A DNA stretch of 64,000 nucleotides, from contig NC_060258.1 in NCBI RefSeq assembly GCF_921293095.1, positions 310,001 through 374,000 of the forward strand, written 5' to 3'. Position numbers and translations under genes: made by a program. The DNA comes from Ischnura elegans (taxonomy: Eukaryota; Arthropoda; Insecta; Odonata; Coenagrionidae). Each line of letters starts with the position of its first letter. The stretch's first letter is position 1. The notes under the pieces are model-generated. The model was not told the DNA's origin, did not search any database, and saw only the letters and a program-made list of their open reading frames with translations. This document shows, piece by piece, positions 1 to 64,000 of the stretch.

Positions 1-2341
1 TCCGGTAACTATTTTCTGAAAACAATATCATTACAATTTAGAAGTTAAGCTATGTATAAAAAATCAGAGTCATAAATGAAGGCTTATCTTCTCAGGATAT
101 TTTTTTACTCCCAAATGACATTCAAACCCATCTGCTTATCAAGTGCAACTATAGTTAGAAATGAGTTGGTAAGTTGCGTTCTCATTAGGATTAAAAAATT
201 TTCACTTCACCATTGGCAGTCGGCTCCGTGTACGCAATAGCGTCTGTTCCAAACTTCGCCTCATGCAAGTAGTTTTATGCTTTCCAACGTGGATTGACTT
301 CAAACTAAGGAGTGTTTTCAGTGAGGGTTTAGTGAAGTCAGGTTTCATTTCTATCAGTTTTTATTTGTCTTTTGACTACGGACCGTCCGATGATGTAAGT
401 GAGATGTCATAAATATTCACTGAAAACAACGGAAGAAGAAGAAAATTTTCTCAGATACAAGGGGACAGCATAGAGGAGGCACAATTTCATCCCATCCAAG
501 GCTGATTTCTTTTGCCACTTCAGTCGTATTTTAATCGGTTTTCAAAATACCTCTTCGGCACGGCTATGAGTGCAATACGATCCACTTTTTTATAATAATT
601 GGCATTATAATGTTTATGATTGCGAGCGATTGCATTGAAAAATTATGAATTTGATAGATCACATCATTATATACATAAAAGTCGGTTAACACCTCTAATT
701 ATGCCCTATTTTCCCGAGAAACTCGGATCAATTTCTCCATCAGCGACACTAATGGTGACTTTTATAAACTCATTTAAAAGCACGGTGGGTTAAGAACAAA
801 TTAAGAGACAAATTATTAAGAGGTAGAAGAGACAACAAATGAAATGGGTTAACAAATTAAGAGGCGGTCTCAAGGATCCTCTTTTGTAATATTCGTGCTC
901 GGAGAAAATCATACTTAGGGATATTGTTAAACGCTGAGCATAGAGTTGAATTTTGCCCAAAGAACGAGACATTTTGTTGTTCTCAGGGGTGTTTATGCCC
1001 CAGTCAGTCAAGGTCAAGAGGAATGGAGATATGGAACTAAAAGAGGTAGAAGAAGAGAATGGAGATTGCCTGAGTAACCCAAGATCAGCCACACGCTCGC
1101 TTGCGCAAATACGTTTCTGAAATACATGGAGAAATGTTAATACGATAAAATGGATTCACCACTAAAAAGATTCGTAGTGCTTTGGTTAACTATGACGCAA
1201 GGAGAATATTGAATGTTGGAAATAATCATTTGTTCATTTTCGTGTTTGAGTGCCATTTTTCGTCAGAGTGTCATTTTCGCCATCCAGTTTAGCAGTGTAA
1301 ATGACAAGAAGGTATGCAAACATTGTTTTAGCAAGAAGGCCTATCCTGTAAAAAATTTGAAAGAAAAATTAATCTCGCCAAGTGTACGACTAAATTTTTA
1401 CAGTAACTGCTACTATAAATGACTAACTCCTTGAGTGAATCCATTAAGAATACCAAAATTACTTGTCAACCCTGTCAAACTTTCCCGAGTACATCGTTGT
1501 TTTGTCCGTCCACTCAAACAACTATTCATCGAAGTTCCGCAGAAGTACCAAAATTGATAAAGAATGCAAGGAAAATATGGGGATTTATGAACAAATTTTT
1601 CCCATTCCAAAAATCTTTCCTGTGTTAAAAATTAGACAGTGTGAATGTTTGTGGACAGTTTTTATGAATGGGTAACGACATTAAGTTTAAATACTAGTTC
1701 ACGGAGAAGCTTTCACCCTGGTAAGGAATTGCTCTCATTACCGCCAAGAGTAATGAAACATGGGAAGCCATTTTTAAGTTCTGCGTGTGGTTGATAAATG
1801 AATAGCCACTCGGATTGAGTTTTTGACGTGTTTTACTCACCAGCAAAATGGTTGAGGCATTAATCATCACCAATAGCTCAAGAAGTAGGTGACGGATCAG
1901 AAAAAGGAAAAATAAAGGTTTTTATATTTTCAATACTACTACATTCACAATGGACAAAAATGTGATTGGTTACAATATCAAAGTAAATTTGGGTCACACC
2001 AACTTTGCATTCTGCCCCGTCAAATGTGATTAACCTCATATAATATTTTATTCTACCTCCGCAGAAGATTGCACAGTCTGCTTGAAGCCAATGCTTTTTG
2101 CTGTTCATTTGAATTGCAATCCATTGGAAGGAGATGTTCATATTTCTCAAAGGGAATGAGAAATCTCCCATGAGAAGTAAAAGGCAGCCAGTGAAATAAA
2201 AAAAATACCTGGCGTACACCTTTTTACTCATACCTTTGATGCACCTTTGTATGTTCCACACGATCATTAACCAATTTCTTAGGCATTGCCTTGACTTCCG
2301 TGACTGGTATGGAATTCTTTCAACATAGTTTCACTTTTATC
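1..2341. other. AT-rich non-coding stretch, nothing assigned
   Basis: No protein family, tRNA or clear repeat is recognisable here. There is a small A/G-rich patch of local repeats near 780-870, where short variants of an 'aattaagag' motif recur. Short open frames are present but none has splice context or family resemblance. A predicted 3' untranslated region of the minus-strand exon ending at 2342 would fall in the upper part of this stretch; I see no strong poly(A) signal to mark its end. Confidence 0.4.
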
Positions 2342-2573
2342 TCATACCTTGATACTCCAAGACTTCCAAAGACTTGGGGATTTATAGACGTAGGTCAATG
2401 TCTGGAAGCCAACGTCGCTGTTCCCTCCACTCAAGAGGACTGGGTTTGAACCCCTTCCCTGAGTGTAGTACTCCAAACTGGGCCACAGGACGACCATCTG
2501 CTCGATTGAGGATGACAGGACGATATCGTTCAGCTCCACCAGCTCCTTGAAAAGTTCCCCTAGTGCTTCATAG
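2342..2573 (-). CDS. Predicted terminal coding exon, minus strand, unknown family
   Basis: A 3' splice site (pyrimidine-rich tract then AG) precedes position 2573, and the frame that opens in phase 2 runs 75 codons to a TGA at about 2342. The product begins YEALGELFKELVELNDIV, an amphipathic leucine-rich segment like the other minus-strand exons of this window, then continues with a Ser/Gly/Tyr/Trp-rich tail (WPSLEYYTQG, YVYKSPSLWKSW). A GT at 2347 could act as a donor in phase 0, but the next acceptor-like site leaves an intron of only about 44 bp, so I prefer a terminal exon. No family recognised. It may be the last exon of the phase-2 gene family described higher up, but the distance is large and linkage is inference. 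Confidence 0.5.
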
Positions 2574-2973
2574 CTAAAAAGTACATACAAAAGTAGTATC
2601 ATTTTATCGAAATTAGAATTATCGTTTGCCTACAGCTCAAAGTCTACCCTCCGGGAAATATTCCCAAAGCGGCTTACCAAAGCACATGACTCTCTTGATG
2701 AATCGTCAACTCACCACAGGTGCTCGAACACGCAAAAGTACAAAAATTTACCAAAATTAATGTTATTGTTTGCCTTGTAAAAAATTAATTTTATCACAGT
2801 TTTTCTGCTATGAAGAGCATTCACCCCAAATGTAAATCCCACAGGCCAGAAGATTTTGAATACTTTTATTTTTACGCCAAAACCTGTAGCAACAACTAGT
2901 ATGAGCAAATTAAAACTATCCGTCAGAATTTTTACAGATTTTTCCTCTTTTGCGGTCAGTTCTATGCAAGTAA

Positions 2974-3150
2974 AAATGTAAGTAAAGAATTTACTTTACC
3001 TTCATTTAGACATTTAACTGCATTTTGTGACCAACTCCCGTAAGTGGCTGAGCGTTTAATTCTCACGAACATAAATGCTGTTAGCGTTTATATTTAGCTG
3101 CATAACAATTAGGGAATTTCATTTACACTGCAATCTAATGTATTCTATAT
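2974..3150 (+). repeat. Left arm of inverted repeat pair with 5885-6054
   Basis: About 180 bp that recurs in reverse complement at 5885-6054. The outer ends coincide (aaatgtaagtaaag at the left, its complement with one change at the right) and homology stops there on both sides, as expected for terminal inverted repeats of a 3.1-kb element or for two opposite copies of a repeat. The shared core includes accaactcccgta and gagcgtttaattc. No transposase is visible between the arms, so if this is one unit it is non-autonomous. Confidence 0.6.
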
Positions 3151-5259
3151 TTTTTCCAGATTTTCTTTCTCAACTGCACTCGACTTCGCCGTTAACTGCA
3201 CAGTGTGAACATTAGCCATTCCAAACCCACTCGTACGAAGTGCACAGCCGGCCACGACCTACCGGAAACCGGACTCGAGGGGAATAAAGTGGAGTACTGA
3301 GTGGGGAAATGGGATAGGGGGACATCAAAGTATAGTGAGATCGGAATCAGAGGTCAGTCACGGATCCAGGGTGTCATAATTTAAAAATTTAACAAACTTT
3401 ATTGAAAATTTGATTCGACTACAAAATATACTGAAAAAACACAGCGGTATACAGTGAGTAAGTGTAAAAACACAGAAGTGTTATTTAATATTTACTCCTG
3501 GACGTTTTTTACGAAAACAAGTTATCATTCAATCGATACACAAAACCCACTACTTCATGGAAATACCTCTACAATAACCGTATTTTTTATTGTATTACCA
3601 CTAATTGGTAGAAGCAGCGTTCCATTTTATCACCGATAGAATATTATACTTCTGGAAAGAAAATGAATAATTCTTATACACGGAACCACAAAGTCCTTTA
3701 CAATAATCTTTTAATAAGTCTCCTGATGACTAAAGCAGGAGTATGAATAAAACAAATGAATTGAAACAATGTCATATCACTGATTTATTTTCTTATGAAA
3801 CAATAAAAACTCGTACAATGATATTACGAAATGAATGAAAAATGAGCACTTTGCGGTATATGCCCGGAAATGTTACGAGCGCGATTTTGTCGGCCACGGT
3901 AATAACCGTACGGGAACCACTTCTCTGCTATATATATCACATTCCCTGAACCGCAATGGAGTCCTGTTTGACCGTATGTATTCCGCAGCTCTAAGCAGTT
4001 GCAAAAAGCCAATGTGGTGACTGCCTGAGAGGGTCGACGGAAATTTTTGGAGTTAAGAGTAGGAAATTCTTCTTCGTCTTCATCCTAGCGTGCATAGGTA
4101 TTCAGAGTAGACAATTAATTTATGGAAAATGTCCAGTTTGCATAAGGAAGGCCTGATTCTGAGAGGCAGACTGCATATTGTTAAAAATGTGAATTGGTTA
4201 CATTAACTTGCTTGCTATTCAGTGAGTTATGTATCATATAAGTTCTTATACAGTAACGAGCACTTAAAACAATTTCATTGTGAGGATCACCATCTCATGC
4301 TGAAGAAGGAACGGCAACGTTTCACAAGGAAGGCACGATAAGAGGCATTGGACATGGTTTCCATTCATCAGTCACATTTCAATTGCTGCTTTAAATATCA
4401 AAAGACTATAGATCCTTGCATTACAAATTGTGGTTCTGAATATAAGAAATCCATAGTGTGCAAGGTTTTATCTAACTTTTGAAATTATAAAAAATATTGC
4501 AATTAAATAATAAATTCTGTAAAAATCTTTTTTCTCGCGTTCAAATAAATAAATTTTCTATGATCCTGGCAGAGTCTCTAAATAAATTGCTTCACATGCA
4601 ACAAAAAATATTGGGGGATGTTCCAGTATTACTTCCTATTTAATCTGAGGATCAATGAAGTAACTGAATGGTGTGTGCACGTACTGGAGTAGAGCTATTG
4701 AGTTTTGTATCCGAACATTCAACTAGACGTTTCTCGTTTTATATGAAGCAATTATTCTCCATTGAAGAGTAATAATAAAGAAAACAATACGATTAACAAT
4801 TTTTTTTGTTTCTACTCCCTCAAATATAAAGGCGTGCCAATTTAAATCCGATTCTGAGTCAGAGGATGAAGATTTCTCATATTGAAAAATATTTTCACTG
4901 TTAATTAGAAGATTTTTCACCTCCTGTGGCATAATTTTACTTTACGGGGAACCACCACAGAACAAGAAATAAAGGGATTTAATGTTACCAGAAGCACATG
5001 GAAAGTGCCATGGTTTTTGGCAATCCTAGACCCTTCTCTGGAGTGTTTTTCACGGCACCTTCTATCCTTGGGGTGAGTTTCCGACGTAAAAAGTATGGCG
5101 TTTTTCAAACTTTCCGCTTCATGTATTTAAACCTTGTGATTTTTATGTGGCATGTGATACTGTGGATAAAGTTTTACATACAGTTTAGCTAGTTTTAAGT
5201 ATACCGGGACTAGCCGCGGTGATAACTTATACGGGAGTCACCCGCAATGCACAATCGTG
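3151..5259. other. Interior between inverted repeats, no gene seen
   Basis: A moderately GC-rich patch lies at about 3180-3380 and the rest is AT-rich. No recognisable coding segment, RNA gene or transposon domain. If the two flanking arms belong to one element, this is its non-coding interior. Confidence 0.35.
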
Positions 5260-5326
5260 CGAAAAATCCACAGAGAAAAAATCAATCCCGGTCAAGGCGA
5301 ATGATTTTTTCTCTGTGGATTTTTCG
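5260..5326. repeat. Perfect 25-bp hairpin
   Basis: A 25-nt arm at 5260-5284 (starts cgaaaaatccacagag) is followed by 17 nt and then its exact reverse complement at 5302-5326. The perfect match in an otherwise decayed region points to a recent foldback or a short DNA-transposon remnant. A stable RNA hairpin would form from either strand. Confidence 0.75.
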
Positions 5327-5884
5327 TACAGTTTAGCTGTTTTTTCGGCATTTAGCTGAGAAAACCGTATCATTTACTCGAATTCCAATCGGTACAGCTC
5401 TCAAAACTGCTGAGAAGTGGGTAATTAGGTTAAAAAAATTCCTGTAAAAGGATTATGCTTGGCACTTTATTGGGATTTCCAGTTTATAATGGTTCACTTA
5501 ATCACGCAATAATGACATTCAAACTAATAACTAAGAATACCCACTGAATTCTAAAATTGTCATAAATCTACTATTTCTTTAAAACCACTCATCCAGATTC
5601 CAAAAATATTGATTGAAATAGAGTTTTTGAATGAAGGCCATAAGCAACGTATTTAATTTCTTGTCCCCTTCCGAAACAATTTTATTTTGTAAAATCTCCA
5701 GTACGAATGATTTCTTGCCCTTTGCCAAGATCACACTATGCAAATCTAGGCGAGTTACATTGGTGGTATTCATGACTTGCCAGCTACAATGTCAACGTTG
5801 TTCGGCACACACTTCAACAAGGATACTGAAGGGAGACCAATGTTTAGCTCTAGCCTATAAATGAGAGTCAAGTGCAGTTAAGAA

Positions 5885-6054
5885 ATGAATCAGATTATAG
5901 AGTGAATGAAATTTTTCATTAGTTAAGCATCTTAATATAAACACTAATAACATTTACGTGCGTGTGAATTAAACGCTCAACTACATACGGGAGTTGGTCA
6001 TGAAATGCTGGTAAACATCTTTATGAAGATAAAGTAAATTCTTTGCTTACATTT
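5885..6054 (-). repeat. Right arm of inverted repeat pair with 2974-3150
   Basis: Reverse-complement counterpart of the arm at 2974-3150. The match ends abruptly at the outer boundary near 6054 and fades inward near 5885. No convincing target-site duplication could be read outside the two arms. Confidence 0.6.
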
Positions 6055-6099
6055 CTGTTGATAGAATTATTTTGATTTTAAAAATGAAAATTGTGTTAT

Positions 6100-6500
6100 T
6101 ACTTTGGAATCAACCTCCCAAATATTTATCGCAACCACCACGCATAGTCTCTCGACTACGGAGCAACGTATTGGTGAGACATAAACGGTGTGTTCAAATA
6201 TGAATCCAAAGACTGGAAACAGCTTGCCACGTAGCCCGAAAGAAAACACATCGAAGGCTTAACGTGTGCATGGACGTGAGTTTTATCAGTACATTCCATT
6301 TGCTATTTTACTTCCGATTGGGCTATGGTCATCGAGTTCTAAGTCTAGAGTTCCTGGTGGAGGCTCCACCTATGATTGCTCAGTCGCGTCCACGACCGTC
6401 CGCGTCGGCTCTTGGTGCCGTGAGGGTAATGGATGCATGTCCCTTACGTGGCAATCTTCCAGATGTTCACATACCACTGAAAACGATAGTACAAACATAA
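6100..6500. repeat. Diverged dispersed repeat, copy at 33,200-33,600
   Basis: The segment matches 33,200-33,600 in the same orientation, with many substitutions but common blocks such as caaatatgaatc, gtggacgtgagtt, gtcgcgtccac and gaaaacgatagtac. In both copies the minus strand carries a partly conserved hydrophobic frame (compare FPVFGFIFEH with SPIFRFIFGL), so the repeat may once have been coding. Family not recognised. Confidence 0.55.
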
Positions 6501-6504
6501 CTGT

Positions 6505-6800
6505 GGCGAATGGGGATTGTGTTCACGTAGTGGCTATAGTGTTGGCTACCCACCCTTTGCGCTCGGGTTAAATGCTAGTGGTGGTGATGAATTTTCAGAG
6601 ACTACCCGATCTCTACTTGAATGTGGTAATGAGGACATTTCAAGCGCAACACTCTGTCCGTCGGATGGGAGGTTAAGCCGTGGTCCCCTTGGCGCCTTTC
6701 GTTAAGAGCAGGCTAATGCCGATACCGTGTTTTTCTCCACCCTACCCTCATGTTGCCAATGACCTCAGCTGTCGGTCGTATATTCCAAATGCTCCATATC
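6505..6800 (+). repeat. tRNA-derived SINE
   Basis: The head has the layout of a pol III promoter: an A-box-like run (gtagtggctatagtgttgg) followed about 35 bp later by a B-box-like cgggttaaatgc, a degenerate form of GGTTCRAATCC. Behind it is a conserved-looking GC-rich body (gtccgtcggatgggaggtta, then ccgtggtccccttggcgcc). This organisation, tRNA-like head plus unrelated body, is that of a SINE. It sits directly after the repeat at 6100-6500, and the paralogous repeat at 33.6 kb lacks it, consistent with a later insertion. Boundaries are approximate and no target duplication was resolved. Confidence 0.6.
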
Positions 6801-9017
6801 GCGACGAGCCTCAATATTCATAGAATTTCGGAGTCTATAATGACAGTTTCGATTTATTGCACAGAAAACTGAGGTAAGAAGAGTTTTTGTGACTTTCTTC
6901 ACTTAAGATAACACAAAGAAAAAGTCAATTTACGAACAAAAATAACTGAATTGATGTTGAGCTGCACAATAAACAAGTAAAAAAACGGCAAAAGGAGTGA
7001 CTTCTATAATTCCCATCGTTTATAGCGACAAGCATGGCGGGAGAAAGTCGTACTTGTTGCAGAGCTTTCGGGTGATACGAAAGAGGGCTTGATGCATAAG
7101 AATACCTGCAACAAATTTTTTCCCTTCTCTCCGTGAAATGAGATTTCGAGATGAATAAGTAACGATTTACATAGAAAACAAAATTAATGTTCACTATACA
7201 AATTTTATAACAACAGCAGTGGAGTTTATGCATTCCTTTGGGGAAAAAAATATCTTATCGCCATTTTGTGCCATTGACAATATATTCCCTCGGACAGGTT
7301 CGAATCACAACATTCGTAAAGATTTAGCAGAAAATCCTCTGCTTTACCACTATGTCAACTCCTTCACTGAGATACAAGAAGTTTTTCTACGTCTTTTCTT
7401 AATTCATGCACGGAAACACACCAGTCTTCTAGCGTCAAAACATTAAACATTATTTTAAAACGCAGTGGTATAGTGTATGGTAACTATGGTAACACGTGTT
7501 TATGATACAATTCTAAAGGGAATTAAAAACCAAATGCACCGACGCCTATCGATCCACGCGCTGAAGATAATAAATTAAGTTATAGTTGGGACTAACAATA
7601 AGTTAGGACGCTGTCCTTACCACAGTGAACTTGAATCTTATGGCTGTAAAAGACATCTCAATTGTAATTAGTGAAACACTCTACTTATAGTAATTTTTAA
7701 CTGTCCACGGACATGCCTGGTGCTCTTGTCTCTTTAAAATAATTGAACAAAAATTTTCCTTCCATCTTTAGAACATTCACTAAGCAAAGCATAAACTCAA
7801 ATAACCCAATATAGCTGGCTATCTCCTTCTCTACATAATGGTTATGTCAGGGCTGCCACCATTCCCTATGGATAATTCCCCCTTTTTCCTGCGTCTTCAC
7901 GGACATTGCTTTTTTGAACAGGGCAAATGCTTTTTATTTTATAATAAATATTATGAAAACAAAGCAGCCCATAAATACTATTTTTGAAATTCATATAATA
8001 TTAATTTGTTTAACCATAGATTTTATAATAAATTATTTAGTTTAGGTTTTCAATACAATAAAAACCTCTTCGAATATCTGTGGGACTGTCCACTGACATG
8101 ATGAATCATAAATAGTCTGTGGGCATTAATATTGGGAAATATAATTTTCTCTTTACTAATTTGTCACTAAAACGAGTAAAAGGGTACATAAAATAATGTA
8201 CCAGTTATATTTTAATTTAACGATTTCGTTCTTTTTAACGGCAGTCCATGGACATAATTTTGTACGACTATGGGAGAATGACCCAGTTACTTGGAATCAC
8301 AATGGAAAAGGAAGGACCACCTTTCAAAGCCACGGACAACAAAAATGCATTCAATTTCTATATTTTTTTTATGATGATTTATATAAAAATATAACATAAT
8401 TACGCAAGAATGATTTATTTGAATGAATGTTTCCATCTCCACTATATCGTAGAAGGGCATATCCATGAATATGTCAACTTTTTCTCTCAAATTCAAATTT
8501 AGGTTGGAAATGTTTTATCTTGATAAATAAACCGCTAAATGATCGAATTTTGCGAAATCAATGTTTGAAATATTATTCAGAGCCTTATTAAAAGTTTTCA
8601 AACTATACGCAGTTTCACAGAGTTTTCAAGATGTTTGAAATTATTCCGCGTATGAAGTTGACCTGAATTAGTTCCGCCACATGTTAATTTTAGCATTATT
8701 AGAAGGTATTTCTTTAAATAATTTTGTTTCTTTAAATGGATATCACCTTTAAAAATGTTTTTGATCATGTACAGTCAGAAATTTTGCAAATTTTTCAGTG
8801 TTCTACAATTTTATCGAAATATTCTATTGCATAGTCTACTCCAAAGGTAATCCCATCACAAATGGAATTGCCCAGAAATCAACATGTCATAGAAATACTG
8901 TCACAAGGAATTGCAGCCTCCATGGGAGTTAGCCAAATGACGATTATTTTACGCATTACATTTTTTCATTGCTAAAACTTATTTCAATAATTTATCAATT
9001 ACTGTTGAAAATCCTAC
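6801..9017. other. AT-rich stretch, no gene assigned
   Basis: Nothing recognisable as coding. Three degenerate copies of a short palindromic motif related to tgtccacggacatg occur at about 7700, 8088 and 8243, and a hAT-like TIR start (cagggctgcca) is at about 7848 without a partner. These suggest decayed DNA-transposon material. Confidence 0.35.
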
Positions 9018-9104
9018 CTTTTTTTGTATTCATCAAGATGATTGAATCTCCATGTGTGATTGGAGACCTCCCTTTGCAGACGTAAAATATATCCATGGTC
9101 ACTC
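9018..9104 (-). CDS. Predicted phase-2 coding exon (exon F), unknown family
   Basis: Between an acceptor (cattttacag before 9104) and a donor (gtagga after 9018) lies an 87-bp exon of one base, 28 uninterrupted codons and two bases, so it is symmetric in phase 2 like the other minus-strand exons of this window. The peptide starts SDHGYILRLQREVSNHTW and ends LDEYKKR; it is charged, with an N-glycosylation-like NHT. No paralogous copy is present in the window, so support rests on splice sites, phase and an open frame. It could belong to the same transcription unit as the exons at 20-55 kb or to another gene. Confidence 0.5.
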
Positions 9105-9289
9105 CTGTAAAATGTAAAGAAATCAAATCAATTCTGTAAGCTCTTTGCTAGCTGCATCTTTTATGTTTGTCGCTTAGCTGTAATATTTATATAGTGGTAG
9201 ACCTGAAAATTAAGGAATCAGATAGAGCGCAATATTTAAAAATGGATGTTTATGTGTTTGAAGAAACACTACGATACCCCCACTGCACA

Positions 9290-9500
9290 AGCGGTCAACA
9301 ATCGCCCACAGAATCAAATCCGCTCATCTACGAGGTCAACAAGGCGAATCTGCTCAGCTGGCAGTGGCCGAAGCATCAACGCTTACCTACGACTCTCCAA
9401 GCTGCGGGGTTGAGCGTTTGTGCTTCGTCTATTGCCAGCAGACCGTGTAAGCAAATTGATTTATTCCTTGTACTTCTTGGATACTTGGATGCACTGCGGA
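9290..9500 (+). pseudogene. Possible hAT transposase C-terminal remnant
   Basis: The plus strand encodes a short stretch whose composition and order (Trp-rich segment, then QAA followed by VER in a shifted frame, then an LLGYL tail) are suggestive of the dimerisation region at the C-terminus of hAT transposases. The match needs a frameshift and is weak. It could equally be chance. Confidence 0.2.
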
Positions 9501-9520
9501 GTCGCTGATATTTATTACAT

Positions 9521-9865
9521 ACATATTTTTTTGGATCCAGATTCGGATCGGATCCTTGAATTTCGGAGCCGGATCGGATCCTTGAATTTCGGAGCCGGAT
9601 CTTTTGGATCGGATATTTTCGGATCCAAATGCATTTTCAAATTCCTGCTATTAAACGCAGTAATTATTCAAGTTTATTCTGGGTACATACAATCATAGGA
9701 ATGCTTTTTAGATTTTCACACACATTTTTATATTTTTATGAAATTAAAATCATTTATGTAGGCTTTAAAATGGTTTTTAAAGACACCTTTACATGCTCAG
9801 GACCTAAACTGTTACGCTTGGGTTAGGAATTGGAAATAGGAAAAATCTTCGAATAAACCACTGAC
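9521..9865 (+). repeat. Dispersed repeat R1, copy 1
   Basis: Matches 32,011-32,325 in reverse complement, for example attattcaagtttatt, tgggtacatacaatca, aatgctttttagattttc and gttacgcttggg. The head is rich in ggatcc/ttcgga motifs and contains a 26-bp tandem duplication at 9544-9595. It runs directly into a fragment of the cagtggcgtagc MITE at 9866. A second R1 head (tagggatggacgaatcc) begins near 9927 and is cut off by the Penelope-like element. Confidence 0.7.
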
Positions 9866-9926
9866 CAGTGGCGTAGCAAGAGGGGAAGCCCGGGGGGTCC
9901 GGACCCCCAGAAACATAAAAACTAGG
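9866..9926 (+). mobile_element. Truncated hAT-type MITE end
   Basis: Begins with cagtggcgtagc, the terminal sequence of the three MITEs at 31,135, 31,763 and 50,271, but only about 60 bp remain before another R1 head starts. Its left flank ccactgac is identical to the flank of the MITE at 32,010 read in the same sense, so both sit at the same point of repeat R1. Confidence 0.6.
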
Positions 9927-9986
9927 GATGGACGAATCCAGGACTTTTTTCGGATCAGATTCGGATTCGTTCACTCGTAAATACAT

Positions 9987-10930
9987 TCCTCATATGGCCA
10001 CATGGAAAAGAGACGCTAAAAGAATTCGCCGGTCATCTCAGCAGCATCCACCTATGCATCCAATTCACCATGGAGATGGAGATGAATAAAGAACTGCCTT
10101 TTTTAGACGTACTGGTGCATAGAGGCATGAATGGATCTCTGAGACACGCTGTCTGCAGAAAAGCAACACACACGGACCGTAACCTCCACGCGCACTCCCA
10201 CCATCATCCGCAACAGATAACATCGGTCATGGAAACACTCCTTCATAGGGCCAGAGTGGTTTCTGACAATTGCGCTCGGGAGAAAGAAGAGGATCGCGGC
10301 GAAAGAAACCTTCTGACAGAATGGATATTCGGAAGCCTTCATCCATCGCCGCGCAAGAATTCCGAAAAAACGCCCACCACAAGACTGCGCGGAGAGAAGA
10401 AATAACAACAAACCAGTGGCCTATGCCACCATCCCATGCGTCGTGGGAACGTCGGAGAGAATTTTTCGCGTGCTGAGGAAAGCAGGCATCGTGACCGGCA
10501 CAGAGCATTAAAGAAGATGAGCGACTTGTTTCCTTCTGCTAAGCACCGACTCCATCCTCTCAACGTGGAAGGCGTTTATAGAATTAGAATCCCGTGCTCA
10601 TGCGGGATATCTTACGTTGGGCAGACAGGGTGCTCCGTGACTTCCCGTATTAAAGAACTCAAATAGGCGATATTACATCAAGACACGGAGAAGTCGGCTG
10701 TAGCGGAGCATGCTTAGATCATTCATTCGGACAGTAACAGTTCGGATCTTTCATTCGGAAGATGAAATTCATTCGTACATAGCGCCAGATATTATACCAG
10801 AACACAGAGATGCTATATTTGTGCGGGGCCACAAGAGGAAAGATTTTCACCGACAAGATTCAAAGAAATGCTAAAACTGCGGAGAGGCCAGTGATTTTCG
10901 ATCACGAGACTGTTTATTTTACAAGAAATA
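9987..10930 (+). pseudogene. Penelope-like element fragment (RT C-terminus and GIY-YIG)
   Basis: The first part carries the RT segment typical of Penelope-like elements: LPFLDVLVHRGMNGSL, then RKATHTDRNLHAHSHHHPQQ. A second frame, about 10,560-10,660, contains the GIY-YIG endonuclease start (GVYRI, CSCGISYVGQTGCSV) and then a TAA in the conserved KEHKR region. A further frame near 10,780-10,850 keeps the HREAIFVRGHKRKDF-like C-terminus. The copy is 5'-truncated (catalytic YVDD region missing) and frameshifted at least twice. PLEs encode a reverse transcriptase fused to a GIY-YIG nuclease; this copy cannot be functional. Confidence 0.8.
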
Positions 10931-11309
10931 AATGGAAATAAAGAAAAGAAGCAATTAAGTATAAAACAAATTAAAAAGACACGTCCAAATATTTCCTCCC
11001 GGCTGCGCCACCGGCCGTCAACATCTGAAAAGAAAGAGCTTCACTGAAATCAACGAAGCGTATCAGGTACGCACATCCAGAATTTGAAATCTCCCTAGAC
11101 ACTAATTCCTCATCGCAAGGGGCTTGTGATAACAACACAAAGACAAGGTAGACAGCAGATGGCAGCCAAGTGACGAGGTAGGCAATAACTTAAAAAATCT
11201 TAAGTGGAGTGGAAGCCCATCTGATGACGTCAATAGAATCAACACACAAGCGAGGGTTGCTACTGACCCAAACGTAGCACCAAGCGCACCACGGATGACA
11301 AAAATACAT

Positions 11310-13370
11310 GTTCTATCATGCCAAACCAATCCAAAAACGTTGAATACATTTGGTACCATGGTACAGCGGCAAATGCAGATGTTCCAAAACATGAATACCA
11401 ACTTATACTTGTATTCGAGACTCTCATCCAACCTGATAAAGAGTGCGCGGTAAGTGGTAATGACGTGTTTCGGCTAGATGGAATCAAAACAATAGGAGGC
11501 AAGAGGGTTGTGGGAGCTGCGATCCTAATTAAAGACGAACTAGAGTACCTACGAGGAGATTGAAAACACACAATTAAAAGTCTTGAAGCAGTTGGTACTA
11601 AAATAGATACGGAAACTGAAGAAGTAGTCATTTACTCATGCTAATTACCTCCAACGAAAAAGTTCAAGACAACTGACTTTGATTTTTAATAGACGACGAC
11701 AAGCCAGTTATCTGCGGAGGAGAATTTAACTGCAAACATACGATGTGGCACTTCCCCAAAAGACAGTAACAATGGGAAGCTATTATATAAATGGACACAG
11801 GAAAATAAACTATGAATAATGGGGAACATGCACAATTTTTTTAAAGTACTTGAATATAAAGCTCCCTGCCTCAAATGTACTCACAAAAAAACTAATGCGA
11901 AAATTTCGCGGATGAATAATGCTTTTTAGCTGAGTTATGAGTCTTTAAAAATAGACCTTCAACGGATGCTTGAAAACACGACGTCATCGGAGCGTGACGT
12001 CACGGCACGGTATCCACTGATGACAGACTGAGATAAGTGAATAGAAAATCGATCTTCGTTGGCTCAAATGCAAATTAGGCGAAAATAATTGCTGTTTTAA
12101 TGTCAAAATGCTGACTGTAAATATATTAGGTTGCCAAGGCCTTGTTGAAACAAATAAAGTGGATTGTTTGGGGGAGATTTGGAAAGATTAAATGAAAATA
12201 AGTTGGTTGCAGATTGTGATCTACGTTGGACACCCATATCATTTGGTTAGTGGAATAAGTGTATTGCAGCAAGGATATTCAATAGACAAACGTGTGGAAA
12301 CCATATATATCGTGTTTAGTACCGTGCGATGATGTCAGAAGGCGTTTCAGGTCACGTGACTTCAAGCGATATTTGAGCATTTTTAATTAGCATTTATTGA
12401 CGTTTGTGGAGCACTAGGAGAATTTTGGCTTATATATTTGGACTCGTGAGAAAATTTTCTATTCAATGAGACTAACTAGCATGATTAACAAATTTCATGC
12501 AGGTTCCCCATTGCACCTGACGTACTGACGAGGGTGCATGGCAAAAGCACCATTGACTTTGCTGTAACAAGAGGGCTAGATGCCCAGCTAAATCAATAAC
12601 ATTGAATTATCTGAGTGGTGATGACTAATTCATGTTAATTCATATTGACACAACTCCCATACTTGCTACAAATATTGTGTTATGAACTGGTAGACTGAGA
12701 GCTCTTCCGTAATACCGTGTCGCATGGAAATGAAAGACACGAAAATGAAGAAAACTTTGACATAAAGGCAAAACGTTGGAAGAGGCAATTAAAGAAGCAA
12801 TGGGCATTGCCATCCACAAAAAGTGCAAAAAACGACACATGAAGTTAAGTTAAACAATCATACTAAATACCTTAATAAGGAAAGCAACAGCGTAAGAAGA
12901 CTATACAAAGATATCAGCACGTCATACCTACAAAAAAATACTTTCGAGCACTAAACAGTGAAATTAAAAGACAAATGGGGACACTCATGAGAGAAAGGTG
13001 GGAAGACATACTAATCTCACTGAATAGAAAAACACGGCTAATGTTGGAAAATAAATAAAAATAAATCACTAAGACGAACTCCGCAGAGTGATCCAATTAT
13101 TAAATCTAACGAGAGGGAAATATTTAACATGAAATAAAAAGCTGACACAACGGCTAACATCTTAGGAAAAACCTTTTACAACAATAAACTGGCACTACAC
13201 ACTCCTATCGTGAGCGTAAACACTGAAAAATGAACATAAACCCAAATACCGTTCCGGCCATCACTCAAGATGAGCAAGTAGAGTCATTAAATGTCTACCA
13301 AGTAGAAAGGCCACCGGAAACGACAGCATCCCTAAAGATGAATGCAATCGATTTGGCTTTTACTTTGTAA
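11310..13370 (+). pseudogene. Jockey-like non-LTR retrotransposon remnant
   Basis: Consecutive broken frames on the plus strand read as an endonuclease: a segment ending KRVVGAAILIKDELEYLRGD, then EAVGTKIDTETEEVVIYSC, then GGEFNCKHTMWH, corresponding to the GDFNxKH motif of apurinic-like endonucleases with D changed to E. The reading resumes at about 12,500 (DVLTRVHGKSTIDFAVT) and reaches a KATGNDSIPKDE stretch near 13,305, the start of the RT domain, where it stops. Between about 11,905 and 12,480 the frame is interrupted by unrelated AT-rich DNA containing gacgtcat/gtgacgtcac motifs, probably a nested insertion. Clade assignment (Jockey) is from motif style only. Confidence 0.6.
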
Positions 13371-13399
13371 AGGTGCATGTTGAAATGAAAATACACAAC

Positions 13400-15200
13400 C
13401 CTGGTAATGTTTCACCGGAAAATTATTTATTGGTACGACGCGTTTCGACGATCAGGCGTCATTTTCTTGTACACTGTTTATTATATCGACAAACCAATAA
13501 ATACCCTAATTCTGGCAGGGAGGAGGGATAAGGGTTTTTCAGGGAGGGAAATTCGGGGTGGAGTGGGAGGGTTGGTGAGGGAATGGTTGGAATGCATGAC
13601 TAAGCCCACGCTAGGAGAGGCAGGTAAGGTTCCTCGGCCGGAAGAAAGGGTCGGTTTGGATAGGGGTAAGTTGTGAAGGTTAAGTGCAGAGGTAATGAGA
13701 GGTGAGTTTCTCAGGAAGGCAATGTCATTAAGAACATGTCCCAAACTCAAATTTCTTTTGATCTCTAACTCTTCCAGGACATCCATCTTCCTCCCCTTCT
13801 TGACTTTGTGTAAAATGTTGATTAAATGTGGGATTGTTGTGAATATTCCGTGCGAAAACACCTTTTGTGCTCTTCTCTTCTCATCAGGAACGCCCTACCG
13901 GTCTGCCCCACATACACTGAAGTTGAGTTTGTATATCCCGTTGCCTTCCAACTTCTTCACTTTATCTTTTGTTCTTTTAAGGAGATTCCTTAAGTTTGCG
14001 TGGTTGTAAAACGCTGGTCTGTGTTCTTTGGGGAAAACTGGTTAGTTTTCTGTCAGCCATCCGTTATACGGTAGTTTACACCATTTAAACTCACTGTTTT
14101 TTTTCTTATTTTGGTATAAAATGTTACTGGCTCCTTTAATTGTTTTTCTTAAATATTTTTCTATGAAATCGTCCGAATAACCATTCCTTGTAGCTAAAAA
14201 TTTAATAGTACTTATTCAGTTCTTTTTCGAATTTGTTTTTAGAAAGGGGATGTCTAGCAGCCGGTTAATTAAGTAGTGGAAAGTGGATAGTTTTGTAAGT
14301 GGTGACGGGAGGTGGCTGGTATGACATGATCTGTAGCGGAGTTTTTTTTCGGAAATTGGCGAAATCAAACTTTTCACTTGTCCTTGATATAGTCAAGTCA
14401 AGAAATTTTAGTTTTTCTTTGTTTTCAATCTCATAAGTGAATCAAATGTTGTTGGATTGGTAGTTCAGTGAGTTTAAAAAGATGTCTAAATGTCAAATTG
14501 AGCCCGTCCATACTACAAAAATGTTATCCACGTACCTGTACAAGCAGTTAAAATTTTTTATATCTATTGAGTCACTGGTAAATAGTATTTCTTCGAAGTC
14601 ATTCTTGAAAACGTTCGCGAGGAGGGGTGATAAGTGTGAGCCCGTGGCTTAACCTTCTTTTTGATGGTAATACTTGTCGTTGGAAATGAAATAGTTTTTT
14701 TCCGCAAAGACGGCGACTAATTTAACAAAATCACTTAGAAAGGGGTTCGTTGCACCCCAATTCTCTAACACTCTCTCAGCCACTTCCACAGCTTCCAACG
14801 CGGGTACATTAGTAAAAAGATTGGACACATCAAATGACACTAAAATACACTTGCCTTTGGGGAGCCCTTTTTTTGGGAAGTTTGTCATAAGTTTTACATT
14901 TTTTACCCCATATTTTGGTCGAAAGTTGGAAAGATCCCGGAACTGCTTGTTGAGAATGGCCGCTAACTTCCTTTTTGGGGCTGCCACACTGGAGACCACC
15001 GGCCTGATTGGAATATCACATTTGTGGATTTTTGGGAGTCCGAAAAATCTGGGTGCACACGGGTTCAGCATTATCATTTTATAAATTTCATTAGTACGTT
15101 GGATGTGGTTTTTAGTACTGCCTTCACCGATCTTTGAAATTTAGGGGTTGGGTCGTCGGGAAGTCTGCCTACCTCTCCTAGCGTGGGCTTAGTCACGCTT
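13400..15200 (-). pseudogene. Penelope-like element, nearly full RT plus GIY-YIG remnant
   Basis: Reading down the minus strand from about 15,195: TKPTLGEVGRLPDDPTPKFQ, PRFFGLPKIHK, IPIRPVVSSVAAPKRKLA, LVSFDVSNLFTNVPALEA, FISNDKYYHQKEG, then after a stop the YVD-N region (RT catalytic motif), KLKFLDLT, the GIY-YIG start GNGIYKL near 13,940, and the C-terminus LEELEIKRNLSLGHVLND. Stops and frameshifts break it in several places. The 3' end near 13,440 has gcctgatcgtcgaaacgcg, the kind of terminal sequence that carries hammerhead-related motifs in PLEs. A short piece of the 5' coding part (actaagcccacgctaggag) recurs in opposite orientation near 13,597. Confidence 0.8.
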
Positions 15201-15218
15201 GGAGATTAAGCGCGCGTT

Positions 15219-15480
15219 TATTTACTTGTTGAAATTAAACCACTATATTGCATAACCATTTGGGCAGTTGACTGTGGAGTGAATTTTGACTACCTTTTCC
15301 ACGTCGTCCAGCACCGCTTCAAGGCCCCTAACTATTAACTGCATGTGCGATGTGTCACGGCCTACGCTTCTTCTCCCCTTCAAGGGAAAACTCCTATAGA
15401 GTTCCTCAAAGCAGATTGAAAGCAATTTTTTGAGCCACCTCCGAGAAAGCAGTTGCTTGTTTTCAGTTCAGTATTACAAT
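15219..15480 (+). repeat. Left arm of inverted repeat pair with 17,010-17,311
   Basis: Roughly 260 bp that recurs inverted at 17,010-17,311. The strongest shared core is gggcagttgactgtggagtg and ttcaaggcccctaac. Outer ends coincide (tttatttacttgttg against its complement), consistent with terminal inverted repeats of a 2.1-kb non-autonomous element with an AT-rich interior. No target duplication could be read with confidence. Confidence 0.65.
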
Positions 15481-17009
15481 GCTTTGCTCAATATTCTGCG
15501 CCCAATAAAAGTTTCCCGAGGATTATATTGGAACAGCTTGTGACATACTGCAATGGAAAAGAAATGCGAAGCCGAATTGATTTAGGTAACGGAATATGTT
15601 ATGGCCATTTTAAGATTTAATAATTTCTTTCATGTAGTTATCCGAAGAAATTGATTAATTTGGTCAGGAAGCGATTTCTTTCACAGTGAAATGAGAGGAG
15701 TAAATATAATTTTTTGTAATTCATAATATCTTTAAATCTTGATTTTTAATCACATAGATGATCCATATGAATGCATATTTGATTAACAACATCAATTAAA
15801 AATTAGATCTTTATTAAAATAGATGTATCTGAACTAAGCGTTAAATGCTTTTCAATTTTATAATTTGGCATAAATTGAGTTTCAGAAAAGTATTATAAGT
15901 TTCACTTATTGAAAAAATATTTAGGAAACGGGAAAGACTACGGAAATTTGAATGGGTGGAAAGGAACTAAATGGAATTCGACTCTATTTTTGAGTTAATA
16001 GAAGGGAATGAATTTTATCTAGAATTTGTTTCCGTGGTAATCGAATTATTATTAATATTTCCTTGCTACCAGTTGATACATATCATGCACTGATATATTT
16101 TTCCTTGTTAATTTCTCGTTAAGGCATAATCAATCAATTGATTCTCGAATTTATTTCTTCTAATTCTAGTGAATATTTCTTTTGTTCAAATCCGATCTTT
16201 GATGCTAGCTTTCTTTATCAATTCCTGCATAATTTTCCTCATCTCTGGAACACACATGCTGTACCTTGCAGTCATTTACCTATCTACTCCGTTTTTGTGT
16301 CCAAATCGTTTTCCGCAAAATATTTAATGTCCACAATTAAACTAATTTATTTTTCTTTTGCTACGTAGACTGCTTCAGAAGTCCATGTTTGATGCACATT
16401 TCAATGATGCAACAATCATGAGAGTAAATCCTTCGTAAGAAAGTAAAAAGAAAATATCTGCTCCAAATGAGGTAAATTTTTTGTAAGCATCACGTGGTTT
16501 ACTGGAAATATATTTTTTGCGAAGACTGGGAAAATTCGACCACACTATAATATACGGGATGGTAAAAAAACATACTATCGTTCCTCTTAGATTAGTAGAG
16601 AATACTGGAAATTCGGCCATGAAATGAAGTTGTCGCAATTAATGGTAATTCATGTAATAGGAAGAGTAAAATGTCGTCATTGATAGGTAAAGGTAATTAG
16701 AAATCATTTTTATATATTAAAAAGTTAGTTTGTAAATTAACATAAATGTCATACAACCGCATTTCTGACGCGAAATTTCCTCTAATAATTGATTTTGAGA
16801 TTTATTCTATTCCTTAACTTGTTTTGAGTGCTAAAAGTAATATAAAGTTCGAAGTAGGGATTAAATACATAGCGGAAAACGCGAACAGTCCAATATTTAC
16901 ATGACTTAGAAATAACATAAGTTCCATAATAATGATGAAATAATTTTAAATGTATGCGTCATACTCATTTTGTGGGAAACTTTAAGGGTAAGTCTAACCT
17001 CTTTTAACT
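15481..17009. other. AT-rich interior between inverted repeats
   Basis: No domain, RNA gene or internal repeat recognised. Short open frames are composed of AT-rich codons and lack splice or family context. Confidence 0.4.
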
Positions 17010-17311
17010 TAATAATTTTCTCAATGTTTTTGAAGAAATACATACGCAGACGCCCAAAATTACCCGATTGAGAACTACTGAGTATGGGCGGCTTGTTATT
17101 CTGCCTTCGCTCAGCTCTGCAGAACTTCCGAGGAATTTTCCCATGAAATGAGGGAGGAGTAGTTGGCCGTGACGCATCGCACATACAGCTAATGTTAGGG
17201 GCCTTGAAGCTAGGTTGGACGACGCGGAAATAGTAGTCAAAATTCACTCCACAGTCAACTGCCCAAATGGCTATGCAATATGGTGGTTGAATTCCAACAA
17301 GTAAATAAGGG
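17010..17311 (-). repeat. Right arm of inverted repeat pair with 15,219-15,480
   Basis: Reverse-complement copy of the left arm. The minus strand here has an uninterrupted 141-codon frame (begins MAIEFLRPYLLVGIQ), but the other copy has stops in that frame, so I do not call a gene. Confidence 0.65.
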
Positions 17312-17411
17312 CGTAAGAATTCAATAGCCATGCAACGACCTATGGACCTAGTGATAGGTATTGCGAAGTTTTAAGATCAGAAAAATGTTGAAAGTGCGTG
17401 TGTGTAGATTA

Positions 17412-17490
17412 AGTCATCCGTCACTGGGACTTGATCCGTGGAACCTCTGATTCGAAGCATGATAGTTTACCCACTACACCACCGAAACTA
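17412..17490 (-). tRNA. tRNA-like sequence (degenerate tRNA or SINE head)
   Basis: On the minus strand an A-box-like ggtggtgtagtgggtaa is followed by an anticodon-arm-like atgcttcgaatcagagg and a B-box-like acggatcaagtccc. The middle part resembles a tRNA-Arg(TCG) anticodon arm, but stems are imperfect and the acceptor arm is not convincingly paired. Most likely a tRNA pseudogene or the head of a tRNA-derived SINE. Confidence 0.35.
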
Positions 17491-17879
17491 TAGCATTCTA
17501 AGGCAGTCTCAATGCCCAATATGTCGGCTGTGTCCACTATGTCCCGACGAGAGTAGATTCCATTGTAGGTGAGTCGAGGGCGAAGCATACCTCTGAGAAT
17601 ATGGCGAAAAATCCGTAGCTGGATCTTTTGCGCGTTCTCATGATGCGACGGGTATGATTATTTCCCCGGTATAAGTGATATATTGCTTTCAAAACTCCCG
17701 GTTGTATGAGAGCATTACGAGGGCAAAATTTTGGAACACAAGTAGTTCCTAAACTGGCCGCTCTCATACGCCAACGAGCTTTGCGTTAATTTTTTCCGCC
17801 ACTGTACAAATTAAAGGAAAATTTCCGAACAAAACTGTTTCGTACTTTATTGTTGTGGATTTATATATATTTGGTATAG

Positions 17880-20350
17880 GCGTAGACTCCCGGCTGAGCT
17901 TTTAAGCCACCGAGTGCGTCCACCGGGTTGCAGATGGTGGGTCAACCTCTACACACAGAGGTTAGCTGCGATATAAGCGAGTTAACTTGTCTAATCAGTC
18001 GAGTCGAGTACAAAAAGCGGCGGCATTCCGAGAGGTATGGGCCTATCCCTGGGGGTAAGATAGACCATCTAAATGATACATTAAACCTGTGAAGATGCCA
18101 TGACTTGGCAATAAGAGGCCGCCCACAATTATGCCTCACATAGACCGGTGGAGGATAGGGCAGCAGCACTTCTTCATATGAGTGAAGGTAGAGACCACGG
18201 CGGTCAGTACAGCTACAGTCATTTCACTACGGGCGTGGTGAAATTTACTTTAACGGCTGTAGTACTGCGATGTGGAAGGTAAGGGGAAACCACCACATTA
18301 TTATTCAAAGGAGTCCCAGCTACTCCAACTCTAAAGTAACTGATATAATGGAATTCTCTCAGGTAAAATATTCTGCTAGTTAATTAGTCCCCCATTCGGA
18401 TCTCCGGGGGGGGGGACTACCAGAGTGGGTACATCGGCCAAGTGAGATAAAGTTATGAGGACAGGTACATGGAACGTGAGATCACTAAACACCTGTTGTA
18501 TGCTAGAAAACCTTACGGTGCAGAAAAAAAGATCGAATACCGACGCGTTAGAAATCAGCGAAATGAAGTGGCCTGAGAAGGGAGACTTATAGAGTGGAAG
18601 CTATAGGATTATACACACAGGATCTCTAAACAGTGATGCTCGGGTTCGGATAATCCTCAGGAAGGGCGCCTGAATGCGTGTAAAAGGCTTCTTACAGTAC
18701 AATGAAACGATGGAAATGTTAAAGTTAGAGACTATGCCGGCAGATACCGTAGTGGTACAGGTTTACATGCCTACGACCGACTACGAGGATGAAGAGTTTG
18801 AAGTCGCCTGCGACGATACCAGGAACGTAATCAAACAGGTAAGAGGTGAAGAAAACCTTATTGTTTTAGGTGATTAGAAAACTGTCGTCGGCGATGATCA
18901 GGAAGGAAGAATAACAAAAAATATGCATTAAGAAATGAAAAATGGAAGAGGAGAAAATCTCCTGGAATTCTGCGCAGAACGCTAATTAGTGGTTGCAAAC
19001 CCGCTATTTTAGAATCTCTTTTGAAGAAGACACGCTTGGAAAATGCCTGGAGAAAAAAGGAGTTTTCAACTAGACTCTATTTTAGTGAAGCAGAGGTTTA
19101 GCGACCAGAAAAAGGGCCGTAAAAGCTACCCGGGGGCAGATACCGACAGCAATCATAATCTAATGATGATGAAATGCCACGTGAAATTCAAGAAATCAAA
19201 GAGTTCAGCGAAGAACGCATGGCAATAAGAGAAAAAAAGGAGCCAAAAAATCAAAAGGCCTTTCAATTAGAGGTGGAGAGCAAGGTAGGATTACATCAGA
19301 CTGAGAAATCAATGCAGAATAGCTGGACGAATGTCTAAAGTGGGATTCATGAGGCAACTACAGAAGTTTAAGGGAGAAGAAAATGTGTTAACAAAAATCC
19401 ATGAATCACGGATGAAGTCCTAGACCTCATTTAAGAACGGAGAAAGTATAAAATGCAAATACTGAGAAAGGGCAGGCTTGAAGCAAGAGAATAAAGAACG
19501 AAATTTGCCGCAAAGCAAGGAAAGTCAGGGAAGCGCGGATGATAAACATATGCGAGGACGTGCAAAATAACTTCCTACAAGGAAAGTGGAATCGGCCTAC
19601 AAAAAAGTGAGAAACCATTTCAAGGAATGAAGCATAAAATGTAGCACCATAAGGGACATGTGCGGAAGTTTTCTAATAGAAAGCGAACGAATACCTGGAG
19701 GAATTATACAACGGACGCCATTGTTGCTCAAAAATTATCGACGAAAAAGTGATGTAAAAATGGATAACATGGGAGCGGGCATCTTAAGATCGGAATTTGA
19801 CGCAGGAATAAGAGAATAGAGAAGGAATAGATAATATTCCAGCAGAGCTAATCAAAAATACAGGAGAAAAGGTATTAAAATCAACTCTAAAACTATGTGC
19901 AATATGTACTCAACAGGAGATTTCCCTAATGACTTCGAGAAAAACATCATCATTTCATTACCCAAGAAGAAGAGCAGAAAAGTGCAAATATTTTAGGCCC
20001 GAATAGAATTTTAGAATAAGCCCGACGACACACTCCTCGAATATTCTGGCAAGGATCATTTACAAGAGAATAGAACGAAGAGTTGAAAAAATCCTGGATG
20101 TTGACCAATTCGGATTTTAGATAGATCAGGGCACAAGGGAAGAAATTATGACTCTTATGCTGCTCATAGAGAAGAGAATAGAGAAGAACAACCCGACTTT
20201 CATTTGTAGATATAGAGATGGAATTGATAACGTTGAATAGCATTCAATGCTTAGAATTCTGAAAGAAATCTGAGTGCTCTGCAATGATCGAAGAATTATT
20301 CACAGTTTGTATGAACACCAATCCTTCAGCTGCGTAGATAAAAACTAAGT
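17880..20350 (+). pseudogene. RTE-like (CFDP2-like) retrotransposon remnant
   Basis: A GC-richer 5' leader (17,880-18,450) precedes RTGTWNVRSLNT, the start of the endonuclease of CFDP2-like/RTE-type elements. It continues with VVVQVYMPTTDYEDEEFEVA, EENLIVLGD (the GDWN motif cut by a stop), WKMPGEKRSFQLDSILVKQR and PGADTDSNHNLMMMKC. From about 19,840 degenerate RT follows: GDFPNDFEKNIIISLPKKK, then GTREEIMTLMLLIEKRIEKN and SMLRILKEI. Many stops and frameshifts; the 3' part of RT is missing. The clade name is from motif style and could be another CR1/RTE relative. Confidence 0.7.
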
Positions 20351-20434
20351 CCGGTAACACCCAAGATGAGGAAACTTATTTAATTGACATGTGGAGGCAA
20401 TAAATTATATTTGTTTTGCACATAATGTTCTTAC

Positions 20435-20515
20435 CTCGTTGTCCTCACGAAAACCAACAACTTCTGAACGATTTCGCGAACTTGAGCCACGGGTTTTAGG
20501 TCTTCCTCTAATCCC
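20435..20515 (-). CDS. Phase-2 exon B of the duplicated gene family
   Basis: An 81-bp exon (one base, 26 codons, two bases) between acceptor ttatttccatag and donor gtaagaac. Its paralogue at 51,915-51,995 has the same length, the same phase and the same splice positions, and the introns on both sides align, so this is well supported as coding. Residues conserved in both copies include LKPV, a V two residues on, an I and QK, then V..R.T, an amphipathic helix-like pattern. By eye about 22 of 81 bases differ between copies and about half of the residues change. No known family. Confidence 0.7.
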
Positions 20516-21687
20516 CTATGGAAATAAGAAAATTATGTTACTATGATTATGATAACATAGAAGAAATGCAAAAAATGAAAGAAAGAGATTAATCATGATC
20601 CGTTCACGATTATCAGCCCACATGCTCACTAGTCCAAAAGACAAACCTAATGACTTGTCAACAATTCATTCATCATGTAAAATTTTTTAAATTAACAGTC
20701 CATATATACAACATTCTTATTAAATATGTAAATTCTAATTAGAAAGTATTTTTTCGATGGATCTATAGAAAACAATAACCAGTAAACTCAATTTCAGAGG
20801 CCAAAAAGTCATAATATGGTGTTATTTGAAAAGACTCATCTCCCAAAAGGACGTTGAGGACAAGAAAAATAATGGCTTAATTTTAATTAAAGCAGAAACT
20901 TGCAAACTCCAAGTTTTTCATGAAAAATTATTGCCATATTCCCACTTCAAAGACGCAGGCCCAAAGCTAATCAACAGCAGCAAATGCCATTCACTGAGTT
21001 CATTGTTAGTCACTGCACTTATCCCTTCCTGGGAATAATAACAATTACTATTGTAATGCAAGTGATCCAGTTCATTGTCAGTACCCAGATAGCACCAAGT
21101 AAAAGAATTATCCGTTTCTTATGGTTTTCTTACGGAAAAAATTAACACATAAGTCCTATAACTAATGCTGTAAATTGATTGAATACAAACAACATCTATG
21201 GAAGTGCTGAAAGTTTGGCATTCATTTTGTCAGTACTCTGGTTTTGTGTCGGCCTGGTCGCAAGAAACCCATAAAAAGCTTACTTGATAAGCGCCTTCTT
21301 TATTTCTTCTTTTCGACTAATCTCAACGGCTTATAATGTGCTAGCTGGGTAATTATACTTTCAATGCGAACGTGGATAACTTCATTTTAATGCCTCAAAA
21401 TGTGTGGAACGTCTCTGCAGTATCACCAAAACGAGAAGATTAATGAAAAAAAATTGTAATTCATGATGAACAAAGCTTTAAAATGCTTCGAGAACAAAAA
21501 TTTTTTTCATGAAAAGTATAAAGTCCAAATGTTTAAATTCAAAATAATGGAACGCTGTACTTCCTGATAGGTATTCAGACTTCTGGTTTAGCATCACATG
21601 ATTCATGCTCAAAAAAGCCACACGAGTTCATTAAGTGTGCATGACACACATAAATGGACAATATATCGAGGAGAAGTTAACACTCAC

Positions 21688-21753
21688 CAATTGGTCATTA
21701 TTGCTCTCTGGATTTGAGAAATAACCACAAACAAGATGGTGCGCATCCTCATT
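21688..21753 (-). CDS. Phase-2 exon X of the duplicated gene family
   Basis: A 66-bp exon (one base, 21 codons, two bases) between acceptor gtgttttcag and donor gtgagtgt. The paralogue at 54,246-54,311 has identical length and splice sites and well-aligned introns. The encoded segment (starts MRMRTILFVVISQIQRA) keeps hydrophobic spacing and an RA pair with the paralogue, but only about 5 of 22 residues are the same. The exon differs at about 24 of 66 bases, clearly more than the adjoining intron. Confidence 0.65.
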
Positions 21754-22305
21754 CTGAAAACACAAAAGGAACACCAAACAAAATTAGTGTGAGATAACGA
21801 TGTTCCAAGAGATATTTGCATGGCAGGTTTTCGCCATAGCGCTGTGATGTCTATGGCCATAACTTCACATTGCATGAGAGTAACATTCTGTATACTTTAA
21901 ACAAATATCACTAGAAGCTGAAGAGAATGGTATTAATAGAAGAATAAAGAATAAAATTTTAAAATAATTAGAGGGTTACCTTTTAATGTTTCGATTTTTT
22001 AAAGAAATATATTTTTATTAAGGTTGGATGGTTAATAATAGTATGTACCGAGATGTAATGAAATTTATAGCAATTATTGTTCATATAATTTTGATAAAAA
22101 TCACAAACTCGTTCTCTACTATATGGTATTCCATTATACGTTTCCTAGGAATATCAACTTATACTTACACCACTACATTGTTTAGTTAACGCGGCCCGGG
22201 TTTCAATAAGTAATCATCATCTTCAGACGCAAATTATGATGTTCTTTTCTTATAAGTGTTAACTAGCTAACGGAGGAAGAGGATGATTTTAAAAACGGAC
22301 GTCAG

Positions 22306-24492
22306 GGGCCTAAGTCTGTAACTTCGTTTTCTCCCGAGTTGGGAGAAAAGAGACTCGTGAAGCTCCAGTTTCATCCAACTGAAGTCTGTAACTCGTTTCT
22401 CCCGGTAACGGAGAAAACTTTCTCCCAGTAACGGAGAAACTGACTCTCCTGGAGAGTATCTTTCTCCCGACTGAAGTCCGTAACGCGATTTGGAGAAACT
22501 GACGCGCCCTGGACGGGAGCTTCGGAGTCACCCGCCCGGGACCCGGCGATTCATTTTCTCCAAAGGAGAAACGAGGAAAATACCAATGGCGGACCGTTGT
22601 GGGCGATCGTACTGCGGTTCTAATTGTATTCTAATATGGTTTTTTACGTATTTGTGACAAAATAGAACACGAAAATGCATTCTTCAAGTTAGGCAGGCAA
22701 CGTATGTAGTGTAATTAGTGACAAGGATAGAAATTTTTGTATGGCTGCATTTGCAAGGAAACTACGTGCAGTGAACTTTCATTGTGCCTCTAGTATAAGT
22801 GAACAAAATTTGTGTCCTTAGTGAACCCCTTAGTGAATTGATTGCACATAGACGATGAAGTAAAGAGTGAAGTGTGTTGTGAATGTAACATCTTCGACGA
22901 AATTATTTCGCACGTATATAACTTAGGCTACGAATCAACTGTATACATTACGATGAAAGGTATCTAACTATTGCGAAGGGGATATGTTTCATATTTGAAC
23001 TAGTCTTACTTTAGGGATACATCGAACGCCTGTTAATGTTCATTCGTTTGTTCGCTTCTAAGTTCTGTTTCATTTTATTACGTATTGCATCTATTACCAA
23101 TTCCCAATTCGTTGTGAGATGTGAGCTTGGCAATGTTTACATTTCACGCATTTCGTTGTGTTGTTGTTTGTTTTTGTTTTGGTCGTGTTACGGTGAGAGT
23201 GATAGTGAAATTCGAAGTTTGTTGGTGTTACAATTTGTTTCAACCTATTCATTTAATTGTCTTCGCAATGTTAATATGAAATAACGTAATCTGATTCTAA
23301 GTCGTTAGTGATGAGTAGGAAGTGAGGTGTAAAGAATCCTTTCGAACTTCAAGGAGTGCAAATTCTTTTAGTGTGTGCAAAGTGATTGGAAAACCGATTA
23401 TCATGTTTTATTAGTGTTACATAATAGTGTTTTATATTTATTGTGAGCCAAGATATATATTGAAACAGTTGAAAACGAATATAATGATTATAAGTATTAA
23501 AAAGATTGAAATGTGTGCGTTGTAGTGCTGTATGTGATATGATGAGCAATAAATATGTACAAGTAAGGGTAATTTTGCTTTGTTTTCTCTATATATACCT
23601 CTAGAAAACCATTTTCCCCATGTTTTCGCTATTCTACGCTGTCAGTATTTGAAATTTTTAAAAGTAGCGAGGCAGGTTGTTGTGTTTCCTAAACTATAAC
23701 ATTTTGGGAGATTGTAACATATGTTACTAATTGCTCGCACGTAGGTATTTGCAAGAATAAATATGTACCATTCACACATTTATCTTAACGTTATTTTCTT
23801 TACGATTCTTTTCTGCATAGTAAAGTTTTTCAATTTTCTTTTTCCCCTCCCACATTGTGGATTTCAGCTTTTCGAGGATAAATGCATGTAATATTGACGT
23901 TGATAGTTATGTTTTTCCATACTCATCATGCATTCACCAATGAAAGTAAGCATCCGAAGTGCAAAAAAATATGCCATATATATCATCAATGAATACAGCG
24001 GCCGTTTGTATACAAGATTACCTGCATCTAAAACATAAAAATGCTTTGGTGTTACGCATTAGTCTCTCCTTTTTCAATGGTATATCATACTCTTTTGCGT
24101 GTACTAATGAACAAATATATCTGCGATTGGATTTAAATCGATTTATCCACTATCAATTATAATTTCGATGCATCAATTTCTTTTATTTGAAAGTTTAACT
24201 TTAATGATGAACGAGTAGCCCTTATTACAGGTGAGAATCGTTTGATTTCCCGCTCGTTTTTTTATTTGAAACAAAGCTTTTCTATTGGTTCTTCACGGTA
24301 TTGCCGGCTTCGGATTCAATATTTTTCATACCTATCTGCTCTTCCTATCCGATACCGAGAATTAGAGTTTACTCCGGTAGCGGCCAGGAACTGATGTTTT
24401 CTCCGCCAAGTTACGGACTACAGTCGGGAGAAAACTACGGGAGAATACACTTTCTCCGGAGAAAGGAGAATTCAAGTTACGGACTTAGGCCC
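22306..24492. mobile_element. 2.2-kb non-autonomous TIR element with 3-bp target duplication
   Basis: The ends are near-perfect 19-bp inverted repeats (GGGCCTAAGTCYGTAACTT), followed at both sides by several subterminal copies of gtaacggagaaa/tttctcccg-type motifs. The flanks are cag on both sides. The paralogous block near 54,870 (acagacgccagcatagggac) is an empty site at exactly this point, which fixes the ends and the CAG duplication. The interior is AT-rich without a transposase; a short ATG frame in a good context at about 22,587 (starts MADRCGRSYCGSNC) is not recognised. Superfamily uncertain: a 3-bp duplication fits few groups, and the termini are not the Harbinger or CACTA ones I know. 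Confidence 0.75.
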
Positions 24493-24639
24493 CAGAATTA
24501 GGGAAAAAGATGGGTAGATATATTCGTTTGTGGGATGGCTGTCCTCACTTTCAAATTTTTAAAACTTTCCAAACGCTCTCTAGATTCTTATTCACGACAG
24601 TCTGTGCCAAATTATTAATCATCATTTAAAAATCGCTTC

Positions 24640-24890
24640 AATGGAAGGTGCATAGTAAGTGTTAACCAAAATCAATTTTATCATCTCGGTTATTTTGTAA
24701 GCCATTAAATGTTCTTTCTTCCTGACACCGAAGCTTCTTCCTGTCTGCCCCACGTAGACACCATTGCAATCGGTGCATTTCAATGTATAAACTCAACATC
24801 TGTCTCTTTGGTCAATCGAATCCTTACATGTTACAAGCAGTCTTCTCAGAGTGACACCCTGAAATTTTTTAAACGACTTAAGTTATCAAA
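24640..24890 (-). pseudogene. Penelope-like GIY-YIG fragment
   Basis: The minus strand reads CTDCNGVYVGQTGRSF followed by VRKKEHLMAY, the first part of the GIY-YIG nuclease of Penelope-like elements, with stops just upstream. It is near the left edge of a block inserted relative to the paralogous region at 54.9 kb. Confidence 0.7.
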
Positions 24891-24999
24891 ATTGGTACTT
24901 TATCTACGTTAACACATTCATAAACAGATTCATTCGCTGGTAAGAAATAACCAGGGGAGGCGAGAGTAATTGTATCATCGCGCATTTTCAGTTGTAATT

Positions 25000-26690
25000 C
25001 CTACACATAGTGTTTACGATTCTCTCATAATAATCAGATACACTCGTATTTGAAATAAATTTGGTGACCATAAAGAAATTAAAGTAATTTTGATTCGTAA
25101 TGAATCATAGTTTTCAAATTTCTAATTATTCGTCCCATAAAATGTGGGAAATAACGTAAATAAAAGCACCGACGCTTTCGTTTCAGCGAGAGTGGAACCA
25201 CTACTAGTATAAAGACCAGTTGGAAATAAATTGGTTTCTTCTCAGTTTACCTTTGGCAACTTAAGAAAAACATCATTGTCGGCTAATACATCCCACCTAA
25301 ATATATCACAACAAACTCCAGAGTTAGCGCTGTTAATAAGTTTGAAGAAATGGGAGATATCAATAGGATAGTTTCCTTCTTCAAAGAAAACGAAAGGAAT
25401 TGATTGCGATTCCTTACCCACCATTAGTGTAGTCATAATATTAAAATTATTTGGTTTTAGAAACCCGAGTTTAGACTAATATCAATGGTCAATTTTAATC
25501 TAATTTGAAAAAGGCCAGATTGGCACCCATACGATGCCACTCCACTCCACATGACGTCACAGGGACGTAGATGCTCTACAGGTTGTTAAGGGTTTTACAT
25601 CGTCTGTGATTACCAATGCATGCATGTGGCACAGAGCTCAGAGAAATATTTCTCAATAATCACTTACTAAAATTGCCTATGTCCGGAAAGTTTTCTTCGT
25701 TTGATAGGGTACTAATAATGTTTGTTCAAGCCAAGCGTTTCCTGCTAGCAGGGTACTCTGCTACCTGCTAGCTGCCTTCATCGTATTGGCGCTCATATCC
25801 TCGTCCCAAGGTCACCTCACACGGCGGCAGCCAGAACCAAAATAGCATCATACAGGCTTTTCCCTGCATTCATTTATAGCCGTCGCATTTTCGCGCGCTT
25901 GAAAATTTTCAATGTTTATTTAATCACGAAAAATAGATATCGCCATTTCAACACCTAAAAGCGTGAAATGCGTGCTTCATTAGTAATAATATTTTGATTT
26001 AGGAAATAAAAATAATGGTAAAAAATCCTATTGTGGTCATAATCGTATACTTATTAATAGTATTACATCATCATTCAAATACATCAACATCTGCATACTA
26101 CCCTGCAAGTACCTCAATAGGTGTTTGGCGGGGGTTTTTATGGCACCTGCCTTTTACACACAAAAGGAAATACTCTTTCAAAATTACGACTAGCATTTAT
26201 TAAGGTCTATAATGTGAGTTTGAAAAACGAATTCCCATACCTATCCAAAATATCTCTCTTATAAATGGTATGAGACCTGGAAACCTGGTGAGGCCCTAAT
26301 ATGTTGTTCTCTGCGTCGCTCATAAAGATTTACATTCTCCATATCTCACGCAATATAAGCAAGCCTAGCGCGCAGCTCCCAACCTAATTAGTTTAACATC
26401 TGTGTAACGCCTTCTGTACGCCCGCAGCAATTTTTGAGTGCGAAATGGCACCTATATTTTATTTTCACGACCAAGAATATTCTCGCAGTACGCTTGACTA
26501 CTTATTCAGAACTCTGCCTTCACTTTACCTGTCGCTTTTATGTTGAAACTATCCACCGCATATACATGAAGATATTTGTCCACCTTAGCAACAAATGTGG
26601 CACCATCAAATCCAGTCTAGTCCAGTAATAATACTTAAAAAAGGACCTTTTAAGTATGTTGTAAAGTTTTCTAACAATATTTTTTTGATT
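25000..26690. other. Unassigned, partly GC-rich repeat-like DNA
   Basis: A 65-codon minus-strand frame at 25,242-25,436 is unrecognised and ends before a weak donor (gtaaac). Around 25,540-25,900 a GC-richer stretch with cacatgacgtcaca and gcattttcgcgcgcttg has the look of a transposon end, but no partner sequence is in the window. The rest is AT-rich. Confidence 0.3.
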
Positions 26691-26699
26691 ATTCTTTTA

Positions 26700-27930
26700 G
26701 ATTATAAATACACTCTTGTATACTTTTGAACCAATTTCTATAGCACGTTTTCTATTCCGATTGAGATATTACCAAAACATACATTTTTAACGCATCAACA
26801 GTCATTTTGGCGTCGAAAATCATTGATCACGTAGTTCATTCTTCAAGATCGGAAAAAATGGAATCATAGGGGGCCAAATCGGAACTTTTTGGTGGATGAC
26901 CCATCAATTCGATGTTTTGACCGGTTTAATATTCCGTTGTTTGGGCATAAGTGTGGGATCTCGCATTGTCACGATTATGGATGATCCTACGTCGCTGGTT
27001 GCTTTTTCTTATTTATTTAAAGACTTTTGGCATACAAATTGTTGTGTACCATTTAGAATTGCCCGTCCTGCGATTTTCCAACGGCACTGGTGCCACATGC
27101 CCGTCTATCCAGAAAAAACAGGCGACAAATTCCTTCATAGTGTTTCTGGCAACAACAACTTTTGTTGGGTTTGGCTCATCTTGGAAGACTCACACAGTCG
27201 ATTATTATTGACAGACGGGCTCATATGCATAGAACTAAGATTTTTCACCAGTGAAATTGTTATACACGGCTTTTGACGCGCCGTAGTTGTATTTTTTGAG
27301 CATTTATTGGCAAAAATCGACATGAGATTTTATTGAGCGATTGTCAAATTATGTGGGATCCAACGCGCACAAATTTTTTTTCACGGCGAAAATTCGTGTA
27401 AAATCTCGTTTTTGCTTGTCATACTAATGCCTCAACCTCCCAATATATCTTATGACGATATGTATTTATATCTTCCTCTACAGCATCGATGTTTTTTGGC
27501 ACAACAATCGATGTTGGACGACATTCTTTAAATCCGTCCTTCAGTAAACTAAGGCCGAGAATGAAATTAATGGACCAGTGATATACAGTGCTTTTGGTTG
27601 GCTCAAAACAGCCAAAAGTGTTAGTAAGTTGGTAGATGCACTGTTCTTGAGATAATTTACGTCGAAAGTAGTAGTCAATCATCGCGCGAAAATTATCACG
27701 AGTAAATTCCATTTAATGCCTGAGTTGAAATTTTGAATTTACTGCATGCAACACAAATAGTGCTCGCACTTCCAGACTTCCGTGTACGTATATTGTAAAA
27801 AAAATCAAATATTACGATGTATGCGTCAGATGGCACCAAGGAACACCATTGTTGCCAATTACGGATACATATATACCGTAATGGTTCAGACACAATTACG
27901 AGGTGCATTCAATTAGGTGCATTAATTTCC
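26700..27930 (-). pseudogene. mariner-family transposase pseudogene
   Basis: The N-terminal frame (ATG at 27,712) reads MEFTRDNFRAMIDYYFRRKL and continues through LSQEQCIYQLTNTFG and NIDAVEEDI, the paired helix-turn-helix region of mariner transposases. Downstream the catalytic part is broken over several frames: LTIAQ, TGEKS followed by a stop where the first catalytic Asp motif (GDESW) should be, VAPVPLENRRTGNSKWYTT, a HNRDNARSHT-like second Asp motif, and IELMGHPP with DLAPYD for the third. Upstream, a TIR-like acgaggtgcattcaattagg is at about 27,899; the other TIR was not found. The element is dead. Confidence 0.8.
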
Positions 27931-27949
27931 CTTTGCCCGCTCAATTCCG

Positions 27950-29230
27950 CTAAACTTTCCCAAACCCCCCCCAGACCACGGCCCGTGGAGGAAAGCGTGA
28001 ATGTGTAAGTTGGGATGAATGTGGTAATGTAAGATTATGAATGTATTGTGTGAGTGTGTTTGGGAGGACGGGAACCCGGGTTTTTCTTGTGAATAACGTG
28101 TTCCTCCTCCCTTTCTTGTGCGTTACCCCACCACAAGATGGGAATTATAAAAAGGTTGTGCGCGTGGAAGAAAAAAGGACAATTTTGAAGTGAGTGCCGG
28201 GCGGAGCCCATGCCCCAATTTTGGGTGCGACACGGCAGAGAATACGAGGGGCCTACCAAATCTCGCAACTGATTGGTCTGAAATAAGAGACCCCCCCTGT
28301 CCGAAGGAGCAAGGACCAGCTGAAGAGAACGCATTCCCACCGTTCCGGATGCAGCTTCCTCCAACAAGGGAGAAAGGAGTGTGCAGTAAATGGAACGAGA
28401 GTTTGTTGGATCCAACCTGGTCTAACCACGGACAACGATCAAGTAAGATCGCAACTATCCCCCCAAAAGCCTTCTTTTGTCTTCTGCCATGTGTAAAGAC
28501 AGACAGTCATGAAACGCACCCGTTACTCAGTGAAAGTGAAATTAATCACCAAAGTAAAATTAACACTCGTTGAGATGGACTTTCATTTACCTTCCCCATC
28601 AAGAAATAATTAAAAAGTGTATCATTATTTACGTGTTCACAACCGAACAGTATTTTCTTATTATCATTTGCTACTTCAATTTATCTTGAAAATCAAGTTG
28701 TATTGTTGATGTTTTTCTTTTTATCATGGATGTGTTATAAATTGTTTCCACCAACTCATACATCATTAGTTTATAAGAGAGTTTCTTTTTGTTTTGTCAT
28801 ATGCAGTCTTATTGTTTGAATTATATTATTTTCGCTGAAAGTGTTGAGTAAGTGTTTTGTTTTAACTCCTTCACGGGTCATCTTAGGGAAAAATATCCCT
28901 CGCCATTCCTTTCGCCCCGTTCATTTTTCTTTCCGTGAATGCGTTGTAGAAGAGTGCAAAAGCGCCCAAACGTTTCCCATTAGGTTGAATCGGGAACCCC
29001 CCACCCACAATTATTTCCAAAGAAGGGGAATATTTTTAATTTCTGTTGAATTGTACGAAGAGAGTGGCATAGGTTTGTCACGTAGGTCCCATGCGGGAGG
29101 GATCCACGCGGATTTAAATATTTTCTTTTGTTTTTGTGTGACATCTCCCACCGGTTCTATTTTGGTATCCGAGTGAGCCAGGGGTGGGATACCACAATAC
29201 CAAGGACTTTATAAGTAAGTTGTACAGTTT
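27950..29230 (+). other. GC-richer island, possible retroelement LTR or leader
   Basis: A 1.2-kb region with higher GC than its surroundings. It holds a TATA-like ttataaaaagg at about 28,145 and a 127-codon frame at 28,190-28,573 that has no recognisable domain and a Pro-rich, biased composition. The layout (promoter-like motif followed by non-coding GC-rich DNA) could be a solo LTR, but TG...CA ends with a target duplication could not be established. Confidence 0.25.
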
Positions 29231-29777
29231 TCTCTGTTTCTCAAGGACCCTTCTAATGTCATTGCTCTACCAGCGAGGTTCTTTTACTATGAACCTTCAG
29301 TTGGTACGGAACTACTTACTCGATTCATTAGTGCAGAATTTCTAACAAGTATTTCCATGGAACTTCAATGTTTTTATTATCTACTTAAAATATAAAGTCC
29401 GTGTACGAGTTATTAAGCATCTCCCAAATTTAATAAAGTTGCATGTATCAAATAAATAAATATTCCGTTACGGTTTTACAAACGAGCCTACTCCAATTTT
29501 TAAGGTTGCAAAAAACACACCGTGATCACTTACACAGTCAAATATATTGATTTGTTTCATTTACTTATGATGGCTTATTCATAAAAGGCCTAATGTTTGA
29601 TTCCTCCCATAGACTCGTAAACTACTTGTGTGAGTAAATTTCTAGTGCGGTAAGTAAGATCACGCTAATTTCCATCCTCTTTGAATTCGGTTTGCAGTGT
29701 AAGTACCCCAATTTGCAAATGGGAGAATAAATTTCCCCTGATTATTACAACTTTTCAGTTTCTCTAAGTAAATGCAG

Positions 29778-30068
29778 ATACTGATTTTCTAATAGTTAAA
29801 TAATATCAACTTCGAAGTTTGGAGATCTATAAAAAGAGCAAACATGTATACTCCATTTGTTTTGTTGTTTGATTGTAGCCCATACTCTTTATATTTTATT
29901 GCCGGTAATTTTGTAGGCGATGCTGTGTAAATGTGAATTACCTGATAGAATTACTCAGCCACCAGTTCTATCGCGTATATCGCATCTGCAAGTTGTATAT
30001 CATGGAGGGAAAGCTTCGCTGACACTAATTCATCCTCTGTAATCACACTCTATATTCCTATGACCATG
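29778..30068. repeat. 291-bp direct repeat, copy 1 (decayed)
   Basis: Aligns without any insertion or deletion over its full length with 32,501-32,791, with about 20 substitutions by eye. Similarity starts at atactgatttt and stops after ctatgaccatg on both sides. In the reverse strand the frame open in copy 2 is interrupted by three stops here, so if it was once an exon this copy is dead. Confidence 0.75.
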
Positions 30069-31094
30069 GCCGTTTTCCAATCCACGTAGTATGCACTCAT
30101 TCCCTCGTTCCCTTTTTCCCTGCACCCTGCTCCCTTACAAATGCTCTACTGGCGCCATAAAGTGTGAACGGAAATAATGCGAACTATTGGCAGTAACGAA
30201 ATGTGAAGCGCAGGGTCAGGTTAGGACACCTTGTGTTTGATTTAAGAATTAATTTCACCCTGCTACTCGGTTTGTTTACGTTTTTAATTTAGACTGCTAA
30301 GTATTTTGACTTCTCTGGCACCCATTGGACGCTCTCTCTTCACATAATAAACAAAAAATTATTTATAACTCCAGTTCAAGATTTCTGAGTTTTCCATTGC
30401 CGCCATTTTGACGTCCACTTCCTACGAGGGGAAGGTAGTGAGGGAGCATCCGCGCTCCCTTGCTCACTTACCCTTCGTTCCCTTGCGCCCTCGCCGATTG
30501 GATCCACCCTTGCTGTCGTCACATCCGTGCCTCTGTTGTTTTTTTTTTCGCATCCGAAATCACACGGACCAAAAATCATTGTCTTCTAAGGAAAATATCA
30601 AATCACACGAAAACAATTGAAGCGTGTTTCATCCCTACCTCGTCTCACCAACTGACCGTTTTTGGCCTACCTGCTTCAATTCTCCGTTTCTAGGTTACAA
30701 ATGCTAGGAGAGTGACTTTCTGGGCCCGAAGATAGCTTCGACAATTAGATGATATGCACGAGATTTAAAAAAGAAGTAAACCAAACGAGACGCATTTCTG
30801 ACGATACTACAGTTTATTTTTCAGCTCTAATTGATTGCCACTCAGTTTTCTATCTACAATTCTACAATTACACTTTACTGATATGCAACATTGTCCAAAC
30901 AGCATAATTTTCAAAGAAACAAGCGCAGCATTAACCCCTCAAACAATTAGAGACGGATTGGAAACGCCAACTACATATATCACGTAGCGCGCCTGGCTTC
31001 GCTTTGAAGGCAACGACGTCATTGAAGCAAGGTCTGACTTCTTCATCCTTGTGTCCCTCATTTGTGGCCTTGTTGTTTGAAATACGGAGGGAGC

Positions 31095-31134
31095 GCGCTC
31101 CTTCCTCTCCACCTCTCCTTTACGCGCTCCTTCC
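31095..31134 (+). repeat. 29-bp tandem duplication split by a MITE
   Basis: The unit starting at 31,095 (gcgctccttcctctccacct...) begins again at 31,124, and the second copy is interrupted after ctccttcc by the MITE at 31,135, resuming at 31,388. Removing the MITE and one 8-bp duplication restores a second unit that differs from the first at one base. Confidence 0.75.
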
Positions 31135-31387
31135 CAGTGGCGTAGCCATGGGGAGGGACCGGACCCCACCCCCCGAAATATAAAAATGCAGTTATTGTCC
31201 TTCACAAAAGAAAACAAAATATTGAAAAATCAGGAATTTACAAAAATTTTCTTTGACAAATTAAGTTTTTCGATTATAAAAAGTGTTAAAATTAGTTTAA
31301 AACCCATTTCTTAGTGCCCGGTTTTTTCAACAATTTTCCCCCCCGGTTTTGGATCCCCCCCAATTGAAATTCCTGGCTACGCCACTG
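31135..31387. mobile_element. hAT-type MITE 1, 253 bp, perfect 8-bp TSD
   Basis: Terminal inverted repeats CAGTGGCGTAGCC and its complement bound 253 bp. The flanks are ctccttcc at 31,127-31,134 and at 31,388-31,395, an exact 8-bp duplication. CAG...CTG-type ends with an 8-bp duplication are the signature of the hAT superfamily. The element has no coding capacity and would depend on a transposase elsewhere. Empty-site proof comes from the neighbouring tandem unit. Confidence 0.9.
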
Positions 31388-31762
31388 CTCCTTCCCCTCC
31401 ACCTCTCCTTTACCACGCTTTTGCTGCCCACTCCTTCCTCATGCTGAGCGGTTGAGCACTTCGTCGCACGTGACGTTAATGCCGTTTTAAATACTGTTAA
31501 TTGTGTTGCTGATTGCGCAGTTGCAATTTAATTTAATGATACACCGATAAAAATGTCTTTCATTGTGTATAAACATTTCCATTGAGATAATGAGAACCAA
31601 TGAATGCCGTGTGCATGCTCTGTGGCGTAAATTATTGTGAGGATGTGCTAAATCCACCTCACCATACTGAAGCATTTTCGGATGAAACACAAGTCCGTAT
31701 GCGATGAGAAAGTAAAATTCTGGGGAAACATGCGTGAGGAAAATTTGAATTCAGTCGATGGC

Positions 31763-32010
31763 CAGGGGGTAGCCAGGAATTTTGTTAAGGGGGTCCAAAA
31801 TCAGGGGGGAAAATTTTTAAACAACAGGTTACAAAGGAGAGGGTTTCAAACTAATTTTAACGCCCTTCTTAATAGAAAAAAACTTCATTTATCAGAGATT
31901 CAATTTTTTTTCATTTTTGTAAATTCATGATTTTTAAATATTTTGCTTCCTTTTATGAAGGAAAGTAATTGTGTTTTTATATTTCGGGGGGTCCTCTCGC
32001 TACGCCACTG
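31763..32010. mobile_element. hAT-type MITE 2, 248 bp
   Basis: Same family as MITE 1 in opposite orientation: left end caggggGTAGCCAGG, right end GCTACGCCACTG. The flanks gtcgatgg and gtcagtgg match at 6 of 8 positions (one extra base at the left), a decayed target duplication. It abuts repeat R1, and the same junction occurs at 9,866. Confidence 0.75.
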
Positions 32011-32325
32011 GTCAGTGGTTCATCCTAAGATTTTTCCTACTTTCATTTCCAAACCCAAGCGTAACACTTTAGGCCCTGAGTATGTAAGATGTTTTTAAAA
32101 AACAACTTGAAAGCCCATAAATTAATTTTTAATTTATAAAAATATTAAAATGTGTATGAAAATCTAAAAAGCATTCCATTGATTGTATGTACCCACAATA
32201 AACTTGAATAATGACTTTGTGAAATCGCAGGAATTGGAATGTGCATTTGGATTCGAGAATATCCGATTTGAAAGATCCAGGCAGAAAGGCTCCAAAAATC
32301 CTGGATCCGTCCATCCCTAGTTAAT
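32011..32325 (-). repeat. Dispersed repeat R1, copy 2
   Basis: Reverse-complement match to 9521-9865, ending with the R1 head ggatccgtccatccctagtt. It directly adjoins MITE 2 with the same 8-bp junction as the copy at 9.87 kb. Confidence 0.7.
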
Positions 32326-32407
32326 TTATTCCATTCAATTCTTAAATTTTAATGACAGCAATACTACAAATAAATCAAAATTCCACCTGCTATAAGGAGT
32401 AAGAATC

Positions 32408-32495
32408 GATGGAATCGGAATCGAGAATCGGGAATCGATTTGAAGGAATCGAAATTGGAATCGGAATCGAAAAAAAGTGGAATCGACTCATCCCT
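32408..32495 (+). repeat. Degenerate (GGAATC)n microsatellite
   Basis: Runs of gaatcg/ggaatcg variants followed by actcatcccta. A similar 'gatggac/catccct' end is present in repeat R1, so the microsatellite probably belongs to the end of a dispersed repeat. Confidence 0.7.
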
Positions 32496-32500
32496 AGTTT

Positions 32501-32791
32501 ATACTGATTTTATAATTGGTAAATAATATCAACTTTTAAGTTTGGAGATCCATAAAAAGACCAAACATGTATACTCCATTTGTTTTGTTGTTTGATTGTA
32601 GCCCATACTCTTTATATTTTATTGCCGGTAATTTCGTAGGCGATGCTGTGTAAATGTGAATTACCTGATAGAATTACTCCGCTACCAGTTCTATCGCGTA
32701 GATCGCATCTACAAGTTTTATATCTTGGAGGGAAACCTTCGCTGACTCTAATATATCCTCTGTAATCACACCCTAGGTTCCTATGACCATG
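32501..32791. repeat. 291-bp direct repeat, copy 2 (open frame kept)
   Basis: Partner of 29,778-30,068, equal in length base for base. The minus strand has an uninterrupted frame through this copy, part of which is listed separately as a predicted exon. Equal length of two copies in AT-rich DNA where other repeats show many indels suggests either a young age or past coding constraint. Confidence 0.75.
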
Positions 32792-32799
32792 TCTTCTCC
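32665..32799 (-). CDS. Possible phase-1 exon, CUB-like segment
   Basis: A 135-bp frame (two bases, 44 codons, one base) between a good acceptor (catatatttcag) and a moderate donor (gtaattc). The peptide contains NLGCDYRGYIRVSEGFPP, a CRCDLRD stretch and GSGVILS. The order Cys, G-hydrophobic-x-V, P-x-Y, C-x-hydrophobic, G-x-x-I-L recalls the first half of CUB domains, but this is a resemblance, not an identification. The decayed copy at 29,778-30,068 shows the sequence has been duplicated. It could instead be a random open frame inside a repeat. Confidence 0.3.
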
Positions 32800-33199
32800 C
32801 TGAAATATATGCTCGATTTTGCGCCTTTGTTTTTGATGCTACGGCATTCAACTACGACAATCTTACTGCGATATTTCGTGGACTAATTTTTGATTGATTC
32901 TTTTTCACGCTTATGCTCTATGTGGGCGAATTACTAGGGAAGTGTTTATTGCATTGATTTAATTGCTTTCTCTGAGTAAGCGTTTTGGAATTTAGTTTTT
33001 TTTCCTGGCACTATCGCTCCTAAGTTCATTTTACGTAAAAAGTTTTGTAAAGCGGATTACCTCAGGGGCTACTTTTAGTTAAATATCTTTAATCGTTCAA
33101 AAAATCCGTAGTAACTTTTTCTTGAGTCGGCTGCATAAATTATGTTTATGTTCAGGATGTCTCTTTTAAAAAGTGAAAAAAGTTTAATTATTCCGGACA

Positions 33200-33600
33200 A
33201 TAACACTCTCAGAATGTTACCGCCATACCGCGCACAGTGTAGACCTGCTCGGCCACGGGGTTACATATTGGTAAGAGATAACCGGTGAGTCCAAATATGA
33301 ATCTAAAAATAGGAGACATCTCGCCATTGAGCTCCAAAAAAAACACTCCGACGGCCCAACGTGAGTGTGGACGTGAGTTACCCCAGTACATTCCATCCAC
33401 TAATCTTAATCCCGATCGGGCTTATGCTCCTGGCGTTCGTCTCCAGCTTCGGTAGCTAGGTCGCGTCCACCTCCGTCCTCGTCGGCTTTTGGTGGCATAC
33501 GAGTGAGGGATGCAGGTCGCTTTATGTGCCAACCTAACAAGTTTTCACCGACCCGGCCCCATCAGTTAAGTAGGACTCAAGGGTGTCTACATACTTTTGA
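33200..33600. repeat. Diverged dispersed repeat, copy of 6100-6500
   Basis: Same-orientation counterpart of 6100-6500. It ends near the shared block gaaaacgatagtac; beyond it this copy passes into a Penelope-like RT fragment while the other passes into a SINE. Confidence 0.55.
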
Positions 33601-34190
33601 AAACGATAGTACGTCACTGTGCACCACTGCTTCTCTTTATTCTCGTCAGCCGAAAACATTTGGTCGACAGTCAATTTTCTCTGCTCTTTAAATATCAATT
33701 CGTCCATTAAACTTAGTGAATAACCGTTGGCTATAGCAACTTTTTTAATGGTGATTTTTAATTTCCCTAAGTCTTCATTTAATTGCTGTAAGCTTAACAG
33801 GCGGTGAATCATGGAATGAAAACCTAAAAGTTTGTGTCAGTAACGGCGTATTGAGCTTGCTGAGATGACATGATCGGTACAACCTGGTTTCTGAAAAAAA
33901 TGAAGAAATAATGCTGGTATTTATCGAGTTTCATAGTAAGATTTAGATAATGTAAGCAATGGTTGGTGTCACTTTCAAAGGTAAATGAAATTGTAGGATG
34001 GATATCATTCAGAAAACCCAAGAACATATCCGTTGCCGATCAGTTCCATTCCAAAGCACAATTAAATCGTCAACGTACCGGTATACCACAGATTTTAGTT
34101 GCCTGTTTCTTGAGCTAAAAATATTTACTTCCAAATAATCAACCAAAATATCTGCCACTCTGAGAAAACTGCTTGTAAAATGCAAGGCTT
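33534..34190 (-). pseudogene. Penelope-like RT fragment
   Basis: Minus-strand frames in order of transcription: VADILVDYLEVNIFSSRNRQ, YRYVDDLIVLWNGTDRQ (YVDD is the RT catalytic motif), then in a second frame FLNDIHPTISFTFESD and YLNLTMKLDKYQHYFFIF, then a third frame MIHRLLSLQQL with ITIKKVAIANGYS and KLTVDQMFSAD. Frameshifts separate the three. The GIY-YIG part is absent on this strand. Confidence 0.75.
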
Positions 34191-34380
34191 CGATGTACCA
34201 ATAAGACAGATGTGTAGTGTATTCAATGAAATGCAGCGATTGCAATGGTGTCTACTTGAGGCAGACGGAAAGAAACTTCTAAGTCAGGAAAAAACATTTA
34301 ATTTCTTACAGAAATAAAAAAGATGAAAAAAGTAATTTTGCTAAAGACTTAACACGCAACTGCTATAGGAGCAATTTTAA
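34190..34380 (+). pseudogene. Penelope-like GIY-YIG fragment, opposite orientation
   Basis: The plus strand reads VYSMKCSDCNGVYLRQTERN, then a stop, then VRKKHLISYRNKKDEKSNFA, matching the GIY-YIG domain of the same PLE subfamily as at 24.7 kb. It meets the minus-strand RT fragment tail to head, so the two halves of a PLE are inverted relative to each other here. Confidence 0.65.
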
Positions 34381-34935
34381 AATGAATTATGATTGTTAGA
34401 AAATTAATTAAATATTATGCAACGACCGGCTTTCCGCGACTTAGGATCTTGAGATCATATGGGAATTTCAAAAATTATTTAATGTCCGGACAGCAACCTG
34501 ATAAACGAATATCTTTACTCATCCCTTCCAGTAATCCGTTTTTTAATTTACCCTCTTCTTCCACTTAGTGACTAGGTGACAATAATACGATAAATGCATC
34601 ATAATACGCGCTTAAGATGACTGTCACTCATTGAAACCCAGGTCACGTTCACTAAACAAAGTGTTGGTACAAGTGAAAGTAGGAATTCCAAGACAACGTA
34701 TAATTTTGACAATAAATATTATGATAATCCAGTCAATTTATCATTTTTTCCATTCCAAAAAAAAGAAAATGTCATTAACGGTACATATTGGTTCTTTAAG
34801 GTTGATCATAAAAAATTCACAGAATAAATGATTCAGATTCATTTTTGCGACGGTATACCCTATTCCTGAATTCGAACCTAGATGATGAAAAATTACATCT
34901 AGCATTTAAAATATAATATTAAGAGCCTAACTTAC

Positions 34936-35019
34936 TTATCAGAAGGCCACATTTTATCCCACATCTCGTTTATAAGTTCCAATTCCTCCTCAGAAATCAC
35001 ATCCTTATCCACAGCAGTG
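34936..35019 (-). CDS. Phase-2 exon A of the duplicated gene family
   Basis: An 84-bp exon (one base, 27 codons, two bases) between acceptor tgtttattacag and donor gtaagttag. The peptide starts TAVDKDVISEEELELINEMW and ends PSDK. The paralogue at 55,181-55,255 uses the same splice sites but is three codons shorter; shared positions include a D-x-D, an I, L and a Trp-x-x-Met. The introns on both sides align between copies better than the exons do. Acidic, likely helical segment; no family recognised. Confidence 0.7.
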
Positions 35020-35465
35020 CTGTAATAAACAAAGACAGCACATTGTATTCAACGGCAATACTTTCCTAGTAGAAAAACACTGAATTTTACCAAAATTTTC
35101 ATAAAATCCCAAAGACATTGTAGTATCGCAAACAGCACAGTTTACTCTATCATTCACGAAGATATCAGCAAGCAACAACCAATTACAAAACATTCTAATG
35201 TTTAGTAACAGGGATGTATTTACATACATAAAACCCCTCCAAAACTAACTTAGAAATTAACATCAACATTAAAATACCATTGAAAATACATGAAAACCAA
35301 TGTTTAATTATAACAAAAAACTAATATAGCATGCTACGCTTTTAAATTAAAGGTTGCAAACTGATTTGAATACTGTGCCTAGCCCACTCAAAATGTGAGG
35401 CTCAGATTTTTTTTTGAGATCTGTTTCATATCCCTCTTTATTTTCACAGTCATTGTAAAACTTAC

Positions 35466-35483
35466 CAACTCTTGTTATCTGGT
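35466..35483 (-). CDS. 18-bp phase-2 microexon M
   Basis: Between acceptor gaaaaggcatacag and donor gtaagttttac lies an 18-bp exon that adds one base, five codons (PDNKS) and two bases. The second copy at 55,698-55,715 has the same splice sites and one silent difference, so the microexon has been kept in both blocks even though other exons changed strongly. It lies directly upstream (in transcription) of exon A in both copies. Confidence 0.6.
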
Positions 35484-35759
35484 CTGTATGCCTTTTCCAA
35501 AAAAATATGTTATTGCACAAGTTGAAGCAAATATTTTGTAAAACCCACCACCTTTATAATGACCGCTTTTACCCAATTTGGCGCATTTAACTCGCGGAAG
35601 TCCTTTAAAACACTACTTAACCCAAATTATAATTTACATTCCTCTCGCCATGGTTATTTCCTATCTGTTTATTTGTATACCCATCAACAACGGATGTTGG
35701 CAATAAAGATAACCTTCCCCTAGGCTCACGTTCAAACATCTATTTTGCAAGAATCTCAT

Positions 35760-36312
35760 TAGTGGCACAGTGAGGAGTTTTATGGTATGAAAGCAAACAC
35801 TTGCTCACAAGGGAACTCAAACCTAGCCCTGCTTGTCTCGCGTTCCGTAACAGCCTATTTAAAGCCCCCCTTTAAGGTTAAAACACCATCACTTGAAGCA
35901 TCGTCCGAAGGTGGGTGGAACCTAGGCAAAAGGCATCCTGTGTACATTTCCATTGGTCTCATAGAAGTTTTAAAACTCAAGGAACGTGAACTGACAGTCG
36001 TCAATGATTATAACATTGGTGTCCAAAATGGGCAAAGCATTCTCTCAGCTTATCAATCGTTGATTGTGATTTTCCTTTTGTCATTTCATAAACCTCTGGT
36101 CAATTAGAGAGAGTATCAATAAATATCAAGGACATTGTCCCTGAAAACGTCCCAGAAATACATGTGAATCCGGTCAAATGCGTGTTTACCATCATCAAAC
36201 TTGATTGAAACTGATTTTCCCGTGTACCTGGAAATTCTTCAACAAGGACGATTGCTTCTAACATAACTCTTATTGTATCCACCCAGCCCTGGCCACCAAA
36301 GGTAATGGTAAA
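35760..36312 (-). pseudogene. Gypsy integrase fragment
   Basis: Minus-strand reading shows the core of a Gypsy integrase: WWPG near 36,290, a segment with KHAFDRIHMYFWDVFRDNV corresponding to the PWxRIHxDFxGPF motif, TKGKSQSTIDKLRECFAHFG, then NGNVHRMPFA and TERET. Stops and frameshifts are frequent and the first catalytic Asp is replaced (HMYF for HxDF). Not part of the host gene, although it lies between predicted exons E and M. Confidence 0.75.
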
Positions 36313-36399
36313 TACAGGGTATATTGTTCATAATTTTCAGAACTTATCTTTAATGGAAATTATTCTGTGATCTGATATTCAATATGGTATTTACCTTTC

Positions 36400-36660
36400 A
36401 ATCCTTTATAACCTAGAGCTGCTTTGGCCTGAAATCCAATTTTAATTTTTTTCATTTTGAAATATTTTAAATTTTGCACTCAATAATTATTACGGTGGCT
36501 GATAAATATTTCGTCATTAGACCATGCACCACAAAATAATATGTAGTTCACACATTTTCTCAAAAGAGCGGAAAATATACGTATAATTGATGTTGCTTAG
36601 AGGAAACATTGGGTTATAATGGGTTACATTTGATATTTTTAATAATTGTAAAAATTTGAT
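36400..36660. repeat. Intronic block duplicated at 48,905-49,160
   Basis: Matches 48,905-49,160 in the same orientation (ttttgcactcaat, aaaataatatg, gggttacat/gggttaat blocks). No open exon is conserved between the two. It indicates that the duplication of this locus includes introns beyond the exon pairs listed. Confidence 0.6.
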
Positions 36661-37108
36661 AGAAAATGCTATTTTTTGTATTCACAATTCCCACACTATA
36701 AGTAATAATTATCTGAAACATATTATAAGTTACTGCACATCTTGTTTTAGATGTGCAGTATATCTACAGTATTATATTATTTATTTTTTATAACATGGCT
36801 TATAAAGATTTTTTATTAAGTTGTGCTAATTATAATTATTATAAATGATGCATTGATAATTTAACCAACATCTAATAAAACACTTATGCATATTAATTAT
36901 GAAATAATCTTTTTTATTATCTTTCAACTTGACTTTGATTTAATTATGAGGAGTGAATGAGCCATGGAGTTAGAATACTTGGTTGAACAGTGATCCCTAA
37001 TAAAGTGGCTCCTACTCAAGCAAAGCTTTGCATTGAATCACCAAGAGTGTAGTTACCACATGCATTTTAGCATTCATTATGATGTAAAGTTTGCGTCAAT
37101 GAGCTTAC

Positions 37109-37189
37109 CTTAGCTTTTCGGTAACTTCAATCAGTACCTTCAGGATTTCAACCATCAAATCATGATCAGGTTTGTAAAAGGGGGTGTTC
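37109..37189 (-). CDS. Phase-2 exon E of the gene family
   Basis: An 81-bp exon (one base, 26 codons, two bases) between acceptor ataatattgcag and donor gtaagctc. The peptide begins NTPFYKPDHDLMVEILKVLI and ends EVTEKLR, an amphipathic leucine/isoleucine-rich helix close in pattern to exons B and D. No second copy was found in the window; support comes from splice sites, phase and composition. It lies between two Gypsy fragments but does not read as RT. Confidence 0.6.
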
Positions 37190-37384
37190 CTGCAATATTA
37201 TAATAACGTTGATCATAATTGCTCATGTAAATTAGTATTCAAAATGTAGAATTGTCTGTTAACATAATGTCTTGTTTATTATTTTTCATTATGATAGCGT
37301 TTAAAAATTAAAGCGGCCAATATTTTTTTCTATTTTAAGCATTTCCCAACTTTTGCCATATTTAATATCTGACGGGGGCTAAAG

Positions 37385-37910
37385 ATGGCATCAATAACGC
37401 GCTATATTGCCTAACTAAATGAGTCACCAGGTCACTTTCATTTCCTGCCAAATCTTCGCGCCCTATACACTCGTTTTATACCTCCTCAAATGTGGCCTCC
37501 CCTTCCGCGATCGTACCGCTTACCGTGTCGTCCTCACACTTACCAAATTCCCGAACAACAACACGTTTGTCTGGAAATTTAAAATGACGACATTTTTTTA
37601 AGGCCAATAACACCTTGCAGTTTTCATTACAAATCTATCCCTAAAATTGCTGGGCAAAGTCAGTTTTTAACAACCAAGCACATTAAGTCAAACATTTTAT
37701 TGCCAATCGCAAGAGTTATCAACACCTGTTGGGTTAACGGAGCTGATTTTCGCTGGTCGGCACCAAACATAAAAGATTTCCCAAGGGGTAAAGTAGGCAA
37801 TTTAATTACCAAATCTTTCAATTCTTTAACCTCATCCTTAGAAATCACCGAGACCTGGCTTCCCATGTCTATGAGAGCATACATCGAATCGAATACCGCT
37901 GACTGCAGTC
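37385..37910 (-). pseudogene. Gypsy protease and linker
   Basis: A frame starting at about 37,884 reads YALIDMGSQVSVISKDEVKE, the retroviral-type aspartic protease site with DTG altered to DMG, and ends LMCLVVKN before a stop. A broken continuation includes HLVRQYSALLMPSL, similar to the segment just before RT in Gypsy elements. RT and RNase H are missing. Confidence 0.75.
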
Positions 37911-38171
37911 CTTCATAGAAGGTCGAATGGGAACTTCCACTTTCATACGCGGGGAGTTTGGGTGGGGGAAGTCATTTGACCCAAACTCTTTGAGTTTCCC
38001 GACTGTGGAGGTGGAAATGAATAATCCATTTAAGGTTGGGGCACATTACCCTCGTCACGGCTCCCCGCATTCTGACCTCTCTCATCTCCCCCCCGGTCTC
38101 CCGGTCTGAGTCTACCCTCAACCTCTATCTTTTCCGCTATTCCACCAATTAAACCCACGGCGTGTCTGATT

Positions 38172-38648
38172 TCATATCGCGTTGACATTCGGGTGTGTCT
38201 CACCTGGCCTTCCTACAGGCAGTTGGGATTCGTCTAAACGTCCGAGCATTATTAAGAGTCTTTCATACGTAGCAACCTCAGAACTTCGGAGCAAATACTG
38301 GGCGTATGGTGAGAAATGTGGTATTAATAACGCCACTATCTCCTTCTCATTCTCTGGCTGCTCGCAAAGTCTTAAGGCGGCGATTTTTTGAGTCACGTTT
38401 TCCTGCATACTACTTCTCGGCGTCCTCCCATATATACATGACATGACTTTCATCTTATAATTAATACGGCGCTCCTTACTCCAGTACCGCGCATAAAATA
38501 CCCGTTTAAAATCTTCCATATCCTCTGGGAAAGGATATATTTTGTCGGCCCATACCTTCCCACCTTCAACTAGCATTTGATAGAAAAATCGCAATCTAAC
38601 TTCACACGGGATGGCGTGAACCGAATAGTAATTTACATCCCCACTCAT
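38172..38648 (-). pseudogene. Gypsy-like Gag (capsid-type) segment
   Basis: An uninterrupted 158-codon frame, MSGDVNYYSVHAIPCEVRLR, with FKRVFYARYWSKERR, YGRTPRSSMQENVTQKIAAL and IPHFSPYAQYLLRSSEVATY, follows the pattern of the capsid-like Gag of Gypsy elements. No zinc knuckle is seen in frame. It lies upstream of the protease remnant on the same strand, so 37.4-40.1 kb is one internally damaged element. Confidence 0.65.
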
Positions 38649-39419
38649 AAACGTGACAAGGTTTGATAGTTACGATTTTTTTTATTTAAGGAAAAATGTT
38701 TTGAATGTAAGGAAAAATAACCATTAAATTATTTTTGATTAAATCACGGAAATAAAAGAAAATTAAAAAAATGCATATTTTCAATATTTCAAATTAACCG
38801 CATAATATAAATTTACCACATAATACAAAATAAACAACGTAAAAAATCTAATAAAAAATACATTTTGAATTTACCGCGCATATTTTGATCTCTGTTTTTT
38901 AATTTGAAAACAGAGAAGGCGTGCATGCCATACCTAACAGTTCACGAAACAGCTGACTATATGTATACCAGCGATACAGAAAATATTTCTCCACGTGTTT
39001 CCTCATTTTTATTTCTGCAATATATAATTGTAAACACTTCATATTTATGAATTAATTTTATGGCACAATACTCGAATAAACTACTCAAATTAAACGTATT
39101 AAAAGAAATTGAGTTCTACTGTACCAACCTTCACTATTATTGTGTCGAGTACACTCTCCAGCAGGAGTATGGACAGGCGATGGTTATGCGAGTCCAATGG
39201 TTTGTATCCCTCCACGAGTCTTGTGTATATAGCGAGTATACTGTGTATATGCAGAATATACATAACTATCCGTGTATGGAGTAGCGGTGACGGTTTCACG
39301 AGTCCAATGTCTTTTGCCCATTTACATAAGTGCTTAACGCGGCATAAGAAGTTTTCACTTCAAAAATATACATAATTATACATATGTGAAATAGCGGTGA
39401 CGATGACGGCGTTCATGCG

Positions 39420-40090
39420 GCCTTTCACGGAATTACAAGTTGGACGGGGGACTAGGAAAATTGTCAGGGAAACCGTACCACCTGCCTTCATTTGACACAT
39501 TCCCGCTGCCTCCCTTGAGAGATCTATAATTCTCTTTTCCTGTGGAATTTTCTCCTCCTGTACGTCTTGCGATATCACTACCACTTGTCCCTTCACAATT
39601 CTAGCTTCCTCATTCACTTCCCTTTTCACCTCCTTAATCCGTTTGTTCATTACATCCTCAATTCCCTCTAGTTTCCCACCTTTGTATTCGAGTTTTTTTT
39701 TCTTTGAGTTACTGTCTCTCCCACCGCTCATTCGAAAAACACTCCCTTATTTCCTTCATCATTTTTTCATATCTCTCGTCATTCTGTTTTCGATCATCTT
39801 TCGTACTCTTATCAAGTTTCTTGAGTATCCTCTTGTCTATTCTCCTCCACTTCTTCAAATTTCTCATATAATCTTTTATTATCCTACCTTCTACTCTCCT
39901 CCATTCGCCTCATCAATTCAAATAACTCATTAAGGCTTGCACTATCGGGAATATCACCCTTGTCTTTCACTTCAGCATTAACTTTTTCATTTACTGGTTC
40001 ATCCGCCCAAATGTCAATAATTTTTGCCTCACCGTCTGCGTCAGACGCGTCCTCGTTATTTTTTTGTGGCTCACGGTGCTCCTTGAAATG
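39420..40090 (-). pseudogene. Gypsy-like Gag N-terminal coiled-coil region
   Basis: Two minus-strand frames are strongly charged and coiled-coil-like: one with DIWADEPVNEKVNAEVKDKG, SLNELFELMRRMEESRR and LYEKFEEVEENRQED, and a second starting MSGGRDSNSKKKKLEYKGGK with MNKRIKEVKREVNEEARIV. They precede the capsid-like frame at 38.2-38.6 kb in transcription order. A local, degenerate duplication of about 110 bp (tagcggtgacg, gagtccaatg) lies between them at 39,180-39,400. Confidence 0.55.
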
Positions 40091-40247
40091 CTTTATTATT
40101 ATTATTTAGGAATTATGTTCTTCAAACTGAATGATAATTTGCCTACAACTGGTAGTTTTACCCAGCGGGACGATACATTACTCTGAAATGACAGAGGTTA
40201 GTGTAGGCGTGACTTTGACGTCATTCCTTATGCTCCCTTCTCCCTGT

Positions 40248-40293
40248 TGAAATTGTTCATCTCTTCTTGCGAAAGAAGAGAAGAACAATTTCA
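40248..40293. repeat. Short hairpin
   Basis: Arms tgaaattgttc (40,248-40,258) and gaacaatttca (40,283-40,293) pair exactly, with a second inner stem of ctcttctt and aagaagag around a 4-nt loop. It could belong to the end of the Gypsy-like element or of a small foldback. Confidence 0.6.
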
Positions 40294-40413
40294 AAAGAGA
40301 CACCGGCATTAAAATTGGATGTACTTGTCAAACCGTAATCAGAAAAAACAAGCAACGACCCACTCCTGCAATCTCCCGCTTCCTTCCCCCACCACTTGAC
40401 TCAGATACCTATA

Positions 40414-40992
40414 CAGGGTGTCCCATTTATCTTGACCACCCGAAATAACTTTTTGTCCAGATGTAAACTCAAAAATATGTCAAGCAAATGTTCATTAGTC
40501 ATCAAAGAGACATTAATCAGCATGATTGCTTTCCTTGTAGCTTTGTTATTTACAAAGATATGGACAGCGGTATGTCTTTTTTAAATGGCACCCTATATTT
40601 TTTATTCGGCAATTCATTTCCTCTCCTAAAGACTTATTCAAAAATGTAGCACAATGGACCATTGACATAAACGCAACGTTGTTAGAACATAATAAACTCG
40701 TCTACTTACTGGAGTTAGCAGTAAATAAATGAAAACCAAGTCAAAACATATCACTAAAGTCACGTGGACTCAACTACTGTACTACAGTACTGTGCATGTA
40801 CCTTTCTTAGGAGTCGATCATACAAGGGTGCTTAAAGTGGTGACTCTGGACAACGACACACTGGTTTACTTGTTGAATGAAAGACTTCTTTACTTCTTCC
40901 AGTGTTGCCGGCTGAAGGGAATTACAAGCACGCATGATACGTTTCTGCATATCCTCCTTAACACTATATGGTAACGGTACACTGTGCAACAT
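40414..40992 (-). pseudogene. Tc1/mariner-type element 3' end
   Basis: A terminus TA followed by cagggtgtccc (40,412-40,424) is typical of IS630-Tc1-mariner elements inserting at TA. About 400 bp inside, on the minus strand, a frame near 40,820-40,990 includes YSVKEDMQKRIMRACNSL and QVNQCVVVQSHHFKH, similar to the C-terminal GRHFEHL region of a DDE transposase. The N-terminal part and the other TIR were not found. Confidence 0.5.
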
Positions 40993-40999
40993 TTTTTAT

Positions 41000-42217
41000 T
41001 ATTAATTTATTATTGAGTTTATTTTTCCAGTGTGAGTGTTTCTTTTTTTGTGTCTCTGTGTTTGTGAGGCACCCAAGAATTGTCGTAGTGACATAGCCCA
41101 AAAGTTTTTTTCAACATGATTGCCATTTTTTCTCAGACTGGAGAATAGCTGATAAGGCCAAAAATAGTTTCAGACCAATTTTGACGGACTTAGAGAATGC
41201 ATTAGTTAAAATTTATCAATTCCAGCCAAACGTAAAAAAGGACACTTTTTTCAAAAGCCAAAAGTCTTCAAATAAGGTTACCCCATTATCCCGACCCTGA
41301 GTCTTCAATGGCGTTAAAAATTAGATTGGTGCAATTTAGGGATGATTGAAAGTAACATTATTTCCCTATGCACTATAAAGTTATTTTTAGGAAGATATTA
41401 CAGAATTAATTTGTATCCTCAACCAAGAGTAAACAGGTAAGTCAATTTGCTTTACCCTGGAGTGTAGAGGTCATACTCGTAGAGTGAGGTGAATTATCTA
41501 CTACGTAGTATGTAACGAGTAAGACATTGTCAAACATTTCAGTTTAAACAATATTTTTATCTGTACAAATAAGGGTGTCATTAAGAAAAATTCCGGAATA
41601 TTTTTGCTTTTTTGGCCATAGAGAGAAAACCGTTGCTTAAATCGGTCTGGAGCATTGAGAAAGTTTACAGTGCCACATACACACCACCTTCTTTGATTCT
41701 CTGAGCGGTGTAGGTATAGGGTGTGTCTCAACGAAAATGATTCTTCTGCGCCATGGATATTCTGATAGCGTTCCCAGCAACAAAATACTAGGGACCAATT
41801 TTTGTTGTGGGAAATTCCCTTGTAAAGGCTATTCGAGGCTCTTTGATCAATATTATACACTGTCATGCATTTTACCACCTGGCAACGTGGTTACAGCAGA
41901 TTGGCCTTAGATTAGGAAATAGTGCGGTGACGTTTCGTGCTACCTGCATCCAAGGTAGCGGCGGGGTAGTGGGTGCGGTTATTGGGTATTTGGCAGAGCG
42001 AGCTAGGCATAATGCGAAGTCACGTGACGCAACATAAATCCCATTCCCTGTCTACTTATGTGAAACTATATTTTAGCAAAATAGTTCACATTTGTTACAA
42101 TAATTGCAACATTTAAGCCTCACTACCTATTGAAGTATAATGGGTAACTTTTTCTAGCCTAAATTTGTATATGCAAGTGATATAGAAGAAATAATACTAC
42201 TCTATCGTTATATTCAC
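41000..42217. other. Non-coding, possible transposon remnants
   Basis: A 125-codon minus-strand frame at 41,501-41,878 has no recognisable domain. A patch with cgaagtcacgtgacgca lies near 42,015. Otherwise AT-rich intron-like DNA upstream of exon D. Confidence 0.3.
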
Positions 42218-42289
42218 CTTGAGTTATTCCATTTTGTTTCCTCTAGCAACTTCTTAAGCATGTCCAGCGTTGAGAGAAAACAGTCCTTC
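42218..42289 (-). CDS. Phase-2 exon D of the gene family
   Basis: A 72-bp exon (one base, 23 codons, two bases) between acceptor gactttctgttgcag and donor gtgaatat. The peptide KDCFLSTLDMLKKLLEETKW is a clear amphipathic helix with leucines at regular spacing and one cysteine. No second copy recognised in the window. Spacing and phase fit the exon series C-D-E-M-A-X-B on this strand. Confidence 0.6.
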
Positions 42290-42299
42290 CTGCAACAGA

Positions 42300-44570
42300 A
42301 AGTCAAATTAGTCATTAATTAGTATGACACCTGGACGGAATGAAATATCTTTTATCAAGTGTTTTTGTTTTGGATATTTAACTCCATAAGCAGAGAGCAA
42401 CAGCTAACACTTCAACAAAGACTAACGTCAAGGGTATATATTGAATTCCTTCGCAAGAGCGAGAGATTGAGACGATGTAGTCCCTTCATCCATCCAATCT
42501 CTCCTCATTGCATTAATTGTTATTTTTAAATTTACGCGATTTGAAATAATATAGTACATATACAGAATGAATAGCAACTAAAAGAGTATCTGTAACAACA
42601 AAAATCAAAGATAGACGATAGTTACATTACATGTCAAATAGTAACTTAACAGAACAACAAACTAATGTGATAGCCACCATCTCAGTATTTAGCTAGTTAT
42701 TTGGTTGTTTTTCATTTTATGGGAGGAGGTCAGGTCAGTAAAATGTTTACTTGTCGAAGAAAAGGGATCAATATCCTTCGGGATGGAATTCAATAGGAAG
42801 GAAAGCCGGTATAATAAAGAACAGTTAATTATTAATAGTTTGGATTTTGGTTTGTAGGCGAAGCAGGGAGATCGAACCGTTGTGTCGGAAAGACCTTTAG
42901 AATGTTGTCTTTTGACTTGAATAATCTCAATATAAAAGGTAATACTGATCACATATCCTTTTGCTGATCATGGTGGCCTAAAATCTTCAGGGATTATCCA
43001 TTTTTAAAAATATTCAACCTTACGTTATTCTGACGGTTGAAAACATCAAACATTTTTAGTTGGCTATTCAACCGGAATAAATCAGGTACCAGGTATTTGT
43101 CATGTTAATCTTATCGTGTGACTTAAACATAGTATGCATGCGGAAAAGCATTGTAAATATCATTTGTGTTCTTGGTATACTTCGAGCTTCAATAGGTCAC
43201 ATCACCCGTAGACTCAAAATAGATATATTTTAGATATCTTTCATTTTATGAGTGCTCCAAGGGTACATTCAATGCAAATCATCTGATATACAGATATGCC
43301 TGTCAATATGAATACATAGGAATCCTTCATTCCTTTAAATAATGCTCTTCCATTTATCCGAAACTATTATCACTATAGTGCAATATTACAAATGGAATGA
43401 CGATAAGGTATTATTGCAAAGATAGTTCTTTTTTTAAATTTTAGGTGATGGCAGCGGACACTCTGGAAATAGATGATTCTATTCGAGTTTGGACACAATC
43501 AATTATAAAGTATAGTCTGAGTAAACCATGAGGAACTATGGTGGGGTATTTCTTTGTTTAAAATGCCACGCGTACGTGTGATATCAGATGAACAAATTAG
43601 GGCTATGCTGCCGCGCCAATTTTTTGTTGGTTCCAACGTTTCTCGACCAATGCTGGTCACTTTTTGCAGGTAATCTGACGAAGAGGTAACTTTTATTCAT
43701 ATAGATCGCTGTTCGTGTCTGGGAGTTGGGTTAGGGGATTCAAGAGGAAAGAGGAGAAAGTTCAAAGTTTTTCTGGATTACCGGTTTCCAAGTAAGAATT
43801 ATTATAAGGTTGGTATCCCGGTTAAAATTATTCTCCTCTTTTCTACTATGGTGAGGTCTTGTAACACCAAAGGAGCCAACCAGTCGAGATGGAGCCAGGA
43901 TGAAGGCTTGCGTATCGATGTGGAATTCAATCGAACGCCAGAGGATAGGTACCTGCTAGTGTGTGCGGGGAAAAGGTGGCTGGATGCTGTAGAATATGAC
44001 CTCAATACCAATTGTCGTAAGGAAATGGCAACTTCTTGTTTTGAATTGATACAGGTGGAGTAAAGTATCAGCTTCCTATATAATTTCAGGACTCTTACTT
44101 AAGATATTCAGATGGAAACCCAAAATATGGATTCAATACCCCAGAGTAAAGAAGAATATGCCGGATATAGTGGCAAGATTGCTCGGTTAAGCAAGGATCA
44201 CAAACACAACGAACTAAAGAAGGGCATGGTGAGGATCCAGGACCCAATTATTCGATGCTGATAAGCTTACTCTCACCGTAATGACCGATTACAGTGCTAC
44301 TATCTGACAAAGCAGAACCATATGAAGTCGATATTCAATTCAGCCGCTTAAAAATCACTTATAATAGGGGTTACCCCATTTACCAGCCACAGAAGAGTCA
44401 GAGAGGGATCTGAAGACATTTCCATTAGATATGGAAAAGACAGTGGGCTACTTTAGCCTCAAATTTGATGCAAATTAATTCAAGACATTGGTATTTTACA
44501 TATCAGATTCTGACTCGTGACCCATTTCTAGTGAATGCGGCTGAAAGGTCACAATTGAAGGTATGTACGA
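42300..44570. other. Intron-like DNA with unassigned transposon-like segment
   Basis: AT-rich until about 43,550. At 43,600-44,450 there is GC-richer DNA with a 71-codon plus frame (43,848-44,063) and an overlapping minus frame, neither recognised. At 43,615-43,660 ccaacgtttctcgaccaatg has the look of a Penelope-type terminal sequence. I cannot name the element. Confidence 0.3.
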
Positions 44571-44572
44571 AA

Positions 44573-45299
44573 GGTCCTCTTCCCTGATTAACACAAATAT
44601 TTACCATGGTTAATGATCGTCATGTACTGACCAGTGGATACAATTTAAAATGCTAAGGTTTCAAAGTAAAATGTATGAGGTATGCTGGGTGAAACATGCA
44701 CACAAATATGAGAAAATAACAAAGAAAGTTGGATAAATTTTCCCGGGTTATGGCCACGTTAGTTCGTTTTAGCGGACTTAACTTAAGCTTTTATCCATGT
44801 CATCACCTTGGAAGCCTCCGTACCAATGGAGGTATTTTATGGAATGGAAGTCTGTCTTGTACTATATTTCAGAATATATACTTCTTCTTTCTTATTTTTG
44901 CCGAAGATTTTTTTTATGATGTAGAATTATAAACATCTAGACTCACCCATTGGTTGCTGAATGATCAACGCTCTGCTGGGCTTCAGCCTGTGCCCCTTGG
45001 TCTCTTGTCAGAATATTTTCATCCACTGCCTCCAAATGGTGCTGATAGCTTTAAATATAAAATCATTTTTGACATAAGATGATTTCTCTTTGATTGCTTA
45101 GTTAGCAGCTTAAAAATTATCAAAATATTTTATATACGGACGTTCAAAAATAGACATACAGCTAAGTCCTTCAAATAACGACCCATTTGGAATAAAATTC
45201 ACCCTGTGCCAGAATTTTTTTTCATTCAAATCAGGGTCTCAGGTCTTTAAAAAATTGTAATATTAACCCCTGCCACTAGAGACTTGATGTTAAACATTT
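44573..45299. repeat. Duplicated block around exon C (partner 50,616-51,336)
   Basis: About 0.73 kb aligns with 50,616-51,336 in the same orientation, from ggtcctcttccctgat to gttaaacatt, covering exon C and both flanking introns. The flanks beyond these points are unrelated. Confidence 0.8.
44947..45048 (-). CDS. Phase-2 exon C of the duplicated gene family
   Basis: A 102-bp exon (one base, 33 codons, two bases) between acceptor tatatttaaag and donor gtgagtct. The peptide starts YQHHLEAVDENILTRDQGAQ and continues AEAQQSVDHSATN; it is Gln/Ala-rich and acidic. The copy at 50,978-51,079 is equal in length with the same sites. About 22 of 102 bases differ by eye and about 14 of 33 residues change, so most substitutions alter the protein. 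LEAVD and LTR are shared. Confidence 0.7.
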
Positions 45300-46517
45300 C
45301 TTCTTCAGTATTCAGTGGTCTGGTGAAGTCTTGACCCTTCGAAAAACCCGTCGATATTCTCGGATCCTCTCAGAAAATAAAATATTATATATTTGAATTA
45401 TCTATTTTATATACTGAGTATAATTTTACAAAAAGATAATTCAATGCAATGGTATATTTATTCATAACAAATGCATGTTGTAAAAAATTGATAAGGCTAA
45501 TTTAAGAAAAATTATTCATAACTTGCCTAAACCAAAATTTACTAATGATCATGATTTTTGTTATCTTAGTTATCATGCATAATCATTGGTAAAAGATGTG
45601 TAGTGATTCAGGGTAGTAGTTCTCATTTTTGTTAATTTAATACTGAATGTCTCGGTTTTATTATGTTACTGACAAAATAAGCATTGGTGTAACCCTTTAG
45701 ATAAAATAAAATATATACCTAATTATAAATGGGTAAGAATAAAGGGGCAAGACTTATCGAGACTGGATTGGACTATAGTCAAATGGGTGACTCTCGTAGC
45801 ACCGAGTCTTGTCGACAATGGCGATAAATTCAAGTCTCGTCTGGACCACCGAGACGACACTCTCACAAATCACCATTTAAAACCTTACTTAGGATGCGAT
45901 ACTCTTTTGATGTGAAGTATTGGTTTTAAATATGCTGAGAAATAGCCATTAATCGAAATATGTACAAGATTGAAACGTTTTATCCATTTCTACCGCCATT
46001 CATTCCTAATATGAATTGGTTACTGCAGAAAGTCGTCATTTCCAAGATGGACGATTTTACTTTTTTATTTTAGTTGTTGCTAGGTGCAAGACTCAGCGTT
46101 TCCTACTGAAAACATAACATTTTATGGACACATATGCTTGGTTTTATCGGCATGCGTGTTTCCTTTTAGCAGGAAGCGTTGCGTCTTGCGCGTAGCAACA
46201 AATTAGTTAAAAAAAGATAAATCATCAAACTTGGACATGCTTTTCTGCATTTAGCGATTGATTGGAGGATTTAAAGGAAAAATAAAAGCTATGAGAAAAA
46301 TTAGATCTAGGATTTTAGAAGAAACGTTTAGATATACTATCATAGATTTTATTTATCCCATTTCATTGTCTTGGCTCAACTCTCGTGCCGACAATTTGTG
46401 TCTTCTCTGTGCTCTGTGGTGTAGTGTGGAGTCAGTGATTCCCTCGTGTCCCAAATGTGAGCTCTCTGTCAAACGATACAGAGTAGCGTGAGCTGTGAGA
46501 AGTGCTCTCATACGTAC
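45300..46517. other. AT-rich intron-like stretch
   Basis: No exon pair, transposase or RNA gene recognised. A short open segment near 45,310-45,380 on the minus strand starts after a good acceptor (ttattttctgag) in phase 2 but lacks a convincing donor. Confidence 0.3.
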
Positions 46518-46697
46518 TGATCATCCTGTCCGTCTGTTTTAGACGCTGAATTATCAGCAATTGAGGAGGTTGGGTCTTCTTGCATCAGCGGCTGATGCTC
46601 TCCTGGACACGGGAGTAGAGACATTGGCACTCCTTCCTCCATGTCTTCGATCGACCTCCGGGAAGCAACGGCTGATTTCTTCATCATGATGGAACTC
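46518..46697 (-). CDS. Predicted 180-bp phase-2 exon (exon G)
   Basis: Between acceptor ttttcactcgatccag and donor gtacgta the frame has one base, 59 codons and two bases. The peptide includes MMKKSAVASRRSIEDMEEGV, PMSLLPCPGEHQPLMQED and an acidic tail DNSASKTDGQDD. GC content and codon use are unlike the AT-rich surroundings. It lies between exons C' and C on the same strand with the same phase, so it may belong to the same gene. The alternative donor two codons later (gtatga) would end in phase 0. Function unknown. Confidence 0.5.
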
Positions 46698-46919
46698 CTG
46701 GATCGAGTGAAAAGTATTAAAAGTCAATAAGCAGTTAAATAATAATGAAGTAATAAAAGTGAGCAAACAGGAGCTGAAGGGCACTGTAGAATCATTAAAG
46801 TTAGTAATCAGTGTGCATTCTACCATGCTTGACCACTTCATTCCGTCTATTGCTTAGTAAACCAAACCATGTATCAAGCATGTGACGACAGTGCTACCAT
46901 TAAACGCACGTGTGAGAAA

Positions 46920-47760
46920 TCTTGAATCACACCAAAACAGATTACAGTGCAAGGGATAGCAGAAGCACGAATGCGTTGAAAAATCCAAGCTATGGTTGTA
47001 TTCGTGACTACTGTGCTCGAAGACCGTATGGCTCGAGATCAGGAAAGAGTGAGTGAAAATATGTTTGTGCGATCCTATATAGTTTAGAAGATTGGACCAT
47101 TTTAAAAAGTAATCAGAAAAGAATAGTGGCCTTGGCGCCCTGGTGCTGGAGATGAATGCTGAAGACGAAATGGACGGATGGGGTGAGGAATAAGGAGGAA
47201 GGAGATTATGTAGAAGAAAGACCACTAGAGATCGTTGTATGCCGAAAAAGAACAAGGTAAATTGGCAACAGAATTAGAAACAGCAGTTAATACGTGGGAA
47301 ACATATAGGATGGATAAGCCGATGGAAAAGCCTCCTGTGTAAGACACGAGGGCAAATATCAGAGTTATTTCGTGAGAAACATAGCCACCTCCGTCCCGGC
47401 GAATTTTATTACATTACATCATATTTTGAATTTTTTCACCGCTTATCATAGTAAAATTTTGCTATTAAAATTGGTTCAGGTCGTACAGTAGGACAAAATC
47501 ATCATACATATGCGTGATTTACAGAAATCAGTAATGTTGTTTGTTAAAATCTAAGTGAACAGAAATACGTAGATATTTCGCTAGACTGAGGAGAATAATG
47601 GATGGGTAATGAATGGAAAAATCTTCAGAGTAGGACATGAGGACAAATATTGGAGTCAGATGAAGAAAGGTTCGGGGAGGAAGAGCTTCAAAGAGGTTGA
47701 AAAACTGGCAATTGAAGAGATAGGGAGAAATGATGACCTGCAGTGGGTATAACAAACTTA
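46920..47760 (+). pseudogene. RTE-like retrotransposon 3' remnant
   Basis: The plus strand reads YSLEDWTILKSNQKRIVALA, PWCWR, MLKTKWTDGVRNKEEGDYVE and RKRTR, the C-terminal part of RT in the same broad family as the remnant at 17.9-20.3 kb. A second broken frame at 47,600-47,740 (ending with EVEKLAIEEIGRNDDLQ) is the tail. Stops are present throughout. The long minus-strand frame at 46,854-47,255 is its antisense shadow. Confidence 0.65.
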
Positions 47761-48904
47761 GGATTGAAATACTATGCAGGGAAATATGCATTCTTAATCA
47801 TGAGAAGTCGCATTGAAAAAGTATGCATTCCATACATCACATCAACGTGAGAATATGTTTCAGAAAACGCCCCTAATTTTACCTTATTTCTCCGTGACAT
47901 TTGCATCAATGCTATTCAATTACGCGGGTGGACACTTCTGTAAACCCACTTAAATGATCCCCAGGTAGCACATCCAGAGAAAATGCGGATAATCCCTTGT
48001 TGCATTATTGGTGCACTTTTTTCGAACGCGAATTACTGAATAAAGAATATCAACATAGAAAAACTAATTGAATACTTGTTTTTTACAGTGAAGGTAACTT
48101 TTTAACGATTTCATGGTTGATACTTTCAAAACAAAATTTTTTTACTCTTTGATATGTTTGTAACACGACTGACGCACTGATATGCGGTCTATTTTGCTGA
48201 TATTGGTGAACCTAACATTGGTAATATTGATGACGTATACGGTCGATAGAAATTATTATTTGTTGAATTGAATGGAGTAGATGCAATTGCAATCAGAGAA
48301 AGTGTTTTTTTAGGATATAAGAATAATATTTTTTCAAATAATATTTATATAAAAGATATCAAAATCAATTAGTTGCCTTCATCACAGTTATGGGCATATA
48401 AATCGCTCTTTGAAAGAAAGATAAAGAAAAGAACATTCATAATCCCTTTAGAGACTTTAGAGATCCTCAATAATTGGTGAAATTTTTTGGCATGCATTGC
48501 ATTGTTAATGCACTGAAATAAAATATGGAATGCACTCTGAATACATTTATTTTTAACGTCATTGGTAGGCTTCGCGGAGTGACGTCTCAAACATATTTTC
48601 CTTGGACAAAATATTTAACGATCACAGCGGTTACGTTTTACAAACAGCTCAGCTGAAAATAAAATTTTACGAGAGAAGAATAGTTATTTCGCTGCGACTT
48701 TAATGGTATTTTATGTTATTCCAGCCGATGAATATCTAACAATTACCGTGCAAACTTATACTTTCAAGGATATCCCTACCATTAAATTGGCTAACAGGAC
48801 ACAGAGCTTATACATAAATATGTACAAGTATCGCGGATACGTAAGGATGGGAAAACTGCGATGACAACCATCGGCTAAATATTAGTGATCATGGAAGCAT
48901 TTTT
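47761..48904. other. AT-rich stretch, nothing assigned
   Basis: No coding, RNA or repeat structure recognised apart from the duplicated intronic block that begins at 48,905. Confidence 0.35.
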
Positions 48905-49160
48905 CACTTAAAACTTCATAGCCCGGAGCTGCTTAAGGGAGAATTTAAATTTCAAGATTTTTCATCCTGAAAAGATGAAAACTTTGCACTCAATCATAAT
49001 TTTCGAGTTTTATAAGTATTTCGTAAACAAAATATGCACCAAAAAATAATATGCAGTTTAGATATTTCCTCAATAGAGCTGAAAATTTATACGTTTTTGA
49101 TGTTGATTTGAACATTGGGTCATAATGGGTTAATGTAGTTAATTTTTCAGAGCAAAACTT
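48905..49160. repeat. Intronic block duplicated at 36,400-36,660
   Basis: Same-orientation partner of 36,400-36,660. Its position, between exon C' and exon G, suggests that the second gene unit also once contained the E-to-M intron. Confidence 0.6.
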
Positions 49161-49515
49161 AGCCACTCAAAAATATCAGTCGGACACTAAGTCAAAATAT
49201 TATTAAACTAATATGGTGAAACTCTGACTATTATAAAAACTAAGAAACAGCGTCTCCAGATATTTCGACCCTCCTTGCTCATTGCAAACAGTGTCAATAG
49301 TTATGGAAGGTCGGCCATTTTGTGCAGTGCTATCAAGTCTGTTGGATCTCATTCCGCCCATGTATTGCGCGAATTTCCTCCAGGATAGCATAACCCCACA
49401 TTGGGCTACACTGTGAACATGCGTCTCATTCAAATATAGGTCAGATTGAATAAGGGATGTATGTGGAAAATCAATTGGTAAATCCAGAATCACACGATAA
49501 ATTTGAAATTCACAA

Positions 49516-49997
49516 ATTCAGCAGACTGGTTTTCGGGGTTACTACCGCGTAGATTCATCTCTGCAGACGACAGTTTCGCCGGCATTGCAGCAGGCTTCTT
49601 CAGTTCAATGATGTGGACGCCCGTCTCTTATACATCCCGTCGGAGGCCGATGTCTTCTCATTGGCTGGTTCAGGAGGCCCGGGTGGCTTCTCATTGGTCC
49701 GCATCTCCCGGCTCTGTCCTGTCTGGCTCCTGGTTTACTCTTGAGGACTCTTCCCCATGTGTTAGCGAGCTCGTATCCTTCCTCCCTATTGAGGTTGTTC
49801 GGTGTCTTAATTATATCTATATCTTCCCTAATGATCCGAGGGAAGTATCTCTTTTCATGGGCGGGGTGTAAAAGAGACGGGCGATACCACGGATCTCCAC
49901 TTAATTGACCTGAAGAAGCCTGCTGCAATGCCGGCGAAACTGTCGTCTGCAGAGATAAATCTGCGCTGTAGTAACCCCGAAAACCAGTCTGCTGAAT
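49516..49997 (-). mobile_element. Foldback Penelope-like 3' end with inverted terminal copies
   Basis: Arms 49,516-49,630 and 49,871-49,997 are inverted copies of each other (attcagcagactgg at the outer ends, gcagcaggcttcttcag inside). The minus-strand frame between them reads EKRYFPRIIREDIDIIKTPN, NLNREEGYELANTWGRVL, the C-terminus of a Penelope-like protein. Penelope-like copies are known to carry terminal repeats in direct or inverted orientation; this is a severely 5'-truncated example with the inverted type. The sequence ctgaagaagcctgctgcaat with gcgaaactgtcg resembles the motif region where PLE hammerhead ribozymes lie. Confidence 0.75.
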
Positions 49998-50270
49998 CCT
50001 CACTCACCACACCGCGAAAGCCTTCACAAGGATTTCATAAGTCCCAAATGATTGATAGCTTAAGCGATAGATTTTCAGGGACGAAAATAGTGATCGCTCA
50101 TTGAGATATCATTTTATAACTCACACGACCATTCCCACCGTTCTTTAATCAACCGATTACTCCGTCAATTTCGGTATTCACCACTTTCATTGAATTAAAA
50201 GCCTAGAGTGACAATACAATCGCTCATAGAGGCCTTGGGTTCTCCCTGGATGAAAAAGGGTACAAGAGAT

Positions 50271-50560
50271 CAGGGGCGCAGCTAGGAATGAAGGCTGGGG
50301 GGGTTTAGGTGCCGGGGTGTTTGGGGGGTATGGAATACCAACCAGGATAAACGGTAGGTGCGAGATTAATAAATTTCGGAATTTTAAGATAAATGGTTCA
50401 AATTGGTGAGTTTTACGGCTTTCTGAGGGATAATTTAATAAATCTTACACTATTCTATTAGCAATATCAATCCAATTAATTAAAATGGATTAAACTTAAA
50501 CATTTCTCTAAGCTCTGGGGGGGCGCTCATCTCCCAAAAACCCCCCTCGCTGCGCCACTG
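50271..50560. mobile_element. hAT-type MITE 3, 290 bp
   Basis: Ends CAGGGGCGCAGCTAGG and CTGCGCCACTG belong to the same family as the MITEs at 31.1 and 31.8 kb. The flanks caagagat (50,263-50,270) and ccagagat (50,561-50,568) match at 7 of 8 positions, again an 8-bp hAT-like duplication. Confidence 0.85.
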
Positions 50561-50615
50561 CCAGAGATGAATTAAGGGAGAGATAAATGGACGGGGTGGT
50601 AATACATAACGGGGT

Positions 50616-51336
50616 GGTCCTCTTCCCTGATCCGCTAAAATATTTACCATGGTTAATGATCGTTATGTACTGACCAGTGGATACAATTTAAAATACTGAG
50701 GCTTTAAGTAAAATATTGAGGGAAACATGCACACAAATATGTGAAAATAACAAAGAAAGTTGGATACATTTTCCCGGGTTACGGCTGCATTGGTTCGTTT
50801 TAACGGACTTAACCCGCTAAGCTGTTATCCACGTCATCTTAGCCTCCGTACCAATAGAGGTATTTCATGGAATAGAAATCAGTCTTGGACTTCAGTTTAG
50901 AATATATACTTCTTTTCTCATATTTTTCAAGAAGCTTTTTTTAATTACAAAGTAGAATTATAATCATCCAGACTCACCCATTGTTTGATGAAGGGTGAAC
51001 GCTTTCCTGGCGTTCAGGCTCTGCTCCTTGGCCTCTCGTCAGTGTATTATCATCCACTGCCTCCAAAAGGTGGTGATCGCTTTAAATATAAAATCATTTT
51101 CCACATTAGATGATTTCTCCTTGATTGTTTGAGTTGGCAGCTTAAAAATTATCAAAATATTTTTTTTAAATGGACATACAAAAATAAACATACATCTGGG
51201 TCCTTTAAAAAATGACTCGTTTAGAATAAAATTCACCCTGGGCAAGAAATATGTTCTTTCAAATCGAGGACTCACTTTCAAATCTTAAAAAAATATAACA
51301 TTAACCACTGCCGCCAGAGACTTGAAGTTAAACATT
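50616..51336. repeat. Duplicated block around exon C' (partner 44,573-45,299)
   Basis: Second copy of the exon C block, including the intron sequence on both sides of the exon. It starts just beyond MITE 3. Confidence 0.8.
50978..51079 (-). CDS. Phase-2 exon C' of the duplicated gene family
   Basis: Copy of exon C, 102 bp, same acceptor context (tatatttaaag) and donor (gtgagtct). The peptide starts DHHLLEAVDDNTLTRGQGAE and ends SSNN. The frame has stayed open despite about 22 base changes, which argues that both copies have been under coding constraint. Confidence 0.7.
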
Positions 51337-51857
51337 CTGCAAAAATCCAGGTAAAGACAAATAACAGTGGTAGGGAGATCACTAATAGAGCAAGAAAGCC
51401 ACTTTGGCTACAAACAATGCTGAGTACCACTTTCAACTTTACATTAACAAAGTAAAAACAGTCTTGATTCAAACTCTAAAACGAATTTTCGGCGGCGTGT
51501 TTTCTTTCATGAAGAGTGACAGCAACCAATCAGACTTTGCCAAAGATGATTTGAGGCTCAAAACTAGGTGTGTGAGATGCTCTCTATGAGTCCTCCAGTC
51601 CACGAGCTCTCTTGAGTCAAGGCCCAACAACTATGCGTAGGGGGTCGTTGAATTGTGTGTCTGGTTAGAGTAAGCTCTGGACTACTTATGGGTGGATATA
51701 TTTGGCAATGTAATTAAACAAAGGCTGTTGAATTTTAACTCAATGGTAGATTGTTTTTGATAAACCACATGCATTTAAATAATGCTTTAAGTCCTTCCAT
51801 AGTCAGGCATACAAGCTAACTGCGGCCAAACCAAAAACGAAGGAATTTTGAATGAAA
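51337..51857. other. Intron-like DNA, nothing assigned
   Basis: No conserved exon between exon C' and the start of the large duplicated block. The short plus-strand frame at 51,404-51,589 lacks family resemblance. Confidence 0.35.
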
Positions 51858-51914
51858 ATGTGAAGGTAATTTATTATTTTTTTTTTAAATAACCTTGAAA
51901 AAGTATGCTCTTAC

Positions 51915-51995
51915 ATCGTTTTCCTCATGAGCACCGATACCTTCTGGAGGATATTTAGTACGTGATCCACGGGTTTTAGGCTTTTCTCTGGTCCC
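51915..51995 (-). CDS. Phase-2 exon B' of the duplicated gene family
   Basis: Copy of exon B, 81 bp, acceptor ttattttcccag, donor gtaagagc. The peptide starts GPEKSLKPVDHVLNILQKVS and ends VLMRKT. Length, phase and splice positions equal those of exon B while half of the residues differ, and hydrophobic positions are kept. Confidence 0.7.
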
Positions 51996-52314
51996 CTGGG
52001 AAAATAAGAGAGTGCTTTCACTTTGATTGTGTATCATAGTATAGAAGAAAGGCAAAAAAATGAAAAATAAATAGATTAATCATTATCCTTTCACGAACAT
52101 CAGCCCACAGGCTCATTACTCCAAACGACAAACTTTCTGACTTTTCAACACTCTAATGATCAAGTAAAATTTTTTGAAAATTAATTGTCAATAAATACAA
52201 CATTCACATACTATATTCAAGTTATGTTTAGGACATATTTTTTCAATGAACCCATAAAAAACAATAACCAGTAAAACTAATTTCAGAGGCGTTAAAATAA
52301 AAAAAATGGTCTAA

Positions 52315-53723
52315 AGCCGGTTTCCCACCGTCAAATTTACATCAAAATATTTGCATAAAAATTTTTGTCCAAATATTTTGATGCAACTGGACGTGTGTCC
52401 TACGATGCATCTCATTTTGATCAAAAACAAACGAAAGACGATATTTATGTAAAAAAATTTGGAAACTTGTGGAGGTGAAGGATTCTGTCTTTTTTAGCAG
52501 GCAAAATTGTCTGAACAGGCCTCTTGAATATTAAAGAGGCGAAAAAAAGAAAACAGAAGGAATGCTGAACTTGGCCTTGGCTGGAAAGGGGGTATGAAAA
52601 CGTTGGAATAAGCATGCTAAACATTTTGGAGGAGGAGTTGGTCGCCGATGTTCCCGTATATTATCGATAATAATTGACCATAAGTGAGGATATTTACATG
52701 ACCCTTATCAGCAAGGTTGAGGGCAGAATAATACGGCAGGATACAAACGTGAGACGGTTTATTCCCTCGGTGAAAATATTATTAATAAATGATGGACATT
52801 GTGGTTGAGAAGATGTTATGAATAGTGCTGTAAACGTGCATTTAAATCACATTTTTCCTCTCCTAATCAAGCAGTTGCTAAAATAAGGTCCTTACCTACA
52901 ATAATAGTGATAGGTATAATCGTCATTTCATATTTGTCATTTCCCCAGCTGCTCGCTTGCTCGGATTGCATGCCCGCCACAAAGATAACCTGTAGAATTC
53001 GGTCTCGATACCTTAAGTAAATCTTTTATTATTTCCAAAACATTTGTATTGCGATTCTCAAGATCGCACCTTCTTATTAAATATCAACTCATTATTAAGA
53101 ATTTCCTAGTTGAGAGTTTCCATCGCCTATCGAGACCGATTTTTGCCCATTTTTACTTTTAGGACCACACCAGGCGATGAAATAGACGATCATGAACGTA
53201 TATACATATATTTGAAACAATTTTATGTGAATTCACTTCATGGTATGGTGATATTATAAATTTAGAACTAAACCTTTCAGTAGTGTTTATAGTACTAATG
53301 AAAAAACTCAACCGGTTTTGATCTTTTCATGTCCTTATCTAGAGGTTAACGATAACGACCTGAAAAGGTAGAAAACGGTTGGGTTTTTAATGCACACTGT
53401 GTGGAATACAACAAAGTTTATTTTTGTGTCTATAATATGCATAATTATTAATTAAAATACTCATGCATAGGTAAGATAAATATTAAGTTTAACCTATTTG
53501 GCCTGTGTGTCAGCACTTGGCGATGCCTTTTTTTAAGGCCCTGTGATTGGTTGGTTTCATCCAATTGGATGAAAATTAAGGACCTGTCCTATACATTTGT
53601 ACAAATTGGTGATTTGTACAAACGATAGGACCAAAAGCAAGTTGGATTAAATTTTGACCGTGGGACAGGGTGCGAGTCAGTTGCATCAAATTTTGATGCA
53701 AATTTGACCGTGGGACATCGCCT
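52315..53723. mobile_element. Harbinger-like non-autonomous element, 1.4 kb, TSD TAA
   Basis: Imperfect TIRs start AGCCGGTTTCCCACCGTC at the left and AGGCGATGTCCCACGGTC (reverse complement of the right end) and continue with caaatttRcatcaaaat. The flanks are TAA on both sides (52,312-52,314 and 53,724-53,726), the TWA-type target duplication of PIF/Harbinger elements. Copy Q of the block (about 20,817, atggtgttatttg) is the empty site. Subterminal repeats of gatgcaa/tttgcatc follow the TIRs. No transposase is readable inside. Confidence 0.8.
53298..53391. repeat. Long imperfect hairpin inside the Harbinger-like element
   Basis: Arms 53,298-53,333 and 53,357-53,391 pair over about 35 bp with few mismatches (aactcaaccggttttgatc against its near-complement), leaving a loop of about 23 nt. 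This could be a nested MITE or a miRNA-like hairpin source. Confidence 0.6.
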
Positions 53724-54245
53724 TAAAGTTGAAATGACACATCAAACAAAAGGTTGTTACATTGGGCTATTTAGCTTTTATTATAGCTATTAATAAAAAC
53801 AGAAACATGAAAACTCCTAATAGTTTCATGAAACATTACACGCCATATTCCCACATCAAAAACGCAGGCCCTAAGCAAATCAACAGTAGTAGAGTTCAAT
53901 GTCAGTCACTGCACTTATCCTTTCCCGGGAACATGATTTACTATTGAGATGCAGGTGATCAAGTTGATTGTCAGTAACTATATTGTCAATGCAAACGCGG
54001 ATAGCTTCACTCTAATGCCCCACAAGGTGTGGAAGGTCTCTGCAGTTTGACCATTGCAAAAAGATATACGACAAAAATGTTAAATTCATGATAAAACTAA
54101 GGTTTGAAATTCTTACGGAACAACGACGTTTTCATGAAAAGTAAAAAGTCCAAATGTTAAAAGTCAAAATAATGAAAAGATTGTACTTCTTTATAAACAT
54201 TCATACATATAATGGACAATATATCGAAGAGAAATAATTACTCAC

Positions 54246-54311
54246 CACATGGGCAAAGTTGCTCTATGGAGTCGAGTGAGCACCTCTAACAATAATTTGC
54301 CCACAATCTTT
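54246..54311 (-). CDS. Phase-2 exon X' of the duplicated gene family
   Basis: Copy of exon X, 66 bp, acceptor ttgtattttcag, donor gtgagtaa. The peptide KIVGKLLLEVLTRLHRATLP is a textbook amphipathic helix; only about 5 of 22 residues match exon X but the hydrophobic periodicity and the terminal Trp are retained. The adjoining intron is visibly more similar between copies than the exon. Confidence 0.65.
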
Positions 54312-55180
54312 CTGAAAATACAAAAGCAACACCAAACGATATTATTGTGCGAGGATTAGAGTGTTTCAAAGAGATATTTGCATGCCAGGATTTTGTCATA
54401 GCAGTGTGATGTCGATGAACATAACTTCACATTACACGAAGGTAATATGCTGTTAAATTTAAAATAAATATCACTAGAATCTGATGAGAATGATAATAAA
54501 GAAGAATAAAGAAGAAAATTTAAAAATAATTTCGGTGTTACCTTTTATTTTATCGATTTTTAAAGAAATATTTTTTTTATTTTTTAAGGTTGGATGGTTG
54601 ATAGAATCATGGACAGAGGTGTAACTTTTTAAAGCAAATATTTTTAATATGATTTTTATAAAAAAATCACCAACTCATTCTTCACTATGAGGTATTCCAT
54701 TATACGTTTTCTTGGAATATCACCTTACACTTACACCACCACTTTGTTAAGTTAACGCAAACCTGGTTTCAATAAGCAATCATCATCTTCAGGCACAAAT
54801 TAGGTTGAATTTATCATATGTCACCAAGTTATCTAACTGAGAAAGAGGATAAATTTAAAAACAGACGCCAGCATAGGGACAAAAGATGGGCAAAGATATT
54901 TGTTTATCGCTTTGCTGTCTTGAATTTATAATTATTTACTATTTTGAAAATAATATTTATGTCAATTAACTCATTCTATGATATTTCCATTCCCTAAAAA
55001 TGGAAATTTCATTAATATTGGGAGTAAAAATTGGTTCTTTATAGATGACCACAAAGAATTTAACAGAAGAAATAATCCAAATTAATTTTTGCGACAGTAT
55101 ACCCTAATATTGTATTGGGACATAGATATCGAAAAATTACACCTGGTATTTCAACTATAGCATTTTGCGCTCTGACTTAC

Positions 55181-55255
55181 CTATCAAAAGAAGTCATTTC
55201 TTCCCACAGAGTTTTCAGAAGTTGCACTTTCTTCACAGGAATCAGATCCTGATCG
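55181..55255 (-). CDS. Phase-2 exon A' of the duplicated gene family
   Basis: Copy of exon A, 75 bp (one base, 24 codons, two bases), acceptor ttgtttatttcag, donor gtaagtca. The peptide starts DQDLIPVKKVQLLKTLWEEM and ends SFD. It is nine bases shorter than exon A without loss of frame. Splice-site contexts are almost identical in both copies. Confidence 0.7.
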
Positions 55256-55697
55256 CTGAAATAAACAAATAACAGCACATTGTCTTCAAAGGCAACACTG
55301 ACTTCCACGTAAAAGACCACTGAACTGCACTCAAAATTTCATAAAATTCAACAAGAACTGTGATGTTGCAAACAGCATAGTTTATTATATCATTCAAGAA
55401 GATATCAGCAATAAACAACCAGTTACAAAACATAATAATGCTTGGTAACAGATATGTATTTGCATACAATGAACCCCTCCAACACTAATTTAAAAATCAC
55501 AATCAATGTTACCTTGTAGTGCATGAAAATCAATGCCATTACAACAAAAGAACTAATAGAGCATGCTAAATTTTACAAATTAAGTTGGCATGGTGGTTTG
55601 AACGGTTTACCAAGCCCACACAAAATATTTGGTTGAGATTTTCTGTTGAAATCTGTCTCATATCCATCTTTATTTTCACAGTCACTGTAAAACTTAC

Positions 55698-55715
55698 CAA
55701 CTCTTATTATCTGGT
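55698..55715 (-). CDS. 18-bp phase-2 microexon M'
   Basis: Copy of the microexon at 35,466-35,483, again encoding PDNKS between aaaaggcatacag and gtaagttttac, with one synonymous change. It is the most upstream exon of this series found in the window; the first exon, with a possible signal peptide, was not recognised and may lie beyond 56 kb or outside the window. Confidence 0.6.
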
Positions 55716-56559
55716 CTGTATGCCTTTTCAAAAAAACTTATGTCATTCAGCAAGTTCACACATATATGCCCTAAACTCCAACACCAGTTTTGATGGTCAC
55801 TTTTGCCCAAATTGGCTTATAATCTTTTACATACACTACCTCTCCCAAATTAAAATTTATATTCCTCCCCACACATAACACTCAAAATGTATAGTCTATA
55901 AAAGTTGCATAAATGGATTTATTTAATATACAAATGATATTCCGTTGATTATGTACTATCATTTACAAACGTCGTGCAACAAATCGAGCGGCGCCACTTT
56001 TGCTCCACAAACACTGTGCCCGGAAACTATGATTTTTAAGTATATGCAGCAATCCAACACTAGTCTTCATGGTTCAATATACGGAGAACGGGTCATTAGG
56101 TGGGTGAGGCATTTTTTCATTCAATTCAATCTCGGGTTTTGATCGCTTCCATTTAAGTGAAATTAATATTCATGATATTTCCCCAAGCACGAGAAAGGGG
56201 AAGATCAAAGGTAGTTCCTCGGAGAGATTTTCAAAAGTTTGAAGCTTGTCTCTTTTTGAGTGATCTTAGCTCTTTTCATAGAGCTGGAAATCACGAGTCA
56301 CTAACTGTGAACATGGCTCACTTTTGTTTAAATCTATTGACTCGAGTTAATATTTAAATACAATATCTACAACATAAGATACGAGGCATCTTTGATATTC
56401 CAAGTGGCGTCGGAACGGGTGCCTCGTAGGATTTTTGAGGACTTTAGGTTTTTTTAGACTTAAGGGTAGGTCATCTAGCGGGGTTATAAATGATTAAATT
56501 AAACGCAGTCTCCGAGGAAATCCGCATGCGAAAGAGTTCACAAGAAAGTAAGCTTAGGA

Positions 56560-59500
56560 GCGGTAACGCCGGACAAAAGCGTTATTATTCCCAAAACGCG
56601 TGCTCCAGAGAAAGAGAACATGTAAAATATTATTAGTACTGCCAATAAAATTCATCCGTTGAGCATACAAAAGCTTGGAAAAGGACCAACCGAAACTCAA
56701 ACTACAAATTATGACATTAACCTTGTGGTAGTTAATTGCCGTAGCGTAAAAAACAAGCGCGCCGAAATCGAGCATATATTTCAGGACCCAGACGTGGTCA
56801 TGGGGACAGAGAGCTAACTTACAGAAGATGTAAGCGACAGCGAAGTGTTTCCTCCAGAATATCAAATTTACATATGCGATCGACGCAATAGAACACGTGG
56901 CGGAGTCTTTTAGCAGTTAAATCACATTTACCCATCGCCGCCCATGAAATAATTAACAACGAAATAGAAAGCGTTTGGTGTACAATTAAACAACGAAACG
57001 AAAGGAGCATTCATGTTTTCTCTTTTTATAGACCTCCGAACATCGAAGTCGATATTATGTACCTACTAGAAAATCAAATGTCCGCATTTACTCAGAGAGA
57101 CAGTAAAAGTGTAATAGTTGTCGGAGGAGATTTTAATCTTCCATCTATAAATTGGGATACTCACACTGTAAAACCAAATTCAAGAAGTAGAGAAATCAGC
57201 GAGATTCTACTCAACGTACTTGAAAATCACTCTGTCGCCCAAGTAGTTGACAAGTCTACGAGAGGAAATAAGATATTAGACCTCTTAGAGGTAAGACATC
57301 CTAAATTGATAAAACAAGTCGGTACTATTGACGGTATAAGTGATCACAGAGTAATCTTTGCAACGTAAAAAATTGATGTAATGTCAGCCGTAATACCAAA
57401 ACGCAATGTTTACTTAGTTGATGAATGCAATAACACTAAATTTGGCGAGGCGCTTAAAAACTTCTAGACATAATTCGTTGCTACATCAAAGGACCAAAGC
57501 ACATATGTTACACGGAAACACTTCGCAGAAATTCTGCGCCAAAGAATCAACGAACATATTCTGCAAAAACTGAAATGTGATAATATAAAACCTCGCTGGT
57601 ATAACAACGATGTCAGAAGGGAACTTAGAAAACAGAGAAAACTATACATCTTGTACAGAAAGTTCATTACGTCATGTAACAAATCGAAAGGACTTGAAGC
57701 TAAAGAAAGTTACGCAGCACAACGCTCAATAACCAAGAAAGCAATGGGAACTGCAATACGAACTGCAATGCGAAAGTTAAAGAAAAAAGTACTCGGTGAA
57801 TTACTCGAAGAAAATCCTAAATCCTTTTGGTCGTTCGCGAGAGAGCTTCAGGGAAAACATTCAACCGTAGATTCGTTATTTGATAAAGATGGTAAATTTT
57901 TCATCGAAAATATTGAAAAGGCTAATACTTTAAATTCCCACTTCGAAAGTGTATACACTACTAACGATACTCAATTTAATTTAGACATCCCATGTACTGA
58001 GGAATCGATGGAAGAAATATCTATACAACGTGATGGGATAACTAAACAACTACAATCGATTAAGAATAGTAAATCTCCGGGTCCGGAGGGAATACCCGCG
58101 CGTGTCCTCAAGGAGTTAGCTCCACAGATCGCACCTTACTTAGAGATAATATTCAAGAAGTCACTCTGCGAAGGGAAGTTACCGCTAGACTGGAACATTG
58201 CAAGCGTTACATCCATATTAAAAAAGGGAAACAGACATGACCTAGGTAATTATCGTCCCATTTCATTAAAATCAGTTATAAGCAAGATACTTGAGCATAT
58301 CGTCGTTAGCAATATTATGACTTTCTTGGACAGACGTAACTTCCTCCATGACTGTTAGCACGGATTCCGAAAAAATAGATCATGCAAAACACAGCTCGCG
58401 CTCTTTTTTCACGATTTTCTAAAATCTGGTCAATCGAAGATAAAAGTTGACGCATTATTTCTGTATTTTAAGAAAACTTTCGACACTGTACCTGACAAAA
58501 AACTTTAATACAAATTACAGTAATGCGGATTAAACGAACAGTTGTAAACTGGACACGCGACTTTCTCAGTGATCGCAAACAAAAAGTAGTTCTTCACGGA
58601 ATTAGCTCTGATATTGTAAAAGTAACATCAGGTGTTCCATTAAAAAGCGTGATCGGCCCCCTGTTGTTCATTATATACATTAATGATCTTTGCTCCCGCA
58701 TTAGCAGTAAAATACGTTTATTTACTGACAACACTGTCATCTATCGCGAAACTAGTGATCACTCTGGCAATGAAATTCTTTCAACAGACTTAAACAACGT
58801 TCAATTGTGGAGAAAGAGAGGGGACTCGAACTTAATCTCAGCAAATGCATGACGGTACATTTCTTGCGGAATTCGTCCAACTCTAACCATGTTTATGCAG
58901 TGGATGGTATTAACATAGAGGCAACAGATGAAGTGAAGTACCTGGGAGTTACGATAACCTCAAGCCTCACGAGGGGAACACATATGAGGAATATTTGCGG
59001 CATAGCCCTGAAGAAATTAGGATTCGTCAAGCGTATTGTGCGATGATTTTTGGATGACAAAGTAAAAGCAAGGTGCTATTTCGCTCTTTTCCGACCGCAC
59101 CTTGAATATGCAGCGAGCGTATGGGATCCGGTGCAGAAAGACATAATCCGCGAACTAAATAAAATACAAAGGAAGACAATGCGTTTCGTCAAAAACTGCT
59201 ACGGGCGTGCAAACAGCGCTACTCAGATGTTAAGCGAATTAGGCTGGAAGCCGCTGGAGACTCGGAGGCTGCGCGCTGGGCTTAGATTGCTTAAACAATT
59301 GAAAATGGATATCTTTAGGAGCGACACAGAAAACATAATATTGGACTATATTTCCAGGTCCGATAGAAGCGATAAATTAAGAGAAATGTTTTGCCGAACG
59401 GATAGATATGGGAATTCGTTTTTCCCCCGAATAATAAAGGACTTTAATAAACGCTAGTCCCAACCTCGTCAGAGCACTCCTTCTTTTAGCTGTAAACGGC

Positions 59501-59575
59501 TGGTGTCCTAACACCCCCTGCCACACGTCTTTTAGGCGGCTGGCGGGGTATTGTGTAGATGTAGATGTGTTTCAT
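56560..59575 (+). pseudogene. CR1/L2-like non-LTR retrotransposon, copy 1
   Basis: Almost the whole second ORF is traceable. Endonuclease: VVVNCRSVKNKRAEIEHIFQ, then VMGTES and CDRRNRTRGGVF, then SVIVVGGDFNLPSINWDTH and DGISDHRVIF. RT: WSFARELQGKHSTVDSLFDK, SPGPEGIPARVLKELAPQIA, NYRPISLKSVISKILEHIVV, HGFRKNRSCKTQLALF, VTSGVPLKSVIGPLLFIIYI, and RLFTDNTVIYR, where the catalytic FADD is changed to FTDN. The C-terminus ends near 59,455. Frameshifts and stops make it non-functional. The 3' end has accccctgcca, a gcggggtattgtg motif and a tgtagatgtagatg repeat tail, shared with copy 2. Confidence 0.85.
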
Positions 59576-60425
59576 CATGTAAATATCAAGAGAAAACTCG
59601 TAAAATGTGAAATGAGTGAAGCTAATCGACATTAGTCGGTGCGCAAATAACAACAGAATTCTCCGACGCCCGTCGGATAAAGATAAAGCTGTATTCCTGT
59701 CCACGTAATCAAGAAATGACGAGGAAAATATAATTCCTGCTGAAAGTTCCTTTTTCAATGATTTTCGGATTGAACCAGGTATTGTTTCATAATAAGTTCC
59801 GCTGCTAAATAAGTGTGAATGCGTATGATGTATCTACGCGGCTATATTGTTTAATGATTAAGTTCTCATATTTAGCCGCAATCTTTCATATAATACTGTG
59901 ATGAATTGGGGATAATGTAGGATACTTACTTAGCATCATTAACTAACTTCTCTACTTGCATTAAGTAGGTTATATGATATAAGGAAATGTGTTTGTTTGC
60001 AATACCTTTTATCTTTTATCTTTTAGGGCAAGATTGAAATCAGTGGAACTGCAGCTCAGTTCATAAAATCATTCAAGACATGTAAAAAGGACGTGTGCAA
60101 ATCTTAAGAGAATTTCCGTTTAAAATGAATGCATAAGATTGCTTAGTTAGAAATCCAAATACTGAGTTAGTAACATAATAATAACTTATGTATCGAAGTC
60201 GCAGGCGACTTGAGCCACAACATCATAATATTCCTATACTAACCAGCCGAAACATAAAGTATGCGAAAGCCTCCGTGCTCAAGTTATAATGATATAAACG
60301 AATAAAAGACTATAATACTGAGAAAGTGATTATTTTGTTCAAAATTCGTTCAATTGTGAAGCACATGATAGGATCTGAGTGTTAAAATTACGATAAATTG
60401 TCAAAATTATCGTCTTCAACAATTG
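59576..60425. other. AT-rich spacer between CR1-like copies
   Basis: No gene recognised. Near 59,930 a minus-strand gtaagtat donor follows an open VEKLVNDA segment, but no good acceptor was found, so no exon is called. Confidence 0.3.
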
Positions 60426-60500
60426 AAGTCTGAATGGCGCAGTGGAAAAATACTTAGATAATTACTATAGGGGCAGCGTTCAAATCCCTCCTATGACCAA
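60426..60500 (+). tRNA. tRNA-like sequence (degenerate, possible SINE head)
   Basis: An A-box-like tggcgcagtgg is followed after about 35 bp by the B-box-like gcgttcaaatccc. The cloverleaf stems do not pair well, so a functional tRNA is unlikely; a tRNA pseudogene or SINE head fits better. Confidence 0.35.
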
Positions 60501-61079
60501 AATTCTTCTATACTCCCCATAGCCGTATTTATTTTAAAGTTTTTTTTTATTTTTTAAAGTTAAGGGTTAAGAAGTTTTAAAGTAAAAGGTTAAGAGCGTA
60601 CCAAATGTTGAATTTTAGCATTTTTTAAACAATTTCTAACTTAAATGATTGTGCGACGGGAATTCTGCGTTGTTAGCGCGGTAGGACGAATCATTGAGTT
60701 TCTCTTGAGGGAACTCCAATAAGAGTCACTGATGAATGTGATTCCCAGTGTTATAAGATTTCGTTACAGGTTCCTAACTGCTCATCATTATCACTTTTGG
60801 AATGAGAACTATCCTGGTAATGCAAGGTTCCACACACGTAATTTTTATGTAAGACTAATAGATAAATTTTAGCTGAATAAAATCCGATACAGCGTTAAGA
60901 GCTGACGGAGCGGCCATATTCTGCGAAAAATATTTTACCTCTCAATCGATAGTCTGGAATTAAAAAAGGGTGAATATGGATTGAAATTGACTTTCAATTT
61001 AATTTCTGTCCGCAGTTTTTTTAGGAATCGAGGCGTACATGGATAGGGAAAAGCCATACTACTATGTTCTATTATATAC

Positions 61080-62990
61080 TTTAGGGAAGTTCAAGGTAAA
61101 CGATCTACCGTACGTTCGCTAAGAAACGACAATGGAGATGTTTTGACAAGCGGTTACGATAAAGCCAATTTATTAAATTCCTACTTCAAGAGCGTGTTTA
61201 CTTAGCCTTCCGAGAACTCATCCGAGACCGATGACAATCCCTGTATACATAAGATGCCAGCCATTGACATTAGTACGCTCGGAATAGAAAATATATTGAA
61301 ATCGCTCAGTCCAAATAAATCACCTGGTCCAGACGATATCCCTTCTCGCGTGTATAGAGAACTAGCCTCAGAAATTGCCCCTTACTTGCAGTTAATATTC
61401 AGTAAATCCATCAAGCAACACGAAGTACCTGATGACTGGAAAATCGCTAATGTAACGCCAATATTTAAAAGTGGAGACAAGGAACAGCCATCTAATTACA
61501 GGCCGATATCTTTAACCTCCATCTCATGCAAAGTCCTTGAACACATCGTAGTCAGCTCGGTAATGAAACACCTAGACGCGCAAAACTTATTAATGGGAAC
61601 TCAACATGGATTCAGGAAAAGCAGATCATGCGAAACTCAGCTAGCCCTTTTCGCACACGATATTTTAGTCTCCGGGGAAGACAACATTCCAGTAGACGCG
61701 ATTTTTCTTGATTTCAAAAAGGCATTTGATAAAGTAGCGCATTGAAAGTTAGTAATAAAACTGAAATCTTATGGTCTAGACGAAAATATCATTTCCTGGA
61801 TAAGAGAATTTTTGAGCGACCGGGTCCAAAGAGTAGTATTAGACGGTGCAGTCTCCAATGAGGTTAGAGTCACTTCTGGCGTTCCTCAGGGTAGTGTCAT
61901 TGGCCCACTCCTATTCCTTCTTTATAAAAACGACATTGGCGAAGTAGTACACAGTAAGTTACGATTATTTGCAGACGATGCTGTAGTTCACAGAAAAATC
62001 CGTTCCAGCAAAGATATAGATGAACTAACGAATGATTTTGCTGCTATCCAAGCTTGGTGCGATGCTTGGCAGTTAGAATTAAATTTGGAAAAATGCGTCG
62101 TAATGAACTTCTGGAAGAAGAATAACTCCCTACAACGTAGCTATATCATTCGGGACACCCAATTAAAGGCAGTTGAATCCGTGAAATATCTAGGAGTTAG
62201 TCTCAATAATGATCTATCGTGGAATAAACATATTCGAGAAATAACCGTCAAGCTAATCGTAAAATGAGTTTTGTTAAAAGAACATTAGGAAAGTGCGACG
62301 ACAAAGTGTGAGAAATTAGCTACTTTTCTCTCGTTAGACCTCATTTGGAATACGCTGCCAGTGTTTGGGACCCTCATGAAAAAGGCTTAATAACAGAGTT
62401 AGAACGCGTGCAAAGAAGAGCTGCCAGGTATGTGAAAGGTCGTTACGATAGTCTCGTTAGTGTAACTGACCTCTTAGATAAACGCGGATGGGAAACTCTG
62501 TTGACCGTAGTTTTAAAAATAGACTAAACCTTTTAGATAAATTCAAGAGCAGTGTCTTTTCTGACGAAGTTAACCATATCTTGCGGACGCCAACGTTCTA
62601 CGGAAGATCAGATCATATAAATAAAATAAGAGAGATAGATTGCAGAACAGACAGATTCCGAATGTTATTTTTTCCACGATCAATAAGAGATTATAACGGC
62701 AGCAATAGATTTCGTAAATAGATTGCATGACTTGTAGTGTAGCCTACTAACCTATGTAAAAATAATAATGCAATAATAATACATATATGTAATATGCATG
62801 TTTCTTAATTCAATTATTATTTCTAACAGCATATATGTAGTTGTATAGTTTGTTAGTATACGGGACGTTTTTTGGACGGTGTGGTGTGCATGTGGGAGTC
62901 CGAATACATGCTGCATGCTGGTGATTGATCACCCCCTGCCAAACACCCTAGAGATGGCTTGCAGGGTATTATGTAGATGTAGATATGTCA
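61080..62990 (+). pseudogene. CR1/L2-like non-LTR retrotransposon, copy 2 (5'-truncated)
   Basis: Begins within the region just before RT (GKRSTVRSLRNDNGDVLTS) and keeps SPGPDDIPSRVYRELASEIA, NYRPISLTSISCKVLEHIVV, QHGFRKSRSCETQLALF, VDAIFLDFKKAFDKVAH, VTSGVPQGSVIGPLLFLLYK and RLFADDAVVHRK with the catalytic FADD intact. An in-frame TGA after KVAH, another after KLIVK and a frameshift near 62,510 break it. The thumb and C-terminal parts end NRFRK at about 62,720. The 3' end has the same accccctgcca / tgtagatgtagat signature as copy 1. It is the better preserved of the two, and 5' truncation is usual for LINE insertion. Confidence 0.85.
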
Positions 62991-63035
62991 CTCTTTAAGC
63001 TATCTGTCCTCAATGTAATGGGAATCAAACCTTTG

Positions 63036-64000
63036 CAAATTTGGTTTATTAGTAATTATTTTACCTTCAAGGAAAATACTACAAACAAAATATCGGTGCC
63101 ACTATGGGAAATTCACTCTCACCAATTCTAGCCAACGTCTTCATGACGCATTTCGAAACAACCTTCAAGAAGAAATTCTCCTACTTCCCTTCCATTTATT
63201 TACGATATGTTGATGACATTTTTGCCGTATTTGATATAAACAAATGATCACTGAATACTTTCTTAGACAACCTAAACAGCCTTTTCCCTTCCATAAAGTT
63301 GACCGTAGAAACTGAGGTGGATAACTCAATTCCTTTCCTCAATCTCTCCTTAACACGATCCGAAAACAAAATCGTATTTGACATATACCGAAAACCCACC
63401 ACCACAGCAAAGTGTATACATAACTACTCATTTGTTCACCCAAGCCACAAATTTGCTGCCTCTCATTCCCTCATTAATAGACTTTTAGACGTACTCCTTA
63501 GTAAAGTAGCTTTCAATAAAGAATTACTCGATTACAAACTAAAACCACTTTTAGGCACCACTAAAGATAAGATACCTCTTCAAGAAAAATCCGGCATATA
63601 TCAGATTAAATGTAATTCCTGACAAGCTCCCTACATAGGTTAAACACGACGAAACATTCTCACCAGATACAAAGAACACCTCTCACATTACAAAAACAAT
63701 AAACATGATAAATCCAGCATTGCAAAACACCTTACGGACACAGACCACGAAATTACCTTAGACAACCTACCTCTATTGTAACAACCATCAAATCACCTAC
63801 TTGACGCATACGAGACAATTTACATTTATAAAAACAAAGGGAAACTCCTTAATAGTAATGAAGGACCCATCCAAAATTCTTCTCTTTTTTCTCTATTACA
63901 CGAAGAACATTACACCCACAGTTATTTTCCACTCCGCAACGGTCATCCTTACGTCACGTTCCCCCACCCTTCGTCCAAAGTTAAACCTTCCCTTTCCCCT
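63036..64000 (+). pseudogene. Penelope-like element, RT C-terminus and GIY-YIG, runs off the window
   Basis: Starts with the TFKGKYYKQNIGATMG region in shifted frames, then NSLSPILANVFMTHFETTFK, YLRYVDDIFAVFDINK (YVDD motif) followed by a TGA, IPFLNLSLTRSENKIVFDIY, RKPTTTAKCIHNYSFVHPSH, then GIY-YIG: KSGIYQIKCNS, stop, APYIG, stop, TRYKEHLSHYKNN, and the C-terminal AYETIYIYKNKGKLLNSNEG. It is 5'-truncated and has several stops, but the amino-acid signal is continuous, so it is younger than the other PLE copies in the window. Confidence 0.8.

Follow-up and report, generated by a model that had tools for sequence, protein, structure and literature searches.

Short symmetric phase-2 exons form a probable protein-coding gene family, mostly on chromosome 13, in the damselfly Ischnura elegans

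The window, a stretch of 64,000 nucleotides corresponding to chr13:310,001-374,000 of Ischnura elegans, carries on its minus strand a predicted gene of nine exons running from 46697 to 5770 and comprising 275 codons plus a stop. All eight of its introns are phase 2, and its seven internal exons measure 66-102 bp. Exons 3, 8 and 9 were placed via RefSeq proteins (P0003 and P0005 below). The letters in brackets are those of a sequence-only reading of the same DNA, which we set on coordinates by inference from the limits of that reading, the order of its exons and their sizes (18-180 bp). The features are as follows.

Exon 1 (G), 46518..46697, minus strand: 180 bp, a short 5′ UTR and the start codon, MMKKSAVASRRSIEDMEEG..., with the phase-2 donor GTACGT; the product is an acidic, Ser-rich N-terminal start
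Exon 2 (C), 44947..45048, minus strand: 102 bp, acidic and Gln/Ser-rich, in P0003
Exon 3 (D), 42218..42289, minus strand: 72 bp, KDCFLSTLDMLKKLLEETKWNNS, located from P0003
Exon 4 (E), 37109..37189, minus strand: 81 bp if the AG 18 nt upstream is used, a variable amphipathic segment
Exon 5 (A), 34936..35019, minus strand: 84 bp, hypervariable, in P0005
Exon 6 (X), 21688..21753, minus strand: 66 bp, hydrophobic/amphipathic, in P0005 and P0008
Exon 7 (B), 20435..20515, minus strand: 81 bp, amphipathic, in P0005 and P0008
Exon 8 (outside the earlier reading), 9018..9104, minus strand: 87 bp, flanked by phase-2 introns, SDHGYILRLQREVSNHTWRFNHLDEYKK, from P0005
Exon 9 (outside the earlier reading), 5770..5854, minus strand: terminal, with the stop TGA, the C-terminus of P0005, located in the window copy
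Second copy, exon 5 (A′), 55181..55255, minus strand
Second copy, exon 6 (X′), 54246..54311, minus strand
Second copy, exon 7 (B′), 51915..51995, minus strand
Extra copy of exon 2 (C′), 50978..51079, minus strand: between exon 7 of the second copy and exon 1 of the window gene
Microexon M (not supported), 35466..35483, minus strand: 18 bp, with a pair M′ at 55698-55715

NCBI has the window gene as two uncharacterized loci, LOC124170359 and LOC124170360. P0005 (LOC124170359, 149 aa) begins within exon 4 and is an exact match to the last 149 residues of the window gene product, and P0003 (LOC124170360, 115 aa) starts with exon 1 and consists of exons 1-3, its last codon being completed by the first intron base; at the exon 3 donor the NCBI model runs through to a stop. 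A reading of the exon 7 GTAAG as a stop is ruled out by P0005. The sequence-only reading had proposed 13 short exons that are symmetric in phase 2, and 11 of these are supported (a multiple of three in length, with one and two bases of split codons at their ends, between AG and GT). The 18-bp microexon pair M/M′ is not supported: an acceptor AG is present in just 6 of 11 copies of the candidates, with a donor GT in all 11, and M is absent from P0005, which joins the exons on either side.

Beyond its exons 5-7, the second copy has exons 1, 2 and 4 outside the window, near chr13:390.8k, 389.2k and 378.5k. A first exon had been expected upstream of 55.7 kb, and this expectation stood in part: the second copy has one there, near chr13:390.7k, but it is of the exon-1 kind (L087) with no signal peptide evident, and the window gene has its first coding exon at 46.7 kb instead. 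A tblastn search of the window gave no further copy of exon 8 or 9; an exon-9-like match at 57017-56973 was weak (E 0.08) and dismissed. Duplicated blocks are visible inside the window by self-comparison, and a scan of two blocks on the reverse strand turned up nothing longer than 33 bp. The window also holds a pair of about 225 bp (36404-36626 / 48914-49132), a dispersed repeat that occurs on many chromosomes; it was considered as C/C′ and rejected, C/C′ being a separate, real exon.

The I. elegans reference comprises 110 scaffolds and 1,723 Mb, with chromosome 13 at 21.32 Mb and chromosome 8 at 118.12 Mb, according to its description in PMC9975421. These figures correspond to the assembly used here, with 1,722,721,009 bases in 110 contigs, 21,320,372 bases in the chromosome 13 contig (C13) and 118,119,564 in C8. 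Contigs C14-C17 (18.8, 11.9, 11.1 and 10.3 Mb) are, judging by size, probably the four unlocalised chromosome 13 scaffolds of PMC10781644. Genome searches with five blocks, for each of which the best 40 candidates were taken, found copies genome-wide but mostly on C13, in agreement with the earlier proposal of a segmentally duplicated family of short symmetric phase-2 exons; all copy counts are lower bounds. For exon 5 (best 40 of 66 candidates scored) there are at least 32 copies, with at least 25 on C13, two on C14 (one a partial match), one each on C15, C16 and C64, and two on chromosome 8. Seven I. elegans 'uncharacterized proteins' belong to the family, two derived from the window gene and five representing further copies by sequence identity; in the literature searched, none of four of these seven loci is named in any paper.

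The copies retain splice sites and frame to differing degrees along the gene. Among the 32 places aligned for exon 5, L020 was cut in extraction and dropped, and all 31 evaluable copies have AG and GT, are a multiple of three in length and stay open in phase 2. Exon 6 is intact in the same respects in 16 of 16 copies, and exon 7 is intact and open in phase 2 in 14 of 14, with L016, cut by the locus end, dropped from the comparison. In exon 4 (16 fetched copies plus seven), GT, a multiple of three and an open frame are found in all 23 copies, and the AG at the usual site in 21. This usual acceptor is lost in the window copy and its closest sister, where an AG 18 nt upstream keeps the frame, and the window copy may splice exon 4 at this candidate site. 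For exon 1, 18 copies were aligned (16 fetched places, from 47 match rows that include pieces and partial matches, together with the window and L015): AG and GT are present in all 18, the ATG in 16 and a multiple of three in 15, and 17 are open from the ATG column. Exon 2, likewise in 18 copies (15 fetched places, from 42 match rows, plus three), has AG and a multiple of three in all, an open frame in 17 and GT in 13. Exon 3 was compared in two copies only, the second, in L015, having identical splice sites, and exon 8 has a relative with AG and GT in the chromosome 8 copy L025.

These exons had been held not to be chance open frames, and the alignments bear this out. Across six exons in 14-31 copies, the length is divisible by three for 19 of 20 indel types within coding sequence, compared with 15 of 96 in the adjoining non-coding DNA (Fisher p=1e-11). 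Furthermore, none of 11,334 intron window-frames (overlapping windows of 60-84 nt in the alignments of exons C, E, A, X and B) is both free of stops and in frame across every copy, the best fraction being.93; exons E, A, X and B pass by this test, and C has one stop-bearing copy. In six copies, selected for their fragments of exons 1, 2 and 4-7, these exons join to 186-194 aa with no stop, the usual exon 4 acceptor being lost in two of them and the exon 2 donor in one. The kept frames and the intron control argue against a decaying pseudogene or repeat family with frames open by chance, a reading we consider very unlikely, even though the copies lie among transposons, exons 1-2 change almost neutrally, and splice sites are missing in places (some donors and one acceptor pair). 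Some copies are evidently decaying: the exon 2 donor is missing from 5 of 18, L079 carries a stop, and L099 and L101 have lost the start codon, L099 its frame as well.

The annotation implies two genes, an N-terminal one of 114-138 aa (exons 1-3, closed by a read-through stop) and a C-terminal one that starts at a Met in exon 4. The RefSeq split between P0003 and P0005 falls between exons 3 and 4, five N-terminal models end in exon 3, and the 5′ and 3′ halves differ in history; around C13:1.26 and 2.01 Mb, C14:6.56 Mb and C17:6.64 Mb, exons 1-2 occur in copies that lack a neighbouring exon-5 match among the best 40 of 66 candidates scored. However, in each of the five N-terminal models the residue preceding the stop is R, which read-through of an AG/GTGA donor would give, and this donor is seen in the DNA of the window copy and again in L015, which is outside the five. 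Six of the 23 exon 4 copies are without any Met, so the exon 4 start of NCBI is not a family feature, and retention of the usual exon 4 acceptor in 21 of 23 copies also speaks for splicing into this exon, as does the like order of the exon 1, 2, 4 and 5 blocks within some tens of kb in many copies (judged by eye, uncounted). We infer that exon 3 is spliced to exon 4, and regard two separate genes as possible but doubtful.

Translation appears to start in exon 1. Indeed, L087 and L093 carry frame-shifting indels just 5′ of the ATG and are still open from it, which supports the start codon in this exon. Exon 1 was not flagged in a scan of the window minus strand for hydrophobic starts, which is not a dedicated signal-peptide predictor. 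A signal-peptide-like ORF inside the dispersed repeat, MKNLEIAFLLIAVLG, was rejected as a start exon, and MFNFKSLAAVV near 45.3 kb was likewise rejected. The sequence-only reading had favoured a secreted or effector-like family, which does not fit a start-codon exon with no evident hydrophobic signal. The short symmetric phase-2 exons, the many copies and the fast change would suit a saliva or venom effector of the bicycle or MEG kind, but between the start exon and the database results below we think such a secreted effector most improbable; the protein is probably intracellular.

As had been proposed, the exons match no known family in the libraries searched. No Pfam model lies over the cut-off for the family proteins, and the NCBIfam and PDB searches gave no convincing match, only weak and single ones; we dismissed Pfam P_C10 (E 0.086), ankyrin chains (E 0.12-0.55), an FTZ-F1 chain (E 1) and, in one member only, NCBIfam SurfProtP46 (E 0.015). 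Searched against the protein database, four joined exons had no match at E<=1, and neither had the 275-aa product at E<=10 (proteins below 0.55 of the query length, such as P0005, being excluded). In the databases searched and at the sensitivity used, no relatives were found outside I. elegans, the family proteins being the seven from this species. Nor do the exons look like part of the open frame of a mobile element, with no Pfam family over the cut-off and the exon 5 places, among those scored, confined to C13-C16, C64 and chromosome 8.

The helical moments of exons 4-7 are.554,.369,.395 and.479, against.300,.296,.307 and.332 in shuffled sequence, and those of exons 1 and 2 are.386 and.239, against.345 and.280, in a test that the relatedness of the peptides makes too generous. 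AlphaFold models P0005 as an all-helical chain with helix limits near the exon limits (pLDDT 46, pTM 0.28), and the model is too poor for fold comparison. These predictions suggest a helical protein in which each symmetric exon (exons 3-8) encodes approximately one amphipathic helix. The product would be a 275-residue protein whose N-terminal part (exons 1-2) is acidic and differs little among some copies, followed by a more variable helical part (exons 3-8).

We compared rates of change in non-overlapping sister pairs, as nonsynonymous (N), synonymous (S) and intron differences per site. In exon 5 (10 pairs), N is.113 (71.3/630), S.060 (8.7/144) and intron.026 (40/1546), and the rate at nonsynonymous sites is roughly four times that of its introns (p=4e-15). 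Exon 6 (6 pairs) gives N.101, S.037 and intron.055, values sensitive to the pairing (.090/.062/.060 with another), and exon 7 (5 pairs) gives.095,.104 and.055, with one pair accounting for 24.5 of the 28.5 N changes. In exon 4 (7 pairs), N (.042) is below S (.087), with intron at.031. Pooled over exons 4-7, N is.091, S.071 and intron.039 (N vs intron p=2e-14; N vs S p=0.20; S vs intron p=0.004). A faster change in exons than in introns is clear in exon 5 only and less so in exons 6-7; pN is higher than pS just in exons 5 and 6, without reaching significance (p=0.07 and 0.075), and dN/dS > 1 is not established. In exons 1 and 2, N/S/intron are.058/.072/.046 and.040/.044/.047, and with pN about equal to pS and intron there is little amino-acid constraint. 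The frames are kept despite the rapid change. The pair L010e/L1718 differs at 25 of 84 exon positions and 4 of 136 flank positions.

The copies are also mosaics. Exon 5 of L048 is identical to that of L043 (0/81 differences), yet the flank of L048 is closest to L042; between W1 and W2 the flank differences are 1/68 at exon 1, 14/152 at exon 2 and 42/171 at exon 4; and the closest relative is not the same for the 5′ half of the gene as for the 3′ half. In several copies paired matches reveal a duplicated exon 1, and RefSeq P0007 has this doubled form, in line with the earlier suggestion that exons could be duplicated without breaking the frame.

Diversifying selection is perhaps the cause of the rapid change. 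Local hypermutation, gene conversion limited to exons or homogenised introns could also produce an exon excess and would be compatible with a real gene. The exon synonymous rate is also above that of introns, which plain selection does not predict, and the L043/L048 exon swap is of the kind that conversion would leave; on the other side, exon 5 changes fall 31, 30 and 19 by codon position in 258 codons, and N there exceeds S (p=0.07). We hold such mutational or conversion processes to be a conceivable but not a likely source of the excess.

Known multicopy families offer partial parallels. Bicycle proteins characteristically carry an N-terminal signal peptide. The internal exons of these aphid genes are described as short and nearly all phase 2 (Stern and Han 2022, PMC9168663). 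The damselfly family resembles them in its large copy number, short phase-2 internal exons and rapid amino-acid change, and in being hard to find by sequence search beyond close relatives. It differs in having no evident signal peptide, nine exons instead of about 17, approximately one predicted helix per exon (in a low-confidence model) and a host outside the aphids and related Hemiptera in which bicycle genes occur. It also lacks the CYC motif: the sequence-only reading had seen no Cys-Tyr-Cys motifs, and by eye there are none in the 275-aa product or the six joined copies. The searches gave no sign of a sequence relation with bicycle genes. Schistosome MEGs consist mostly of very small symmetric exons and have a signal peptide; compared by description, they share symmetric exons whose omission or addition leaves the frame unbroken, and are set apart by the 66-180 bp of the damselfly exons and the lack of an evident signal peptide. 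The snake small serum protein genes reportedly form an array with accelerated evolution, in which exons change faster than introns. Also compared by description, they are alike in being tandem genes with fast exon change and unlike in that the snake proteins are secreted and the damselfly protein is apparently intracellular.

We favour, with reasonable though not firm confidence, one protein-coding gene in an undescribed, lineage-specific family of about thirty copies, mostly on chromosome 13, shaped by duplication, exon exchange and probable selection. Copies would have arisen by duplication of segments of at least about 20 kb with nested transposons. With all introns in phase 2, exons could be gained, and exon-sized or half-gene pieces exchanged, with the frame unbroken; selection for novelty would then probably act on the helical part. 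By analogy, the protein may act as a module of recognition or antagonism in a conflict inside the cell (with a virus, a transposon or chromosome drive), for which we see a real but minority chance. Chromosome 13 is described as enriched in transposons and reduced in recombination along its length (PMC10781644), and the female morph locus is placed by the same source in the first ~1.5 Mb of unlocalised scaffold 2, outside the window. The more specific picture, an intracellular recognition-type family with a shared 5′ half and swapped, diversified helix exons on the low-recombination chromosome 13, possibly in chromosome conflict, we put forward tentatively and think rather unlikely as it stands.

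The family is concentrated on chromosome 13, the chromosome of the female colour polymorphism, and its annotation in fragments makes it easily overlooked in expression studies. Families of uniform short phase-2 exons are known as effectors of parasites or gall makers, and damselflies are free-living predators. The presence of this layout in a free-living predator, in proteins for which no signal peptide is evident, would point to a general device for fast protein diversification and not to a mark of secretion.

Within the long intron between exons 5 and 6 of the gene lie two insertions, both missing from three chr13 sister copies, and a long inverted repeat, which other gene copies also carry.

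22306-24492: insertion in the exon 5-6 intron
30069-32500: insertion in the exon 5-6 intron
34153-34704 versus 22133-22305 plus 24493-24856: arms of the inverted repeat in the same intron

Judged by eye, five open frames in the window resemble, as a set, proteins of LINE reverse transcriptase, Penelope-like and gag-like type.

57651-58358, plus strand: open frame
59050-59457, plus strand: open frame
61254-62267, plus strand: open frame
14649-15077, minus strand: open frame
38172-38648, minus strand: open frame

The window also holds two copies of a dispersed repeat of ~230 bp (36404-36626 and 48914-49132), which recurs on many chromosomes at ~80% identity among the best 40 candidates scored in the genome search; the copy at L028:9232, in one of the places compared with the window, encodes a signal-peptide-like ORF by chance. 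Mitochondrial COX1-like pieces are numerous in the nuclear genome assembly (43 match rows on many contigs), and one of them was translated under the invertebrate mitochondrial code.

Exon 2 also has more remote relatives (71-78%), which lie on chr13 at 1.62-1.67 Mb and on C17, probably an unlocalised chr13 scaffold, at 2.4, 8.2 and 9.2 Mb, and constitute another subfamily; no exon-5 match lies near them among the best 40 of 66 exon-5 candidates. Beyond chr13, chr12 carries a lone exon 1 relative (C12:43777450-43777759), with its start codon lost and a frameshift, and chr8 carries two gene copies (near 22.63-22.66 and 22.74-22.76 Mb). These are possible founders of the chr13 family.
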